From the NCBI RefSeq assembly GCF_035599575.1, contig NZ_CP141179.1:3695001-3759000 (forward strand): DNA of 64,000 nt, written 5' to 3'. Numbering within the stretch: position 1 is the stretch's first letter; each line of letters starts with the position of its first letter. The position numbers were made by a program, and so were the translations under genes. This stretch comes from Roseovarius sp. Pro17. Its GTDB lineage: Bacteria; Pseudomonadota; Alphaproteobacteria; Rhodobacterales; Rhodobacteraceae. Below, in pieces: positions 1 through 64,000 of this stretch. The notes beneath the pieces were generated by a model. It did no database searches, was not told the DNA's origin, and saw only the letters and a program-made list of their open reading frames with translations.

Positions 1-912
1 CTGGATCGCGTCCGCGATCACTGGACGCTGGCCAACGATCTGGAGATCACACTGGAGGCGAACCCCGGCTCGGTCGAGGCGCAAAGATTCGCCGGCTATG
101 CGGATGCTGGCGTTGACCGCGTTTCGATGGGGATTCAGGCCCTGAACGACACCGATCTGCGGCGCCTTGGCCGCATTCATACGGTAAATGAGGCGCGCGC
201 AGCCTTCGACATTGCACGCGCCCAGTTCGAGCGCGTCAGTTTCGATCTGATCTACGCCCGACAAGACCAGACCCTTGCTGATTGGCGGGCCGAGCTGTCA
301 GAAGCACTCGGCATGGCCGTCGATCACCTGTCGCTCTATCAGCTGACAATCGAACCCGGCACCGCCTTTGGCGCGCGCTTTGACGCGGGCGGGCTAAAGG
401 GCCTGCCGGCCGACGATCTGGCGGTCGATATGTATGAGGCGACCCAAGAGCTGTGCGATGCCGCCGGAATGCCCGCTTACGAAGTGTCAAACCACGCAGC
501 CAAAGGCGCGGAATCCCGCCACAACTTGATCTATTGGCGGCATGGCGACTACATCGGCATCGGCCCCGGAGCACATGGTAGGCTGACGTTGAGCGGCACC
601 CGCTGGGCGACCGAGGCATATGCCCACCCGGACGCGTGGCTGCCGCGCAGTGATATGGGTCGCACAGAAAAGCCGCGCGTTGCCATCTCTGCCAAGGATC
701 AAGCAGGCGAGTATTTGATGATGGGCCTGCGCATTTCGTCAGGGATCGACTTGCAACGCTACGCAAATCTCGCTGGCGCGCCGCTTAATCCTATCAAGAT
801 ACGCGATTTGCAAGAGATGGGGATGGTCACGGCGACCAACCATTCCCTCGCCGCCACACCCGCTGGCCGCATGGTGCTGAATGCGGTCATCACACAGCTA
901 CTGCCCGACTAA
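1..912 (+). CDS. hemW: HemW heme chaperone / radical-SAM coproporphyrinogen-oxidase-like protein (5' end outside window)
   Basis: The reading frame is open from base 1, so about 303 C-terminal residues are present and the N-terminal part with the radical-SAM CxxxCxxC motif lies outside the window. Visible family features are the strand ANPGSVEA, the segment VDRVSMGIQALND, and the HemW signature around YWRHGDYIGIGPGAHG. HemW proteins bind heme and hand it to membrane targets; many are annotated as oxygen-independent coproporphyrinogen oxidase by similarity to HemN, which is a different enzyme. It converges with parB, with only 3 bases between the stops. Family assignment is firm; chaperone rather than oxidase function is inferred from the family. 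Confidence 0.92.
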   Translation: MDRVRDHWTLANDLEITLEANPGSVEAQRFAGYADAGVDRVSMGIQALNDTDLRRLGRIHTVNEARAAFDIARAQFERVSFDLIYARQDQTLADWRAELSEALGMAVDHLSLYQLTIEPGTAFGARFDAGGLKGLPADDLAVDMYEATQELCDAAGMPAYEVSNHAAKGAESRHNLIYWRHGDYIGIGPGAHGRLTLSGTRWATEAYAHPDAWLPRSDMGRTEKPRVAISAKDQAGEYLMMGLRISSGIDLQRYANLAGAPLNPIKIRDLQEMGMVTATNHSLAATPAGRMVLNAVITQLLPD

Positions 913-915
913 AGC

Positions 916-1818
916 TTAGGTTCCAGTCGTCAGAACGCGACAAATCTCATCCAGCTGGTCTAGTGAATCGTAACTGATCGTGATCGCGCCATTTTCTGCG
1001 CCATCTTTGTGATCAACGGATACCTTCATCCCAAGATTCGCCGACAAGTCATCCTCAAGGGCCCGAGTATCAGCCGATTTTTCTGCAGTCTTTTGCCCAG
1101 CTTTTGAGGTTACGGCGCGGCGGTCAGCGCCAGCCTCAGATGCCTTGCGGACCAGCTTCTCGGTGTCACGCACTGACAGGTCACCGGAAATGACCTTTTT
1201 GGCCAAAGTCACGGGATCCTTGGCCGTAATTAAACTACGCGCATGACCGGCTGACAATTTGCCCTCTGTCACGAAATTCTGCACGATTTCAGGTAGTTGC
1301 ATCAATCTCATGGTATTCGCTATGTGACTGCGACTCTTACCCAATGCTTCGGCCAGCTTTTCCTGCGTATGCCCGAATTTCTGCATCAATTGAATGTATC
1401 CCGCCGCCTCCTCGACCGGGTTAAGATCGGCGCGCTGAATATTTTCGATGATGGCGACTTCGAGTACTTCGGTATCGTTCAGATCACGAACGATGACCGG
1501 GATCTGATGTAATCCCGCCTTCTGCGATGCGCGCCAGCGGCGTTCACCGGCGACGATTTCGTACCCATCCCCTTTACGACGTACAATGAGGGGTTGGATA
1601 ACTCCCTTTTCCTTAATGGACGCTGCCAGATCATCCAGTAGGTCAGAATCAAACCGGCGTCGGGGCTGGTCCGGGTTGGCAACGACCTGTTCGATCGGAA
1701 CCATATAATCGGGTTGCCGCGGCGTCGCGGGGTTTGCATCGGGACGATCATTCACATCCGCCATCAGCGCGGATAATCCACGCCCCAGCCCGCGTTGTCG
1801 TTGCACCTTGTCAGCCAT
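916..1818 (-). CDS. parB: Chromosome-partitioning protein ParB (CTP-dependent clamp)
   Basis: Binds parS and, as a CTP-dependent sliding clamp, loads onto origin-proximal DNA for segregation by ParA. The order is an N-terminal ParA-interacting segment (GLGRGLSALM, residues 10-19), the ParB/Srx CTP-binding fold with GERRWRA (about 91-97) and ENIQR (about 125-129), an HTH near 150-175, and a C-terminal dimerisation domain. A longer TTG start at 1839 overlaps parA, but the ATG at 1818 has GGGAGA at good spacing and gives the usual MADK..RGLGRGL N-terminus. The gene lies 17 bases after parA, in the same operon. Its two likely parS targets are at 3211 and 5104. Confidence 0.97.
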   Translation of the reverse strand: MADKVQRQRGLGRGLSALMADVNDRPDANPATPRQPDYMVPIEQVVANPDQPRRRFDSDLLDDLAASIKEKGVIQPLIVRRKGDGYEIVAGERRWRASQKAGLHQIPVIVRDLNDTEVLEVAIIENIQRADLNPVEEAAGYIQLMQKFGHTQEKLAEALGKSRSHIANTMRLMQLPEIVQNFVTEGKLSAGHARSLITAKDPVTLAKKVISGDLSVRDTEKLVRKASEAGADRRAVTSKAGQKTAEKSADTRALEDDLSANLGMKVSVDHKDGAENGAITISYDSLDQLDEICRVLTTGT

Positions 1819-1835
1819 TGCATCGTCTCCCTGCG

Positions 1836-2645
1836 TCAAGCCGCCACAAGCGCTTGATTTTTCATCAGTTCCGTCGCAAGCGCCCGATAGGCTTCGGCGC
1901 CACGCGATTGCGGATCGTAGTCCAAAACAGACATCGAATAAGACGGCGCCTCACTAAGGCGCACGTTGCGTGGGATCAACGTCTTAAACACCAGATCACC
2001 TAGATTGTCGCGCGCGTCCTTTTCCACTTGGCCGGACAGATTATTGCGGGCATCAAACATCGTCAGGACCACACCTTCGATCCGTAGGTTCGGATTGGCC
2101 GACTGGCGCACTTCGCGAATCGTCAACATCAGCTGAGACAATCCCTCTAGTGCGAAAAACTCGCTTTGCAGCGGTACCAGAACGGAATGGGCTGCGACCA
2201 TCGCGTTGACCGTCAAAAGATTGAGTGACGGAGGGCAATCGATCAATACATAGTCCAGATCATAGCGATCCATCGCTGTTTGCCTCAACGCATCATGCAA
2301 GAGAAAACTGCGCTTTTCATTGGAAATCAGCTCGATATCCGCCGAGCTAAGATCAACAGTCGCAGGAATGATTGTAAGGTTTTCTGAGCGCGTCGGCTGA
2401 ATGACCTGCCCTAGGTCTATATCCTCCAAAAGCAGCTCGTAAGTGGTGAACTCCCGATCATCTACATCGATGCCCAAACCAGTTGAGGCGTTTCCTTGCG
2501 GATCCAGATCGACGATCATCACCTTCTGGCCTCGCTCGGCCAACGCCGCGCCCAGATTGATTGTCGTCGTCGTCTTACCGACGCCACCTTTTTGATTCGC
2601 AACCGCAATGATACGGGGCCCACGGGGACGGGATGGATCAGACAC
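1836..2645 (-). CDS. parA: Chromosome-partitioning ATPase ParA
   Basis: A ParA/Soj ATPase that works with ParB to move newly copied origins. The deviant Walker A KGGVGKTTT is at residues 19-27, followed by VDLDPQGNAS and DCPPSLN (Walker A' and B regions). It has 269 residues and no N-terminal DNA-binding extension, so it is of the chromosomal type. The start is GTG at 2645, preceded by AGGAGT, and it overlaps the end of rsmG by 8 bases. This suggests translational coupling in the mnmE-mnmG-rsmG-parA-parB run. Confidence 0.97.
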   Translation of the reverse strand: MSDPSRPRGPRIIAVANQKGGVGKTTTTINLGAALAERGQKVMIVDLDPQGNASTGLGIDVDDREFTTYELLLEDIDLGQVIQPTRSENLTIIPATVDLSSADIELISNEKRSFLLHDALRQTAMDRYDLDYVLIDCPPSLNLLTVNAMVAAHSVLVPLQSEFFALEGLSQLMLTIREVRQSANPNLRIEGVVLTMFDARNNLSGQVEKDARDNLGDLVFKTLIPRNVRLSEAPSYSMSVLDYDPQSRGAEAYRALATELMKNQALVAA

Positions 2646-3246
2646 GGGACACTCCTGTTATCCTGAGAATTGCGGCATCGGCCTCAAGTTCACTTTTAAC
2701 GACGTCGTAGTCAAAGCGCCACTTGGATTTTGCTGCTACTACTTCTTCCTGCCAGCGCGCACCCTTGGCAAATAACGCCGTTCCGCTCGCAGACAGATGA
2801 CGCTCGGCAAAGCCGAGAAGCGTGTTCAGATTAGCAAGAGCGCGCGCTGAAAGTACATCAGTTTCAAGCGGTTCCGCCAATTCAATCCGATCATTTATCA
2901 CCTCGGCGACTGATCCCGTTTCGCGTAAAGCCGTCCGAAGAAATGCGCATTTACGCGCATCGCTCTCGACCAGTGTAATTTTCGGGGCACGGGGCAAGTC
3001 ACCCGCCAAAATTGCGACGACAATGCCAGGAAAACCCCCGCCCGAGCCAATATCAGCCCAACTAGCAAAATTTGGAGGTGCCGCGCGGAACATCTGTAAG
3101 GAATCTAGAACATGGCGATCCCACAAAACTTTAGAACTTTCGCGCGAGACGAGATTTATCGTGGGAGTCCATTTGATGACCAGGTCCTCAAAAACGTGCA
3201 ACCGCTCCAATGTTTCACGTGGAACATCGTGCTGTAACTCATTCAT
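2638..3246 (-). CDS. rsmG: 16S rRNA (guanine-N7)-methyltransferase RsmG (GidB)
   Basis: A SAM-dependent methyltransferase that modifies G527 of 16S rRNA. The glycine-rich SAM-binding motif [12 protein letters not shown] is clear, and the 202-residue length is normal. It starts at ATG 3246, overlapping the mnmG stop in a 4-bp ATGA. A parS-like site at 3211-3226 lies inside the first codons, so the N-terminal segment DVPRETLE is partly constrained by the ParB site. The C-terminus overlaps the GTG start of parA. Confidence 0.96.
3211..3226 (-). promoter_or_regulatory. parS: parS centromere site 2 (inside rsmG)
   Basis: Read on the minus strand the 16 bases are TGTTCCACGTGAAACA, matching the bacterial parS consensus TGTTNCACGTGAAACA. 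The arms differ at one symmetric position, so it is not a perfect palindrome. It lies in the first dozen codons of rsmG, 1.9 kb from the other parS site and 1.4 kb from the parAB genes. Confidence 0.9.
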
Positions 3247-5111
3247 CCTGCTCGCGCCTTACCATCTGCTCGCAACCGCGTCAGAAGCAAAGTGAGAGCC
3301 GCGGGCGTCATCCCATCAATTCTGGCTGCATGAGCCAAGTTCGCCGGACGCACGAGCGCCAGCTTGTTTCGGAGTTCATTCGAAAGGCCGCCCAACTGAT
3401 CATAATCAAAGTTCTGCGGAATAACATGTGCCTCATCCCTTTGAACCATAGCGACATCACGCTCCTGCCGCGCAATGTAGTTTGAATATAGCGCGTCTTT
3501 CTCCAACTGCTCCATCACCGGAGCATCGATATCGGCGAGAGGCGGTTCCAGCCTGACCAAGTGATCAAAGCTGACGTCCGGAAATGCGAGTATTTGAAAA
3601 CCGCTTCTACGGGTTCCGTCCTGATTTACGCGGAGTCCGATGTTTTCCAACTGCTTAGGCGTATAGCTGAGCGCGTCAATACGGGCACGGGCGTCGTCCA
3701 GCTTAGTCATTTTTTCTTCAAATGCCGCGCGCCTCGACTCACCGACGCATCCCAGCTCCAAGCCACGTCTCGTTAGCCTTTGGTCTGCATTGTCAGCCCG
3801 AAGAGACAGACGGAACTCGGCACGCGAGGTAAACATTCGGTACGGTTCACTCACTCCGCGCGTAATGAGATCGTCTACCATAACGCCAATATAACTGCTG
3901 GACCGGCTAAATATTTCGGGAGCCCGACCTGCAGCAGCGAGCGCGGCGTTCAAACCCGCAACAACGCCTTGGGCAGCCGCCTCTTCGTATCCGGTAGTTC
4001 CGTTAATTTGCCCAGCCAAATACAGACCAGGAACATCGCGGACGGACAAGGTCGCATCCAGCGCGCGTGGATCTACATAGTCATACTCGATCGCATACCC
4101 CGGCTGTCTGATCTCAGCCTTCTCAAGGCCATGGATCGATCGCACATAATCGAGTTGCACGTCCTCCGGCAGAGACGTCGAGATACCATTGGGATAGATC
4201 AAGTCGTCCGAAAGGCTCTCAGGCTCCAGAAATATCTGATGCGATGTCTTATCGGCAAATCGAACAACCTTGTCCTCAATCGACGGGCAATATCTGGGGC
4301 CAACGCCGTCGATATGTCCGCCATACATCGAAGATCGTTCCAAATTCTGACGGATAATTTCGTGCGTGCGTTCATTGGTATGAGTAATACCGCAGGAAAC
4401 CTGCCGTGCCTGAACGCCCTCTGACATGAATGAAAAAAGAACCGGGTCAACGTCGCCGGGCTGCGTTTCCAGCGCGTCCCATTGAATCGTTTTGGCGTCC
4501 AAACGTGGTGGCGTGCCAGTTTTCAACCGTCCCATTTGGAGAGCAAAGCTGTCCATGCGCTGCGCCAATCTGACCGATGGACGCTCACCCATACGTCCTC
4601 CGGGCCGAGAATTTTCGCCGATATGAATGACGCCCCGCAGGAATGTGCCGGTCGTCAAGATAACCGTTCGGCTTGTGATCTCTGAACCATCCGCTAAAAC
4701 GACGCCGGTCACGGCGTTTCCAGCCATCAGAAAATCGGCGGCCTCGCCCTCTATGATCGTCAGGTTTTTCTGGGCTTCGATCTCAACCAACATGGTTTTG
4801 CGATATATGTGGCGGTCGGCCTGCGCGCGGGGCCCCTGCACTGCTGGCCCTTTGCGACGATTTAGTAGGCGAAATTGGATGCCGGCCGCATCCGCAACTC
4901 GGCCCATCACACCATCAAGGGCGTCAATTTCGCGAACCAGATGCCCTTTTCCCAGGCCTCCTATCGCCGGATTGCACGACATGACGCCAATACCGCTACG
5001 TGACAAGGTGACCAGCCCAGTTCGCGCGCCCATGCGGGACGCCGCATGCGCCGCGTCGGCACCCGCATGGCCACCGCCGATGACCAGAACATCAAAGTCG
5101 CTATGTTTCAC
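3243..5111 (-). CDS. mnmG: tRNA uridine-5-carboxymethylaminomethyl modification enzyme MnmG (GidA)
   Basis: An FAD enzyme that, with MnmE, makes cmnm5U at the wobble position of tRNAs. The N-terminal Rossmann motif is [14 protein letters not shown], and family motifs [11 protein letters not shown] and [16 protein letters not shown] follow. The start is uncertain: TTG at 5120 lies directly against a GAGGA sequence, while GTG at 5111 has that Shine-Dalgarno at a 9-base spacing and gives [14 protein letters not shown], so I prefer GTG. With the TTG start the protein would be 625 residues and would begin within a perfect parS. The mnmE stop is just upstream. Confidence 0.96.
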
Positions 5112-5119
5112 GTGAAACA
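5104..5119. promoter_or_regulatory. parS: parS centromere site 1 (start of mnmG)
   Basis: TGTTTCACGTGAAACA is a perfect 16-bp palindrome and an exact match to the bacterial parS consensus. It spans the start region of mnmG, between the mnmE stop and the first mnmG codons, about 3.2 kb from the predicted oriC. With parAB nearby, its role as a ParB loading site is well supported by family knowledge. Confidence 0.96.
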
Positions 5120-5123
5120 ATCC

Positions 5124-6407
5124 TCACTTGCCAAGGCAGAAACTGGCAAAAATTTCATCCAGAATGCTTTCGATATCAACCCGTCCTACCAGAGAATCAA
5201 GCGCGCGAACAGCGCTCCTAAGCTCTTCGGCAGCTAGGTCAACCGTATCCTCGCCTTCGCGAAGCAGCTGCACAGCAGCATCTAACGATGTGCGGCCGCG
5301 CACCATCGCCTCGCGGTGGCGCGCGCGGGTGGCAATCCCTGCGCCAGTAACGCGGTCCGCGAGGACCAAGCTAATGCCGGAAATAAGGTTATCAAGACCG
5401 AGGCCCGACCGCCCCGAAATACCGGGATACACACCTACTTGCATATCGCCTTTGGCCGTTAGCATGATATCACCCGGCTTGGCCGGAAAGGGCGTCTCGA
5501 CGCCGGGCTCCAGCAGAAAGACACGCAAATCGGCAGCCCCGGCGCGTTTTCGAGCGAGGTCAACGCCCAGTGCTTCGATTCGGTCTTCTGTCTCCCGCAG
5601 GCCGGCGGTATCCAGAAATGTGACTGGCAAACCCTCAAGGTCCATGCGCACCTCGATCACATCGCGCGTCGTTCCGGCAATATCAGAGGTGATCGCGGCG
5701 TCTCGTCCGGCCAGAGCGTTCAAAAGCGTTGATTTACCGACGTTCGGCGCCCCCACGATAGCCACCTCGAACCCGGCTCGAATTCGTTCCGCGACCCGTG
5801 TGCCAGCGATTTCGCGTTCGAGATCTGCGATCACGCCAGTGACAAGCAGGTTCACCTCGGGCGACACATCAATCGGAACATCTTCGTCTGCAAAGTCAAT
5901 TGTTGCTTCCATCAAGGCTGCCGCACGGATCAGATCACGCCGCCAGACATCGGCGCGTGTGCCCAGATCCCCTGACAATACGCGCAGCGCTTGCTTGCGC
6001 TGTGCCTCGGTCTCGGCATCGATGAGATCAGCGAGTCCTTCGATCTGTGCTACGTCCAGACAACCGTTTTCCAGCGCCCGGCGCGTAAACTCTCCCGGTT
6101 CGGCCAGTCGCAAGCCGTGATCAGCCAGTGCGTTAAGAACGGCATTTATAACTGCAATACTGCCATGAACATGAAATTCAACTGATGCCTCACCGGTAAA
6201 ACTGGCGCCCCCGGCGAAGGTTAAAACCAGCGCCTGATCCAGCGCCTCACCCGACGCATCGCGTAGCGATCGTACTGATGCCATTCGGGTGGGCGGCACA
6301 TCCCCGCACAATACGCGGCACACATTCCATGCCTCGCTACCCGAAACGCGGATGACGGAAACCCCCGCTTTGCCCTGCGCCGAGGACATTGCGTAGATCG
6401 TATCCAT
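5124..6407 (-). CDS. mnmE: tRNA modification GTPase MnmE (TrmE)
   Basis: A GTPase partner of MnmG in wobble uridine modification. It has an N-terminal tetrahydrofolate-binding domain, a helical domain, an inserted G domain with GAPNVGKST (G1), DTAGLRE (G3) and flanking motifs, and the conserved C-terminal C-x-G-K ending (FCLGK) that carries the essential cysteine. The ATG at 6407 is preceded by AGGAGG at good spacing. It lies just upstream of mnmG, so both subunits are probably made from one transcript. Confidence 0.97.
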
Positions 6408-6444
6408 GCCCGCCTCCTTTGGCAGAAATGAGGTTAGTTTGACC

Positions 6445-7716
6445 TCAGGTATTCATCGAATCAAAGAATTCGGCATTTGTCTTGGTCTGTTTCAGCTTGG
6501 AAATCAAGAACTCGACGGCGTCCGTTGTGCCCATCGGATTAAGGATGCGGCGCAGCACGAATGTCTTTTGCAGGTCCAGCTTGTCGACCAGCAGCTCTTC
6601 CTTACGTGTGCCGGACTTGAGAATGTCGATGGCCGGGAACACGCGCTTGTCTGCAATCTTGCGATCCAGAACCAGCTCGGAGTTACCGGTGCCCTTGAAT
6701 TCCTCAAAGATCACCTCGTCCATCCGGCTGCCAGTATCGATCAATGCGGTCGAGATAATGGTAAGCGATCCACCCTCTTCGATGTTACGTGCCGCACCAA
6801 AGAATCGCTTGGGCCTTTGCAGGGCATTCGCATCGACACCACCGGTCAGAACCTTACCGGAAGACGGAACGACAGTGTTGTATGCCCTACCAAGTCTTGT
6901 GATCGAATCCAGAAGGATAACTACATCTCGCTTATGTTCAACTAGGCGCTTGGCCTTTTCGATGACCATTTCTGCGACTGCAACGTGGCGCGTTGCGGGT
7001 TCGTCAAAGGTCGACGACACGACCTCACCCTTGACCGAGCGCTGCATGTCGGTGACCTCTTCGGGACGCTCGTCGATCAGCAGAACGATCAGATAGATCT
7101 CCGGGTGGTTGCGTTCGATGCTTGCTGCGATGTTTTGCAGGATCACCGTTTTACCCGTGCGCGGAGGGGCGACGATCAGCGACCGCTGGCCCTTACCGAT
7201 GGGGGCAACCAGATCGATGATGCGAGCGGACTTGTCCTTGATGGTCGGATCGTCGATTTCAAGCGTCAGACGCTCATCGGGATAAAGCGGCGTCAGGTTG
7301 TCGAACGCGATCTTGTGACGCGCGCGCTCGGGATCCTCAAAGTTGATCTGCGTGACGCTGGTCAGGGCAAAATATCGCTCTGTATCGTCGGGCTGCTTCA
7401 TCTCGCCGTCGATCGTATCGCCGGTACGTAGCGAAAAGCGACGGATCATGTCGGGTGAGACATAGATGTCGTCCGGACCCGGCAGATAATTTGCCTCGGG
7501 CGAGCGCAGAAAGCCAAAACCATCCTGCAAAACTTCGAGCACGCCGTCACCATGGACGATCCAGCCCTCTTCGGCCCGCTCTTTCAGGATCGAGAACATC
7601 ATCTCGCCCTTGCGCATCGTCTGGGCGTTTTCGATCTCCAGTTCTTCGGCCATGGCCAGAAGGTCTTTGGCGGTGTGAGCCTTGAGTTCGGCCAGGTGCA
7701 AACGGTCTTCGGACAT
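6445..7716 (-). CDS. rho: Transcription termination factor Rho
   Basis: A hexameric RNA helicase that ends transcription. The N-terminal Rho-N and cold-shock-like RNA-binding regions come first ([43 protein letters not shown]), then the ATPase core with [17 protein letters not shown] (Walker A) and [16 protein letters not shown] (Walker B and Q-loop region). At 423 residues it is the normal length. The 119 bases upstream to hemJ hold no visible gene. It is followed after 37 bases by mnmE in the same direction. Confidence 0.98.
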
Positions 7717-7835
7717 GGGAAACCTCGTGCGCGCCTTGGGCGCGGATCAATTCGAATCGGGAATGGAAAAGGCGTATCCCGGACGGGAGGCCTGCGCGCT
7801 GGATACAAGTGCGCCGCGCCCAAGTCAATCGCGCG

Positions 7836-8285
7836 TTAAAAGCGCAGCACAACAGAAAATACGATGACGATCATCGCGACGGTCGGCACCTCGTTCATCA
7901 GGCGGAACGTGCGGCCGCTGACGGTGCAGGTCCCCTGCGCCAACTCCCTGCGCCTAACACCTAGCCAGTGGTGAAACCAGGTCAGCCCCAACACTCCCCC
8001 AGCCTTGGTCCACGGCCAAACCGACGCCCAGTCGACGATACCCGGCGTCATCACCAGCATGAGGCCAAAAACCCAGGTCGCTATCATCGCAGGAGTCATG
8101 ATCGCGCGCAGCAACTTACGCTCCATCACCTGAAATATCTCGTCGCGGCTGTCACCCGAACTGGACGCCTCAACGTGATAGACAAAAAGGCGGGGCAAAT
8201 AGAACAGCCCTGCCATCCAGGCGATCACCGACACGATGTGCAGCGCTTTTGTCCAAGGGTAAATATCTGCGAGAAACTGGATCAT
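7836..8285 (-). CDS. hemJ: Protoporphyrinogen IX oxidase HemJ
   Basis: A membrane protein of the HemJ (UPF0093/CopD-like) family that oxidises protoporphyrinogen IX to protoporphyrin IX. It has four predicted hydrophobic helices, the conserved early segment WTKALHIVSVIAWMAGLFYLPRL with His16, and a C-terminal RxxNE-type segment (RLMNEVPT). A GTG at 8291 is in frame, but the ATG at 8285 has AGGA seven bases upstream and is preferred (149 residues). It is the last gene before the predicted origin. With hemW and hemH, it is one of three heme genes in the window. Confidence 0.92.
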   Translation of the reverse strand: MIQFLADIYPWTKALHIVSVIAWMAGLFYLPRLFVYHVEASSSGDSRDEIFQVMERKLLRAIMTPAMIATWVFGLMLVMTPGIVDWASVWPWTKAGGVLGLTWFHHWLGVRRRELAQGTCTVSGRTFRLMNEVPTVAMIVIVFSVVLRF

Positions 8286-8702
8286 GGGCACATCCTGTCT
8301 GTGTCAGCCTTACTAATAATAAAATAGAAATATAGAAAAGGATGATGATTAAGTAGGGACCAGCCCTTCCTGTGGATTATCGTGTCATCCACAGTTTCGA
8401 CAACAGCTATTCATCATGTGGACTGTCTTGTGTATAGATCGAATGAGGTCGTGGCTCGAACCCTAAAAGGTTCAAAAAATGGGGTTTTTGAGACTAGTTC
8501 AGATACACTTCCACTCGATGCACCTATGGATAACCCCTCAGGGTGACCGATTCCTCCCGCTCTGGATTTCATACAATCCACCTAGGGATTTTATCGTTGG
8601 CACATGACTGGCGCATGGTGGTTTTCCCGGTGCCGGTGGTCCTGACGTCAAAATGGGGATATCTCGGGGGGATATGCCACCACTTGCCCTTGGGTTTTCC
8701 AC
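8286..8702. other. oriC: Predicted chromosomal replication origin (oriC)
   Basis: This 417-base gap is the only long gene-free region here. It contains an AT-rich stretch at 8309-8350 and DnaA-box-like 9-mers close to TTATCCACA: TGTGGATTA (8371-8379), TCATCCACA (8385-8393), TATGGATAA (8525-8533) and TTTTCCACA (8695-8703, touching the maf start); TGTGGACTG at 8417 is weaker. The first two form facing arms TGTGGAT/ATCCACA around nine bases. Genes diverge away on both sides, parAB and parS are within 8 kb, and the flanks match the alphaproteobacterial origin neighbourhood (maf-aroE-coaE-dnaQ on one side). No dnaA gene is in the window. Confidence 0.78.
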
Positions 8703-9302
8703 ATGACTGTCCGCATCATTCTAGCTTCGCAATCCGCTATTCGGCGCACATTGCTGCAAAACGCTGGTATTGCCTGCGAGGTTCAGCCGGCCCGCGTCGA
8801 CGAAGAGGCGGTAAAATCTGCCCTTCTGGCCGAAGGGGCGCCGCCACGCGATGTCGCCGATGCTTTGGCTGAACTGAAAGCGCGCAAAATCAGCGAGCGG
8901 CATCGTGATGCACTGGTCATCGGTTGCGATCAGGTGCTGGCCATGGACAAGCGTATTCTGTCAAAGCCTGAAACGCCTGATCATGCCCGCGATCAACTGA
9001 CAGCCATGCGTGGCAAAACGCATCGCCTGATGTCCGCTGCCGTGATTTGCCAGGGCGGCGCGCCGATCTGGCGGCACGTCGGTGTTGTGCAAATACAGAT
9101 GCGTGATGTATCCAATGACTATCTTGATGATTACATAGCGCGCAACTGGGATAGCATCCGCAATTCCGTCGGCGCCTATAAACTGGAGGAAGAAGGCGTG
9201 CGGTTGATCCAGCGTATCACTGGCGATCATTTCCACGTCATGGGCCTGCCCTTGATCGAGGTGATCAGCTACCTCGCCGCGCGCGGGGAGCTTGAGACAT
9301 GA
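8703..9302 (+). CDS. maf: Maf-family nucleotide pyrophosphatase (YceF-like)
   Basis: A Maf/HAM1-superfamily pyrophosphatase that hydrolyses unwanted nucleoside triphosphates. Visible motifs are SQSAIRR at the N-terminus, the central GCDQV, and SKPETPDHA. A DQV rather than DTVV at the catalytic loop suggests the YceF branch (7-methyl-GTP) rather than the YhdE branch (dTTP/UTP); this is inference. It has 199 residues, starts at the oriC boundary, and overlaps aroE by ATGA. First gene of maf-aroE-coaE-dnaQ, the typical origin-right operon in this order. Confidence 0.93.
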   Translation: MTVRIILASQSAIRRTLLQNAGIACEVQPARVDEEAVKSALLAEGAPPRDVADALAELKARKISERHRDALVIGCDQVLAMDKRILSKPETPDHARDQLTAMRGKTHRLMSAAVICQGGAPIWRHVGVVQIQMRDVSNDYLDDYIARNWDSIRNSVGAYKLEEEGVRLIQRITGDHFHVMGLPLIEVISYLAARGELET

Positions 9303-10132
9303 GTGAGCATAAAATCCCCCTCGCCGGCGTGATCGGCACGCCGATCGCCCATTCTCGCTCGCCCCAGATCCATCGTCACTGGTTAAAGGTGCGCGGTCTG
9401 GCTGGGCATTATATTCCGATGAATGTCGCGTCCGAGGATCTCGAAACGGTCTTGCGTGCCTTGCCCAAGGCCGGATTTGTCGGGGTGAATGTCACGATTC
9501 CGCACAAGGAACGAGTGCTGGAAATCGCCGATCTGGTTACGGATCGCGCAACCCTGATCGGTGCCGCGAATACGCTGATTTTCCGCAAGGATGGCAAGAT
9601 TCATGCCGATAATACAGATGGTTACGGATTCATCAAAAATTTGCAAAGCGCACCCTGCGACTGGACTGCCACCGCCGGCCCCGCTGCGGTTCTTGGCGCG
9701 GGCGGTGCATCGCGGGCGGTGATCGCAGCACTACTGGAGGCGGGTGTGCCAGAGTTGCTTCTGTCGAATCGCACGCGGGTGCGCGCAGACGCGCTGGCGC
9801 AGGAATTCGGCAAGCGGGTGCGGGTCTTTGACTGGGTGCAGGCGGGCAATATGCTGGAGTATGCGGCGACGGTTGTGAACACCACGTCGCAGGGTATGAT
9901 CGGCAACCCGCCTCTGCGTGTGCCCCTGGACGGGCTGCAAAAGGGCGCGGTCGTCACCGATATCGTCTATGCCCCACTCAAGACAAGGCTGCTGGAAGTG
10001 GCCGAAGAGATGGGTTGTCATACTGTCGACGGTCTTGGAATGTTGCTGCATCAGGCTGTGCCAGGTTTCGAGCGCTGGTTTGGCGAGCGTCCCGAGGTCG
10101 ATAGCGCCACCCGCGCCGCTGCCCTCAGATGA
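9299..10132 (+). CDS. aroE: Shikimate dehydrogenase AroE
   Basis: NADPH-dependent reduction of 3-dehydroshikimate to shikimate in aromatic amino acid synthesis. The N-terminal substrate domain has GTPIAHSRSPQIHR and NVTIPHKE (catalytic Lys); NTDGYGF carries the Asp that binds shikimate. The nucleotide-binding GAGGASRAV and the C-terminal HQAVPGFERWFG complete the fold. At 277 residues it is standard length. It overlaps both neighbours by 4 bases, so it is translationally coupled. Confidence 0.97.
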   Translation: MSEHKIPLAGVIGTPIAHSRSPQIHRHWLKVRGLAGHYIPMNVASEDLETVLRALPKAGFVGVNVTIPHKERVLEIADLVTDRATLIGAANTLIFRKDGKIHADNTDGYGFIKNLQSAPCDWTATAGPAAVLGAGGASRAVIAALLEAGVPELLLSNRTRVRADALAQEFGKRVRVFDWVQAGNMLEYAATVVNTTSQGMIGNPPLRVPLDGLQKGAVVTDIVYAPLKTRLLEVAEEMGCHTVDGLGMLLHQAVPGFERWFGERPEVDSATRAAALR

Positions 10133-10722
10133 CCTTTGTTCTGGGCCTCACTGGCTCCATCGGGATGGGTAAATCGACGACTGCCCAAATGTTCGCGGAT
10201 CTCGGCTGCGCCGTTTGGGATGCGGATGCTGCGGTGCATCGCCTCTATGCACCGGGCGGTGCTGCTGTAAGGCCAATTGCAGCGGAATTCCCAGACGCGA
10301 TCGAGGATGGTGGCGTTTCGCGGGCGGCGCTCAAACGGATTATCGCTGCGGATGAAACCGCCTTAGCCCGGATCGAGACCATCGTTCATCCACTGGTCGC
10401 TGCGGACCGACGGACGTTTTTAGCCAGAACAGAGACTGATATCGCGGTTCTGGACATCCCACTACTCTTTGAGAACGGGTATGACGCGGCGATGGACGCA
10501 ACGGTTTGCGTCACTGCCCCATCAGACATTCAGCGTGCGCGTGTTTTGGAGCGCCGGACGATGAGCGAGGCGCAGTTGGATGCCATTATCGCCAAGCAGA
10601 TGCCGGACGCGGAAAAGCGCGCCCGTGCGACGTGGATCATCACGACCGACACGCTTGAACATGCCCGCACGCAGGTGCAGGCTGTGGTCGACGCCATCAG
10701 GAAAGACGCCACCCATGCGTGA
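10129..10722 (+). CDS. coaE: Dephospho-CoA kinase CoaE
   Basis: Last step of coenzyme A synthesis, phosphorylating the 3'-OH of dephospho-CoA. The P-loop [12 protein letters not shown] is at residues 6-17, followed by [10 protein letters not shown], the family's DxD-type segment, and [11 protein letters not shown]. It has 197 residues. It starts in an ATGA overlap with aroE and ends 8 bases inside dnaQ. Confidence 0.96.
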
Positions 10723-11407
10723 GATCGTTTTAGATACCGAAACCACCGGATTTGAACCTGAACAAGGCGACCGGATTGTCGAGATCGGCGGTGTCGAGCT
10801 GCTCAATCACATGCCGACGGGCCGCACATATCATCAATATATCGATCCTAAACGCGCCATGCCCGAAGATGCCTTCAAGGTGCATGGTCTGGGCGACGAT
10901 TTCCTGCGTGGCAAGCCGGTCTTTGCCGAAATTGCCGACGCCTTTCTGGAATTTATCGGCGACGCCAAGCTGGTGATTCACAATGCCGCCTTCGACATGA
11001 AATTCCTCAACGCCGAGCTGCGTTGGCTGAATAAGGCGCAGCTCCCGTGGGAGCAGGCCATTGATACGCTGGCCATCGCGCGCAAGAAATTTCCCGGCTC
11101 GCCTGCGTCCCTGGATGCGTTGTGTCGTCGGTTCAATATCGACAATGGCGCGCGCACGCTACACGGCGCGCTGCTGGACTCGGAAATTCTGGCCGAAGTC
11201 TATCTGGAATTGATCGGCGGTCGTCAGCCCGGACTGATCTTGGGTCAAACTCAGAGCCAAACAGGCGGTGCAGAGACGCAAGGCGCGTGGCGCCCCTCCC
11301 CGCGTCCTGCACCCCTGCCCGCGCGGCTGACCGATGACGAGGCTGCCGCGCATGAGGCGTTCGTGAAGACGCTGGGCGATGCGCCGCTATGGCGCAGGAT
11401 GTCTTAG
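10715..11407 (+). CDS. dnaQ: DNA polymerase III epsilon subunit (3'-5' proofreading exonuclease)
   Basis: A DEDDh exonuclease with motif I LDTETTG (residues 5-11), motif [16 protein letters not shown] and motif [17 protein letters not shown]. The C-terminal tail is Pro/Arg rich and probably contains the alpha-subunit-binding region. The true start is the ATG at 10715, giving [12 protein letters not shown]; the frame is open further upstream but that part overlaps coaE in another frame. It has 230 residues. A hairpin follows the stop by six bases. Confidence 0.96.
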
Positions 11408-11410
11408 AGC

Positions 11411-11480
11411 GTTTCGCGAAAAGCCTGAGACTCAGCTTTCCGCGAAGTGTAGTGCAACGATTATATCTCACGCTGCACTT
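11411..11480. repeat. Hairpin-forming intergenic repeat after dnaQ (REP-like)
   Basis: Two nested structures sit between the convergent dnaQ and secB genes. The first pairs TTCGCGAAAAGC-CTGAG (11413-11429) with CTCAG-CTTTCCGCGAA (11431-11446), with one mismatch and one bulge. The second pairs AGTGCA (about 11451-11456) with TGCACT (about 11474-11479). Neither is followed by a U tract. From memory, similar sequence occurs at many intergenic sites in Rhodobacteraceae genomes; only one copy is seen here, so the repeat claim cannot be shown from this window. Confidence 0.55.
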
Positions 11481-11516
11481 CGAAATATCCCTGTAGCAGA
11501 AATACCCCGAACCGAT

Positions 11517-12020
11517 TTAGGCGGTGCCGCTGGGCTGCTGCTCCTGGTCCGCCTGACGGCGGGCAATCTCGTTGCGGTAGATCGCGACGAAATCGATGTT
11601 CTCCATGTTCAGCGGCGGAAAGCCCCCGTCGCGGGTGACATCTGACACGATCCGGCGAAAGAACGGGAACATGATGCGCGGGCATTCGATCATCAGGAAG
11701 GGATGCAGCTGATCCTCGGGTACGTTCTCGACGTGAAAGACACCGGCGTATTCCAGTTCCAGCAGGAACAGATCATCCTCTGTTTCCTTGTTTTTCGAGT
11801 TGATGCGCAGCTTGGCAATCACTTCATACTGATGCTCGGCGCTGCGCTTTTTCGCATCCAAATTGACGTTGACCGTTACATCGGGATGGACCTCGCCGCC
11901 CGCGCCACGCTGGGCGAGGATGTTTTCAAACGACAGGTCGCGCACGAACTGCGTGAGAACCTGCATTTTTATCTGGGGTTGCTGCTCGCCGCTATCGGCG
12001 CCGTTTTCCTGCTCGGCCAT
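11517..12020 (-). CDS. secB: Protein-export chaperone SecB
   Basis: A tetrameric chaperone that keeps preproteins unfolded and hands them to SecA, which is also in this window (58176). Family segments QVLTQFVRDLSFENI, VNVNLDAKK, LLELEYAGVF and HPFLMIECPRIMFPFFR are all present. Of two possible ATGs at 12026 and 12020, AGGAG abuts the first but sits 6 bases from the second, so the second is chosen (167 residues). Minus strand, convergent with dnaQ. Confidence 0.97.
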   Translation of the reverse strand: MAEQENGADSGEQQPQIKMQVLTQFVRDLSFENILAQRGAGGEVHPDVTVNVNLDAKKRSAEHQYEVIAKLRINSKNKETEDDLFLLELEYAGVFHVENVPEDQLHPFLMIECPRIMFPFFRRIVSDVTRDGGFPPLNMENIDFVAIYRNEIARRQADQEQQPSGTA

Positions 12021-12075
12021 CGTCATCTCCTGAATATGTGTTTGCCGGGTGGTCTATCAGGTCGGCGGATGCGCC

Positions 12076-12546
12076 TCAATCCCTGGTCCATCCCGACGGA
12101 TCGCGCGGCTCGCCCGCTGGCGGCACCTCGACAAATTCGCCCTCGATTGTCGTAGCATCATGCGTGCGCTGCGGGCCGGCAGTGGTGCCAAAGCTTTGGA
12201 CCTTAACCCGCTTGCGCAGATAGGCGAACGCGGCCCGCCGAAACGGCGGTGTCAGCAGGGCGAACCCCAGCGCATCAGTGAAAAAACCCGGTGTCACCAG
12301 TAGAACGCCTGCGATCAGAATCATCGCGCCGTGGGCCAACGCCTCTGTCGGATCGCCTTGCTGCGAGAACGAGCCGCGCAATTCATTTAGCGCCAGCGCG
12401 CCTTGGGTGCGCACTAGCCATGTGCCGAGGATCGCGGTCAGAATCACGATGGCCAGCGTCGGCCACAGCCCGATCAGCCCGCCGACCTGAATAAAAAGGC
12501 CGATTTCGACAATCGGGATGATCATGAATGCAATGAGTAGCCACAT
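12076..12546 (-). CDS. fxsA: FxsA family membrane protein
   Basis: Resembles FxsA, the inner-membrane protein that in E. coli relieves F-plasmid exclusion of phage T7 when overproduced; its native role is unknown. Hydrophobic helices lie at about residues 2-20, 25-43 and 70-95, with the family pattern PIVEIGLFIQVGGLIGLWPTL and VTPGFFTDALGFAL, then a polar C-terminal tail. It has 156 residues and starts at ATG 12546. It is divergent from the Tim44-like gene across a 112-base gap. Confidence 0.9.
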   Translation of the reverse strand: MWLLIAFMIIPIVEIGLFIQVGGLIGLWPTLAIVILTAILGTWLVRTQGALALNELRGSFSQQGDPTEALAHGAMILIAGVLLVTPGFFTDALGFALLTPPFRRAAFAYLRKRVKVQSFGTTAGPQRTHDATTIEGEFVEVPPAGEPRDPSGWTRD

Positions 12547-12658
12547 CGGGGTCTTATCCTTCGGGTTTGCTGCGCGCCAAGGTGGACTTGGACAGCCACG
12601 ACCCCTACATAAGATCGCAAGTAAGCATATTTCAACGTTTTGCCGTCATGAGGTGTCC

Positions 12659-13309
12659 ATGAACTCGCCCATTCTGCAGCTTTTGGTGCTGGCAGGCATC
12701 GCTGTTTTCCTGATTTTGCGGCTGAGAAGCGTGCTGGGCACGCGTGACGGTCATGAACCGTCGCGCGAGGTGCAGGGCCCCACGACTCAACGCCCCCATA
12801 ATCTGGAGGTGATTGAGGGCGGTCCTGACCGCGATATCACCGATCACGTTCCCGAAGACAGCGAATCAGCCGCTGCATTGGCCGAGATGAAGCGCGCTGA
12901 GCCTTCTTTTGGTGTCGGTGATTTCCTGAGCGGCGCGCGCGGCGCCTATGAGATGATCCTGATGGCGTTCGAGCGCGGTGAGATGGACAAGGTCAAAGAT
13001 TTCCTGTCCCCCGACGTCTATGCATCCTTCTGCGAGGTCGTGGCTATTCGCGAGGAAAAGGGCCTGACCATCGAGGCCGAGTTCATTGGCATCCGCGATA
13101 TGACCCTGTCCAACGCCAGCTTTGAGGACGGCGCCGCCGAGATAACCGTCAAGTTCGTGGGCGAACTGGTGTCAGTCGTGCGCGACAAGGACGGCGACGT
13201 GATCGAGGGCGAGCCGGGCAAGGCCAAGCGCCAGAAAGATATCTGGACGTTTGAGCGGATAATGGGCGCTGACGATCCCAATTGGCGGCTCGTCGCGACA
13301 GGCGAATGA
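12659..13309 (+). CDS. Tim44/TimA-type membrane-anchored adaptor protein
   Basis: An N-terminal anchor (SPILQLLVLAGIAVFLILRLRSVLG) is followed by a charged linker and a C-terminal Tim44-like domain (GARGAYEMILMAFERGEMDKVKDFLSPDVYASFCEVV; WTFERIMGADDPNWRLVATGE). Bacterial relatives of mitochondrial Tim44 are proposed adaptors at the inner membrane; the partner is not known. The start is the ATG at 12659 with GAGG upstream; in-frame codons further up overlap fxsA's promoter side. It is coupled to mltA by a 4-bp overlap. Confidence 0.88.
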   Translation: MNSPILQLLVLAGIAVFLILRLRSVLGTRDGHEPSREVQGPTTQRPHNLEVIEGGPDRDITDHVPEDSESAAALAEMKRAEPSFGVGDFLSGARGAYEMILMAFERGEMDKVKDFLSPDVYASFCEVVAIREEKGLTIEAEFIGIRDMTLSNASFEDGAAEITVKFVGELVSVVRDKDGDVIEGEPGKAKRQKDIWTFERIMGADDPNWRLVATGE

Positions 13310-14340
13310 TCAAGGCGGCAATTGCCGCGATCACGCTGGCGGTGCCGTGGATCGGTACCGCAGCCGCTGGCGAGGCCCGCTATGATATCCTCAACTTCGC
13401 CGATCTTCAGGGTTGGGGAGAGGACGATCACGCCGCCGCGCTGCGTGTCTTTAACGATACATGCCCCGATATGGATGACGTCGATTGGCGCGCTCTTTGT
13501 GCGCTGGCCCAGCAAAAGCCGGGCGCGCGCGACTTCTTTGAGCTGTTCTTTCGCCCGGTTCTAATTACCGAAGGCCGGCCCGCGCTATTCACCGGCTATT
13601 TCGAGCCTGAGTTGAACGGTGCGCTGCGCCGTAGCGGGCGCTATCGTTACCCTCTCTACCGCGAGCCACCGGAATCGAAGGCAATTGATCCTTGGCTCGA
13701 CCGGCGCGATATCCAGACCGGTGATACCATGAAAAACCGTGGGCTGGAGATTGCCTGGGTCGACGATCCGGTCGAGCTGTTTTTCCTGCAGATTCAAGGA
13801 TCTGGCCGTATTCGCCTGACCGATGGGCGCACGATCCGCGTCGGCTATGGCGGTTCTAACGGGCATGAATACCGCTCAATCGGGGCCGAATTGGTGCGCC
13901 GCGGAATCTACAATATCCATCAGGTGTCTGCCGAGGTCATCAAGAATTGGGTGCGCCGCAATCCCGAGGACGGGGCCGAACTGCTGCTGCACAATCCGTC
14001 CTATGTCTTTTTCCGACGGATTGACGATCTAAAGCCCGAGAGCGGCCCGCGCGGTGCGATGAACCGCTCCATCACGACAGGAAGGTCGGTCGCGATTGAC
14101 CCCGAGTTCGTCCCGCTGGGCGCGCCTGTTTGGGTCGAAAAGGACGGCGTCGATCCGGTGCATCGGTTGATGATCGCGCAGGATACCGGTTCGGCGATCA
14201 AGGGCGCCCAGCGTGCCGACCTTTTCATGGGCACCGGCGATGAGGCGGGCCGCGTCGCCGGGCGCATGCGCGATCCGGGCCGGATGCTGGTGCTGATGCC
14301 AATCCAGCGCGCTTATGCGCTGGCACCGGACGCGATCTGA
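13306..14340 (+). CDS. mltA: Membrane-bound lytic murein transglycosylase A (MltA)
   Basis: Cleaves peptidoglycan glycan strands to 1,6-anhydro ends. An N-terminal signal peptide (MIKAAIAAITLAVPWIGTAAAG) precedes the MltA barrel (DTMKNRGLEIAWVDDPVELFFLQIQGSG) and the C-terminal 3D domain (SVAIDPEFVPLGAPVWV; MIAQDTGSAIKGAQRADLFMGTG) with the catalytic Asp region. There is no lipobox cysteine, unlike E. coli MltA, so it is probably soluble in the periplasm. The start at 13306 makes an ATGA overlap with the Tim44-like gene; an upstream in-frame ATG at 13282 would overlap it by 28 bases. Its products are the kind of anhydro-muropeptide that amgK/murU salvage downstream. Confidence 0.94.
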   Translation: MIKAAIAAITLAVPWIGTAAAGEARYDILNFADLQGWGEDDHAAALRVFNDTCPDMDDVDWRALCALAQQKPGARDFFELFFRPVLITEGRPALFTGYFEPELNGALRRSGRYRYPLYREPPESKAIDPWLDRRDIQTGDTMKNRGLEIAWVDDPVELFFLQIQGSGRIRLTDGRTIRVGYGGSNGHEYRSIGAELVRRGIYNIHQVSAEVIKNWVRRNPEDGAELLLHNPSYVFFRRIDDLKPESGPRGAMNRSITTGRSVAIDPEFVPLGAPVWVEKDGVDPVHRLMIAQDTGSAIKGAQRADLFMGTGDEAGRVAGRMRDPGRMLVLMPIQRAYALAPDAI

Positions 14341-14933
14341 TGAGCCGACGACGCCTGCGACCTGATGAGCTGGACCTGTGGCGGCAGGTTGCCCGCACCG
14401 CTGAGCCACTGAACCCAGCGCAACCACGCCCCAAGCCTGCGCCCGCCGGTAAGCCCACTCTGGAACGCCCGGAGCCCAGCAGGCCCGAGCCTATTCAGCC
14501 CTTCGCGCTGGGGCAGAAATCGGCGCGTGGCGGTCCCGCCCATGACGTGCTGCCCGGTCTCACCGACCGTATGCAGGCCCAGCCCATCGCGATGGATCGC
14601 AAGGCCCACGGCAAACTCAAGCGCGGCAAGCTGGCCCCCGAGGCCCGTATCGACCTGCACGGCATGACGGTGGACCGCGCGCATAGCGCGCTCAGCGGCT
14701 TCATCCTGCGCGCGCATGGTCAGGGCAAGCGTCTGGTGCTGGTCATCACCGGCAAGGGGCGGCGCAGTGACGCAGATGGCCCGATCCCGGTGCGCCAAGG
14801 CGTTCTGCGCCACAATGTGCCTCATTGGCTCAGCATTCCACCACTTTCAGGCTTTGTGATGCAGGTGACGACCGCGCATAACCGCCACGGCGGTGGTGGC
14901 GCGTATTACGTTTATCTAAGGCGCCCGCGGTAG
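14340..14933 (+). CDS. Smr-domain protein
   Basis: A 197-residue protein with a disordered, Pro-rich N-terminal half and a C-terminal Smr domain: IDLHGMTVDRAHSALSGFI, LVLVITGKGRR, then the end VTTAHNRHGGGGAYYVYLRR. Smr domains are nucleases or nucleic-acid-binding modules related to the MutS2 C-terminus; the LHGM and TGKG motifs are those usually linked to endonuclease activity. Its start overlaps the mltA stop (TGATG). Its 3' end overlaps the convergent MFS gene by 18 bases. Cellular role not known. Confidence 0.9.
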   Translation: MSRRRLRPDELDLWRQVARTAEPLNPAQPRPKPAPAGKPTLERPEPSRPEPIQPFALGQKSARGGPAHDVLPGLTDRMQAQPIAMDRKAHGKLKRGKLAPEARIDLHGMTVDRAHSALSGFILRAHGQGKRLVLVITGKGRRSDADGPIPVRQGVLRHNVPHWLSIPPLSGFVMQVTTAHNRHGGGGAYYVYLRRPR

Positions 14934-16139
14934 CAGCCATTTTGCCCGGTTGATGCCGACAAAGATCAGCGCAGTAGAGGCCACAAAGAAAAGCGCGATC
15001 CACAGGAACTGAGCCTCGATTCCGACGCCCAGATCAATCGCTACGCCGCAGATGCCCGGCCCGATGGCTGACCCCAGCACCATGACCGCCGCCGCCATCG
15101 CCTTGATCGAGCCGATATGGCGCGTGCCGTAGAATTCCGCCCAGAACGCGGAGGGCAGCGTGCTGTTCATGCCGGTATTGAGCCCCAGAAATAAGAAGCC
15201 CGCCAGCATCCCCCAGCTATCCTGCGCGACGGCGAAAAGGACGAAGGCTACGACCAATGGCAGTTGCATGAAGGGAATCAGGCGTGCGGTGCCGATCTTG
15301 TCCAGCGCCCAGCCGCTGAGTACCATCGCGCCGATACTGACGGCGGTGTAGAAGGGGAACATCGCAACCAACTCGACATGGGTCATCGACTTCACTTCTG
15401 CGATATGCACCTGAAGGAAAAAGAAGGCTGTGTTAAAGGCCGCCGGCCCCAGCAGCGCTGGAAACATGAACCAGAACAGCCAGTGACGAAACGTCTGGTT
15501 GCGGGTCCATTGCCGCGCCTCCATCCCGAGGCTTTGATCCGATTGCCCAAGGCTTTGTGGTGTGCGTTCCCGCCGCAGCAGCAAGAGCAGCGCCGGCGCG
15601 CCCAGCAGCGCGATCGCTGCCGCGATCAGCCACAGCAGATGCCAATCCATCACTAGCATCAGCGCGACGAACAGGATCGGCAGCACTGCCTCGCCCAAAG
15701 AAAAGCCCAGCTTTGCCACCGACAATGCCTTGCCCCGTGCGGCGATGAACCAGCGCGCCATTGCGACGACGGCGATATGATTACTCATCCCCTGACCAGC
15801 GAACCGCAGCGCAAAGATGACGATGGGTAAGAGCCACCAGACAGGATTAAGCGCCATTGCGATGCAAGCCAGCGCCAGCATGGCAAGGACAATCGCGCCC
15901 AAGGCCCGGACGCGAAAGATATCCGTCAGGCCACCTGCCCACACCATGACGATGGCCGACGCAGTTGTGCCCAGCGAATAGATCCCGCCCCACGCCCCAT
16001 GGCTGAGGTTGAACACCTCGCGGATTTCACCTGCAAAGATCGAGATGAAGAAGGTTTGCCCAAAGCTGCTGAGAAACGTCAGCAAGACGCCGGCGGACAG
16101 CCAGCGGGCGTTGTCGCGCAGGAAGCGAAAGGTATTCAT
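14916..16139 (-). CDS. MFS transporter
   Basis: A 407-residue major facilitator protein with about 12 hydrophobic segments. The pattern of helix 1 (ARWLSAGVLLTFLSSFGQTFFISIFAGEIREVF) and loop 2-3 (GGLTDIFRVR) fits the superfamily. Substrate cannot be read from the sequence. It is monocistronic on the minus strand, between the small membrane gene at 16472 and the Smr gene, whose 3' end it overlaps. Confidence 0.88.
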   Translation of the reverse strand: MNTFRFLRDNARWLSAGVLLTFLSSFGQTFFISIFAGEIREVFNLSHGAWGGIYSLGTTASAIVMVWAGGLTDIFRVRALGAIVLAMLALACIAMALNPVWWLLPIVIFALRFAGQGMSNHIAVVAMARWFIAARGKALSVAKLGFSLGEAVLPILFVALMLVMDWHLLWLIAAAIALLGAPALLLLLRRERTPQSLGQSDQSLGMEARQWTRNQTFRHWLFWFMFPALLGPAAFNTAFFFLQVHIAEVKSMTHVELVAMFPFYTAVSIGAMVLSGWALDKIGTARLIPFMQLPLVVAFVLFAVAQDSWGMLAGFLFLGLNTGMNSTLPSAFWAEFYGTRHIGSIKAMAAAVMVLGSAIGPGICGVAIDLGVGIEAQFLWIALFFVASTALIFVGINRAKWLLPRAP

Positions 16140-16187
16140 CCCCCCTTCTGTTCCTGTTTTACGTGCGAAGGAAAGCGGAAACGCCGA

Positions 16188-16472
16188 TCAGCGATCCTGC
16201 CAGTTCCGATACCGTATGACCAATTCGGATTCGCAGATCTTGAACAAGACGAAAAAGGCCAGCGCCGCGGCGCCCAAGACGAGAATCTGAAGCAACTGCA
16301 CCAAGGCCCCCTGCTCTACCGCCAGCCATCCATGTTTGCGAATGAAGGCCAGATTGGCCATGCTCAGATGCAGAAGGTTGTAAGTCGCAAAGCCAAAGAT
16401 CACCAGTGAGAGACCGGCGATCGCGAATACGGCGATTCCGGGATAGCGAGATATCTGAAACAGCCTTTTCAT
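16188..16472 (-). CDS. Small two-helix membrane protein of unknown function
   Basis: About 94 residues with two hydrophobic helices (roughly 10-40 and 57-82) and a charged C-terminus ending RYRNWQDR. No family recognised. A TTG start at 16484 would add four residues; the ATG at 16472 is taken because neither has a strong Shine-Dalgarno. It lies 30 bases after the hslU stop in the same direction, so it may be read through from hslVU. Coding status rests on the intact frame, hydrophobic pattern and strand agreement. Confidence 0.72.
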   Translation of the reverse strand: MKRLFQISRYPGIAVFAIAGLSLVIFGFATYNLLHLSMANLAFIRKHGWLAVEQGALVQLLQILVLGAAALAFFVLFKICESELVIRYRNWQDR

Positions 16473-16502
16473 CACCAGACCCAATTCCGACCTTGCGCCG
16501 GT

Positions 16503-17813
16503 TTATAGCACGTAGCGCGACAGATCGGTGGATTTCACCAGTTCGCCCAGGTTCTTGTCAACAAAGGCCTGATCTACGGTCACAGCCTCACCCGCACGAT
16601 CTGGCGCGTTGAAGCTGAGCTCCTCAAACACCCGCTCCATCACCGTATAAAGGCGCCGCGCGCCAATGTTTTCGACCGATGAATTCACCTCGGCGGCGAT
16701 ATGCGCGAGGGCCCTGATGCCGTCTTCGGTAAAGTCGACGGTCACCTCTTCGGTGCCCATCAGGGCAGTGTATTGACGTGTCAGGGCGTTGTCGGTTTCC
16801 GTCAGGATGCGCACGAAATCCTCTTCGGTCAGCGCGCGCAGTTCGACCCGGATGGGCAGGCGACCCTGAAGTTCGGGCAGCAGGTCCGACGGCTTGGCGA
16901 TGTGGAACGCGCCCGATGCGATGAAAAGGATGTGATCGGTTTTCACGGCGCCGTATTTGGTGCTGACGCTGGTGCCTTCGATCAGTGGCAGCAGGTCGCG
17001 CTGAACGCCCTCGCGGCTGACCTCGCCGCCGCGGGCGTCGTTTCGCGCGCAGACCTTGTCGATCTCGTCGAGGAAAACGATGCCGTTCTGCTCGACCGCT
17101 TCCAGCGCGGCGCGGTTGACTGTTTCGTCGTCCAATAGCTTGTCGGCCTCTTCGCCGATCAAAATATCGTAGCTGTCGGCGACGGTCGTCTTGCGCTTTA
17201 CCGTGCGCCCGCCGAACGCCTTGCCGAAGATATCGCCGAGGTTCATCATCCCCATCTGACCGCCTCCGGGCTGGCCGGGAATGTCCATCATTCCCATCGG
17301 GTTCGAGTTGTCGGCGACGTCGAGTTCGATGATCGTATCGTCCAGCTCGCCTGATTTCAGCTTCTTGCGGAACAAGTCGCGCGTTCCTTCGCGGGCATCC
17401 TCGCCGGCGATGGCGGTGATGACGCGTTCCTCGGCGGCGGTGCGGGCGGCAGCGGTGACATCCTCGCGCATCTGCTCGCGGATCATGGCGACGGCGCTAT
17501 CCATCAGATCGCGAATGATCTGCTCGACGTCGCGGCCGACATAGCCGACCTCGGTGAATTTCGTCGCCTCAATCTTGATAAAGGGCGCGCGGGCAAGTTT
17601 CGCGAGGCGGCGGCTGATCTCGGTCTTGCCGACGCCGGTGGGGCCGATCATCAGGATGTTCTTGGGATAAACCTCATCGCGAAGATCTGCGCTTAGCTGC
17701 CTGCGCCGCCACCGGCTACGCAGTGCGACGGCGACGGCACGCTTGGCGTCCTTTTGCCCAATGATAAAGCGATCCAACTCGCTGACGATTTCGCGGGGGG
17801 TGAGGTCGGTCAT
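16503..17813 (-). CDS. hslU: HslU ATPase subunit of the HslVU protease
   Basis: AAA+ unfoldase that feeds substrates to HslV. Walker [10 protein letters not shown], an inserted I-domain (about residues 110-240, with a Gly/Met-rich stretch [18 protein letters not shown]), Walker B IVFLDEID, and the C-terminal end ...LSRYVL that docks into HslV. At 436 residues it is normal. Minus strand, 18 bases after hslV. Confidence 0.98.
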
Positions 17814-17831
17814 AGGGATCCTTTCGACGGC

Positions 17832-18389
17832 TTACTTGCTGATCGTCTCAACCGTCAGGTTGCCATTGGTGTAGACACATATGTCGGCGGCAATAGCCAT
17901 GGCGGCGCGCGCGATTGCCTCGGCATCCCGGTCCGTGTCCATCATGGCGCGCGCGGCGGCGAGGGCGTAATTGCCACCCGATCCGATCGCCGTCACGTCG
18001 TGCTCGGGCTCTAGCACGTCGCCTGCACCCGTGATGACCAGCAGATCGCTGCCATCGGTGACAATCAGCATAGCCTCCAGTTTTTGCAGGTATTTATCTG
18101 TGCGCCAATCCTTGGCCAGTTCGACGCTGGCGCGCTGGAGTTGTCCGGGGGTCGCCTCCAGCTTGGATTCCAGCCGCTCAAGCAGGGTAAAGGCATCGGC
18201 GGTGGACCCGGCAAAGCCTGCGACCACGTCAAAGCCGCCGGGGCTAAGGCGGCGCACCTTGCGCGCAGTGCCTTTGATCACGGTCTGGCCCAGACTGACC
18301 TGACCGTCGCCCGCGATTACCACCTCGCCTCCCTTGCGCACACCGATGATGGTGGTGCCGTGCCAGCCGGGGAATTGATCGCTTGCCAT
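17832..18389 (-). CDS. hslV: HslV peptidase subunit of the HslVU protease
   Basis: Threonine peptidase related to proteasome beta subunits. The chosen ATG at 18389 follows GAGGAG and gives 185 residues beginning [11 protein letters not shown] before [10 protein letters not shown]. The catalytic Thr1 (first T of TTIIGV) is thus about the 12th residue, implying removal of an 11-residue leader, unlike E. coli where Thr follows Met. The [11 protein letters not shown] segment and the fold are otherwise typical. The same leader is familiar from alphaproteobacterial HslV. Terminator between it and trxA implies its own promoter. Confidence 0.96.
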
Positions 18390-18462
18390 GCTCGTCGCTC
18401 CTCGTGTCTTTGCGCCTATATGGAAGCGCTGCCGCCTAAGCGCAAGTTTTCGCGGCGCCAGC

Positions 18463-18490
18463 AAAAAGGGCGCCGGATGGGGCGCCCTCT
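18463..18490 (-). terminator. Rho-independent terminator after trxA
   Basis: Read on the minus strand, GGGCGCC (18487-18481) and GGCGCCC (18474-18468) form a 7-bp GC stem with a 6-base loop, followed by TTTTT (18467-18463). It lies 24 bases past the trxA stop. Confidence 0.9.
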
Positions 18491-18513
18491 GATACATTCA
18501 GCGGCCAGCGGCC

Positions 18514-18834
18514 TCAGATCGCGTCTTCGATCCATTTTTGCAGCGCGGCCTTAGGCTTGGCGCCCGAGAGGTTTGAAACCACTTCGCCGTCCTTAAAGAT
18601 GAATAGCGCTGGGATCCCGCGCACACCCAGACTGGTTGCCATGCTCTGATTGCTGTCGATGTCGACCTTGACCACCTTGACCTTGCCCTCCATTTCGCTG
18701 GAGATTTCTTCCAGAGCCGGGCCGATCTGCTTGCAGGGTCCGCACCATTCTGCCCAGAAATCCACCACGACGGGGATGTCGGAATTCTTCACTTCGGCGT
18801 CGAACGTCTCGTCTGTGACGGCTACGGTTGCCAT
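18514..18834 (-). CDS. trxA: Thioredoxin TrxA
   Basis: Small dithiol oxidoreductase. The active site WCGPC gives Cys31 and Cys34 of 106 residues, with the cis-proline segment [11 protein letters not shown]. Near the addA stop there is a TTGACC (18892-18887) and, 17 bases on, TAGGTA (18869-18864): a possible weak promoter that overlaps the end of addA. The gene is followed by a strong terminator, so it can be a single transcript or the last gene of the addBA run. Confidence 0.98.
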
Positions 18835-18888
18835 TGCATTCTCCTGCGTTTGGGTTCCCAGAATACCTAAGTAGCGTGACCGCAGAGG

Positions 18889-21800
18889 TCAAGTTGCAGC
18901 AGCACGCCCCAGCGCAGTTGACACAAGATCGTGCGGCAGCGCCATAAGGGTGGCGGTGCGGGTCCACAGGATCGCCGTATCAATGCGCCGATCCGGATAG
19001 ACCTGCGCGGCCATCGCGGCATAGGCACCCATTTGACGCAGCAGGCCCTCGGGGCAGGCGTCCAGCGTGTCGGGTACCACCGCGTTTGATTTGAAATCGA
19101 CGATCAGGGCGGCACCGTCAGTCAGAATTAGCCGGTCGATCACACCATAAAGACGGCCAAGCTCTGGCAGATCGGCGGTGATACCCACCTCAGGAAGCGC
19201 GCCTGCGCCCCAAAGCGGCGCCAGCGGCGCGGCCAATATGGTATTCGCCGCCTCAGCCAGCAACTCATCCAGATCGAGCGCTAGGGGCAGGATGCGCGCG
19301 GCGGCGGCGTGCCAGTCGGCTTCGGGCAGGGTGGGCAGGAATTCGAGCAGCGCATGGATTTGGCTGCCGCGCAGCTTGGCCGCATCCTCGTCCTGACCGG
19401 GATCGCCGGGCAGCGCCTTGGCGCCGCCTAGGTCCGAGGGGCTGAGCGGAGCGGGCGCGTCGACCTGAATGGGGGCCTGTCTGTGGAAAAACGGGGCGAG
19501 GGGGGCGATTTGCTGCACCTCTTGCGGCGGCTTGGTCAATGTGGCGGATGTCCAGTCGCCCCGTTCCAGTCGCAGTCCATCACCGCCGTTAACCCTGTGC
19601 GGCAGCGCGCCCATGCGCGTCAGGCCAGCGTTGATTTTCTCATACCAGCTTTCGCCCTTGTCGCCCGGATCCTTGGCAGAGGCGACGATCAGCCACTTTT
19701 CGGCGCGGGTCATCGCGACATAGAGCAGGCGATCACGCTCGGCGCTCTGAGCTACTTTGATCCGGTCGATCACATTGCTTTGCGCGTCGGGCATCACGCC
19801 GGACTTGGCCCGCCACAGGGGCACTCCGCCCACGTCCAGCACTTGCGCGCGCACGTCATTCTTGCGCTTGCCCGTCTCGGGCAGGATCACGATCGGCGCT
19901 TCCAGCCCCTTGGCGCCATGCACGGTCATCACGCGGATGCGGTCGCCAGCCGCATCCATCTGGCGCTTGATCTCGAGGTCGTCGGTTTCCAGCCAGACCA
20001 GAAAGCCGGTGAGGCTATCGACCGCCTTCTGCTCATAGGCCAGCGCCTGAGACAAGAGCGCGTCGATGCCATCCTCGGCCTCGGCCCCGAGCCGGGCCAG
20101 AATGCGGCGTCGCCCGTCATGGCGCGTCAGGATCCGCTCGATCAGATCATAGGGGCGCAGGTAGTCCGCCTGCCCGCGCAAATCATCCAGAATCTCCATC
20201 GTGGCGGGAAATTCCGATGCCCGATTGCGCAACACCTCCCAAAGGTATTTTCGCCCGCGCCCCTGCGCCAGATCGTATAGCTGCGCCTCATCCCAGCCCA
20301 ACAATGGCGAGCGCAGGGCGATTGCCAATGATAGATCGTCCTCGGGAGTCGACAGAAACGACAGGACCGCTGCCAGATCTTTGACCGCCAACTCGGCGGC
20401 GACCTTCATCCGGTCGGCGCCCGCGATGGGCAGATCGCGGGTTTTGCAGGCGCTGATGATCTCGTGAAAGATGTCGCTGCGCGATTGCACGAGGATCAGG
20501 AAGTCGCCCGCGTGAACAGGACGCATCCCATCTTTGTCCGGGATTGGCTGACCCGACCCGATCATATGCGCGATCGTGTCGGCGATCTGCGCGGCCAGGA
20601 CGACGCTGGGATCGTCCTGAGCCTTGACGTCGACGGGCAAGTGCCATGGCGGCGTCTCGGGCGTCTCAAGCTCGGGGTTCACAGGCCACAGATCGACGCG
20701 GCCCGGCATATCGGGCCGGAAGGAAATGTGGCTCTGATCCGGGGTAAAGCCCGAATCTTCGAGTCCTCGAAAGGTGGCATCGACCACGTCCAGTATCGCA
20801 CTGGACGAGCGGAACGAGTGTTCCAGCCGCTGACTTTGCAGCGGTGTTCCAGCGGCATCCAGACGCTCGGCAAAGTCGCGCTGCATCCGGTCAAACTCGC
20901 GCGGATCGGCGCCTTGGAACGAATAGATCGACTGCTTCTTGTCCCCGACTACAAAGATCGTGCGCTGCACATCGGGTCGCGCTCCCATCCCTGCGGTGAA
21001 TTCCTGCGCGAGGCGGTCAATCACCTGCCATTGCACCGGGCTGGTATCTTGTGCCTCGTCGACCAGAATATGATCGATCCCGCCATCGAGCCGGAACAGC
21101 ACCCAAGCCGCCACGTCCGAGCGGGTCAGCAACGCGCGGGCGCGCACGATCAGATCGTCGAAATCCAGCCAGCCGCGCAACTGCTTGGCCTTAGCATAGG
21201 CGGGCAGGAATACTTGCGCGAAATCTTGAAGCGCAACGCTCAGCTGCGTTGCTTGCAGTGCCAAGCGCTTGGGGCGGGCATCCTCGACGCGCTGCATCCA
21301 TGCGTCAATCAGGTCCACCGTCTGGCCTAGCGCGGCGCGTGTCGGTTTCGTTGGAAACCGGCTGGATACCGTGAAGGGCGCCTTGCTGCCGGGTCCGGTC
21401 AAGAAGGCGCTTTCGAGGATCGCCAGGGCGTCGAAACCCAGCGAAGAGATGCGGCGCAGCTTGTCTGCTGCTCTGTTATCCATTGGGCCACCAGCCGTCA
21501 ATGCAGTCACTAATTGACCTAAAAGCGCCGTTTCGCCGCCAACAAACACATCCGCCTCAAGGCTGGCGCGCGTCACATCCGGCCACAGGCCCAGCGCATT
21601 TGCCATACCCGCTTCGGTCCAGGGCCGCTCGAACATTGGTGCGCGGCTGGCGATTTCCTGCGTCAGCTCGTCCAGCGTCTCGCCGGTATGGTGGCGCGCC
21701 AGCGCGGTCAGCTTGGCGGCGTGCGGGCCTGCCGCAATCTGTTCGACGATTTCGGCGCGCAGCAGTTTGGCTGTTCGCTCTTCCATTTCGACGAACTGCG

Positions 21801-22224
21801 GACTGACGCCGGCCTCAAGCGGGAAGCGCCGCAGGAGGGACGCACAGAACGAGTGGATCGTCTGGATTTTCAGCCCGCCGGGCGCCTCGATTGCGCGGGC
21901 GAACAGACGACGGGCATCGCGCAGCGCAGTGTCGTCCAGCACGCCCTCAATCCCCAGTTGGCGCAGCTCGCTGACCAGTTTGGCGCTGTCCAGCATTGCC
22001 CACTCACCCAGCCGGGCGAACAGACGGTTCTGCATCTCGCTGGCAGCGGCCTTGGTATAGGTCAGGCAGAGGATATGCTGCGGATCGACACCATCCAGCA
22101 GCAGCCGTGCGACCCTATCGGTCAGAACCCGCGTCTTGCCCGATCCGGCATTCGCGCTCAGCCATGTCGAGCGGTCCGGTCGCGCCGCCGCGATCTGGCG
22201 CAATGTTGCATCGTCGTGCTGCAT
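18889..22224 (-). CDS. addA: Double-strand break repair helicase-nuclease AddA
   Basis: Helicase/nuclease subunit of AddAB, the alphaproteobacterial counterpart of RecBCD. It has a UvrD-type Walker A (SANAGSGKT, residues 23-31), motif II DEAQDTSPVQW, motif VI RLLYVAMTRAEK, and a C-terminal PD-(D/E)xK nuclease (GVIDRLI..LIVDFKSN). It has 1111 residues. The start at ATG 22224 shares a base with the addB stop (TGATG); a longer frame upstream is only addB overlap. Confidence 0.96.
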   Translation of the reverse strand: MQHDDATLRQIAAARPDRSTWLSANAGSGKTRVLTDRVARLLLDGVDPQHILCLTYTKAAASEMQNRLFARLGEWAMLDSAKLVSELRQLGIEGVLDDTALRDARRLFARAIEAPGGLKIQTIHSFCASLLRRFPLEAGVSPQFVEMEERTAKLLRAEIVEQIAAGPHAAKLTALARHHTGETLDELTQEIASRAPMFERPWTEAGMANALGLWPDVTRASLEADVFVGGETALLGQLVTALTAGGPMDNRAADKLRRISSLGFDALAILESAFLTGPGSKAPFTVSSRFPTKPTRAALGQTVDLIDAWMQRVEDARPKRLALQATQLSVALQDFAQVFLPAYAKAKQLRGWLDFDDLIVRARALLTRSDVAAWVLFRLDGGIDHILVDEAQDTSPVQWQVIDRLAQEFTAGMGARPDVQRTIFVVGDKKQSIYSFQGADPREFDRMQRDFAERLDAAGTPLQSQRLEHSFRSSSAILDVVDATFRGLEDSGFTPDQSHISFRPDMPGRVDLWPVNPELETPETPPWHLPVDVKAQDDPSVVLAAQIADTIAHMIGSGQPIPDKDGMRPVHAGDFLILVQSRSDIFHEIISACKTRDLPIAGADRMKVAAELAVKDLAAVLSFLSTPEDDLSLAIALRSPLLGWDEAQLYDLAQGRGRKYLWEVLRNRASEFPATMEILDDLRGQADYLRPYDLIERILTRHDGRRRILARLGAEAEDGIDALLSQALAYEQKAVDSLTGFLVWLETDDLEIKRQMDAAGDRIRVMTVHGAKGLEAPIVILPETGKRKNDVRAQVLDVGGVPLWRAKSGVMPDAQSNVIDRIKVAQSAERDRLLYVAMTRAEKWLIVASAKDPGDKGESWYEKINAGLTRMGALPHRVNGGDGLRLERGDWTSATLTKPPQEVQQIAPLAPFFHRQAPIQVDAPAPLSPSDLGGAKALPGDPGQDEDAAKLRGSQIHALLEFLPTLPEADWHAAAARILPLALDLDELLAEAANTILAAPLAPLWGAGALPEVGITADLPELGRLYGVIDRLILTDGAALIVDFKSNAVVPDTLDACPEGLLRQMGAYAAMAAQVYPDRRIDTAILWTRTATLMALPHDLVSTALGRAAAT

Positions 22225-25151
22225 CACGTCACCTCCTGTGGGGTGGCATCGTCGGTGATGTCCCATTCGCCGAACCGGGCCAGCTGATCGTAATCGCCAG
22301 CGTCTTTTTTGCCATGCGTTGCGCGGCGGGCGACATACCCCTGTCGCAGATCGCGGTAAGCGGTGATCAAATCGTGCAGACCTTGCCAAACCTTGTCCGC
22401 TGGTTCGTCCTTCAGTGGGGCCAGGACTTCGTCGGGCGCGGCGCCAAGGCCGATATAGACGGCGCGCGCCACCTCGGATGGGGCGAAGTCGCCAAAACCG
22501 GCGCGCTGGGCGATGGCAGCCTCCAGCAGAAGCTGCTTGTCGAAATGGGTCTGTTCTTTGGTCGACGGTGGCTTGCCGGTCTTGTAGTCGTAAATGTGCA
22601 GGAATCCGTGTTCGTCGATGTCGATGCGGTCTGCATGCGCAACGAGGGTAAAGCCGAGATCGGCCATCTGTGCCTGCCCGCGCGCCTCGAAGGCGATGGG
22701 CGTGGCCAGAACGCGCCGGGCCTGTTCAGTCTCGATGAACCAATCGGCGACACGCTCTAATCGGGCCAGCCACAGCGCGCGCGCCTCGGCCCATGGCACC
22801 TCGCGGGTCAGAACCTCTTCGGCGAGGGTCATGAGCGCGTCGCGCGTCAGCAGTTCGGGCGCAGTCACGCTGTCCCTGACGAAACGTTCCAGCACCTCGT
22901 GCAGGACGATACCGCGTAGCAACGCATCGGGCGCGCGCATCAGGGGGTCAAGGGGGCGCAGGCCCAAGACATGCTTGGCGTAGATCGCATAGGGATCGCG
23001 TATCAGCCGCTTAATTTCAGTCACTGAAAGGCGGTTTGGTCTCGCGTCCAAGGGCGGGCTGGGTGCGGGACGGGGCGCGGGTGCAACTGGCGTCACCGCC
23101 TCTAACTGCGCGGCACGGTTCAGCCACTCTTGCCCACGCTGGCGCATCGCGCACAGCGCATCATCACCGCCTTGCTGGGGCAGGCCCGACAGCAGATTCT
23201 GCATCCGGTTCAGCCATCGCGACACGACAGTCTCACTCTCGTCCGAGCGCAGGCTGCGGGTCAGCCAGACCTCGCCTGCCAGCACCGCCTGTTGGAAATC
23301 ATGCGCAGCAAGGCCAATCCGCCGCTCGGGCAAGAGAAGCCCCGCCTGATGGCGCAATGCGCGGTTCAGCCAAGGGTCAGGCGATTGGGATTCGGGCCAA
23401 CTGCCTTCGTTCAGACCCGCAAGGATCAGCATGTCGGCCCCCTGAACGCGCGCCTCGAGCGTGCCCCAGATGAGGACGCCCGAATGGGGCTGTGCGGCGC
23501 TGCGCACCTGCCCGCTGCGCAGGATGGCGGCAAAGAGCGCGGCGTAGTCGGTGGCGGTCATGTCGCCGCCATGCTGGGCCTCATCGTGGAGCAGCTCGCA
23601 GATTTCGCGCGCAGGCTTGCCCGCATCCTTCTGCCATAGCTCGCTGATGCGTTCGTCAGTACAGCCTTGCGCGATCGCCTCGGCGGCTCTCAGATGGCTG
23701 TCGACGCGCACGTCCAGCGCGATTGCGTCGGGCGCGTCCTGCGCCGTCAGGTAGCGACCGATCCAGTCAGCCCAATCTTTCGCCATAGGCTCGGTCTGCT
23801 TGGCGGCCCATTTGGCGATGTCGTCGGCCTGTGGAAATGGCGGGCCATGCCGGCGCAGATGCAACTCCAACTCGCGCGTCAGGCGCAGATGTGTGCCGCG
23901 TTCGCCGCCAGTATGGGTCAAAGGATGCTTGAGCAGGGTCAGAAGCGCCTCGGCGGTCAGGGGCCCCAATGCCAGCTCGGCAACATGACGCAAAAACCGG
24001 CCCGGAGGCGACAGATGCAGCGGGATGCCGGCGCTGTCGTCGGGAATGATGCCCCAGCGATCCAGCGCAGCAGCAACGCGGCGGGTCAGACTGCGGTCGG
24101 GCGTAATCAGCGCAGCGGTCTGGCCAGTTTCGGCCGCCTCGCGCAGGCGCATGGCGATGACCAGCGCCTCAATGCGGTGCGATGGTGCCTCGATTAGGGT
24201 GACGCCCTCCATCGCCTCGGGAATTCCCTTTAGCTTTGGCCCTTCGTCCAGCCATTGATCGGTAATAGGCGCGGGACGCAGCGCCAGCGAGACCAGTCGC
24301 GCACGCGCCTGGCTGGGTGGTTGCGCCCTTGTCCACCGTGGCACCTCACCGAGGTCGAGTGCCTTGCGAAGCGCCTGAAACCGATACTGCGGATGATCTT
24401 CGCTCAGCATCGCGTCGCCCATCGAGGCCCAGACGTGATCCGGTGTATCAAAATCATAGCCGGGCAGGATCACCGCGCCTTGCGGCAATTTTGCCACCGC
24501 CTGCATCAGCATTTGCGTCGTGCCGCGCGATCCAGTCGAGCCTGCCAGCAGCACCGGATGCTCAGGCGGCGCATCCTGCCAGCGCTGGATCATCCGCTCA
24601 ACGACCTGCCGTTGACGCGCCTCAGTACCCGGCGCGCCGCGCCCATCGGTAAAGTGGCGCACGATGTTCAGAAATGCGCGGATGCGTTCCCAATGGCCGG
24701 ATTGGTCACTGATATCGAGCCGGTCGACGACATCCGGTGATACGCCCTCGCCCTCCATCTCGTCCATCAGAGTCGCAAGGCTGCTGGCCAGATCGTAGAG
24801 CGCTGTGCGCGGTGCAAGGTCCGGTTGGCTGTCCAAAAGGGACGAGATCAGCTGGATCAGCTCCAGTCGCCGGCGCAGGGGCGGCGCAGGCGGCGCGATA
24901 TCGGCCATGGTCCAGTCCTGGCCCAACTCGCCAACCAGCGAAATGCGTGGCATGAGACGCGCGGGTCCTTGCGACAGTATCGACTGAATGCGCCGCGCCA
25001 TGCGCCGCGTGTTGACGATCAGATGCACGCGGCCCAGCGCTTCGGGTGGCTGGTCCTTGAGCCGCGCGACCATGCCGTCAATCAGTGCAGCCGGAAAGTC
25101 GACACCGGGCGGCAGGCCAAAGACGCGAGGGCGATCCTGCTGTTCAAACAT
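22224..25151 (-). CDS. addB: Double-strand break repair nuclease AddB
   Basis: Second subunit of AddAB. The helicase-like part lacks an obvious intact Walker A, and the C-terminus has a PD-(D/E)xK nuclease (HADRIDIDEHGFLHIYDYKTGKP). I see no cysteine cluster at the C-terminus like the Fe-S site in Bacillus AddB, which fits the proteobacterial form. It has 975 residues. It overlaps the end of murU by 8 bases and addA by one, so the two subunits are co-translated. Confidence 0.94.
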   Translation of the reverse strand: MFEQQDRPRVFGLPPGVDFPAALIDGMVARLKDQPPEALGRVHLIVNTRRMARRIQSILSQGPARLMPRISLVGELGQDWTMADIAPPAPPLRRRLELIQLISSLLDSQPDLAPRTALYDLASSLATLMDEMEGEGVSPDVVDRLDISDQSGHWERIRAFLNIVRHFTDGRGAPGTEARQRQVVERMIQRWQDAPPEHPVLLAGSTGSRGTTQMLMQAVAKLPQGAVILPGYDFDTPDHVWASMGDAMLSEDHPQYRFQALRKALDLGEVPRWTRAQPPSQARARLVSLALRPAPITDQWLDEGPKLKGIPEAMEGVTLIEAPSHRIEALVIAMRLREAAETGQTAALITPDRSLTRRVAAALDRWGIIPDDSAGIPLHLSPPGRFLRHVAELALGPLTAEALLTLLKHPLTHTGGERGTHLRLTRELELHLRRHGPPFPQADDIAKWAAKQTEPMAKDWADWIGRYLTAQDAPDAIALDVRVDSHLRAAEAIAQGCTDERISELWQKDAGKPAREICELLHDEAQHGGDMTATDYAALFAAILRSGQVRSAAQPHSGVLIWGTLEARVQGADMLILAGLNEGSWPESQSPDPWLNRALRHQAGLLLPERRIGLAAHDFQQAVLAGEVWLTRSLRSDESETVVSRWLNRMQNLLSGLPQQGGDDALCAMRQRGQEWLNRAAQLEAVTPVAPAPRPAPSPPLDARPNRLSVTEIKRLIRDPYAIYAKHVLGLRPLDPLMRAPDALLRGIVLHEVLERFVRDSVTAPELLTRDALMTLAEEVLTREVPWAEARALWLARLERVADWFIETEQARRVLATPIAFEARGQAQMADLGFTLVAHADRIDIDEHGFLHIYDYKTGKPPSTKEQTHFDKQLLLEAAIAQRAGFGDFAPSEVARAVYIGLGAAPDEVLAPLKDEPADKVWQGLHDLITAYRDLRQGYVARRATHGKKDAGDYDQLARFGEWDITDDATPQEVT

Positions 25152-25833
25152 CGCTGTTCTCCAGCATGTCTTCGGCTAATGTGATGCCGCCGGGATGGCC
25201 GACGTCGCACCATTTGCCGGGATAGGTCGTGCCAAAAAGCCGACCCTTCTTTAGCAGCTTGTCCCAGACGACATTCAGCGAAAATGCGCCTTCGGGCATG
25301 TCCTTCAACGCTTCGGTGCGGATGATTTGCGCGCCGGTATAAACCAGCCCTTGGCCGCGCGTAGCACACCCTGACGCGTCCAGCACAAAATCGCCCTTGC
25401 CGATATGGCCGATAGCCTGAGCGGGCGGCAAACAGAGCAGCAGCGCGTCCACATCCTCGCTCCACGCTTCGGCCAGTAGTTTCAGCGGGTTTGGCCCGCG
25501 CCAGACGGCATCTGTATTCATGGTGAAGACCGGCGAAGCCCCCAGCAGCGGCAGCGCCGCACGCAGCCCGCCGCCAGTGTCGAGGATATCGGGCGTCTCG
25601 TGCGAAACAGCGACGCTGCGACCGGCCAAATGCGCGGCAATCTGCTCGGCCATGTAGTGCGTATTAACCACGATGCGCGGCACGTCTGCGCCGGTCGCGA
25701 TATCCAGCGCGTGATCGAGCAGGGCGCGTCCGGCGACCTCAATCAGCGGCTTGGGGCGATCTTGCGTCAGCGCCCCCATGCGCGTGCCGAATCCGGCAGC
25801 AAAGAGCATCAGTGCGTCGGGGGTGGTGCGCAT
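25144..25833 (-). CDS. murU: N-acetylmuramate-1-phosphate uridylyltransferase (MurU-like)
   Basis: A sugar-nucleotide transferase of 229 residues with the signature MLFAAGFGTRMGALTQDRPKPL. Read with the kinase gene directly upstream it fits the AmgK-MurU route, in which recycled MurNAc is phosphorylated at C1 and then charged to UDP-MurNAc, bypassing MurA. Fine specificity (MurNAc versus other sugars) is inferred from the pairing. It overlaps amgK by 25 bases and addB by 8. Confidence 0.85.
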   Translation of the reverse strand: MRTTPDALMLFAAGFGTRMGALTQDRPKPLIEVAGRALLDHALDIATGADVPRIVVNTHYMAEQIAAHLAGRSVAVSHETPDILDTGGGLRAALPLLGASPVFTMNTDAVWRGPNPLKLLAEAWSEDVDALLLCLPPAQAIGHIGKGDFVLDASGCATRGQGLVYTGAQIIRTEALKDMPEGAFSLNVVWDKLLKKGRLFGTTYPGKWCDVGHPGGITLAEDMLENSDV

Positions 25834-26816
25834 CGGTTTTTCATGTCCTTTAGGAAATCGTCGGTGGGCGTGGGCAGTGTGTCGGTGATGAGTGGCATCA
25901 GATTTGCCAGCGCGGGATGGGCAAGATCATGCATCAGATGCGCCCAGACGCGCGGGATCAGATCGACATAATGCACCTTGCCATCCCGCAGGCACAGTCG
26001 GGCGAAAACACCCAAGATACGCAGATTTCGCTGCGCGCCCAGCACATGATAGGCGGCGTTGAAGGCGGCGGCATTCTGACCTGTGCGATCAATGTAATGG
26101 TTAAGCATTTCCGTCGCTAAGGCGGCCGGCACATCGCGACGCGCATCCTGCAAGAGCGAGACGAGGTCATAGGCTCGATGCCCGCGCATCGCGTCCTGAA
26201 AATCCAGCAGACCGACGCGCGCAACGCCGCTGCGCTCTGGCAGCCATAGCAGGTTCTCGGCGTGATAATCGCGCTGGATCAGAACACTGTCATCTGCATG
26301 ATTCGCCAGCGCGGCGAGGATTGCCGCATGGGCCGCCGCACGGCGTACGCTGTCGGCGTCGCCCGCATACCACTCGAACGCCAGTGCGGCCTTGTCGGCC
26401 ATCATGGCCGGATCGTAAGTGGACAGGTCCACAGGTAGCGGATGAGTGTGCAGATGGACCAGCACGTCAGTTGCGGCGCGGTAAAGCTGCGGTTCGATCT
26501 GCGGCTGGCGTGGGATGATCCGCGCAAAGAGATCATCACCCAGATCCTCCAGCAAAAGGAAGCCTTGGTTCGCGTCCTTGGCCAAAATGCGCGGCGCGCT
26601 CAGGCCCATGTCGGTGAGGTGGTGGGCGATGGCGACGAAGGGGCGCACGTCCTCGCCCCGCTCAGCGGGTGCGTCCATCAGCACAGCCGTTTCGCCGTCG
26701 CGTGTGATGCGCAGGTAGCGCCGGTTTGAAGCGTCCCCGGCCAACATGGCGATATCTGCGCCTGCCCAGTCGGTCCCTTGCAGGAACGTGCGCGCCAGAG
26801 TTATGCGATCAGCCAT
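25809..26816 (-). CDS. amgK: N-acetylmuramate/N-acetylglucosamine kinase (AmgK-like)
   Basis: An aminoglycoside-phosphotransferase fold of 335 residues. The catalytic loop is LIQRDYHAENLLW (HxxN) and the metal-binding loop is VGLLDFQDAMRGHRAYDL. In Pseudomonas and Caulobacter the homologue phosphorylates the anomeric carbon of MurNAc and sits with murU, as here. An antibiotic-resistance role is unlikely from context. It overlaps the tsaE end by 8 bases. Confidence 0.85.
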   Translation of the reverse strand: MADRITLARTFLQGTDWAGADIAMLAGDASNRRYLRITRDGETAVLMDAPAERGEDVRPFVAIAHHLTDMGLSAPRILAKDANQGFLLLEDLGDDLFARIIPRQPQIEPQLYRAATDVLVHLHTHPLPVDLSTYDPAMMADKAALAFEWYAGDADSVRRAAAHAAILAALANHADDSVLIQRDYHAENLLWLPERSGVARVGLLDFQDAMRGHRAYDLVSLLQDARRDVPAALATEMLNHYIDRTGQNAAAFNAAYHVLGAQRNLRILGVFARLCLRDGKVHYVDLIPRVWAHLMHDLAHPALANLMPLITDTLPTPTDDFLKDMKNRCAPPPTH

Positions 26817-27288
26817 CCAGTGCCTCCTTCAGCCGTGCATCCCAATCGGCGCTCTTCCAAGACAGCGTCAAAACCCGCGCATCAGACACGGCGCCTGGGG
26901 TGAGCGAGACTGTCAGCGCCGTGGAGGGTGCCAGATCGCCCAGTCGGTCCGGCCATTCGATCAGGCAGATTGCGGTATCGAATGCGTCCGTCAGGCCCAG
27001 CTCGAACACCTCATTTGGGCCCGGCAATCGATAGAGGTCCGCGTGCCAGATCTCGCAGGCAGGCCCCGGATAAATCTGCACGAGCGTGTAGGTGGGTGAC
27101 GGCACATCCTCGGGGCTGGGCAGCAGCGACTGGATCAGGCAGCGCGCAAAATGCGTCTTGCCAGCGCCGATATCACCGTGCAGCAGCAGCACGTCGCCCG
27201 CTCGCAAATGTGCGCCCAGACGCCGGGCAACGGCGCAAGTCTGATCGGGGCTGCCTGAGTGGAGTGTGCGTGTTGCAAGGCTGTGCAT
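26809..27288 (-). CDS. tsaE: tRNA t6A biosynthesis ATPase TsaE
   Basis: ATPase subunit of the t6A37 tRNA modification complex (with TsaB, TsaC, TsaD). Motifs: GDIGAGKTHFAR (Walker A, residues about 39-50), SPTYTLVQIY, and LIEWPDRLG. It has 159 residues. First gene of the tsaE-amgK-murU-addB-addA run, all linked by short overlaps. Confidence 0.95.
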   Translation of the reverse strand: MHSLATRTLHSGSPDQTCAVARRLGAHLRAGDVLLLHGDIGAGKTHFARCLIQSLLPSPEDVPSPTYTLVQIYPGPACEIWHADLYRLPGPNEVFELGLTDAFDTAICLIEWPDRLGDLAPSTALTVSLTPGAVSDARVLTLSWKSADWDARLKEALDG

Positions 27289-27328
27289 GACGCGACACTA
27301 CACGCGCCGTCGCCGCCTGCAACCGGGA

Positions 27329-28846
27329 TCAGCCAGCCGCCAGCTGCGCCGCTGGTTTTTGCGTTGTATCGACACGGTTGTGCAGCATCAGCATCCGTGA
27401 GCCGCCGGGCAGAACCTCGACCCGGTAAATTAGGATGTGGCCCGGAGCGATCTCGACCGTCTTGCGCAGGGGTCCGTCCTGCTGCCGCTGGCGCAGGCTG
27501 TCTTCGACCGTGGACCAGACAGCAGGGGCGGGCAACGCATCCTCGCAGGCACGCATCAGATCAGATACGGTCATGTCGGCAAAGCAGGTGTCCGGGTCGA
27601 TCCCCAAAAGTCCGGTCGCGGCGGTGTTACAAAAGGCCAGCACGTTGTTCGGGCCGATCACCATCACCGCTTCTGGCAGGCTGTCGAGCGCGGATTGCCG
27701 CAAATCCACTTGCGAGCGAAAGCGCCGGGCCAGCATCACCTCGGCCGAGATATCCTCGAACAGGAAGGCAACTGCGCCGTCGGGATGGGGCCGGCCGGTG
27801 ACGCGAAAGGTGACGTCATTTGGCAGCGACCATGTTTCTTGATAGAGGCCGCCCTCAGCAGCGTCGATCACGTCGCTGATCTGTGTGCGCCACGAGGCGT
27901 AACTGCGTGGTTCGGGCATGACGCGGCGATCACGCAGACAGTCGAAAAAGGCCATCAGGTCGGGCTGCCCGCTAAGGAATTCGGCCCCTAGGGACGTCAG
28001 ATCCACCAGCGCCGGATTGAACAGCGCCAGCTTGCGGTTACGGTCGAACACGGCGAGGCCGATGGTGAGGTAAGCAAATGTCTTGGTTAGGGTCTGGACG
28101 AAATCCTTCTGCATCTTTTCGGCGCTCACCACCTTGGTGATATCAGTCGCGTGATAGAGCGCGCCCCAACGGTGGGAGGTCGTGTGCAGCTCGTACCAGC
28201 GCGGGCGCGCTTTGTCGTCGGGCACTACCGAAAATCGGGACGTGCGGCTTTCGCCAATTTCGGGCGCGGGGTTATCGCCCATATGCATGGTGGGGTCGAA
28301 GGCCGAGAGACACGCCGCGTTTTGCCACAGGATCGTGCCGTCGCTCGATGCCTTCCAGATCGGGTGCGGCGCACCCGCAAATGCCTCGGCAGTGTCGTCC
28401 ATTCGTTCTTTGGCCACCAGCATCTCATGGCGTTCGGCAGGGCAGACGTGTGGCGGATCAATTAGCGCCACGCGTGCGCTACCTGCGCGTCGCGACAGGT
28501 GCAGCCGCGCGGTATCGTCGTCGCTGCAAGGTCGTGCCAGCAGCGGAGCGTTTTCGTTCAGATCGTTCAGGCTATCCGGCAGGTCGGCAAAGCGGGGCGA
28601 CAGCCAGTCGCGCAGCTGGTGCCAAGATATCGCGTCATCCGCCGCGTCAGGCAATGCGCCGGCGTCGTGATCGAACATCAGATCGTCCTGAAAAAGATAA
28701 CAGGCCGTATCGCCGGGCGGCGGCGCCATCGCCACGGCGCGCGGCGCACCGGATGCAAAGCGCCCGAGCAGCCAGAGGATGGCAAAGGAAACGGCCCCTG
28801 CAATAAGGGCCATTTGCAACCACAGCATCGGCGATGTCGCGTCCAT
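27329..28846 (-). CDS. Membrane-anchored PAS-domain protein without kinase domain
   Basis: 505 residues. One N-terminal hydrophobic helix (about 9-28), then a linker and three PAS-like regions: about 155-240 (PIWKASSDGTILWQNAACLSAFD), 255-365 (LTIGLAVFDRNRKLALFNPALVDLT) and 385-480 (LDSLPEAVMVIGPNNVLAFCNTAATGLLGID). No H-box or HATPase is present, so it is not a histidine kinase by itself. It may regulate another kinase, as DivL does, or sense a ligand. It follows regB by 111 bases with a CtrA-type site in between, and the 40 bases to tsaE hold no terminator. Function unknown. Confidence 0.85.
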   Translation of the reverse strand: MDATSPMLWLQMALIAGAVSFAILWLLGRFASGAPRAVAMAPPPGDTACYLFQDDLMFDHDAGALPDAADDAISWHQLRDWLSPRFADLPDSLNDLNENAPLLARPCSDDDTARLHLSRRAGSARVALIDPPHVCPAERHEMLVAKERMDDTAEAFAGAPHPIWKASSDGTILWQNAACLSAFDPTMHMGDNPAPEIGESRTSRFSVVPDDKARPRWYELHTTSHRWGALYHATDITKVVSAEKMQKDFVQTLTKTFAYLTIGLAVFDRNRKLALFNPALVDLTSLGAEFLSGQPDLMAFFDCLRDRRVMPEPRSYASWRTQISDVIDAAEGGLYQETWSLPNDVTFRVTGRPHPDGAVAFLFEDISAEVMLARRFRSQVDLRQSALDSLPEAVMVIGPNNVLAFCNTAATGLLGIDPDTCFADMTVSDLMRACEDALPAPAVWSTVEDSLRQRQQDGPLRKTVEIAPGHILIYRVEVLPGGSRMLMLHNRVDTTQKPAAQLAAG

Positions 28847-28897
28847 GCGCGCGTTCCCTTCAATCCCTGTCAGAAAGTGAAGATTGCGCGACGGGTG

Positions 28898-28913
28898 GTT
28901 AACAGGCCGTTAA
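28898..28913 (-). promoter_or_regulatory. CtrA-type binding site upstream of the PAS gene
   Basis: Read on the minus strand the bases are TTAACGGCCTGTTAAC, a full match to TTAA-N7-TTAAC. It is centred about 60 bases upstream of the PAS gene ATG (28846) and lies just after a TTGACG (28926-28921) that could be its -35. An overlapping inverted repeat, AACAGGC/GCCTGTT (28901-28907 and 28914-28920), could equally be a hairpin. Binding is inferred. Confidence 0.6.
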
Positions 28914-28957
28914 GCCTGTTCGTCAAGTTGGTATAAACCGAGAGTATTTGCACTTTG

Positions 28958-30394
28958 TCAGGGATTAATGGGCATGTTTTGCCCCATCCCACCGCCCGTC
29001 CTGCCGCTTTCGATCTCGAGGGCGGCGCGGGGCCAGACCACTTCGACCACCGCGCCTGACCGCTCACGCCTGACCGAATCGCCTCGAAAGCTGTCTGACC
29101 CATTGGCAAAACTCAGATCGGCACCTGACCTTTCGAGTAGGGTTTTGGCTATGAACAGGCCAAGGCCCATGCCGTCATATCCCGGACGGCGCATCGTGCC
29201 GCTTGGCCCGCGTGCATGGCGCAGAATCTGCGGATCGCCGATCCGGCCCAGCAGCTGCACGGGAAAGCCGGGCCCGTCATCCATGATGCGCAAAGTGATT
29301 GCTGTGGTGGACCAGCGCGCCTCGATCCAGACGCGATCATCGGCGAAATCGACGGCGTTCTGGATCAGATTGCGTAACCCATGAATCACCTCGGGGCGGC
29401 GCAGAATCACCGGTGGAGCATGGCCAGCATCACCCACCGGAGCATGATCAAATAACAGCGTTTTGCCACGCTCGGCATGTGGCTCGCCCGCCTCTTCGAC
29501 GACGGCGGTCAACGGGGCAGTGCGCAGGTGAAGATCGTCCTTACCGGCGCGCCCCATTGACCGCAGGATATCGCGGCAGCGGTCGGCCTGTTGGTTGATC
29601 AGCAGCGCATCGCCCTGCGCATCGCTGCCCTCGGGTAGATCGCCCGCCAGCTCGGAACTGGTCAGCTTGATCGTCGCCAGGGGCGTACCCAGTTCATGCG
29701 CGGCGGCGGCGATGACACCACCCAGATCGGTCAGCTTCTGCTCGCGCGCGAGGGCCATCTGCGTGGCTTGCAATGCGCCTGACATGGCGCGCATTTCGGT
29801 GACGATCCAACGCGAATAGACCCCCAGAAACACGATGCCGATAACAATTGCGACCCACATGCCAAAGAGAAAGATCGCCGGCATCTGCATGACAAAGCCC
29901 GCATCACTGCGCAAATCGAGGTGAAACCTTGCCAGAGCAGTCACGATCAAGATCGCCGTCATCCCCAGAAACAGGGTCGAACGCGACGACAGCGACGACG
30001 CTGACACGATCACCGGCCCGACGATCAGCACCGAAAATGGATTGTTCAGACCGCCAGTCAGATAAAGCAGCAATCCCAGTTGCAAGAGGTCGAACAGCAC
30101 AACGGCGAGGTTCTCGGTCTCGTTCAGGCGCTTGGTCGCGGGAAACACCAGCGAGGCGACCAGGTTGCTGACAATGGACGCGCCGATGACCAGATAGCAA
30201 AGACCTGTCTCGACCTCGATGCCCAAAGCGCGCTCGGCCACGATCAGCGCCGAGATCTGCCCGACGATTGCCCACCAGCGCAGCAGGATCAGTGTGCGCA
30301 GACGAATCCAAGCGCCGCGCCCCTGCGGTGCGACCGGTATCTGCGCCCCCGCGCCGATCTGCGATAATTCGTCCTGTTGTGTGCGGTATGGCAT
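28958..30394 (-). CDS. regB: Redox sensor histidine kinase RegB (PrrB)
   Basis: Membrane kinase of the RegB/RegA system that responds to the quinone pool and oxygen. About six N-terminal helices; the ubiquinone-binding heptad GGLNNPF (about 114-120); H-box AAAHELGTPLATIKL with His233; the redox cysteine in QADRCRDIL (Cys273); and the HATPase motifs with GDPQILRHARG and GMGLGLFIAKTLLERSG. All functional signatures are intact. The ATG at 30394 is preferred; another at 30418 would add eight residues. It is divergent from senC, only 52 bases between the ATGs. Confidence 0.95.
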   Translation of the reverse strand: MPYRTQQDELSQIGAGAQIPVAPQGRGAWIRLRTLILLRWWAIVGQISALIVAERALGIEVETGLCYLVIGASIVSNLVASLVFPATKRLNETENLAVVLFDLLQLGLLLYLTGGLNNPFSVLIVGPVIVSASSLSSRSTLFLGMTAILIVTALARFHLDLRSDAGFVMQMPAIFLFGMWVAIVIGIVFLGVYSRWIVTEMRAMSGALQATQMALAREQKLTDLGGVIAAAAHELGTPLATIKLTSSELAGDLPEGSDAQGDALLINQQADRCRDILRSMGRAGKDDLHLRTAPLTAVVEEAGEPHAERGKTLLFDHAPVGDAGHAPPVILRRPEVIHGLRNLIQNAVDFADDRVWIEARWSTTAITLRIMDDGPGFPVQLLGRIGDPQILRHARGPSGTMRRPGYDGMGLGLFIAKTLLERSGADLSFANGSDSFRGDSVRRERSGAVVEVVWPRAALEIESGRTGGGMGQNMPINP

Positions 30395-30446
30395 GGGATA
30401 GATGTGGCACAACGACATTCACTTGCCCAGCCAGAAGGATTTTCCA

Positions 30447-31070
30447 ATGACGCGTATCTTAGCCATTGCTGCCGGGGTGGCGCTGATTGCCGTGCTGGGC
30501 GGTATCTACCTGATCACTGCACAGAGCAGCGGCGGCGATTTTGCGCAGTGTCGCAGTACGGCAGTTGCTGGTGGTGGCGACATCGGTGGCGATTTCACGC
30601 TGGTCGACGAGACCGGACAGACCGTGACCAGCGCCGAAGTGCTGGACCAGCCCGCGCTGATCTATTTCGGCTACACGTTCTGCCCAGATGTCTGCCCGCT
30701 GGACCTGGTGCGTAACGCAGAGGCGACCGAGATTCTCGAAGAGCGTGGCATGATCGTGAAGCCGGTCTTTATCTCGATCGATCCGCAGCGCGACACACCC
30801 GAGGTCGTCGCAGAATACACCGATGCCATGCACCCGAGGATGCTGGGCCTCACCGGCTCGCCCGAGCAGGTCAAGGCGGCGAGTCAGGCTTATCGCACCT
30901 TCTACAAGGCACATGAACCAGCGGAAGGCGAAGAGGAATATTACCTCGTCGATCACTCGACCTTCACTTATCTGACATTGCCCGGCCACGGCTTTGTCGA
31001 GTTCTTTCGTCGTGATCTGGGCGGTGAGCAGATGGCCGACAAGGTCGCATGTTTTCTGGACGCCAGCTGA
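30447..31070 (+). CDS. senC: SCO1/SenC/PrrC-type copper protein
   Basis: A membrane-anchored thioredoxin-fold protein that delivers copper to cytochrome oxidase and, in Rhodobacter, links oxidase activity to RegB. One N-terminal anchor (ILAIAAGVALIAVLGGIYL), copper-binding FCPDVCP (Cys79, Cys83) and the distal His170 in VDHSTF are all present. It has 207 residues; the ATG at 30447 follows AAGGAT. It lies between regB and regA as in Rhodobacter. Confidence 0.95.
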   Translation: MTRILAIAAGVALIAVLGGIYLITAQSSGGDFAQCRSTAVAGGGDIGGDFTLVDETGQTVTSAEVLDQPALIYFGYTFCPDVCPLDLVRNAEATEILEERGMIVKPVFISIDPQRDTPEVVAEYTDAMHPRMLGLTGSPEQVKAASQAYRTFYKAHEPAEGEEEYYLVDHSTFTYLTLPGHGFVEFFRRDLGGEQMADKVACFLDAS

Positions 31071-31085
31071 CGGGCATGCCAAAGT

Positions 31086-31114
31086 TTGACGCGAGCATGG
31101 GCGCGGACTACCTC
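31086..31114 (+). promoter_or_regulatory. Possible promoter of regA
   Basis: TTGACG (31086-31091), a 17-base gap and TACCTC (31109-31114), about 37 bases upstream of the regA ATG. The -35 is good; the -10 is poor. It lies between senC and regA and suggests regA can be read separately from senC. Confidence 0.4.
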
Positions 31115-31150
31115 TGTTGAGCATGACAATGACGAAACGGAGGGATCGTG

Positions 31151-31702
31151 ATGGCCGACACCGAGCTGGATCTGGGCGACGACCCTTCGCTGCTCTTGGT
31201 CGACGATGACGAGGCTTTCGTGCGCCGCCTTGCCAAGGCGATGGAAAAACGCGGCTTTGACGTGGTGACCGCGATGTCCGTCGCCGAGGGCCGCGCTGCC
31301 GCCGAGGCACGGCCTCCGGCCTATGCCGTCTGCGATCTACGGCTCGAGGATGGTAACGGTCTTGACGTGGTCGAAGTCATCCGTGCGCGGCGTCCCGAAA
31401 GCAGGGTTGTCGTGCTGACAGGCTACGGCGCAATTGCCACAGCCGTCGCGGCGGTCAAGATCGGCGCGACCGATTATTTGTCCAAGCCAGCCGATGCGAC
31501 CGATATCACCAATGCGCTGATGGCGACCGGGGACGATCTGCCGCCGCCACCTGAAAATCCGATGAGCGCCGATCGCGTGCGCTGGGAACATATCCAACGC
31601 GTCTATGAGCTGTGCGATCGCAATGTGTCTGAAACCGCGCGACGGCTGAGTATGCACCGCCGGACATTGCAGCGGATACTTGCAAAGAGGTCACCGCGTT
31701 AG
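31151..31702 (+). CDS. regA: Redox response regulator RegA (PrrA)
   Basis: Partner of RegB, a global regulator of respiration, carbon and nitrogen fixation in this group. Receiver domain with LLLVDDDE, phospho-Asp62 (AVCDLRLEDG) and KPAD; a Pro linker (PPPPEN); and a Fis-type HTH at the C-terminus (NVSETARRLSMHRRTLQRILAKRSPR region, residues about 157-183). It has 183 residues. ATG at 31151 has GGAGG seven bases ahead; a GTG at 31148 is also in frame. Confidence 0.96.
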   Translation: MADTELDLGDDPSLLLVDDDEAFVRRLAKAMEKRGFDVVTAMSVAEGRAAAEARPPAYAVCDLRLEDGNGLDVVEVIRARRPESRVVVLTGYGAIATAVAAVKIGATDYLSKPADATDITNALMATGDDLPPPPENPMSADRVRWEHIQRVYELCDRNVSETARRLSMHRRTLQRILAKRSPR

Positions 31703-31734
31703 GACTGCCGTGCGACTGATTTTGCCGTGCTATT

Positions 31735-31757
31735 GAGTATTTTTAGAACGGTGAAAG
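31735..31757 (+). repeat. GAGTATTT 3' element, copy A (after regA)
   Basis: GAGTATTT, TTA, GAAC, GG, TGAAAG. Starts 32 bases past the regA stop and runs directly into the hairpin at 31757. It shares the fixed blocks with copies at 42053 and 63752. Confidence 0.7.
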
Positions 31758-31776
31758 GGCAGGGTTGCGCCTGCCC
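31757..31776. terminator. Hairpin between convergent regA and argG
   Basis: GGGCAGG (31757-31763) and CCTGCCC (31770-31776) form a 7-bp stem with a 6-base loop. Only a short T run follows on the minus side (TTTC) and none on the plus side, so termination is plausible but not certain. Confidence 0.6.
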
Positions 31777-31790
31777 AATCCCATTGCGAT

Positions 31791-33017
31791 TTAACCCTTC
31801 AGGCGACGATCCCGTGCCGCCAACAGCTTGAGCCGCAGCGCGTTCAGCTGGATGAAACCTGCCGCGTCCTTCTGATCGTAGGCGCCCGCATCATCCTCAA
31901 ACGTCACATGCGCCTCAGAATAAAGCGAGTGATCGGACCAGCGGCCAACCGTGCGCGCGCTGCCTTTGTAAAGCTTAAGCCGAACGGTGCCGGTGACATG
32001 CGTTTGGCTGGCGTCGATGGCGGCCTGCAGCATCGTGCGCTCGGGTGAGTACCAAAAACCGTTGTAGATCAGCTCGGCGTATTGGGGCATCAGCTGGTCC
32101 TTGAGGTGCATCGCGCCGCGATCCATCGTGATGCTCTCGATCGCGCGGTGCGCCTCCAGCAGAATTGTGCCACCGGGCGTCTCGTAGATGCCGCGCGATT
32201 TCATACCAACAAAGCGACCCTCGACGAGGTCCAGACGGCCCACACCGTGTTTGCCGCCCAGCTCGTTCAGCTTGGTCAGGACGGTTGCGGGGCTCATCGC
32301 CTCGCCATTTACGCTGACAGCATCGCCGCGCTCGAACCCGACTTCGACGAATTCCGCCTCGTTCGGCGCGTCCTCTGGGTTAACGGTGCGCTGATAAACG
32401 TAATCGGGGGCCATTTCCGCCGGATCTTCCAGCACCTTGCCCTCGGACGAGGTATGCAAGAGGTTCGCATCGACGCTGAACGGCGCCTCACCGCGCTTGT
32501 CCTTGGCGATTGGGATCTGATTTTTTTCAGCGAAATCCAGCAGCTTGGTGCGGCTGGTCAGATCCCACTCGCGCCACGGCGCGATAACCTTGATGTCGGG
32601 ATTCAGGGCATATGCCGCCAGTTCGAACCGCACCTGATCATTTCCTTTGCCAGTCGCACCATGCGCGACGGCATCGGCGCCGACCTCTTCTGCGATTTCA
32701 ACCAGACGCTTGGAAATCAGGGGGCGCGCGATGGACGTGCCAAGCAGATACAGACCCTCATAGACGGCGTTGGCGCGGAACATGGGAAACACGAAGTCGC
32801 GCACGAACTCTTCGCGCACATCCTCGATATGGATGTTCTCGGGCCTGATCCCGAGGGCGATCGCTTTTTGCCGCGCCGGCTCCAGCTCTTCGCCCTGGCC
32901 CAGATCGGCGGTAAAGGTTACGACCTCGCAACCATATTCGGTTTGCAGCCATTTCAGGATGATCGAGGTGTCGAGGCCGCCGGAATAGGCCAGCACGACT
33001 TTTTTGGGCGCGGACAT
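31791..33017 (-). CDS. argG: Argininosuccinate synthase ArgG
   Basis: Condenses citrulline and aspartate in arginine synthesis. N-terminal PP-loop AYSGGLDTS (residues 10-18), [13 protein letters not shown] and the family segments TSIARPLI and PWREWDL are present. It has 408 residues; ATG at 33017 follows AAGGAA. Single gene, convergent with regA. argJ lies elsewhere in the window (55877), so the pathway is dispersed. Confidence 0.98.
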
Positions 33018-33145
33018 GAGACATGTTCCTTTGTCAGGGTCGGGCGGGGCTTAGCGGGTTTTGCATTGGCAGGCAAGGCGCTGGGGGTTGCGCGTGGCGG
33101 TGCGCCGTGCTGAATGGCCCGGCTTGAGAAAAAGGATATGTCAGC

Positions 33146-33892
33146 ATGCAGGGCTGGAAGATTTTCGTACATGCGCTGAGCATGGTCGTGCGCAATTGGC
33201 GTGAAGCGCTGCGCATCGCGCTGTTGCCCACCGCCCTCGGGGCCGTGGCCTTTGTGGTGGTCGGGGTTGCGCTGCCACAGTCGCATTCGGCGAGTGGCGA
33301 GGTGGCGGCGCGCGGGCCCATGATCCTAGCCGGGCTGATTTCAGTCCTGATCTGGGTGCTTGCAATGGCCTGGATGCTGGTCAATTGGCACCGCTTCATC
33401 CTGTTGTCCGAATATCCTTCCGGATGGCTGCCGCCGCTGCGCCGGGACGCCATCGGCGCCTATCTGTGGCGGCTGGTGCAAATGATACTGATGGTCATCG
33501 TGGCTTTGATTCCGTTTGTCGTGCTTATGGTGATACTGGGCGGATTGACCGGCGTGTTGCAGATGATCTGGGTCGGCCTGATGGCCTACGGGTTTTACCG
33601 GATCTCACCAATTTTGCCGGCAGCGGCGGTTGGCGAGACGCTGGGGATCCGGGCCGCGTGGGATGCTACCCGGCCCGGTGCAGGGGCCATCGTGATCATC
33701 ATCATCCTCTCGATGGTCGTAACCAAACTGGCCAGCGTGATTGACGTTCTGCTGACAGGATCTATCCCCGTCCTCGGGGCCATCCTGTCGATCATGCTGA
33801 CGGCGGCGCTGGGCCTGCTAAACGCCAGTATCCTCACGACGATCTATGGTTATTACATTGACGGTCGCCCGCTGGGTGACGCAAGTGACTGA
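33146..33892 (+). CDS. Polytopic membrane protein of unknown function
   Basis: 248 residues with about six hydrophobic segments. No family I can name; the segment AMAWMLVNWHRFILLSEYPSGWLPPLRRDAIGAYLWRLVQMI reads like a DUF-type membrane protein found in Roseobacter genomes. It starts at ATG 33146 with AAAGGA upstream. It sits between argG (divergent) and ilvA (same strand, 58 bases downstream) and could be co-transcribed with ilvA. No function inferred. Confidence 0.8.
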   Translation: MQGWKIFVHALSMVVRNWREALRIALLPTALGAVAFVVVGVALPQSHSASGEVAARGPMILAGLISVLIWVLAMAWMLVNWHRFILLSEYPSGWLPPLRRDAIGAYLWRLVQMILMVIVALIPFVVLMVILGGLTGVLQMIWVGLMAYGFYRISPILPAAAVGETLGIRAAWDATRPGAGAIVIIIILSMVVTKLASVIDVLLTGSIPVLGAILSIMLTAALGLLNASILTTIYGYYIDGRPLGDASD

Positions 33893-33950
33893 TCGGGCGC
33901 AGGCGGCGTGCCTCTTGCACAGCCCGTTCGCTTGAGGCAGGCATATCGGC

Positions 33951-35189
33951 ATGAGTGATTTTCAGCAAAAGGCCCAAGCCGCCGAGGCAGCCATGCGCCC
34001 GGTCTTCGACGCAACACCGCTTCAGCGGAATGAGCATCTGTCCGAGCGCTACGACGCTAACATATTGCTCAAGCGGGAGGATCTGACGCCCGTGCGCTCT
34101 TACAAGCTGCGCGGCGCGTTCAATGCCATGCGCAAGGTTCTGGCGCGTGGCGGTGATGCGCCGACATTCGTCTGCGCGAGCGCTGGAAATCACGCGCAGG
34201 GCGTTGCATTCATGTGCCGGCATTTCGGAGTCGAGGGCGTGATTTACATGCCCGTCACGACCCCTCAGCAAAAAATCGGCAAGACACGCATCTTTGGCGG
34301 CGACAACGTGCGGATCGAACTGACGGGCGATTATTTTGACGTGACGCTGGCGGCCGCGCAGGACTATTGCGCGCAAACTGGCGGGCACTTCCTGTCGCCT
34401 TTCGACGACGAGGACGTGATCGAAGGCCAAGCATCGGTCATGGTCGAGATCGAGCGTGATCTGGGCGGGATGCCCGACCATATCGTCATGCCTGTCGGCG
34501 GCGGCGGCCTATCGGCAGGTGTAACCAGCTACATTGGTGATCGCGCGGAAATCACCTTGGTCGAGCCTCAGGGTGGTGCCAGCCTGCAAGCGGCGCTGAT
34601 GGCGGGCGCGCCCGTCCGGCTGGATTACGTGAACAACTTTGCTGACGGCGCGGCAGTCGCGCAGATCGGAGCGCTTACCTTTCGGCGGCTCAGCCATCTG
34701 GACCCCGGTCAGGCTGTGACTGTCAACGAGGATCGCCTTTGCACCACGATGATCGAGATGCTGAACATCGAGGGCATCGTGCTGGAGCCCGCAGGCGCGC
34801 TGGCTGTCGATGCGCTGAAGGACATGAGGAACCGCATCCGCGGCAAGACTGTGGTCTGTGTCACTTCCGGCGGCAATTTTGATTTCGAGCGCCTGCCCGA
34901 GGTAAAGGAGCGCGCGCAACGCCATTCAGGCGTCAAGAAATACTTTATCCTTCGCATGCCCCAGCGCCCTGGTGCGTTGAAGGATTTTCTCAATCTGCTT
35001 GGCCCCGACGATGATATCGCCCGGTTTGAATATCTCAAGAAATCGGCACGTAACTTCGGCTCGGTCCTGATCGGGATAGAGACCAGCCGAGAAGAGAATT
35101 TCGTGCGCCTGCTGGCCGCCTTCACCGCCGCCGGTTTTGATTATCGTGACATTACGGACGACCGGGTGCTGGCCGAATTCCTCATCTGA
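33951..35189 (+). CDS. ilvA: Threonine ammonia-lyase IlvA
   Basis: PLP enzyme that converts threonine to 2-oxobutanoate, first step of isoleucine synthesis. The PLP-lysine motif RSYKLRGAFNA, SAGNHAQGVA and the phosphate-binding glycine loop VGGGGLSAG are present. A single ACT-like region follows residue 330 (YFILRMPQRPGALKDFLNLLGPDDDIARFEY), which makes it the shorter, Bacillus-like form rather than the E. coli two-domain form. It has 412 residues and converges with the Hpt gene. Confidence 0.94.
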   Translation: MSDFQQKAQAAEAAMRPVFDATPLQRNEHLSERYDANILLKREDLTPVRSYKLRGAFNAMRKVLARGGDAPTFVCASAGNHAQGVAFMCRHFGVEGVIYMPVTTPQQKIGKTRIFGGDNVRIELTGDYFDVTLAAAQDYCAQTGGHFLSPFDDEDVIEGQASVMVEIERDLGGMPDHIVMPVGGGGLSAGVTSYIGDRAEITLVEPQGGASLQAALMAGAPVRLDYVNNFADGAAVAQIGALTFRRLSHLDPGQAVTVNEDRLCTTMIEMLNIEGIVLEPAGALAVDALKDMRNRIRGKTVVCVTSGGNFDFERLPEVKERAQRHSGVKKYFILRMPQRPGALKDFLNLLGPDDDIARFEYLKKSARNFGSVLIGIETSREENFVRLLAAFTAAGFDYRDITDDRVLAEFLI

Positions 35190-35199
35190 GCGCTGCACG

Positions 35200-35532
35200 T
35201 CACGATTTATCCAGTCGGGACAATCCCGCCATGAACTCGGTTTTCGAGTCATCAAAGCTGGCCAATGTCGCGGGCAGGTCCACGCGCTGGGCCTGACCGG
35301 CTGCCGCTGCGCTCTCGCCGTTTTGGCACAAGGTTGAAAACGCGCGAAATCCTAGGTTCAGCGCGCTACCCTTCAGGAAATGCAGCCGCGATTCCAGTGC
35401 ATCCTCAGCGCATCCCTCACGCAGAAGCGCGATTTCGCCCTCCACCTCTTCCAAGAACAGCTCGACCACGTCGCCGAAATCCTCGGCACCGATTTCATCG
35501 CGAAGCTCGGCGATCCTTTTCCAGTCGATCAT
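35200..35532 (-). CDS. Hpt-domain phosphotransfer protein
   Basis: A 110-residue four-helix Hpt domain. The phospho-acceptor is His51 in HFLKGSALNLGF, matching the HxxKGSxxxLG pattern. It has no kinase or receiver, so it must work as a relay. It is divergent from the receiver-PP2C gene at 35678, which makes that protein its obvious partner; this is inference. ATG at 35532 has AGGAGG. Stop is 10 bases from the ilvA stop. Confidence 0.9.
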   Translation of the reverse strand: MIDWKRIAELRDEIGAEDFGDVVELFLEEVEGEIALLREGCAEDALESRLHFLKGSALNLGFRAFSTLCQNGESAAAAGQAQRVDLPATLASFDDSKTEFMAGLSRLDKS

Positions 35533-35568
35533 GCATCCTCCTTCCGGTTGCGTTGACCGTGAATGAAA

Positions 35569-35587
35569 GCCCTTAAGGGCGCGTTAC
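35569..35587. promoter_or_regulatory. Palindrome and near-CtrA site between hpt and receiver-PP2C genes
   Basis: GCCCTTAAGGGC (35569-35580) is a perfect 12-bp palindrome. It overlaps TTAA (35573-35576), seven bases, TTAC (35584-35587), one base short of the CtrA TTAA-N7-TTAA pattern. It lies 36 bases upstream of the hpt ATG and 90 upstream of the PP2C start. A role as an operator is inferred. Confidence 0.45.
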
Positions 35588-35677
35588 CGACCAACATTTT
35601 GTGCAGTCTGGATCGCGTTCACTGACTGTTAATCCGGCCCGGCTAAGACTGGGGTATTGAACGCAAAGGGAAAAATT

Positions 35678-36970
35678 TTGTCCCATCTGACCGATCCACA
35701 TATTGAGTCATCAATCGACTCAGCTAATCGGCCCGCGCGGGCGATTCAGCGCGTTCTGGTGGTCGATGACAGCCGGCTGCAACGACGCATTCTGACCGCA
35801 TCCCTGAAAAAATGGGGTTTTGCAGTGACGGAGGCCGAATCAGGTGATCAGGCGCTCGAAATTTGCCGCGACACGCCTCCGGATCTGGTGCTGAGCGACT
35901 GGATGATGCCGGGTATGTCAGGTGTTGAATTTTGCGCTGAATTCAGACGCATGTCGCGCGATAACTACGGCTATTTTATCCTGCTTACGTCGAAGTCCGA
36001 CAAGGCCGAGATTGCCCATGGCCTCGATGTTGGCGCCGATGATTTCCTGACCAAACCGGTCGATCCCGGCGAATTGCGCGCGCGTATAACCGCAGGAGAG
36101 CGCATTCTCGAGATGGAGCGCGAACTGACCGAAAAGAATCGCCTCGTGAATTCCACTTTGGACAAGCTGCAGACGCTCTATGCATCGCTCGACGCGGATT
36201 TGATCGAGGCCAAGAAGTTGCAGCAATCGCTGGTCAGAGACAGGCACCGCGACTATGGCACGGCCGAAGTGTCGATGCTGCTGCGTTCGTCCGGGCATGT
36301 GGGTGGCGATCTGGTCGGGATGTTTCCCGTCAGCGATACGCGGATCGGGCTTTACGGTATTGACGTGTCGGGACACGGAGTTAGCTCGGCTCTGATGACG
36401 GCGCGGCTGGCCGGATACCTTTCGGGCGCCGCGCCCGAACAGAACGTCGCGCTAGAGCGGCTGCCGGACGGCGGCTATGCGCCGCGCCGACCGGGACAGA
36501 CCATCGCTGCGCTGAACGATCTTTTCCTCAGCGAGCTCGAAACCGAGCATTATTTTACCCTGCTGCTGGCTGATGTCGATCTGGCCACCGGGCGCGTCGT
36601 GATGGCGCAAGCGGGGCATCCCTATCCGGCGGTCCAAAGGGCAGATGGCAGCGTTGAGATGGTCGGCGAGGGCGGACTGCCCGTGGGGCTGATTCCCGGC
36701 GCGGAATATCAAGAGTTCGAGGTGCAGTTGCGGCCGGGGGACCGGCTGATGATCCATTCGGACGGAGTGACGGAATGTGCGGCACCCGACGGTACGCTGT
36801 TGGACGACGAGGGACTCGCGCGCATTTTGCAAGGGTTGCGCGGCGCGCGCGCCATGTCCTGCCTCGAATCACTGATCTGGAAGCTGGCCGATTTCGCCGG
36901 CGACGATACTTTCGCGGACGATGTCTCGGCCATCCTGCTCGAGATCAAGCCAATCCGGCCCAGCGGCTGA
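35678..36970 (+). CDS. Receiver-PP2C (RsbU-type) phosphatase response regulator
   Basis: 430 residues. N-terminal receiver with VLVVDDS and phospho-Asp74 (VLSDWMMPGMSG); a coiled linker (about 140-190, EMERELTEKNRLVNSTLDKLQ); and a C-terminal PP2C/SpoIIE phosphatase domain (GGDLVGMF, GIDVSGHGVSSALMTARL, AQAGHPYP, HSDGVTE). Such proteins dephosphorylate anti-sigma antagonists. The architecture matches RbaY of Rhodobacter capsulatus, which with RbaV/RbaW affects gene-transfer-agent production; that link is by memory of architecture. The start is TTG at 35678, six bases after AAGGGA; an upstream TTG at 35657 lacks a site. Confidence 0.9.
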   Translation: MSHLTDPHIESSIDSANRPARAIQRVLVVDDSRLQRRILTASLKKWGFAVTEAESGDQALEICRDTPPDLVLSDWMMPGMSGVEFCAEFRRMSRDNYGYFILLTSKSDKAEIAHGLDVGADDFLTKPVDPGELRARITAGERILEMERELTEKNRLVNSTLDKLQTLYASLDADLIEAKKLQQSLVRDRHRDYGTAEVSMLLRSSGHVGGDLVGMFPVSDTRIGLYGIDVSGHGVSSALMTARLAGYLSGAAPEQNVALERLPDGGYAPRRPGQTIAALNDLFLSELETEHYFTLLLADVDLATGRVVMAQAGHPYPAVQRADGSVEMVGEGGLPVGLIPGAEYQEFEVQLRPGDRLMIHSDGVTECAAPDGTLLDDEGLARILQGLRGARAMSCLESLIWKLADFAGDDTFADDVSAILLEIKPIRPSG

Positions 36971-37388
36971 CAAACATGCGATCCCCCTCATTGCCCAGCT
37001 CGGCGGCGGCGACGCGGGGATCAACGATCAGCGGCGTATGGCCCGCTTCGGTCGGCGCGCAGATCGGGCGTACCGGCTGCGCGATGTAGATTGTGCACAG
37101 CTTTTCGGCCCACATGTCATATTCGGGCATATAGACGAAGCGGCGAAATGCACCCAAACGGCGCGGCGCGGCGATGGTCCAGCCGGTTTCCTCGATCACC
37201 TCGCGATAGAGCGCGCGCAAAGGTGATTCGCCCGGATCGATCCCGCCGCCCGGCAGCTGCAATTCAGGCTGCGGTTCGTGCTGCAATGTCACCAGTAGGC
37301 CACCCGTCGCCGGCAGAATCGCATAGACGCCATGGCGCATCTGATAGGATTGTCCCCGGTGCGGCGGCTGGCCTACGCGTCTAATCAT
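36945..37388 (-). CDS. NUDIX hydrolase
   Basis: 147 residues with a good Nudix box GGGIDPGESPLRALYREVIEETGW (GX5EX7REVxEETG). Substrate is not clear; the fold does not show the MutT or ADP-ribose pyrophosphatase extra motifs. Its 3' end overlaps the receiver-PP2C gene by 26 bases on the opposite strand. Divergent from hslO by 82 bases. Confidence 0.9.
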   Translation of the reverse strand: MIRRVGQPPHRGQSYQMRHGVYAILPATGGLLVTLQHEPQPELQLPGGGIDPGESPLRALYREVIEETGWTIAAPRRLGAFRRFVYMPEYDMWAEKLCTIYIAQPVRPICAPTEAGHTPLIVDPRVAAAELGNEGDRMFVSRWAGLA

Positions 37389-37470
37389 CTGGCTTGCTCC
37401 TCTTGGACGCCGGGTTGCCCCTGCCTATATCTTCGCGATATGCCAATCTCCGGCACATAAGGAAACCCCA

Positions 37471-38481
37471 ATGAACTTTGGTGAAAAAATCGCTTGGGAC
37501 GATACGGTCCTGCCGTTCCAGCTGGATAAATCAGACATTCGGGGACGCGTAGCGCGTTTGGACGGCGTGCTGGGCGGCATCCTCAAGCAGCACGACTACC
37601 CCTTGGTCGTCGAAGCGTTGGTAGCCGAGATGGCCTTGTTGACGGCCCTGATTGGCCAGACGATCAAGCTGCGTTGGAAGCTGTCCCTGCAAGTGCAATC
37701 GAATGGCCCGGTGCGTATGATCGCCACGGACTACTATGGCCCACAAAAGGACGGTGAGCCCGCGCGCATTCGTGCCTATGCCAGCTATGACGCCGAGCGT
37801 CTGACCGATGCCAGCCCCTTTGAGCAGGTCGGCGAGGGGTATTTCGCCATCATGATCGACCAGGGCAAGGGCACCGCGCCCTATCAGGGTATCACCCCGC
37901 TGGCCGGTGGTAGCCTGCGCGCGTGCGCCGAGGCGTATTTTGCCCAGTCCGAACAGATACCGACGCGATTTGCGCTGAATTTCGGTCGGTCTACCGAAGG
38001 GGATACGGGCGAGCATTGGCGCGCTGGCGGCATTATGCTGCAACATATGCCCAAGGCCTCCCCCTTTGCAGCCACGCCAGAAGGCGGCAGTGGTGAGGGT
38101 GGCCTTTTGCAGCCCGACGATGTCGCGCCCGACGGCGAAGAAGGCGAGAACTGGAACCGCGCGAACATCCTGCTGGATACTGTTGACGCGCTCGAGCTGA
38201 TTGGGCCAAGCGTCGCGCCGACCGACCTGCTCTTGCGGCTGTTTCATGAGGAAGGACCGCGCGTATACGACGCACAGCCTATCCGTTTCGGCTGCACCTG
38301 TTCGAAGGATCGCGTGCGCCAGAGCCTGTCGATCTACTCGGCCAAGGATATCGCGACGATGACCACGGATGATGGTCGCGTCACGGCGGATTGCCAGTTC
38401 TGCGGCTCGCATTACGATCTGGACCCGGCCACGCTGGGTTTCGACTCTGATCAGGGCGCAGGCGGCGACGACACGGCATGA
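37471..38481 (+). CDS. hslO: Redox-regulated chaperone Hsp33 (HslO)
   Basis: Holdase switched on by oxidation of zinc-bound cysteines. The C-terminal switch is FGCTCSKDR..ADCQFCGSHYDLDP (CxC and CxxC). It has 336 residues. The ATG at 37471 follows AAGGAAACCCC. First gene of hslO-NUDIX-cca-rlmD, all with 4-bp ATGA overlaps. Confidence 0.97.
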   Translation: MNFGEKIAWDDTVLPFQLDKSDIRGRVARLDGVLGGILKQHDYPLVVEALVAEMALLTALIGQTIKLRWKLSLQVQSNGPVRMIATDYYGPQKDGEPARIRAYASYDAERLTDASPFEQVGEGYFAIMIDQGKGTAPYQGITPLAGGSLRACAEAYFAQSEQIPTRFALNFGRSTEGDTGEHWRAGGIMLQHMPKASPFAATPEGGSGEGGLLQPDDVAPDGEEGENWNRANILLDTVDALELIGPSVAPTDLLLRLFHEEGPRVYDAQPIRFGCTCSKDRVRQSLSIYSAKDIATMTTDDGRVTADCQFCGSHYDLDPATLGFDSDQGAGGDDTA

Positions 38482-39083
38482 GCGCGACGGATCCCATCGC
38501 GCAACTCGCCAAGGCGCTGGGCAGGACCGGCGCGGCGACGTCGGATTTCGACCTGAACCCCGGCACGATACTGCCCGAGGGGCGCAAACTGCGTCCTGCG
38601 GGGGTGCTGGTGCCCCTGATGATGACGCCCGGCGGCGCCCGGGTGATGCTGACGCAGCGCTCGTCGGTGCTAAAGCAGCACCCTGGCCAGATCGCGTTTC
38701 CAGGGGGTAAGCAGGATGAGGGTGACGCGGATGTCACTGCCGCCGCCCTGCGCGAAGCGCAAGAAGAGATCGGACTGGACCCCGCCAATGTCGAAGTGCT
38801 TGGCCATCTGCCTATGCACGAGACGGTGACGGGCTACGCGGTGACGCCGGTTGTGGGGCGCGTCCTTACGCCCTTCTCGCCCATTCCTGAGGCGGGCGAG
38901 GTGGCCGAAGTGTTCGATGTGCCGCTGGAACATGTGCTGATGCGCAGCCACTACCGGGTCGAGGAGCGGTACTGGCGCGGCACAATGCGGCGCTACTACA
39001 CCGTGCCGTTCGGCTCCTACTACATCTGGGGCGCCACCGCGCGGATGCTGCGATCGATGGCCGAGGCGGCGGAAGGCCCATGA
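38478..39083 (+). CDS. CoA-pyrophosphatase NUDIX hydrolase
   Basis: 201 residues. Nudix box GGKQDEGDADVTAAALREAQEEIGL, preceded by a segment (LTQRSSVLKQHPGQIAFPGG) typical of the CoA/NudL/Nudt7 group (LxxRS..LxxHxGQIaFPGG). It would hydrolyse CoA or its derivatives. ATG at 38478 within the hslO stop; next gene starts within its stop. Confidence 0.92.
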   Translation: MSATDPIAQLAKALGRTGAATSDFDLNPGTILPEGRKLRPAGVLVPLMMTPGGARVMLTQRSSVLKQHPGQIAFPGGKQDEGDADVTAAALREAQEEIGLDPANVEVLGHLPMHETVTGYAVTPVVGRVLTPFSPIPEAGEVAEVFDVPLEHVLMRSHYRVEERYWRGTMRRYYTVPFGSYYIWGATARMLRSMAEAAEGP

Positions 39084-40234
39084 GGATCGACGCGCCATGG
39101 CTGACGGACGCTCCGCTGACGGCGATCTTTGCTGCGTTCGAGGCGGCAGGGCATCACGCCTATCTGGTGGGCGGTGCGGTGCGCAACGCTGTACTCGGCG
39201 AGGCGATTGGTGATCTGGACCTCGCCACCGATGCGACGCCAGACCAGATGACAGAACTGGCACGTGCCGCCGGAATCAAGGCGATACCCACGGGCGTAGA
39301 TCATGGCACCATGACGCTGGTCGCGCACGGAGTGCCGTTCGAGATCACGAGTTTTCGCCGCGATGTCGAAACGCATGGCCGCCGCGCCACCGTCGCCTTT
39401 ACCGGCGAGATGGAAGGCGATGCACGCCGCCGTGATTTCACGATGAACGCCCTCTATGCGGCCTCGGATGGCAAAGTGATCGACCCGCTGGGCGGACTGC
39501 CCGACGCGCTGGCGCGGCGCGTGCGCTTTATCGAGGATGCGCATAGGCGGATCGAAGAGGATTACCTGCGCATCCTTCGGTTCTTTCGTTTTCATGCGCA
39601 ATATGGCGGGGATGGCGGAATTGACGCCGACGGGCTGGCCGCCGTCGCGGATAATTTGGACGGTCTGGATGGCCTGGCGCGCGAGCGTGTCGGGTCCGAA
39701 ATGCGACGGATGCTGGCCGCGCCCGATCCCGGCCCGGCGGTCGCGGCGATGGCGCAGGTCGGCGCACTGGCGCGCGTGTTGCCGGGCGCGGATCACCGCG
39801 CGCTGGCGCCGCTGGTGCATCTGGAGGGGGAGGTTGCAGCCCCGCCTGATGCCATAAGGCGCCTTGCCGCACTTGGCGGTGAGGATGTACGCGACCGCCT
39901 GCGGTTAAGCAATGCTCACGCCGCGCGGCTTGACCTCTTGCGTCGGGAGGTCGGCAGCATGACCGACGCAGGCGTGCTGGGCTACCTTCATGGTGCGGAC
40001 GCCGCGCATGATATTCTACTGCTGCGCGCCGCCTTGCTAGAGCAGCCGTTGGACAAGGCGGCGCTGGAGGCGGCGACCGAGGGCGCAGAGGCCGTCCTAC
40101 CCATCGCGGCGGCCGACCTCATGCCGGAATTCCAAGGAGCCGCCCTTGGCGGCAGGCTGAAAATGCTGGAAGAGCGGTGGATTGCTTCGGGCTTTGCCCT
40201 TACCAAGGGCGATCTGCTGAAAGAGGGTAAATGA
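39080..40234 (+). CDS. cca: CCA tRNA nucleotidyltransferase
   Basis: Class II polymerase-beta superfamily member of 384 residues. Nucleotide-binding head LVGGAVRNAVLGEAIGDLDLATDA with the G[GS]..R..DxD metal site, EITSFRRD, RRDFTMNAL and the ERxDYLRILRFFRFHAQY region. Whether it adds CCA or poly(A) cannot be fully settled by eye; the compact size and lack of a poly(A)-type extension favour CCA addition. Operon: hslO-NUDIX-cca-rlmD. Confidence 0.9.
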   Translation: MRIDAPWLTDAPLTAIFAAFEAAGHHAYLVGGAVRNAVLGEAIGDLDLATDATPDQMTELARAAGIKAIPTGVDHGTMTLVAHGVPFEITSFRRDVETHGRRATVAFTGEMEGDARRRDFTMNALYAASDGKVIDPLGGLPDALARRVRFIEDAHRRIEEDYLRILRFFRFHAQYGGDGGIDADGLAAVADNLDGLDGLARERVGSEMRRMLAAPDPGPAVAAMAQVGALARVLPGADHRALAPLVHLEGEVAAPPDAIRRLAALGGEDVRDRLRLSNAHAARLDLLRREVGSMTDAGVLGYLHGADAAHDILLLRAALLEQPLDKAALEAATEGAEAVLPIAAADLMPEFQGAALGGRLKMLEERWIASGFALTKGDLLKEGK

Positions 40235-41445
40235 GCTATCTGATTGAACGTCTGGGCCATCAGGGTGACGGCATTGCTGCTGGGCCGGTCTTTGCCCCCA
40301 TGACATTGCCGGGCGAGCAAGTGACAGGCACGCTGGACGGCCAGCGCCTGACCGATATACGCATCCAGACGCCCAGCGACATACGGGTCGCGCCGCCCTG
40401 CCGCCATTTCAAGGCCTGCGGCGGGTGCCAGTTGCAGCACGCGAATGACGCTTTTGTCGCTGCGTGGAAGGAGGACGTCGTGCGAGCTGCATTAGCCGCG
40501 CATGGGCTGGAAACCACATTTCTGCCCATCGCCACGTCGCCTGCGCAGGCGCGGCGGCGAGCGACGCTGTCGGCGCGTCGGACGAAAAAAGGTGCGATGG
40601 CAGGCTTTCACGGGCGCGCGTCGGACGTGATCGTCGAGATACCGGACTGCCAATTGCTGCACCCGGATCTGATGAAATCAATTCCGGTGGCCGAGGCGTT
40701 GGCGCTGCATACGGCCAGCCGCAAGGGCGCGCTGGACGTGGCGGTGTGCCTGACGCGCGGCGGCCTCGACGTGCTTGTCACCGGCGGCAAGCCGCTGGAT
40801 GGGCCGTTGCGCGTGATGCTGGCGCAATTGGCCGAAACCCATGACCTCGCACGTCTTGCATGGGAAGGGGAGGTGATTGCGATGCGCCGCCCGCCCGTCC
40901 AGCGCTTTGGCATAGTCGAGGTGATGCCGCCGCCCGGCGCATTCCTGCAAGCGACGGCTGAGGGTGAGGCGGCGTTGCTGGCGGATGTGCGGGAGGCGAT
41001 GACTGGTGCGGCGCGTATTGTCGATCTGTTCGCCGGATGCGGCACGTTTGCATTGCCGCTATCCGAAACTGCACGCGTTCATGCCGTCGAAGGTGATTCG
41101 GCAATGACCAAATCGCTGGATGCCGGGTGGCGCAAGGCGGCCGGTTTGAAACAGGTGAGCGTCGAGGCGCGCGACCTCTATCGCAGGCCACTGCTGCCGG
41201 ACGAGCTGGCGCGTTACGACGGCGCGGTCATCGACCCGCCCCGCGCGGGGGCTGAAGCACAGGTCGCACAGTTGATCACGGCAGGTGTCCCGCGCCTTGC
41301 CTATGTATCATGCAATCCCGTCACATTTGCGCGCGACGCCGCGGCGTTGATCGCCGGTGGCTATCAACTCGATGCGCTGCGGGTGGTCGATCAGTTCCGA
41401 TGGTCCAGCCATGTCGAACTGGCGGCCCGCTTCACGCTGGCGTGA
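40231..41445 (+). CDS. rlmD: 23S rRNA (uracil-C5)-methyltransferase, RlmD/RumA type
   Basis: 404 residues. A TRAM-like N-terminus, four cysteines for an Fe-S cluster (Cys57, Cys63, Cys66 in CRHFKACGGCQLQH, Cys140 in EIPDCQLL), then the SAM domain (IVDLFAGCGTFALPL), DPPRAGA and the catalytic SCNP near 361. Whether it methylates U1939 (RlmD) or U747 (RlmC) is not visible, since alphaproteobacteria carry only one such enzyme. Coupled to cca by ATGA. Confidence 0.9.
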   Translation: MSYLIERLGHQGDGIAAGPVFAPMTLPGEQVTGTLDGQRLTDIRIQTPSDIRVAPPCRHFKACGGCQLQHANDAFVAAWKEDVVRAALAAHGLETTFLPIATSPAQARRRATLSARRTKKGAMAGFHGRASDVIVEIPDCQLLHPDLMKSIPVAEALALHTASRKGALDVAVCLTRGGLDVLVTGGKPLDGPLRVMLAQLAETHDLARLAWEGEVIAMRRPPVQRFGIVEVMPPPGAFLQATAEGEAALLADVREAMTGAARIVDLFAGCGTFALPLSETARVHAVEGDSAMTKSLDAGWRKAAGLKQVSVEARDLYRRPLLPDELARYDGAVIDPPRAGAEAQVAQLITAGVPRLAYVSCNPVTFARDAAALIAGGYQLDALRVVDQFRWSSHVELAARFTLA

Positions 41446-41527
41446 GCGCTATCATGTGAAATTTCCCTATCTCATTGCGCCCGTTTCGGGTTATAAAAGC
41501 GAAAAAAGAGCAAATCGAGTAGGGCAC

Positions 41528-42025
41528 ATGAAAGTACTAAAGTTTCTGGCAATCGCGCTGTTGGTTGTGGGTCTGTCGGCCTGCGGTTCGAAGTTCAAGA
41601 CCTACAAGGGTCCTGAGGTCACACACGTCGTGCTGGTGAAATCCGAGCGCAAGATGTATCTGCTGCACCACGACAAGGTGCTTGAAGATTACGACTTTGA
41701 TCTGGGATTCATGCCCGCCGGTCACAAGTCCGAGGAAGGCGACGGGCGCACGCCCGAGGGCACTTACCTGATTGACCGGCGCAATCCGAACAGCAAGTTC
41801 CATCTGTCGATTGGCATTTCCTACCCCAACGCCTTTGATCGGGCGCAGGCACATTTGCGCGAAAAGAGCCCGGGTGGCGATATCTTTATCCATGGTCAGC
41901 CGAATGGCTTTAAGGGCAAGAACGGGCGGGATTGGACCGCCGGATGCATTGCGGTCACCAACAAGGAGATCGAATGGATCTATGCCATGGTGAGGGACGG
42001 AACACCCATCACGCTCTATCCGTGA
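41528..42025 (+). CDS. L,D-transpeptidase lipoprotein (YkuD family)
   Basis: 165 residues. Lipobox LSAC with Cys19, then the YkuD core: TPEGTYLIDRRN, and the catalytic motif HGQPN..DWTAGCIAV with His122 and Cys140. Catalyses 3-3 peptidoglycan cross-links or attaches proteins. The start is the ATG at 41528; in-frame sequence further upstream is the end of rlmD in another frame. A copy of the GAGTATTT element and a strong terminator follow. Confidence 0.9.
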   Translation: MKVLKFLAIALLVVGLSACGSKFKTYKGPEVTHVVLVKSERKMYLLHHDKVLEDYDFDLGFMPAGHKSEEGDGRTPEGTYLIDRRNPNSKFHLSIGISYPNAFDRAQAHLREKSPGGDIFIHGQPNGFKGKNGRDWTAGCIAVTNKEIEWIYAMVRDGTPITLYP

Positions 42026-42052
42026 TGGTGCGTCTGGCGTCAGGCCGGGTAT

Positions 42053-42075
42053 GAGTATTTACGGAACAATGAAAG
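42053..42075 (+). repeat. GAGTATTT 3' element, copy B (after the L,D-transpeptidase)
   Basis: GAGTATTT, ACG, GAAC, AA, TGAAAG. Starts 27 bases past the stop and its AAAG is the foot of the terminator stem at 42072-42108. Compare copies A and C. Confidence 0.75.
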
Positions 42076-42111
42076 CGCCGGGGCGGAGCATATCCATCCC
42101 GGCGCTTTTTC
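42071..42111. terminator. Terminator between the L,D-transpeptidase and CAP-lipoprotein genes
   Basis: AAAGCGCCGGG (42072-42082) and CCCGGCGCTTT (42098-42108) form an 11-bp stem with a 15-base loop and a T run of five. The AAAG end gives a poly-U-like run on the minus strand too, so it may be used in both directions. Confidence 0.92.
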
Positions 42112-42139
42112 GTTTCATCAATAGTGCCGGGTGGGTGCC

Positions 42140-42658
42140 TTAGCGACCCATCACCAGCGTCCACCAGATCTTGCCGTTGCTTTCCTGAAGCCAGGAAAAG
42201 CCCATGTTGCTTGCCTTGGGTGACAGGATCACGTTGCGTGTGCCGGGCTCTTCCATCCAAGCGGACAGGGTCTCAAGCTCGGTCTCGTAGGTTTCCGAGA
42301 TCGCCTCGCCGACGAGGCCGCCGGAATAACCGACGCGCTCTATCCGGTCGATCGGCGACGAGCCGTCCGAGCCGAAATGCCAAGGTCGGTTTTGCACCGA
42401 CATGTCGCGTGAATGGGTCGCGGCAGCGGCATTGAGCTGTGCGTTCAGTTGAACGGCTTGGCGGCCAGCGGCGCCACGCAGCGCGTTCACAGAATCGAGC
42501 ATGCGGTATTGGATCGCCGACGAATCGCCCCGTCCGATACGATAGACTTTTGGTAGCGGCTTGCCGTCGGCGCCGATTTGCGGCTGGGCCGGAGGTGGCG
42601 GGGCGCAAGCACTGAGGGCGAGAAGGGCGGAGACGAGAAGAACCAGAATGCGCGTCAT
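42140..42658 (-). CDS. CAP/SCP-domain lipoprotein
   Basis: 172 residues. Lipobox LSAC with Cys18, a Pro-rich linker (PPPPAQPQ), and a CAP domain: MLDSVNALRGAAGRQAVQLNAQLNAAAATHSRDM, WHFGSDGSSPIDRIERVGYSGGLVGEAI, ending WWTLVMGR. CAP proteins are extracytoplasmic; no single enzyme activity is established. ATG at 42658, divergent from the Tat L,D-transpeptidase. Confidence 0.88.
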   Translation of the reverse strand: MTRILVLLVSALLALSACAPPPPAQPQIGADGKPLPKVYRIGRGDSSAIQYRMLDSVNALRGAAGRQAVQLNAQLNAAAATHSRDMSVQNRPWHFGSDGSSPIDRIERVGYSGGLVGEAISETYETELETLSAWMEEPGTRNVILSPKASNMGFSWLQESNGKIWWTLVMGR

Positions 42659-42830
42659 GGGCAGGGACCATCCAGAATGATTGTTTCGCCAATCCCTACA
42701 GTGCCGGGCGTTGCGATTCAAACCCACATGATCGGAAGTTTGGCAGAGGCAATAGTTTGAATTGCGACTGCGACTTTCGCGCCATATGGTTGATTTCATC
42801 ACATGCAACCCGGCCCCCGTGGAGGCAAAC

Positions 42831-43424
42831 ATGACACATTCTCCCCTCAAGTCACTGAACAGACGTGGCTTTATCGCTGGTGCCGCTGCCGTAATCGGCG
42901 CGCCTGCGCTGGCGCAGAACGTCGGCACTATCGAGATGGAGCGCGAAATTACCCAAAGCCAGCGCCGCAACATCTCGAGTTTTCGCTCGCTGACCTGGCA
43001 GCCTTACTTCAAGTCTCTCAGAAACGGAGCTGTGCTGGTCGACATCGATTCGCGTGCCCTGCATTTCTGGAGCGCGGATGGCAGAACCTACAAGCTATAT
43101 CCGTCGTCGATTCCCCTGTCCGAGGATTTGACCCGCCGCGGGCGCACCAGCGTGACGCGCAAGGTCGCTGGCCCCAGCTGGAGCCCGACGGCAAATATGC
43201 TTAGGCGTAACCCCGATTGGCCCAAATACGTGCCGCCCGGCCCCGACAATCCACTGGGCACCCATGCGCTGTATCTGGGGTGGAAGTATTACCGCATCCA
43301 CGGCACCCACGATACGCGCAAGATCGGGCGAAAGTCGTCGAGTGGCTGTATCGGGCTTTATAATCGGCATATCGCCGAGCTATTCAGCCTCACCAGAGTG
43401 GGCACACAAGTGTTGCTAATTTGA
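42831..43424 (+). CDS. Tat-exported L,D-transpeptidase (YkuD family)
   Basis: 197 residues. The N-terminus SLNRRGFIAGAAAVIGAPALAQ has the twin arginine and hydrophobic core of a Tat signal (RR at 11-12). The catalytic motif HGTHDT..SSSGCIGL gives His157 and Cys173. It belongs to the ErfK/YbiS/YcfS/YnhG-like branch. GGAGG sits 6 bases ahead of the ATG at 42831. It is divergent from the CAP lipoprotein, with two YkuD enzymes and one CAP protein grouped here. Confidence 0.9.
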   Translation: MTHSPLKSLNRRGFIAGAAAVIGAPALAQNVGTIEMEREITQSQRRNISSFRSLTWQPYFKSLRNGAVLVDIDSRALHFWSADGRTYKLYPSSIPLSEDLTRRGRTSVTRKVAGPSWSPTANMLRRNPDWPKYVPPGPDNPLGTHALYLGWKYYRIHGTHDTRKIGRKSSSGCIGLYNRHIAELFSLTRVGTQVLLI

Positions 43425-43459
43425 CGATATTTCGGTGCCTCATGGTCAAAGTCGACCCA

Positions 43460-43473
43460 GTTGCAATTGCAAC
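43460..43473. promoter_or_regulatory. 14-bp palindrome upstream of the small exported protein
   Basis: GTTGCAATTGCAAC is a perfect 14-bp palindrome, 95 bases ahead of the small gene's ATG and 35 bases after the transpeptidase stop. Followed at 43498 by TTGACA with no clear -10. Operator role is a guess. Confidence 0.35.
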
Positions 43474-43568
43474 AACGTAAATTTGCGCGTTAGTGAATTG
43501 ACATGAGGTAATCGTCTTGGGTGCTTGCTGCCGTGATGTGCGGTACTGGCTAATTTCTGGAGAATACA

Positions 43569-43757
43569 ATGAAGAAACTCGTTCTCGCCGCTGCACTGTC
43601 CGCCGCTGCAACCGCTGGCTATGCTGGCAACATGCAGCCCCCGGTCATGGAAGCACCGGTCATCGTCGAAGATACCAATGCAAGCTCGTCGTCCGCTGGC
43701 GTCTGGGTTCCGCTGGTTCTGCTGGCAATCGTCGCAGCTGTCATCATAGCCGACTAA
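43569..43757 (+). CDS. Small exported protein with C-terminal membrane helix
   Basis: 62 residues. Signal peptide MKKLVLAAALSAAATAGYAG, a short acidic middle (MEAPVIVEDTNA), a Ser run (SSSSAG) and a C-terminal helix VWVPLVLLAIVAAVIIAD. GGAG sits 6 bases before the ATG and a strong terminator follows, so it is a small complete transcription unit. I believe similar proteins are common in Rhodobacteraceae, but their function is unknown. Confidence 0.8.
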   Translation: MKKLVLAAALSAAATAGYAGNMQPPVMEAPVIVEDTNASSSSAGVWVPLVLLAIVAAVIIAD

Positions 43758-43779
43758 GCTACGCCATTTTTTCGCATTG

Positions 43780-43815
43780 AAAGGCGCTGGACCTCTGGGT
43801 TCAGCGCCTTTTTCG
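43780..43815. terminator. Terminator between the small exported gene and hemH
   Basis: AAAGGCGCTG (43780-43789) pairs with CAGCGCCTTT (43802-43811), extended by a few inner pairs, and is followed by TT; on the minus strand the AAA gives a T run. Convergent genes share it. Confidence 0.88.
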
Positions 43816-43828
43816 TTGCGTCAACGCC

Positions 43829-44890
43829 TTAGCTGACCCAGCCCTGCAAATTCTCGCGAATCACTTGGGTCAGCGCGTCAATATGCGCCGGGCTGTCATT
43901 CAGGCAGGGGATATAGGTGAATTCCTCACCGCCCGCCTCTTCAAAGCTTTCGCGGATCTCTTCGTTGATCTCTTCCAGCGTTTCTATGCAGTCGGCGGAA
44001 AAGGCCGGCGCGACCACGGCGATGCGCCGCTTGCCCTCTTCCTTGGCGAGGCGTGCGACCTCCTTGACGGTGTAGGGCTTCAGCCATTCCTCCGGGCCGA
44101 ACACGGATTGGAACGTGGTCGTGATCTGGGCGGCATCCCAGCCCAGTCGCTCCTTCAGCAGGCGCGTCGTTTTCTGGCATTGGCAATGGTAGGGATCGCC
44201 CTGCGTGAGGTAGCGCTGGGGCATCCCGTGATAGGATACCACGAGGATTTCGGGCGTTGCGGTGCCAGCATACGCCGCCTCGATCGAGCAGGCGAGCGCG
44301 TCGATATAGTCCGGATGATCGAAATAGGGCTGTATCGTGCGCGCGGCGGGCTGGCGCGTTTCCTTCATCAGGGCGCGAAAGAACTCGTCGTTTGCCGTGC
44401 CGGATGTGGCACCTGCGTATTGCGGATAGAGCGGGAAAAACAGGATGCGGGTGCAGCCTGCCTCGGTCATCTCGCGCACCTTGGTTTGGGTCGAAGGATT
44501 GCCATAGCGCATGCAGAAATCGACCATGACATCATCGCCGTGTTCCTCGGTCAGCGTTCTGCGTAGGGCATCCGTCTGGTCGCGGGTGATCGTCATGAGG
44601 GGGCTTTCATCCCGCTCTTCGTTCCAGATGGATTTGTAGGCCTTGCCGCTGGTAAAGGGCCGCTTGCTTAGAATGACCAGTTGCAGCAGAGGCTGCCATT
44701 TCCATGGGGCGTAGTCGATGACGCGGCGGTCGGACAGGAATTCGCTCAGATAGCGGCGCATCGACCAATAATCGGTCGCATCAGGCGTGCCGAGATTGGC
44801 CAGCAGGATGCCGGTTTTCTGCGGCGGAATCGCCGGGTGATCCTTGGGCGCGTGAACGGGGCAGGTGGCACCCTTGGTCGGCTGTGTCAT
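43829..44890 (-). CDS. hemH: Ferrochelatase HemH
   Basis: Inserts iron into protoporphyrin IX, the last heme step. Family segments GILLANLGTPDA, RRYLSEFLSDRRVI, LFFPLYPQYAGATSGT, VVSYHGMPQRY (conserved His) and PAFSADCIETLEEI are present. Two possible starts: ATG at 44941 and ATG at 44890; the second has AAGGAA at good distance and is used (353 residues). HemJ (8285), which makes its substrate, is also in the window. Confidence 0.97.
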   Translation of the reverse strand: MTQPTKGATCPVHAPKDHPAIPPQKTGILLANLGTPDATDYWSMRRYLSEFLSDRRVIDYAPWKWQPLLQLVILSKRPFTSGKAYKSIWNEERDESPLMTITRDQTDALRRTLTEEHGDDVMVDFCMRYGNPSTQTKVREMTEAGCTRILFFPLYPQYAGATSGTANDEFFRALMKETRQPAARTIQPYFDHPDYIDALACSIEAAYAGTATPEILVVSYHGMPQRYLTQGDPYHCQCQKTTRLLKERLGWDAAQITTTFQSVFGPEEWLKPYTVKEVARLAKEEGKRRIAVVAPAFSADCIETLEEINEEIRESFEEAGGEEFTYIPCLNDSPAHIDALTQVIRENLQGWVS

Positions 44891-44960
44891 GGGGTCTTTC
44901 CTTTGTCCTGCGCCGGGGAGGGGCGGCTTGCCTTCGGACATAAGCGAAATGGGCCGGGGG

Positions 44961-45776
44961 TCAATCGGGCAGCGGCGTCTCGTCAGTGTTCAGCGCGTCG
45001 GCCAGTCGCGTCCTCGCCGAGCCGGGGCGCAGCGGTTGCGGTTGCGAGGCGTCGGGCGACCAGCCGGTGAGAAAGATCAGATCGTAGGTGGCCTCAATCC
45101 GGCCATCCGGGCCCGTGAAATGCTCGGTATAGATTTGCGACGCTCGCTCAAAAACCGCGCGCCGCGCAAAATGGCGCGGTCGGGTCTGCATCGCGTTACC
45201 CTCGCCCATGGCGCGCAGATCGTGCATCAGGGCGCGCATATCGGCGTAACTGGCGGTCAGAGGCGCACTGTCCACGACCGGCAGGGTCATGCCCGCACGT
45301 TGCAAGAGGCCGCCCAGATCACGCACTTCGCCCGTCGGCGCAACGCGGGGCGAAAGACCCCCGGTCACCTCGGCCTCGGCCTGCGCGAGGCTGGCGCGCA
45401 ACTGGTGCAGCGTGGTGCCACCCGGCATAATGCCGAGGAACAGGCCATCGGGCCTCAGGGCCCGGCGCGATTGGATCAGCTGGCCGACCGGATCGTTGGC
45501 CCAATGCAGCGACAATGCGTGGATCACCAGATCATGCGCGCCGGGCGTCAGCGCCAGCGTGTCGTCATCCGCCACGACCACCGCATCTGGAAAGGCCGCG
45601 CGCCACGGTTCGGGCCAGCCAGTGACGATGCCGGGCGCGGTAAATGGTTTGTTAACCATCGAGAGGCGATCATGCACTTCGTCAATTGCGGCGTCGTGAA
45701 GGAACAACGCGGGCGCAGCGGCGGCGCGGTCGCGCTGGCGCATCAATGCGGCGCGGTCCGTCAGGGCTGCTGTCAT
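44961..45776 (-). CDS. SAM-dependent methyltransferase-like protein (NDUFAF5/BioC-type)
   Basis: 271 residues. The C-terminal part (LVIHALSLHWANDPVGQLIQSRRALRPDGLFLGIMPGGTTLHQLR) has the HWvNDlPG pattern of the NDUFAF5 branch, but the usual glycine-rich SAM motif near the N-terminus is poor, so activity is uncertain. In mitochondria the homologue acts in complex I assembly. ATG at 45776; divergent from comF by 35 bases. Separate from hemH by 70 bases on the same strand. Confidence 0.82.
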   Translation of the reverse strand: MTAALTDRAALMRQRDRAAAAPALFLHDAAIDEVHDRLSMVNKPFTAPGIVTGWPEPWRAAFPDAVVVADDDTLALTPGAHDLVIHALSLHWANDPVGQLIQSRRALRPDGLFLGIMPGGTTLHQLRASLAQAEAEVTGGLSPRVAPTGEVRDLGGLLQRAGMTLPVVDSAPLTASYADMRALMHDLRAMGEGNAMQTRPRHFARRAVFERASQIYTEHFTGPDGRIEATYDLIFLTGWSPDASQPQPLRPGSARTRLADALNTDETPLPD

Positions 45777-45811
45777 AGGGGGATCGCCTTGCTCATGCGG
45801 GGAACTTATAG

Positions 45812-46549
45812 ATGAAGGCGACCCGGTTTCAATCGGCCATTCGGCTGGTCTATCCGCCGCGCTGCACCTTTTGCGGTGATCTGGTCGACAGTGATTTCGG
45901 CCTCTGTGGTCCCTGTTGGCGCGACACGCCCTTTATCGCCGGGCAGGTCTGCGATCTTTGCGGGGTGCCATTGCCTGCGGGGCCGGATGCGCCGGATGAC
46001 GTTCTGACCTGTGATGAATGTCTCAGCCTGCCGCGCCCTTGGGATGCTGGCCGTGCCGCGCTGATCTACAAGGGCAACGGGCGCAAAATGGCCCTGATGC
46101 TGAAACACGGCGACCGCCAAGATGTGGCAGGCCCGGCCGCGACCTGGATGGCGCGCGCGGCTCAGCCGCTGCTGAAGCCGGATACGCTGATCGCGCCCGT
46201 GCCGCTACATTGGCTGCGGCTGCTCAAGCGGCGCTACAATCAGGCAGCGCTGCTGGCGCGCGCCCTTTCGGGTGAAGTGGATCGCCCGATATGCCCAGAT
46301 CTGCTGATTCGTCCCCGCGCCACTCCATCGCTGGGCGGGCTGGGTCGCGATGCCCGCTTTGCCGCGCTGAACGGCACAATCGCCGTCCATCCACGTCGTC
46401 GTAATCGCCTTGCCGGGCGTCACGTGCTGCTGGTGGACGATGTCATGACCTCAGGCGCGACCCTTGCCGCGGCGAGCGAGGCGTGCCGCGCGGGCGGCGC
46501 TATTGGCGTCGATATTCTGGTACTGGCGCGCGCGGCCAAGGATGCCTAA
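45812..46549 (+). CDS. comF: ComF-family phosphoribosyltransferase-like protein
   Basis: 245 residues. N-terminal zinc-like cysteines (Cys18, Cys21, Cys32, Cys35, Cys47, Cys50, Cys67, Cys70), then a PRTase fold with the PRPP loop HVLLVDDVMTSGAT. ComF helps DNA uptake in transformable bacteria; in Rhodobacterales it is linked to recombination of incoming DNA, including gene-transfer-agent DNA. Followed after 36 bases by grxC. Confidence 0.93.
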   Translation: MKATRFQSAIRLVYPPRCTFCGDLVDSDFGLCGPCWRDTPFIAGQVCDLCGVPLPAGPDAPDDVLTCDECLSLPRPWDAGRAALIYKGNGRKMALMLKHGDRQDVAGPAATWMARAAQPLLKPDTLIAPVPLHWLRLLKRRYNQAALLARALSGEVDRPICPDLLIRPRATPSLGGLGRDARFAALNGTIAVHPRRRNRLAGRHVLLVDDVMTSGATLAAASEACRAGGAIGVDILVLARAAKDA

Positions 46550-46585
46550 ATTCAGGGCAAGTTTCTGAATCCCGAGGAATGCGCC

Positions 46586-46843
46586 ATGAAGCCTGTCGAA
46601 ATCTACACCTCGCCGCTTTGCGGTTTTTGCCACGCGGCCAAGCGGCTGCTGGCGCAAAAGGGCGTCAACTTTTCCGAGATTGACGTGGCGGCGCAGCCTG
46701 CGCGCCGCGCCGAGATGACGCAGCGCGCGAATGGCGGACGCACCGTGCCGCAGATTTTCGTCGGCGACACGCATGTCGGCGGCTGTGACGAGCTATTCAC
46801 GCTGGAGCGGGCGGGCAAGCTGGACGCGTTGCTCGCGGCATGA
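46586..46843 (+). CDS. grxC: Glutaredoxin 3
   Basis: 85 residues, dithiol active site CGFC (Cys12, Cys15), glutathione-binding TVPQIFV and GGCDEL. It uses glutathione to reduce disulfides. The stop overlaps the next start (ATGA), coupling it to the nitrilase-like gene. Confidence 0.96.
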   Translation: MKPVEIYTSPLCGFCHAAKRLLAQKGVNFSEIDVAAQPARRAEMTQRANGGRTVPQIFVGDTHVGGCDELFTLERAGKLDALLAA

Positions 46844-47670
46844 AGGCCGCGCTGATCCAGCTCAACAGCGGCGACGATCCTGCGGCCAATCTTCCGGTAA
46901 CCGAGGCGCTGGTAAACGCTGCGGCAGACGGCGGCGCGGGGTTTATCCTGACGCCCGAAGTTACGAATTGCGTGTCCTCTAGCCGCGCCCGGCAAGAGGA
47001 TGTGCTAACGCTTGAGGGCGAGGATATTACCCTCGCCGCGCTGCGCGATCTGGCGACGCAGCGCGGCATATGGCTGTTGATCGGCTCACTGGCGATCAAG
47101 ACGGGCGATGCAGATGGCCGGTTTGCCAATCGGTCCTATCTAATTGCGCCGGACGGCCGAACCGTGGCGCGCTATGACAAAATCCACATGTTCGACGTCA
47201 CGATCAGCGAGAGCGAAAGCTATCGCGAATCGGCCGGGTATCGCCCCGGAACGCAAGCAGTGTTGGCCAAGACGCCCTTTGGCGCTCTGGGCATGACGAT
47301 CTGCTATGATCTGCGCTTTCCGCATCTTTACCGGAACCTCGCGCAGAGAGGGGGCCAGATCCTGTCGATCCCATCCGCCTTTTCCCCCGTCACCGGCGCC
47401 GCGCATTGGCACACTTTGCTGCGCGCCCGCGCGATCGAAACGGGCGCTTATGTGCTGGCCGCGGCACAGACCGGCCCTCACGCAGCGTCGCAAGGCAAGC
47501 CGCGCCAGACATATGGCCATTCCCTCGCTGTGTCGCCTTGGGGCGAGGTTTTGGCCGATGGCGGCGAGGGTCCGGGGGTGATTTACGTTGATTTGGACAT
47601 GGCCGAGGTTACGCTAGCACGCCAGCGCATTCCGGCGCTGACGCATGATCCAGAATTCGGCGGCCCGTGA
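46840..47670 (+). CDS. Carbon-nitrogen hydrolase (Nit1-like)
   Basis: 276 residues with the nitrilase triad: Glu40 in LTPEV, Lys114 in RYDKIHMFDV and Cys155 in TICYDLRFP. The YDKIHMFDV signature and the grxC neighbour suggest a Nit1-type deaminated-glutathione amidase, a repair enzyme for glutathione damage; that specificity is inferred. Ends in overlap with marR. Confidence 0.92.
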   Translation: MKAALIQLNSGDDPAANLPVTEALVNAAADGGAGFILTPEVTNCVSSSRARQEDVLTLEGEDITLAALRDLATQRGIWLLIGSLAIKTGDADGRFANRSYLIAPDGRTVARYDKIHMFDVTISESESYRESAGYRPGTQAVLAKTPFGALGMTICYDLRFPHLYRNLAQRGGQILSIPSAFSPVTGAAHWHTLLRARAIETGAYVLAAAQTGPHAASQGKPRQTYGHSLAVSPWGEVLADGGEGPGVIYVDLDMAEVTLARQRIPALTHDPEFGGP

Positions 47671-48116
47671 TGGACGATACGCCCACAAACTCCCTTGCCG
47701 TCGCACTTTTCAGCGAAATCCTGACGAACGACCAGCTCATTCGCAATCAGCTAAGTCGCGTTCTGCCTAAGGGCATGGAAATTTCACACTTCTCTGTGCT
47801 GAACCATTTGGCCCGCGCGGGCACCGAGCGTAGCCCAGGAGAATTGGCCAAAAGTTTTCACGTCACGCGCGGCGCGATGACCAACACTCTGCACAAGCTG
47901 GAATGGGCCGGCTATGTCCATGTTCGCCCCGATTGGGACGATGCAAGGCGCAAGCGTGTGTCGATCAGCCCCGCTGGCCGAACCGCGCGCGAAGCGGCGA
48001 TATCGTCGATCACGCCGCTCATTTCCGAGGTGGTGTCCGAACTGGGCGAGGCTCAGGTGCGCGCCGCCCTGCCAGTGCTGCGCAGCCTGCGCGCCCGGTT
48101 AGAGCCGGATGACTAG
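47670..48116 (+). CDS. MarR-family transcriptional regulator
   Basis: 148 residues, winged HTH with [50 protein letters not shown], the DxRxxxV wing being typical. The start could be GTG 47667 or ATG 47670; the nitrilase stop is 47668-47670. The target is unknown, though it is last in comF-grxC-nit-marR. Its 3' end overlaps ubiG by 4 bases on the other strand. Confidence 0.9.
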
Positions 48117-48859
48117 CTTGGTTTGCGGCTGGCCGTGACGTAGTTCACGCTTAGATCCCGGTCCGAAATCGACCATTTCCAGCTAACCGGGTTAAAGACG
48201 AACCCTTTGCGATCCACCGGCTCCAGCCCCGCCTGCCGCAGCAGATCATACAGCTCATCTGGCGTGATGAATTTCGCCCAGTCATGCGTGCCCTTGGGCA
48301 GCCAGCGCATCATGTGCTCGGCCCCGATGATCGCCACGACATAACTTTTCGGATTGCGGTTGAGGGTCGAACAGATTTGCAGCCCGCCGGGCCTTAGCAA
48401 TTCACGACAGGCGATGAGGTAGGTCAGCGGGTCCGACACATGCTCGACCACTTCCATGTTCAGAATGGCGTCGAATTGTTCGCCTGCCTCGGCCAGCGCC
48501 TCGGCGGTGGTATGACGATAGTCTATCTCTAGACCCGATTGTTCGGCGTGCAGTTGCGCGACGGGGATGTTCCGCTCGGCGGCATCCGCGCCGACCACCT
48601 CGGCACCCAGTCGCGCCATCGGCTCGGCCAACAGGCCGCCGCCACAACCGATATCAAGGATGCGCAGACCCGCAAACGGCGCGTCGCTGCCCAGATCACG
48701 TTCGAACCCGGCAGCGATCTGGCGGGTGATGTAGTCCAGCCGACAGGGGTTCATCATGTGCAGCGGCTTGAACTTGCCTGTGGGATCCCACCATTCTTCG
48801 GCCATGGCCTGAAACTTGGCGACTTCGCTATCGTCTATGGTGGTCGCTGCCCTTTGCAT
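48113..48859 (-). CDS. ubiG: Ubiquinone biosynthesis O-methyltransferase UbiG
   Basis: Does both O-methylation steps of ubiquinone synthesis. 248 residues with [24 protein letters not shown], the SAM motif [19 protein letters not shown] and [13 protein letters not shown] at 48859 follows GGAGAGC; in-frame codons above it run to the pip promoter area. It is convergent with marR and divergent from pip. Confidence 0.97.
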
Positions 48860-48907
48860 TCCGCTCTCCGTATGATCAATTATGCTAGGGCTTAACATAG
48901 GACGATC

Positions 48908-49879
48908 ATGGATAAAATCTCGGGGCATAAAAGCGCGGTCCAGTACCTATACCACCCGGTTGAGCCGTTCGACCGTCGGATGCTGGATGTCGGCGATGGT
49001 CACGAGGTCTATGTCGAGCAATCCGGGAATCCTAGGGGCGCACCTGTCATCGTGCTCCACGGCGGTCCCGGCGGCGGGTGCAGCCCTGCGATGCGTCGCT
49101 ATTTCGACCCTGAAATCTATCGAATTATTTTGTTCGATCAGCGCGGTTGCGGACGCTCAAAACCTCATGCCAGCGTCGAGGCGAACACAACTTGGCATCT
49201 GGTGGATGATATTGAACTGATCCGCAAAACGCTGGGCGTTGAGCGTTGGATCGTCTTTGGCGGCAGTTGGGGTGCGACGCTGGCGCTGATCTACGGAATC
49301 ACCCACCCCCGGCGATGCACACATCTGGTGCTGCGCGGCGTTTTCACCATGACGCAGGCCGAACTGGACTGGTTCTATGGCGGCGGTGCTGGTCGGTTTT
49401 GGCCCGAAACATGGGCGCGTTTCGAGGAACTGATCCCCGAGAACGAGCGTGGCGATATGATCGCAGCCTATCACAAGCGCCTTTTCTCGGGGGATCATCA
49501 CGTCGAAGTGCGGCACGCCAAAGCGTGGAGCGCGTGGGAAAACGCGCTGGCGACTGTCCGCTCATCCGGCGTGGGTGGTGACAGTCCAGCAGACTATGCC
49601 CGTGCCTTTGCCCGGCTAGAGAATCACTATTTCACCAATGCCGGATTCCTCGAGCATGACGGCTGGATCAAGGCCAACATGGCCCGGCTGACAGATGTGC
49701 CCGGCACAATCGTGCAGGGGCGCTATGACATGATCTGCCCGCCTGCCACCGCCTATGATCTGTCGAACGCTTGGCCCGGCAGCCGCCTGCATATGATCCC
49801 CGTCGCCGGTCACGCCCTGTCCGAGCCGGGAATCAGCGCCGAGTTGGTGCGTGTTATGGATGGGTTGCGTCGCGCCTAA
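48908..49879 (+). CDS. pip: Proline iminopeptidase
   Basis: An alpha/beta hydrolase of 323 residues that removes N-terminal proline. Oxyanion [10 protein letters not shown], nucleophile Ser120 in [10 protein letters not shown], Asp in GRYDMICP and His in [12 protein letters not shown] at 48908. It is divergent from ubiG, with 48 bases between the starts. The next 130 bases hold the rimP promoter and leader. Confidence 0.95.
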
Positions 49880-49903
49880 TCTTCGGGGGCCGCGCCAATC
49901 CCC

Positions 49904-49932
49904 TTGCATCCCGCCGCCCTCCTCGCTATATC
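49904..49932 (+). promoter_or_regulatory. Promoter of the rimP-nusA-infB operon
   Basis: TTGCAT (49904-49909), a 17-base gap and TATATC (49927-49932). This predicts a transcript start near 49939, so about 70 bases of leader before the terminator hairpin. Good alphaproteobacterial match. Confidence 0.6.
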
Positions 49933-49938
49933 CCCTCC

Positions 49939-50010
49939 AACAGCGGCGCGCTTCGGGTCCACACCGAGATGCCCACCGGATAATTCAACGGGCCGCGCGC
50001 CCGTTTTTTT
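49939..50010 (+). ncRNA. rimP leader attenuator
   Basis: The predicted leader ends in a terminator: AACGGGC (49987-49993), 5-base loop, GCCCGTT (49999-50005) and a run of seven T (50004-50010), before the rimP ATG. A short upstream segment GGCGCGC (49945-49951) can pair with GCGCGCC (49995-50001), which would block the terminator stem, so two exclusive folds exist. A leader class before rimP has been described in bacteria; membership is not tested here. Confidence 0.65.
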
Positions 50011-50049
50011 GTGCTTGAAGACCCTTTGAGAAAGACTGACCGACATACC

Positions 50050-50631
50050 ATGATTAACGACCTTATCGCCAAAGCCGCCATCGACCGCCGCATGGCCGAG
50101 ATCATCACTCCGGTGATCGAGGATATGGGATTCGATCTGGTGCGCGTGCGGCTGATGGGCGGCAAGTATCACACGCTGCAAATCATGGTCGAGCGGCCCG
50201 AGGGCGGCATCGAGGTAGACGAATGCGCGCAGGTATCGACAGCTGTCAGCGCTGCGCTGGATGTCGAGGATCCGCTGACCGAGGCTTATACGCTTGAGGT
50301 CAGCAGCCCCGGCATCGACCGGCCCCTCACGATGCTCAAGCATTTCGCGGCGTTCGAGGGCTACGAGGCCAAGATCGAGACGAACGATCTGATCGACGGG
50401 CGCAAGCGCTTTAAGGGAATGTTGGCTGGCGTTGAAGGCACCGAGGTGCTGATCAATGTCGAAGAAGGCACCATCGGCCTGCAATTTGACTGGCTGGCGG
50501 ATGCCAAGTTGGTCCTGACCGACGAACTGATCAAGGAAATGCTGCGTCAGCGTAAGGCGGCGGGCGACACTAATATTGATGAAACCGAGTTTGACGAAAT
50601 CCAGACTGATACCGGTTCTGAGGAGGACTGA
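50050..50631 (+). CDS. rimP: Ribosome maturation factor RimP
   Basis: Needed for 30S subunit maturation. The family core is [51 protein letters not shown] and [12 protein letters not shown]. An acidic C-terminal tail ends it. The ATG at 50050 is used (193 residues); the GTG at 50011 comes straight after the terminator poly-T and would be unlikely. First gene of rimP-nusA-ylxR-infB. Confidence 0.96.
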
Positions 50632-50636
50632 AATCC

Positions 50637-52250
50637 ATGGCAATTACATCCGCAAACCAGCTGGAGCTGCTGCAAACAGCCGAGGCTGTGGCCCGCGAAA
50701 AGATGATCGACCCCGGTCTGGTGGTCGAAGCGATGGAAGAATCGCTCTCGCGCGCTGCAAAATCCCGCTACGGCGCGGAAATGGACATTCGCGTATCGAT
50801 TGATCGCAAGACGGGCCGCGCGACGTTTACCCGCGTTCGCACCGTGGTCGCCGATGACGCGGTCGAAAATTATCAGGCCGAGTTCACTGTCGAGCAGGCC
50901 AAAGAATACATGACCGATCCAGAGATCGGCCAAGAGTTCATCGAAGAGGTTCCGCCCGTAGAAATGGGCCGCATCGCGGCGCAATCGGCCAAACAGGTGA
51001 TCCTGCAAAAAGTCCGCGAAGCCGAGCGTGACCGCCAGTTCGAGGAATTCAAAGACCGCGCTGGCACCATCATCAACGGCCTCGTCAAGCGCGAGGAGTA
51101 CGGCAACGTCATCGTCGACGTGGGCCGCGGCGAAGCCATCCTGCGCCGCAACGAAAAAATCGGCCGCGAGGCATACCGCCCGAACGACCGCATCCGCTGC
51201 TACATCAAGGATGTGCGCCGCGAGCAGCGCGGCCCGCAAATCTTCCTGTCGCGCACCGCGCCGGAATTCATGGCCGAACTCTTTAAAATGGAAGTGCCCG
51301 AGATCTACGATGGCATCATTGAGATCAAGGCCGTCGCGCGCGATCCCGGCAGCCGTGCCAAGATCGCCGTCATCAGCTATGACAGCTCCATCGACCCTGT
51401 CGGCGCCTGCGTCGGTATGCGCGGCAGCCGCGTTCAGGCCGTCGTGAACGAGCTTCAAGGCGAAAAGATCGACATCATTCCGTGGAACGACGACCAACCG
51501 ACTTTCCTCGTCAACGCGCTTCAACCCGCCGAGGTCACCAAGGTGGTTCTGGACGAAGAGGCAGGCAAGATCGACGTTGTCGTGCCCGAGGACCAACTGA
51601 GCCTTGCCATTGGTCGCCGTGGTCAGAACGTGCGCCTCGCCAGTCAGCTGACAGGTCTGGATATCGACATCATGACCGAGGCCGAGGATAGCGAGCGTCG
51701 TCAAAAAGAATTCGAAGAGCGCACCGGCCTGTTTATGGAAAATCTGGATCTGGACGAATTCTTTGCCCAGCTTCTGGTCTCCGAGGGCTTCACCAATCTC
51801 GAAGAGGTCGCTTATGTCGAACTGGACGAGCTGCTGGTGATCGACGGTATCGACGATGACACCGCAAAGGAACTGCAGGCCCGCGCCCGCGACATCCTTG
51901 AGGCCAAGGCCAAGGCGGCGCTGGACAAGGCGCGCGAACTGGGCGTCGAGGACAGCCTGGTTGAATTTGAAGGTCTGACACCCCAAATGGTTCTTGCGCT
52001 GGCCGAAGATGGAGTGAAAACGCTGGAAGACTTCGCGACCTGCGCCGATTGGGAATTGGCCGGCGGCTGGACGATTCAGGACGGTGAGCGGATCAAGGAT
52101 GACGGCCTACTGGAACCTTTCGACCTCTCGCTGGAGGAAGCACAGGATATGGTCATGACCGCGCGCGTCATGCTCGGCTGGGTCGATCCCACCGAGCTTG
52201 AGGGCGAGCCGGACGAAAACGACGAACCCGAGGAGGAATCCGAAGCCTGA
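50637..52250 (+). CDS. nusA: Transcription factor NusA
   Basis: 537 residues. N-terminal RNAP-binding domain, S1, KH1 and KH2 (PEDQLSLAIGRRGQNVRLASQLTG), then two C-terminal acidic repeats (LFMENLDLDEFFAQLLVSEGF and LTPQMVLALAEDGVKTLEDF regions). Starts 5 bases after rimP. Acts in pausing, termination and antitermination, including of its own leader perhaps. Confidence 0.98.
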   Translation: MAITSANQLELLQTAEAVAREKMIDPGLVVEAMEESLSRAAKSRYGAEMDIRVSIDRKTGRATFTRVRTVVADDAVENYQAEFTVEQAKEYMTDPEIGQEFIEEVPPVEMGRIAAQSAKQVILQKVREAERDRQFEEFKDRAGTIINGLVKREEYGNVIVDVGRGEAILRRNEKIGREAYRPNDRIRCYIKDVRREQRGPQIFLSRTAPEFMAELFKMEVPEIYDGIIEIKAVARDPGSRAKIAVISYDSSIDPVGACVGMRGSRVQAVVNELQGEKIDIIPWNDDQPTFLVNALQPAEVTKVVLDEEAGKIDVVVPEDQLSLAIGRRGQNVRLASQLTGLDIDIMTEAEDSERRQKEFEERTGLFMENLDLDEFFAQLLVSEGFTNLEEVAYVELDELLVIDGIDDDTAKELQARARDILEAKAKAALDKARELGVEDSLVEFEGLTPQMVLALAEDGVKTLEDFATCADWELAGGWTIQDGERIKDDGLLEPFDLSLEEAQDMVMTARVMLGWVDPTELEGEPDENDEPEEESEA

Positions 52251-52272
52251 TTTCAGGCTTCGGAAACACCTG

Positions 52273-52905
52273 ATGGGGCGCGGCGGGCAATCCAAAGACC
52301 GAAGTGACGGTCCAGAGCGCAAATGCATCGCCACGGGCGAGGTGCAACCAAAGTATGGGCTCATTCGTTTCGTCATAGGTCCGGATGGCCAGATAGCGCC
52401 GGACTTGATGGAGAAACTGCCGGGCCGCGGCATCTGGGTAGCGGCGGATCGAGCCGCGCTGGATAAGGCGGCGACAAAGGGCCTGTTTGCACGCGCCGCG
52501 AAACAGCCGGTGCAGGTGCCTGACGGCCTGACCGATTGGGTCGAAAAGCTGCTGGCACAGCGGGTGGTCAATCTGATTAGCCTCGCGCGTAAAGGCGGGC
52601 GTGCCGTGTCGGGCTACGAAAAGGTTAAGAGCAGCCTCGACAAGGAAGAGGCCGAAGTTTTGATACAGGCCAGCGACGGGTCCGAGCGTGGAAAATCCAA
52701 GCTTAGCACCCCGCATTACGGCACTTTCATCGGGTGGCTCACCGCCGATGAACTGGGTCAGGCCTTTGGGCGGCAAACAACGATCCACGCGGTACTGGGC
52801 GCTGGCGGTTTGACGCAACGTGTTGTAGAGGAAGCGGCAAGGCTGAAAGGCCTGCGCGTTTCGGACGATGGCAGCGGCCATCGGAAAGGAAAGAAGACCT
52901 CATGA
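52273..52905 (+). CDS. ylxR: YlxR/DUF448 RNA-binding protein with L7Ae-like C-terminus
   Basis: 210 residues. N-terminal DUF448 ([41 protein letters not shown]) and a C-terminal L7Ae-like fold ([22 protein letters not shown]). Both halves are RNA-binding modules, fused in many alphaproteobacteria. The start ATG at 52273 is 22 bases after the nusA stop; in-frame codons further up lie inside nusA. It overlaps infB by 4. Confidence 0.9.
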
Positions 52906-55391
52906 GCGACAACGACGGTAAAAAGACATTGGGTGTCCGTGGCGGTCCGCGTGCGGGCAATGTGAAGCAAAGCTTCAGCCATGGCCGGACCAAGAACGTC
53001 GTGGTGGAAACCAAGCGTAAGCGCGTTGTCGTGCCCAAACCGGGTGCGGGAAACTTGGCTGGCGCTGGCAAACCTTCCCCCACTGGCGATCCGTCCAAGC
53101 GGCCCGCAGGAATTTCCGATGCGGAAATGGAACGCCGGATGAAGGCGCTTCATGCTGCGAAGGCGCGTGAGGGCGAAGAGGCCCTGCGCCGCGAAGCCGA
53201 TGAGAAAGAGCGCGAGGCCGACCGCCAGCGCCGGCGCGAAGAGGCCGAGACCAAGGAGCGCGAAGAAAAAGAGCGCGTCGATGCCCTCAAAGCCAAGGCA
53301 GACGAGGACGAGCGCCAGCGCGCCGCAGCCGCCGACGCGGCCAAGCAGGCAGCAGCACCGGCGCCCGCGGTCCAGCCTGAGGCATCCCGCACCGCCCCGC
53401 GCGGTCCCGCGCCCACATCCGCGCCGCGCAAGCAAGATCGTGAAAACGAGCAAAAGCGCACCAAAGGCAAGGGCATGGGCGACGATAATCGCCGCTCGGG
53501 CAAGCTGACGCTGAACCAGGCGCTGTCTGGCGGCGAAGGTGGCCGTCAGAAATCCATGGCCGCCATGAAGCGCAAGCAAGAGCGCGCGCGTCAAAAGGCG
53601 ATGGGCGGCACGCAAGAGCGTGAAAAAATCATTCGCGACGTGCAGTTGCCGGAAACCATCGCCGTCGGCGAATTGGCCCAGCGTATGGCTGAGCGTGTCG
53701 GCGATGTGATCAAGGCGCTGATGAACAATGACATGATGGTCACGCAGAATCAGGCAATCGACGCCGACACTGCCGAGCTGATCATCGAGGAATTCGGTCA
53801 CCGGGTCGTGCGCGTCTCTGACGCGGATGTGGAGGACGTTATCGCCAAGGTCGAAGACAAGCCCGAAAGCATGAAACCGCGCCCACCCGTCATCACGATC
53901 ATGGGTCACGTCGACCACGGCAAAACGTCGCTGCTGGACGCCATCCGCGATGCCAAGGTTGTCGCTGGCGAGGCTGGTGGCATCACGCAGCATATCGGTG
54001 CCTATCAGGTGACGACGGCCAACGGCGCGGTTCTGTCGTTCCTCGACACACCCGGCCACGCGGCGTTTACGTCGATGCGTGCCCGCGGCGCTCAGGTGAC
54101 GGATATCGTCGTGCTGGTCGTTGCGGCCGATGACGCGGTCATGCCGCAGACCATCGAGGCTATCAACCACGCCAAGGCCGCCAAGGTGCCGATGATCATC
54201 GCGATCAACAAGATCGACAAGCCGGCAGCGGACCCACAAAAGGTGCGTACCGACCTGCTGCAACACGAGGTCGTCGTCGAGGCGATGTCGGGCGATGTGC
54301 AGGACGTCGAAGTCAGTGCCAAGACTGGCCAGGGTCTGGACACGTTGCTAGAGGCAATCGCGCTTCAGGCCGAAATCCTCGAACTGAAGGCTAATCCTGA
54401 TCGCGCCGCCGAAGGTGCCGTGATCGAGGCGCAGCTGGACGTTGGCCGTGGCCCCGTGGCGACTGTCCTGGTCCAGAAGGGCACGCTGCGCACAGGCGAC
54501 ATCTTTGTCGTGGGCGAGCAGTTCGGCAAGGTCCGCGCGCTGATCAACGATCATGGCGAGCGGGTCAAAGAGGCCGGCCCGTCGGTTCCTGTCGAGGTTC
54601 TGGGCCTTAGCGGTGCCCCCGAGGCAGGCGATGTCCTGAACGTCGTGAAGTCCGAGGGTCAGGCCCGCGAGATCGCGGAATACCGTGCCAACGCTGCCAA
54701 GGCAAAGCGTGCAGCCGCAGGCGCTGCCGTGACGCTGGACCAGATGATGGTGCAAGCCAAAGAAAGCCAGAACGTGGCCGAAATGCCCATCGTGTTGAAG
54801 GCCGACGTGCAAGGCAGCGCCGAGGCGATCGTTCAAGCGATGGAAAAGATCGGCAACGACGAGGTGCGCGTGCGCGTCCTGCATTCCGGTGTTGGTGCAA
54901 TTACCGAGAGCGATATCGGCTTGGCCGAGGCATCCGGTGCGCCGGTGTTTGGCTTCAACGTGCGTGCCAATGCCCCCGCCCGTCAGAGCGCGAACCAGAA
55001 GAGTGTCGAGATCCGATACTACTCGGTCATCTACGATCTGGTCGACGACGTGAAGGCGGCGGCTTCGGGCCTCTTGGGCAACGAAATTCGTGAAAAGTTC
55101 ATCGGCTACGCCAAGATCAAGGAAGTATTCAAGGTTACTGGCGTCGGCATGGTTGCTGGTTGTCTGGTGACCGAGGGCGTCGCCCGCCGCTCCGCCGGTG
55201 TGCGCCTCTTGCGCGACGATGTCGTGATCCACGAGGGCACGCTGAAAACGCTCAAGCGCTTCAAGGACGAAGTGCCCGAGGTTCAATCCGGTCAGGAATG
55301 CGGTATGGCCTTTGAGAGATACGAAGACATTCGCCCCGATGACGTGATCGAGATCTTTGAGCGCGAAGAAATCGTCCGGACGCTGGATTGA
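52902..55391 (+). CDS. infB: Translation initiation factor IF-2
   Basis: 829 residues. A long charged N-terminal region with an Arg/Glu-rich coiled coil (about 80-140), IF2_N ([26 protein letters not shown]), then the G domain with [24 protein letters not shown] and NKIDKP, and C-terminal domains. The GTPase delivers fMet-tRNA to the 30S subunit. Starts in an ATGA overlap with ylxR; strong terminator follows. Confidence 0.98.
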
Positions 55392-55413
55392 TCTACGCCA
55401 AGACTGGAATTCG

Positions 55414-55442
55414 AAAGGGGCGCTCTAATGAGCGCCCCTTTT
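55414..55442 (+). terminator. Terminator after infB
   Basis: AAAGGGGCGCT (55414-55424) pairs with AGCGCCCCTTT (55431-55441) in an 11-bp stem with a 6-base loop and a T run of four. It also works on paper on the minus strand for mutT, which ends 40 bases on. Confidence 0.95.
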
Positions 55443-55481
55443 GCTTTGCATGATGCGTTTTTTGAGCCGGATAAAACGGCT

Positions 55482-55880
55482 CTATAGCCAATCCCGCAGG
55501 ATCGGGATCAGCGGCACGTCCGCAGGCGGCATTGGATAATCCCTCAGATCAGTGGCGCGCACCCATTTGAGTGCCTGCCCTTCGCGCCCCTGCACTATCC
55601 CGTCCCACTTGCGGCAGGCGAAAAGCGGCATCAGCAGGTGGAAATCATCATAGGAATGGCTGGCGAAGGTCAGCGGTGCGAGGCAGCTGGCCCATGTGTC
55701 GATGCCCAGTTCCTCCTGCAATTCGCGGATCAGCGCGGCCTCGGGCGTTTCGCCCTGCTCGACCTTGCCGCCGGGAAATTCCCAAAGGCCCGCCATCGAC
55801 TTGCCCTCGGGGCGCTGCGCGAGCAGCACACGTCCGTCCACGTCAATCAGCGCGACAGCCGAGACGACGACAGTTTTCAC
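55482..55880 (-). CDS. mutT: MutT-type 8-oxo-dGTP pyrophosphatase
   Basis: 132 residues with the Nudix box GGKVEQGETPEAALIRELQEELGI and the MutT pattern LLAQRPEGKSMAGLWEFPGG. It cleans oxidised GTP and dGTP from the pool. The GTG at 55880 forms a GTGA overlap with the argJ stop and is preferred to an in-frame codon at 55934. Part of ppiC-argJ-mutT on the minus strand. Confidence 0.93.
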   Translation of the reverse strand: MKTVVVSAVALIDVDGRVLLAQRPEGKSMAGLWEFPGGKVEQGETPEAALIRELQEELGIDTWASCLAPLTFASHSYDDFHLLMPLFACRKWDGIVQGREGQALKWVRATDLRDYPMPPADVPLIPILRDWL

Positions 55881-57106
55881 GAGCGATAGTCGGCGTTGAT
55901 GTCGATATACCCATGCGTCAGATCGCAGGTCCATACGCGCGCGGTGCCGCCGCCAAGGCCCAGATCGACATGGATGATCAGTTCTTGCCGCTTCATGTAG
56001 GCGGCCGCCTCATCCTCGCAATAATCAGGGCTGACCCAGCCGTTTTCGGCGACTTTGATATCACCGAACCAGATTGCCAGCGTGTCGCGATCTGCACGCG
56101 CGCCGGATTTTCCGATGGCCATTACGACACGGCCCCAGTTCGGGTCCTCGCCCGCTATGGCGGTTTTCACCAAGGGCGAATTGGCAATGGATTTCGCATG
56201 TTTGTGCGCGTCGTCGTCACTGGCAGCACCGGTGACCGAGATTTCGACCAGCTTGGTCGCGCCCTCGCCGTCGCGCACCACCTGCTGAGCGAGGTCCAGC
56301 ATGACGCGGCGAAGCCCCTCCATAAAGCCGATGCTATGTTCGGTTATGGAGACACCTGAAGCGCCGGTCGCGCCTACCAGCAGCGTGTCGGAGGTCGAGG
56401 TATCGCTATCGACGGTGATGCAGTTGAATGTGGTACGGTTCAGCGCCGAAACCATGGATTGCAGCACCGGCTGCGGCACCTTTGCGTCGGTAAAGATGTA
56501 GACCAGCATCGTGCCCATATCAGGCTCGATCATGCCCGAACCCTTGGCGATGCCGGCGATACGCACGGTCTGGCCGTCAACGTCCACTTCGGTCGCCGAG
56601 CCTTTGGGAAAAGTGTCGGTCGTCATGATCGCGCGGGCGGCATCGGCGATGCCGCCGGTCGTCAGGGCCTCTTTCAGATCGGCCAGCTTGGCGACGATGC
56701 GCTCATGCTTCATCGGCTCGCCAATCACACCGGTCGAGGACGAAAAGACGCGGTGTTCCGGCAGACCAAGCACCTCCGCGACGCCTGACGTGACTGCGCG
56801 CACCGACTCAACACCGTGACGCCCGGTAAAGGCGTTGGAATTGCCGGAATTTACGAGGAACGCCGCGCCCTCATCGCCGCTTCGCGCAATCTTGGCCTGA
56901 CAATCCAGCACCGGTGCGGACCGAGTAGCCGAGCGGGTGAACACCCCTGCCACCGTGCTGCCGGGCGCCAGATGCGCCAGCATTACGTCAGTGCGCCCTG
57001 TATAGCGCACACCGGCGGCGATACTGGCAAAGCGCACCCCCTCGATCACAGGCAGATCAGGAAAATCGGCAGGTGCGAGCGGCGAAACAGAGGTGTTCTT
57101 GGCCAT
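55877..57106 (-). CDS. argJ: Bifunctional ornithine acetyltransferase / N-acetylglutamate synthase ArgJ
   Basis: 409 residues. The self-cleavage site is around AIMTTDTFPK, where Thr is the new N-terminus of the beta chain. Recycles acetyl in arginine synthesis. Family segments GVRYTGRTDVMLAHLAPGSTVAGVFTRS and VNSGNSNAFTG are present. It lies 6 bases after ppiC. Confidence 0.97.
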   Translation of the reverse strand: MAKNTSVSPLAPADFPDLPVIEGVRFASIAAGVRYTGRTDVMLAHLAPGSTVAGVFTRSATRSAPVLDCQAKIARSGDEGAAFLVNSGNSNAFTGRHGVESVRAVTSGVAEVLGLPEHRVFSSSTGVIGEPMKHERIVAKLADLKEALTTGGIADAARAIMTTDTFPKGSATEVDVDGQTVRIAGIAKGSGMIEPDMGTMLVYIFTDAKVPQPVLQSMVSALNRTTFNCITVDSDTSTSDTLLVGATGASGVSITEHSIGFMEGLRRVMLDLAQQVVRDGEGATKLVEISVTGAASDDDAHKHAKSIANSPLVKTAIAGEDPNWGRVVMAIGKSGARADRDTLAIWFGDIKVAENGWVSPDYCEDEAAAYMKRQELIIHVDLGLGGGTARVWTCDLTHGYIDINADYRS

Positions 57107-57112
57107 GCGCGT

Positions 57113-57982
57113 TTACTCTTCCAGAAGGTCGAGCTGGTTCAACACAGCCGGGTCCATCGCATCGCCAGCAGTGCGATCTACATCGCCCAGCTCTTGCAGA
57201 CGGGTGATTTCCTTTTCTATAGCCTTCTGGCGCAGCGCCTCTTCGATCTGGGGGCGGACCTCGTCCAGTTTGGGTGCGTCCTTAATGCGGGTCTCTTCCA
57301 GTTTTATCACGTGCCAGCCGAAATCCGTCTGGACCGGATCGCTGACGCTACCGGCCTCCATTCCTTCGACGGCCATCTGAAACGGCTCGACCATCATGCC
57401 CTCGCTGAACCAGCCAAGCGCGCCGCCCGACGGGCCGGAGGGGCCGGTGGAATGCTCTTGCGCCAGTGCGGCGAAATCGCCGCCGTCTTTCAGCTCATCG
57501 ACCAGCTTTTGAGCCTCTTCTTCGGTCTCGACCAGAATATGGGCGGCCTTGTATTCCGAGACATCCTCGCCGTTCAGGAAGTTTTCATCGAAATAGCTCT
57601 GGACGGCCTCATCGGTGACTGCAGTCTCGGCGATGCGGGCCATTTCTTCGGTGGCGATCAGCGCGCGGCGCTCATTTTCTAACGCTAGTGCGGCACGCTT
57701 GGACAGGTCGTCCTTGCTGGCATCCGCCAGTAGCGTCTGCTGGATCAACTGGTCTAAGATACCGGGGTACAAAACGTCGGCAGGCACCTGCTGAAATTGC
57801 TCAGGCAGACCGGCGCGCAGAGTCAGCATGTGACCCAGCGTGATGTCGGTCCCACCCACTGTGGCGACGACGGTGTCGGCATTGACTGCGCTCTCGGTGT
57901 CATCTGCGGCGACGACCGGCGCGGCGCCGAGTATCCCCATCAGCATGGCACAGGTGGCAATCGGTTTGAGACGGTCGAGCAT
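57113..57982 (-). CDS. Periplasmic parvulin-type peptidyl-prolyl isomerase
   Basis: 289 residues. A signal peptide (MLDRLKPIATCAMLMGILGAAPVVAADD), a SurA-like N-domain and a parvulin domain (YKAAHILVETEEEAQKLVDELKDGGDFAALAQEHSTGPSGPSGGALGWFSEGMM..FGWHVIKLEE). Assists periplasmic folding. The start is ATG 57982 with AAGGAA; codons in frame above it overlap the start of secA on the other strand. It is divergent from secA. Confidence 0.93.
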   Translation of the reverse strand: MLDRLKPIATCAMLMGILGAAPVVAADDTESAVNADTVVATVGGTDITLGHMLTLRAGLPEQFQQVPADVLYPGILDQLIQQTLLADASKDDLSKRAALALENERRALIATEEMARIAETAVTDEAVQSYFDENFLNGEDVSEYKAAHILVETEEEAQKLVDELKDGGDFAALAQEHSTGPSGPSGGALGWFSEGMMVEPFQMAVEGMEAGSVSDPVQTDFGWHVIKLEETRIKDAPKLDEVRPQIEEALRQKAIEKEITRLQELGDVDRTAGDAMDPAVLNQLDLLEE

Positions 57983-58034
57983 ATGGCGTTCCTTCACAGT
58001 TTGCGGCGGTTGGCGGCGCACAGGGCGCGCGACG

Positions 58035-58063
58035 TTGACACTAAGCAAGCGGACCCTTACATC
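58035..58063 (+). promoter_or_regulatory. Promoter of secA
   Basis: TTGACA (58035-58040), 17 bases, TACATC (58058-58063), 113 bases ahead of the secA ATG. A perfect -35 and a half-matching -10. The long leader of about 105 bases could allow SecA autoregulation; no structure was resolved. Confidence 0.5.
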
Positions 58064-58175
58064 GCCTTTGAATACAGGCACATCCCGCTGATACCCCGCC
58101 CGACATAGGGTGACAATCGAAACGGGGCAAGGCATTGCCGAACACAACAGATCACAAGACGGGAACGTATTGAAC

Positions 58176-60896
58176 ATGCTGGGTATTGGAACGGTCGCCC
58201 GTAAGGTTTTCGGCACTGCGAACGACCGAAAGGTCAAGGCGACGCGCCCGCTGGTCGACAAGATCAACGCGCTGGAGCCCGAGATCAAGGCGCTGGATGA
58301 TGCCGGGCTGATTGCCAAGACGGATGAGCTGCGCGGACGTTTGCAAAAGGGCGAGTCGCTGGACGACCTTCTGCCTGAGGCCTTCGCCAATTGTCGCGAG
58401 GCCGCGCGCCGCGCGCTGGGCCTGCGCGCCTTTGATGTGCAGCTGATGGGCGGCATTTTCATGCATCAGGGCAATATTGCCGAAATGAAGACAGGCGAGG
58501 GCAAGACGCTGGTCGCCACCTTCCCGGCATATCTTAACGCGCTGGGCGGTAAGGGCGTGCATGTCGTCACCGTCAACGACTACCTTGCCAAGCGTGACTC
58601 GGAGTGGATGAGCGCCGTTTTCAGTGCGCTGGGCATGACCACGGGCGTCATCTATCCGCAGCAGGCCGAGGACGAGAAACAGCGCGCCTATGCCTGTGAT
58701 GTGACCTATGCCACCAACAACGAGCTGGGATTTGATTATCTGCGCGACAACATGAAGTCCGAGCTGACCCAGATGCACCAGCGTGGCCATAACTTTGCCA
58801 TCGTGGACGAGGTCGACAGCATCCTGATCGACGAGGCGCGGACGCCGTTGATCATCTCGGGGCCGGCGCAGGATCGCAGCGATCTGTATCTGGCGATCGA
58901 CAAACTGATTCCCGAGCTGGCCGAAGAGCATTACAAGATCGACGAAAAGGCGCGCAGCTGCACCTTTACCGATGAGGGCAACGAGTTTCTCGAAACCCTT
59001 CTGGTCGAGCGTGGCGTGCTGCCCGAGGATCAATCGCTCTACGATCCTGAAAGCACGACAATCGTGCATCACGTTAATCAGGGTCTGCGCGCGCACAAGT
59101 TGTTCCACAAGGACAAGGATTACATCGTCCGCGACGGCGAGGTCGTGCTGATCGACGAATTCACTGGCCGCATGATGGCGGGGCGGCGCCTGTCCGATGG
59201 CCTACATCAGGCCATCGAGGCCAAGGAAGGCGCCGATATCCAGCCCGAGAACGTGACGCTCGCGCAGGTGACGTTTCAGAACTATTTCCGCCTCTATGAA
59301 AAACTGTCCGGCATGACCGGCACCGCGTTGACCGAGGCGGACGAGTTTGCCGAAATTTATGGTCTTGGCGTGGTCGCTGTGCCGACAAACCAGCCCATAG
59401 CGCGCGTTGACAAGGACGACGCGGTGTTCCGCACCACGGCGGAAAAGTACAAGGCTGTGGTCGAAGAGATCAAAGAGGCCAGCGTCAAGGGCCAGCCCAC
59501 GCTGGTCGGCACCACGTCTATCGAGAAATCGGAAACGATCAGCCAGCTACTGACGGATGCGGGCATCGACCACAACGTCCTGAACGCGCGCCAGCACGAA
59601 AAAGAGGCGCAGATCGTCGGTGACGCGGGCAAGTTGGGCGCAGTGACCATCGCCACCAACATGGCCGGGCGTGGCACCGACATCAAACTCGGTGGCAATA
59701 TCGACATGAAGATCATGGAGGCGATCGCCGCCGATCCCGATGGCGATCCTGCCGAAATTCGCGCCCGTATCGAAGAGGGGCACAAGACCGAGGAGCAGGC
59801 CGTCAAGGATGCTGGCGGTCTCTTTGTCCTTGCCACTGAACGCCACGAGAGTCGCCGGATCGACAACCAGCTGCGCGGCCGCTCGGGGCGTCAGGGCGAT
59901 CCGGGGCAGTCTTCCTTCTTCTTGTCGCTGGACGATGACCTGATGCGCATCTTCGGATCGGAGCGCCTGGAAAAGGTACTGTCCGGCCTCGGCATGAAAG
60001 AGGACGAGGCGATCATTCACCCATGGGTGAACAAATCGCTCGAGCGCGCGCAGGCCAAGGTCGAAGGCCGTAACTTTGACATGCGCAAGCAGCTGCTGAA
60101 ATTCGACGACGTGATGAACGAGCAGCGCAAGGTGATCTTTAAGCAGCGCCTGGATATCATGCGCGCCGCCGACCTGAGTGACATCGTCAAGGACATGCGC
60201 GGCGAGGTGATCGACGATCTGGTCGACCAATTCATGCCGCCCAAGACCTACGCCGATCAGTGGGACATGGAGGGCCTCCATACCGCCATCGCCGAGCAGT
60301 TGAACATGGATCTGCCGGTGCAGGCATGGGCCGATGAAGAAGGCGTCGACGACGAGGACATCAGCGAGCGCATTGAAAAGCACGCGAACGAGATGATGGC
60401 GAAAAAGGCCGTCGCCTTTGGTCCGGGCAACATGCGGCTGATCGAAAAGCAGCTGCTGCTGCAGACCATCGACAGCAAATGGCGCGATCACCTTCTGATG
60501 CTGGAGCATCTGCGCAGCGTCGTCGGTTTTCGTGGCTATGCACAGCGCGATCCGCTGAACGAGTACAAGAACGAGGCCTTCGCCCTGTTTGAGACGATGC
60601 TGGACGGCCTGCGTCAGGACGTTACCCAAAAGTTGGGTCAGGTCCAGCCGGTGTCAGAAACCGATCAGCAGCGCATGATGCAGCAAATGATGGACGAGCG
60701 CGCCGCGCTTCAGGCCCAGACCGACGCTGCGATCACGCGCGAGGATGGCAAGCAGTCCGCCGCCACTCCGTCCGAGGCACCGCTGCAAGGCTTTGACGAA
60801 AACGATTCGTCGACATGGGGCAATCCGGGCCGCAACACGGCCTGCCCCTGCGGATCCGGTGCTAAGTTCAAGCATTGCCACGGACGCCTCGCCTGA
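58176..60896 (+). CDS. secA: Preprotein translocase ATPase SecA
   Basis: 906 residues. DEAD motor with [27 protein letters not shown], and a C-terminal SEC-C zinc site ([17 protein letters not shown]) that binds SecB, whose gene is at 12020. ATG at 58176 gives [13 protein letters not shown]; longer starts at 58170 (TTG) and 58110 lack a good Shine-Dalgarno. A perfect hairpin follows at 60909. Confidence 0.98.
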
Positions 60897-60908
60897 CGAT
60901 CTGAACGC

Positions 60909-60942
60909 GTCATTCGGGCCGTCATCATGCGGCCCGAATGAC
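60909..60942. terminator. Perfect hairpin after secA
   Basis: GTCATTCGGGCCG (60909-60921) and CGGCCCGAATGAC (60930-60942) form a perfect 13-bp stem with an 8-base loop and no T run. It may be a stop for exonucleases or a Rho-assisted end rather than a classic terminator. Confidence 0.6.
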
Positions 60943-61025
60943 TCCACATCTGCGCCACATGGCCGCCCTTTTCGCTCGCTAGATATACTGCACAACCAAA
61001 TTTTTTAGGTGTGTGGAGTTATCAG

Positions 61026-62051
61026 ATGCGAAAGATCAAAATGATCGCGGTGGGATGCGGAACGCTGGCGCTGGCGCTGGGCGCCGGTCATTTCATGCAG
61101 TCCCGCACGGTAACTGACCCGGTAGCGCAGGACGAAAGCACTCAGGTGCCCGCCCCCAGCGCGGCACTCAGCGATGCCGCCACTGAAACGCTGGAACTGT
61201 CGTCGATCACACTCATCTCCGCCGTTCCGTCGCCGCCCAGTGCAGCGCTGATGCCTGCGCTGCTGCCGCAAACGCCCGACACGCCTCTGATTCGAGAGGC
61301 GACATTGCGCGATTCGACGACCAAAACGCTGACCGATGCGCTGCCCTTGGAAGAGCCCGCGCCCAGCCTTGCCTGTAACTACACGCTCACCGCCGACGCG
61401 GCGCCCGCTGCGATGGTGTCCCTGTCGCTGGATGCGCCCTGTGCGACCAGCGAGCGGTTTACGATGCATCACAACGGCATGATGTTCACCGGGGTGACCG
61501 ATGATGACGGCCATGCCAGCATGTTGGTACCCGCCCTCGCGCTGAAAGCGTCGTTCATCGCCGCGTTTGCAAATGGCGAAGGCGCCGTCGCAAATGCCGA
61601 GGTCGATAGTGTAAATTATTATCAGCGCGTCGCAGTGCAGTGGCAGGGCGATACAGGCATGCAGCTGCATGCGCTGGAATTTGGTGCGGGATATGACGAT
61701 GATGGCCATGTCTGGTCGGGTGCACCGCGCGATGTTGCGGCGGCGTCAGATGGCAATCGCGGTTTTCTCACGCGGCTCGGCGCCGCCGATCAGCCCAAGG
61801 CACTGATGGCCGAAATATATACCTTTCCCAGCCTGCTGGCGGGCCGCGACGGCGACGTCAACCTGCTTGTTGAGGCCGAGGTGACGCCGCTCAATTGCAA
61901 CCGCGATATCGATGCACAGGCACTGCAAATGCAGCCCGGCGGCAGCCTGCGCGTGCAGGACGTGACGCTGATGATGCCTGGATGTGGTGCGGTAGGTGAC
62001 TTTCTGGTGTTGAAAAACCTGCTGAATGACCTCACCATCGTGCGCAACTGA
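61026..62051 (+). CDS. Exported protein of unknown function downstream of secA
   Basis: 341 residues. Hydrophobic N-terminus (MIAVGCGTLALALGAG) that looks like a signal or anchor, an Ala/Pro-rich low-complexity stretch (about 30-110) and a globular C-terminal part with four cysteines (CNYT, APCA, LNCNRD, PGCGA) that could make two disulfides. No family recognised. ATG at 61026. It lies 130 bases after secA, past a hairpin, and 23 bases before the PstS/OmpA gene, so the two probably share a transcript. Confidence 0.8.
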   Translation: MRKIKMIAVGCGTLALALGAGHFMQSRTVTDPVAQDESTQVPAPSAALSDAATETLELSSITLISAVPSPPSAALMPALLPQTPDTPLIREATLRDSTTKTLTDALPLEEPAPSLACNYTLTADAAPAAMVSLSLDAPCATSERFTMHHNGMMFTGVTDDDGHASMLVPALALKASFIAAFANGEGAVANAEVDSVNYYQRVAVQWQGDTGMQLHALEFGAGYDDDGHVWSGAPRDVAAASDGNRGFLTRLGAADQPKALMAEIYTFPSLLAGRDGDVNLLVEAEVTPLNCNRDIDAQALQMQPGGSLRVQDVTLMMPGCGAVGDFLVLKNLLNDLTIVRN

Positions 62052-62074
62052 CACCTGCGCTCAAGGGGATACTG

Positions 62075-63634
62075 ATGGCACAGCTACGTGCGGCGATTTT
62101 CGCCGCACTTTTCCCATGTCTCGCCACCCTGCCCGCTGCCGCGCAGGACGTGACGCTGACCTCGCGCGATGGCGAGGTGACGATTACCGGCGATCTGCAG
62201 GGTTTCGATGGCGAGTTCTACCGCGTCGATACCATTTACGGTGAGCTGACAGTCGACGGCTCGGGCGTGCTGTGCGAGGGACCGGGCTGCCCCAACCTGA
62301 ACGCATATGTCGCCGAGGCGACCCTGTCGGGCGCGCCAACCATCGGCCGCGTGTTGATGCCCGCGCTAATCGAGGCATTCGCACTGCGCCAAGGGCTGGA
62401 GCTTTCGCGCGACAACATATCCGACATCATTTTCGCCTACACCCTTTCCGATCCAGCTACACATGAGGCGCGCGGGCGCTTTCATGTGCGCCTGACCAAT
62501 ACCGATGAGGGCTTTGCCGATCTGCTCGCGGGCGAGGCCGACATGGCCATGTCACTGCGCGAGGTCACTCGCAAGGAGGCGATACGTGGCCGCGAAGTGG
62601 GCCTTGGCGATCTGCGCGACGCCCGACGCAGCCGCGTGTTGGCGCTCGATGCGCTGGTGCCGCTGGTATCGGCGGGCAATCCGGTGACGACGATCACCAC
62701 ACCCGAACTGGCACAGGTGCTGGCTGGTGAGATTACCGATTGGGTGCAACTCGGCGGCGCCGACGCGCCTATCGCGGTGCATCTGCATGACCCCACCACC
62801 GGCCTCGGCCAATCAACCGAAAGGCGGATGCTACAAGGCGGGGCCACGGAATTCGTCGCCGGCGCCATACATCACCTGGATGGTGACGCGCTGTCGCAGG
62901 CTGTTGCGCAGGATCCATTCTCGCTGGGCATTGGCAGCCGCTCGGAAAAGGGCCTGACCTTTGAGCTGGCCCTGACCGGAGCTTGCGGATTCGCGATGCA
63001 GGCCACCCGTCGCGCGGTCAAGACTGAGGATTACCCCCTTACCGCGCCAATGTTCTTATACCTACCCGCGCGCCGCCTACCCAAGCTGATGCGCGAATTC
63101 CTCGCGTTTACCCGCGAGCCAGCAGCGCAATTGGTGATTCGCCGCGCCGGATTTGTCGACCAACTGCCCGAAGAGATCGCGATCAACGATCAGGGCGATC
63201 GCTTTGCCAACGCCGTGCTGCGCGCCGGAGAGGAAATCACGCTCAGCGATCTTCAACGTATGACGCGCGTGCTTAGCCCGCTGAAACGTCTGACGACAAC
63301 CTTTCGATTCGAACCCGGCTCGGCCCGGCTGGACGCGCAGTCACGCTCAAATGTTGAGAGTCTGGCGCGGGCATTGGAAAGCGGTTTCTACGACGGGCGA
63401 CAGTTAGTCTTTGTCGGTTTTTCAGATGGCGAGGGCCCGGCGAACGCCAACCGCACCATATCCTTGCGCCGCGCAAAGGCCGTGCAGGACGCGGTCATTC
63501 GAACTGCCGAAACCGCGCAACTAGACCGGCTCAAGATGGATATAGAGGCTTTCGGCGAAGCGATGCCCATGGCCTGCGATGACAGCGAATGGGGCCGCCG
63601 CGCCAATCGCCGGGTCGAGATCTGGATGAAATAG
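62075..63634 (+). CDS. PstS-like substrate-binding domain fused to OmpA C-terminal domain
   Basis: 519 residues. Signal peptide (MAQLRAAIFAALFPCLATLPAAAQ), a periplasmic PBP-like domain (about 75-370; the run LPARRLPKLMREFLAFTREPAAQLVIRRAGFVDQ looks like PstS), then an OmpA peptidoglycan-binding domain (TTFRFEPGSARLDAQSRSNVESLARAL; FVGFSDGEGPANANRTISLRRAKAVQDAV; RRANRRVEIWMK). It probably holds a phosphate- or small-anion-sensing domain to the cell wall. ATG at 62075. Seen in other alphaproteobacteria; role unknown. Confidence 0.88.
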   Translation: MAQLRAAIFAALFPCLATLPAAAQDVTLTSRDGEVTITGDLQGFDGEFYRVDTIYGELTVDGSGVLCEGPGCPNLNAYVAEATLSGAPTIGRVLMPALIEAFALRQGLELSRDNISDIIFAYTLSDPATHEARGRFHVRLTNTDEGFADLLAGEADMAMSLREVTRKEAIRGREVGLGDLRDARRSRVLALDALVPLVSAGNPVTTITTPELAQVLAGEITDWVQLGGADAPIAVHLHDPTTGLGQSTERRMLQGGATEFVAGAIHHLDGDALSQAVAQDPFSLGIGSRSEKGLTFELALTGACGFAMQATRRAVKTEDYPLTAPMFLYLPARRLPKLMREFLAFTREPAAQLVIRRAGFVDQLPEEIAINDQGDRFANAVLRAGEEITLSDLQRMTRVLSPLKRLTTTFRFEPGSARLDAQSRSNVESLARALESGFYDGRQLVFVGFSDGEGPANANRTISLRRAKAVQDAVIRTAETAQLDRLKMDIEAFGEAMPMACDDSEWGRRANRRVEIWMK

Positions 63635-63685
63635 CGCCCAGCGCCTGATCTGCGGGCTTTCAATGTGAACCGCACCGCAGGATTG

Positions 63686-63707
63686 GAGTATCTTTACGAA
63701 GGGAATG
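63686..63707 (+). repeat. GAGTATTT 3' element, degenerate copy D (after the PstS/OmpA gene)
   Basis: GAGTATCTTTACGAAGGGAATG: it keeps GAGTAT and a GAA-like part but lacks the exact GAAC and TGAAAG blocks. Same position relative to the upstream stop (51 bases) as copies A and B, so it may be a decayed copy. Confidence 0.35.
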
Positions 63708-63729
63708 CCTGAGGACCGCGCTTAGACAA

Positions 63730-63752
63730 CTTTCATTGTTCGACAAATACTC
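63730..63752 (-). repeat. GAGTATTT 3' element, copy C (after the edge ORF)
   Basis: On the minus strand: GAGTATTT, GTC, GAAC, AA, TGAAAG. It starts 20 bases past the stop of the edge ORF. A small hairpin, GCCGGA (63755-63760) with TCCGGC (63767-63772), lies between the stop and the element. Confidence 0.75.
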
Positions 63753-63772
63753 CCGCCGGACGCGGCTCCGGC

Positions 63773-64000
63773 TCATTCACTGAGCATCCATTGCCCATCA
63801 GGCCAAAAGGCGTGGTAGGCGAAAGCGAACATTACGTCATGTGGAACGTCCCGCCCGCTGGAGTCCCGCACCCGCACAGTGCCGACATCACGCCCCTCTC
63901 CGATCCGCGTGGTATCTAGTGCAGATGCCTGTCCGGCCTCCCAAGAGAGCGTCACCTCTGCCTCGCGTATCTCTCTCGCTTCGCGCAGCCGCGTCAACGG
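63773..64000 (-). CDS. C-terminal part of a protein, possibly DUF3179-like (5' end outside window)
   Basis: The frame is open to the window edge, with 75 complete codons before the stop. The end VRVRDSSGRDVPHDVMFAFAYHAFWPDGQW has the FxFAYHAFWPDG pattern I associate with DUF3179-type proteins. Minus strand, convergent with the PstS/OmpA gene, and followed by a hairpin and copy C of the GAGTATTT element, which supports it being real. Family is a weak guess. Confidence 0.6.
   Translation of the reverse strand, partial: PLTRLREAREIREAEVTLSWEAGQASALDTTRIGEGRDVGTVRVRDSSGRDVPHDVMFAFAYHAFWPDGQWMLSE

Follow-up and report, generated by a model that had tools for sequence, protein, structure and literature searches.

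INTRODUCTION

Among described systems, the REP/REPIN (BIME) repeats come closest to the element reported here. Set against the available text of two sources (PMC3116915, PMC3733652), our element resembles them in being short, extragenic and multi-copy, with genome-specific types, some inverted short-gap doublets and optional GC hairpins, but its core is asymmetric with no GTAG in its consensus, has a free N3 within the fixed core and is kept at some orthologous sites. According to the available text of PMC3733652, CGTC-tagged REPs without a dedicated transposase occur in species that include the alpha-proteobacteria Bradyrhizobium and Caulobacter; our element is likewise REP-like and, in many carriers, without a partner transposase, although its core consensus has no CGTC and is not palindromic. 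Rhodobacter, Roseobacter, Paracoccus and Ruegeria are absent from the main text of that paper. The uptake sequences (DUS) of Neisseriaceae, as presented in the available text of PMC3630211, also join a constant block to species-specific spelling in both orientations, but copies of our element are far fewer and virtually absent from genes. Intrinsic terminators share with it the adjoining hairpins and stop proximity of some copies, whereas its core is sequence-specific and strand-neutral, and a strong hairpin is absent at most copies. A literature search with most subscription papers outside its coverage found no paper naming such an element.

RESULTS AND DISCUSSION

A 23-bp core with sharp borders

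The window, that is, the whole 64-kb stretch of DNA analysed here, contains the 23-mer GAGTATTT-N3-GAAC-N2-TGAAAG in exact form at three sites (Table 1), as an earlier note on this DNA had claimed; 100 shuffles gave 0 expected, and no fourth match at ≤2 mismatches was found in the window. The distances of 20 to 32 bases past a stop codon were confirmed by measurement, and TGAAAG was seen to run into a GC hairpin at the first two sites. The "degenerate copy" placed after the PstS/OmpA gene (GGAGTATCTTTACGAAGG, ~63685) proved to be background, with fewer than 10 of the 18 fixed bases in every register. The name regA for the response-regulator gene beside copy 1 is that note's label. Copy 1 also lies antisense to argG (31791-33017), which converges on it, and the visible portion of the edge ORF beside copy 3 is a DUF3179 match.

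Table 1. Core copies and adjoining features in the window
Feature	Position	Strand	Description
Core copy 1	31735..31757	+	GAGTATTT-TTA-GAAC-GG-TGAAAG; stop of response-regulator gene (31151-31702) 32 nt upstream
GC hairpin GGGCAGG/CCTGCCC	31757..31776		abuts TGAAAG of copy 1; then CTTTCACC, read on the argG strand
Core copy 2	42053..42075	+	GAGTATTT-ACG-GAAC-AA-TGAAAG; stop of L,D-transpeptidase (YkuD) gene (41528-42025) 27 nt upstream
Terminator-like hairpin GCGCCGGG/CCCGGCGC, then T-run	42075..42111		adjoins copy 2
Core copy 3	63730..63752	-	GAGTATTT-GTC-GAAC-AA-TGAAAG; stop of edge ORF 20 nt upstream
Left module GCCGCGTCCGGCGG	63753..63766	-	flanks copy 3; form of the superfamily's CCTCCGGCGG hairpin

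The window's own genome (G000) holds 35 exact copies, 17 on the forward and 18 on the reverse strand, and 54 at ≤2 mismatches. Mismatch counts are bimodal (35/15/4/5 at 0/1/2/3 mismatches; reversed control, 1), and information is mostly >1.4 bits at the fixed positions and ≤0.7 outside the 23-mer. The shuffle and mismatch-count results rule out chance repetition, and the earlier view of one common element beside unrelated genes was upheld, far above chance and with non-random placement. GAGTATTT alone was rejected as the element: within 464 kb of the window's genome it occurs 19 times, 8 times as part of an element copy and 11 times with no right half or a poor match to it. GAACNNTGAAAG was joined to GAGTATTT at 6/6 occurrences.

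Placement between genes and possible recognition of the duplex

By our own gene calls (a simple caller trained on G000 and applied to genome G003 too), 53 of the 54 copies are intergenic, with spacers making up ~13% of the sample. Codirectional spacers of G000 carry 17 sense and 17 antisense copies, and pooling with G003 gives 35:28 (p=0.45). "Always on the coding strand" was therefore an accident of three copies, and the proposed RNA processing, termination or small-RNA signal is not supported, copies being random in strand relative to genes; a strand-specific RNA signal is disfavoured. Nor do sense copies favour the stop behind (median distance 38 nt) over the start ahead (41 nt). Antisense copies follow a stop closely, at a median of 18 nt. 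Relative to background shares computed on G000 alone, divergent spacers of G000 are under-used (3/52 copies vs 22% expected) and convergent ones over-used (15/52 vs 15%); avoidance of divergent spacers is less clear in G003 (6/48). For G003, 40 stretches were analysed and yielded 49 copies within 2 mismatches; its whole genome holds 75 at ≤1.

The reading that we tentatively consider the most likely, somewhat short of an even chance, is that the core is a duplex-DNA recognition site of a lineage-variable trans-acting factor. The bimodal mismatch counts, sharp borders, intergenic placement, orientation parity and the spacer preferences of G000 count in its favor; the G003 divergent spacers count against it. 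The 23-bp core would serve as a double-stranded site, present dozens of times per genome in spacers between genes and excluded from coding sequence and from divergent, promoter-bearing spacers. We propose that the factor recognizes the duplex and not a transcript, which would explain why the core reads in both directions. Orientation neutrality, fixed spacing and dialects suggest that a protein may bind the core, and its role would then probably be chromosomal (topology or organization, the role suggested for REP/BIME sites) and not in RNA processing. Counted against this, no covarying or binding protein was found, PF01797 being the sole family tried.

Hairpins are optional flanks

The claim that TGAAAG runs into a hairpin stood for window sites 1 and 2 and failed genome-wide, since a strong right hairpin (z < -1.5 and ≤ -12 kcal/mol within a 40-nt window) follows TGAAAG in 14/54 copies of G000 and 9/49 of G003. 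It is unlikely, in our estimate, that the element is a bidirectional terminator or 3'-end stabilizer, its AT-rich core forming the tract of hairpins to the left or right, or an RNA 3' signal. The convergent-spacer excess and the antisense copies near stops agree with such a role, as do the hairpins adjoining TGAAAG at the first two window sites and, in relatives, at the argG site, where a comparable one was judged by eye in G375, G377, G029 and G360. At that site, the orthologue of copy 1 has a dialect form in G375, G377 and G029, is degraded in G360 and is missing from G361. Left hairpins also stand out for sense copies of G000 and G003 and for convergent copies of G003 (mean z -1.4 to -1.6), with antisense copies at z about -0.5; but in G000 convergent copies show none of this excess (z -0.2), and the 3 divergent copies show it strongly (z -2.4). 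The hairpins are optional flanks, of several unrelated kinds. Strand parity speaks against a terminator too, and a U-tract needs neither ~18 fixed bases nor genome-specific spelling. An intrinsic terminator would have a hairpin and U-tract on the transcribed strand at each copy; with hairpins as the systematically scored feature, a strong one stands to the right of 14/54 copies, and orientation is 17:17.

Copies occur in either orientation between same-strand genes, such as those that we take, by eye from the sequence, to be iscR/iscS and era/recO, and beside the annotated rfbA of Dinoroseobacter shibae and nirJ of Ruegeria pomeroyi; another lies between the terminator-like hairpin of a presumed nuoN and a presumed birA. 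A terminator at these places makes little sense. Rfam 15 gave no match at the gathering threshold in the window, and across 17 element loci at E≤1 the hits on the element itself were confined to miRNA models scoring far short of their cut-offs. Hits in other parts of these loci were a tRNA, PYLIS_3 just under its cut-off (L186) and two weak ones.

Dialects across Rhodobacteraceae

The supposition that similar strings are common in Rhodobacteraceae was well founded: the left half of the core, preceded by GCCTCCGGCGG, defines a superfamily found in 207/296 family genomes, and outside the family, searched by the GAGTATTT pattern only, matches were not above background. The shared block is GAGTATTT or GGATATTT, N3 is largely free, and the right half is genome-specific ("dialects"), its spellings including GAACRATGAAAG, GCAAGATGAAG and CCAAGAAGAAG. 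By analyzing 141 listed copies, copied by hand, from 12 genomes with at least 7 listed copies each (9 genomes with one listed copy each were excluded), we found a within-genome entropy of 0.51 bit at right-half positions 13-17, compared with 2.19 with shuffled genome labels. For N3, in 8 of these genomes, the values were 2.72 and 2.96. The right half, nearly uniform within genomes, and the still diverse N3 count for recognition as DNA; 2.72 also lies near the lowest shuffle (2.68), a slight genome bias that counts against it. In such a site, the factor would contact the shared block in all lineages, N3 would act as a mostly unconstrained spacer and the right half would form a lineage-specific block, with the sequence preference of the factor drifting between lineages. 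G010 carries two right-half classes (class A, 66 copies at ≤1 mismatch; class B, 38 copies), so a single factor does not account for both, which argues against this reading.

Species dialects around a constant block, in both orientations, are also what the available text of PMC3630211 describes for Neisseriaceae DUS. That the element is such a tag, marking own DNA for transformation, is nevertheless highly improbable: the largest copy number among the 296 genomes is 131 with a broad pattern, not the thousands of DUS, and 1/54 copies lies in a gene. A phage-borne repeat was rejected as well, the exact pattern occurring in only 2 stretches of the viral collection, where the simplicity of the class-B pattern makes its matches uninformative.

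Returning to the duplex-DNA site, one could extend it to a chromosome-wide "address" system confined to Rhodobacteraceae, in which a factor of ~20-bp asymmetric specificity and dozens of extragenic sites co-evolve and the right half is respelled in place per lineage, giving dialects, sometimes two per genome; we consider this extension rather doubtful. Dialects at the same positions offer a direct handle on the co-evolution of DNA site and reader over many sites, and the related copies in D. shibae DFL 12 and R. pomeroyi DSS-3 make the element open to experiment.

Orthologous sites, doublets and the repeat alternative

By comparing G000 with G003, we found ten copies at nine orthologous sites, where a rough calculation predicts ~1.2 sites. 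In these ten, chosen from 27 locus pairs as having both flanks in matching order (pairs with a single flank, reversed pairs and those made by a doublet's inverted partner were left out), identity is 175/180 at constrained and 24/50 at free bases, and 75/200 and 64/200 in the left and right flanks; selection of copies by pattern match inflates this apparent conservation. Of the shared sites, six are free of doublets in both genomes, and orientation agrees at all of them. At two further sites, a head-to-head doublet in G003 makes agreement of one member inevitable, and one site has a back-to-back pair in both genomes. The back-to-back pair keeps a gap of exactly 32 nt in G000, G003, G006 and G023, with gap sequences diverged to 11-20/32 identity; the absence of indels could be coincidence. 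The shared sites, their contrast with the flanks and the constant gap count for a DNA site. Against it, besides the selection by pattern, an orthologous site was matched for 10/54 G000 copies only (49 G003 copies compared), and left modules have been swapped within single sites, a feature of mosaic repeats.

The main rival, a serious possibility though one we doubt, is a REP-, REPIN- or MITE-like unit (optional hairpin plus core, sometimes an inverted doublet) that a transposase acting in trans has spread and that is now mostly fixed, with no host function needed. It gains from the almost strictly extragenic copies, the genome-specific sequence types, the swapped left modules, a superfamily confined to one family within the search described above and, in G016, a tandem array of 92 bp. 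Copies also form head-to-head doublets separated by 9-18 nt (7 doublets for the 49 copies of G003, 1 for the 54 of G000). When folded, these doublets give long hairpins with energies from -22 to -31 kcal/mol; like the array, they resemble mobile repeats. Their N3 letters agree in 1/8 only, so the stem bulges, a further point against a terminator. The element is thus extragenic and multi-copy with inverted doublets, as REPs are, but the 23-mer consensus has no dyad, the core is kept at orthologous sites amid scrambled flanks, and genomes differ in the right half that they carry at one and the same site. A partner RAYT does not regularly accompany it: a search with PF01797 gave no match in the carriers G000, G003, G005, G006 and G029 and in others, several copy-rich relatives among them. 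At E≤0.001 the family is present in 12 of 60 genus genomes, including the carriers G001, G010, G011, G020 and G027, and the RAYT-positive G001, G010 and G020 are copy-rich; no consistent RAYT link emerged.

An intergenic element found across the family, neutral in strand, with precise borders and a spelling that changes by lineage at the same positions, would mean either an unrecognised chromosome-binding factor or a REP-like class without the usual transposase, and on either reading the annotation of spacers and 3' ends is affected. Even chromosomal spacing was also considered and rejected, the gaps between copies being somewhat clustered (CV 1.24 vs 0.98 random; 2.9% of random draws as high).

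Genomic placement and composition of the element

In the window, the pattern GAGTATTT-N3-GAAC-N2-TGAAAG has three exact matches where none was expected, and the distances past the stop codons reported in the earlier note were reproduced (see the table). The degenerate fourth copy proposed there was not distinguishable from background.

Copies of the element in the window
Copy	Position	Strand	Distance past stop (nt)	Preceding gene
1	31735-31757	+	32	response regulator
2	42053-42075	+	27	L,D-transpeptidase (YkuD)
3	63752-63730	-	20	visible part matches DUF3179

Across the whole Pro17 genome (4.24 Mb), 35 places match exactly (17 on the forward strand, 18 on the reverse), and the reversed control pattern has no exact match. 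Allowing up to three mismatches yielded 59 copies (35, 15, 4 and 5 with 0, 1, 2 and 3 mismatches, respectively) and one control match; the 54 with at most two mismatches formed our working set. By our own gene calls, one of these 54, carrying two mismatches, falls within a gene, while codirectional spacers hold 17 sense and 17 antisense copies, convergent spacers 15, and divergent spacers 3; 1 more lies at a window edge. A 464-kb sample with 150 codirectional, 53 divergent and 35 convergent spacers served as the reference; relative to it, copies are under-represented in divergent spacers (p about 0.002) and over-represented in convergent ones (p about 0.009). Antisense copies lie near the stop behind them (median 18 nt versus 59 nt to the other gene), and sense copies are no closer to the stop (median 38 nt) than to the next start (41 nt). 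For the genus mate G003, a subset of 49 copies divides into 18 sense and 11 antisense ones, 13 in convergent and 6 in divergent spacers, and 1 inside a gene. These counts indicate that, contrary to the claim in the earlier note, the element is not tied to the coding strand; this neutrality, together with the occurrence of both orientations between same-strand genes, argues against an RNA 3' signal. An uptake sequence is countered by the scarcity in genes and by the copy number.

Position frequencies delimit a 23-nt core with abrupt borders, in which there is little constraint at positions 9-11 (G or A prevailing at the third of these) and partial constraint at positions 16-17. To its left stand alternative modules, namely a small CGCC-TNC-GGCG hairpin, a G-run/C-run hairpin or T-rich sequence; to its right, a strong hairpin follows 14 of 54 copies in Pro17 and 9 of 49 in G003. 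The absence of a palindrome and the many carriers without a RAYT transposase speak against a classical REP. Upstream of some G003 copies (loci L181, L185 and L191), AAAATTC..GAATTTTC-type motifs were seen.

Spread and genome-specific spelling

With at most one mismatch, the element occurs in 25 of 36 genus genomes, and in other families 1 of 24 genomes gave one single one-mismatch match. The family-wide search suggested earlier, run with a broader pattern, matched 66 of 296 genomes, 46 of them with at least five copies, and the matches fall on both strands; its reversed control gave single matches in 6. The middle of the core is spelled by genome (GAACAA, GAATAA, GCAAGA, GAAAGA, GACCAA, GCCAAA or GAGCAA). 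Entropy was computed on the matches listed, which are the first places per genome, and genomes represented by a single listed match were set aside. Within genomes it came to 0.51 bit at positions 13-17, versus 2.19 once genome labels were shuffled (minimum over 2000 shuffles, 1.97; 141 copies, 12 genomes). For the free positions 9-11 it was 2.72 versus 2.96 (lowest 2.68; 99 listed copies from 8 of the 12 genomes), so these are genome-biased only slightly.

Other genomes often carry a related left block, GGATATTT, which is combined with right halves of its own. Of 60 genus genomes, 40 contain a second class (class B), GAGTATTT-N5-AAGAWGAAG, which Pro17 lacks. Its carriers include genus mates without the GAAC..TGAAAG-type class, for example G022, G009 and G004; still others, among them G026 and G028, are devoid of both classes. 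The left module followed by GRRTATTT matched 207 of 296 family genomes (control, 0), and outside the family 13 of 189 genomes matched the broad GAGTATTT pattern, once or twice each (control matches in 7). A search with 14 matching records located plasmid-borne relatives. In Dinoroseobacter shibae (E 9e-6) the copy is antisense and flanked by rfbA and a second gene on the same strand; in Ruegeria pomeroyi it is sense, with nirJ on one side and a nitrite reductase gene on the other. Further relatives belong to Leisingera and, weakly, Paracoccus (E 0.06-0.2). Four class-B copies form a tandem array of 92-bp period at G016:C1:310029-310326.

Persistence at orthologous sites

For ten copies at nine sites, the two flanks correspond in Pro17 and G003 and run in the same order, versus about 1.2 sites by chance on a rough estimate. 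Orientation is identical at all six shared sites without a doublet; two others are head-to-head doublets in G003, where agreement arises by construction, and one is a back-to-back pair between ABC ATPase and permease genes. Constrained bases agree at 175/180 positions, partly by construction since both copies were pattern-picked, which does not apply to the co-location; free bases agree at 24/50 and the adjoining 20-nt flanks at 75/200 and 64/200. The back-to-back pair recurs in Pro17, G003, G006 and G023 with a gap of exactly 32 nt, whose sequences agree at only 11-20 of 32 positions; G235 has a similar pair with a 42-nt gap in another genomic place.

Because fixed blocks surround a free spacer, the spelling is genome-wide and copies persist in place, the sequence comparisons lead us to favor, tentatively, a DNA recognition site whose reader would drift. 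A repeat family, somewhat less probable, would fit the doublets, the exchanged left modules, the two coexisting classes and the tandem array.

As a separate observation, a GGCTGGAGAGCCGATGRCCGTGAACGRTGAAAGTYC block with a GC-rich inverted repeat after it is kept in four genomes (L016 about 1370-1415, minus strand; L197; L423; L078), in three of them (Pro17, G003, G006) between ABC ATPase and permease genes. It contains a right half of the element but lacks GAGTATTT. Rfam searches of three of these loci (L016, L197, L423) gave no match, and the block is possibly a small structured RNA or short ORF.

The era, nuoN-birA and argG sites

Behind era, among 31 genomes (our own and 30 chosen), the element is recognizable in 15, degraded in 1 and absent in 15, where by eye the next gene mostly abuts or overlaps. 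It is antisense in each carrier, with a degraded sense copy besides in G184, and its right halves vary by genome. Between nuoN and birA, 11 of 29 readable genomes have a clear element, 4 a degraded one and 14 none (2 more are cut off), and in several a terminator-like hairpin behind nuoN precedes it. Inside the element, GAACA-ATG-AAA-G supplies an ATG that shares the birA reading frame in some genomes (L018 near 1490-1535, minus strand) and may be the birA start codon in several; our gene caller set the start further in. At argG, the response-regulator neighbor is kept in 6 of 30 fetched loci, with the element in Pro17, G375, G377 (with a single left-block change) and G029, degraded in G360 and absent in G361. 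In genus mates without this neighbor (L243, L251, L254-L257, L260, L261), another repeat-like sequence with GTACG/CGTAC and TTTTGTAC-rich motifs lies downstream of argG.
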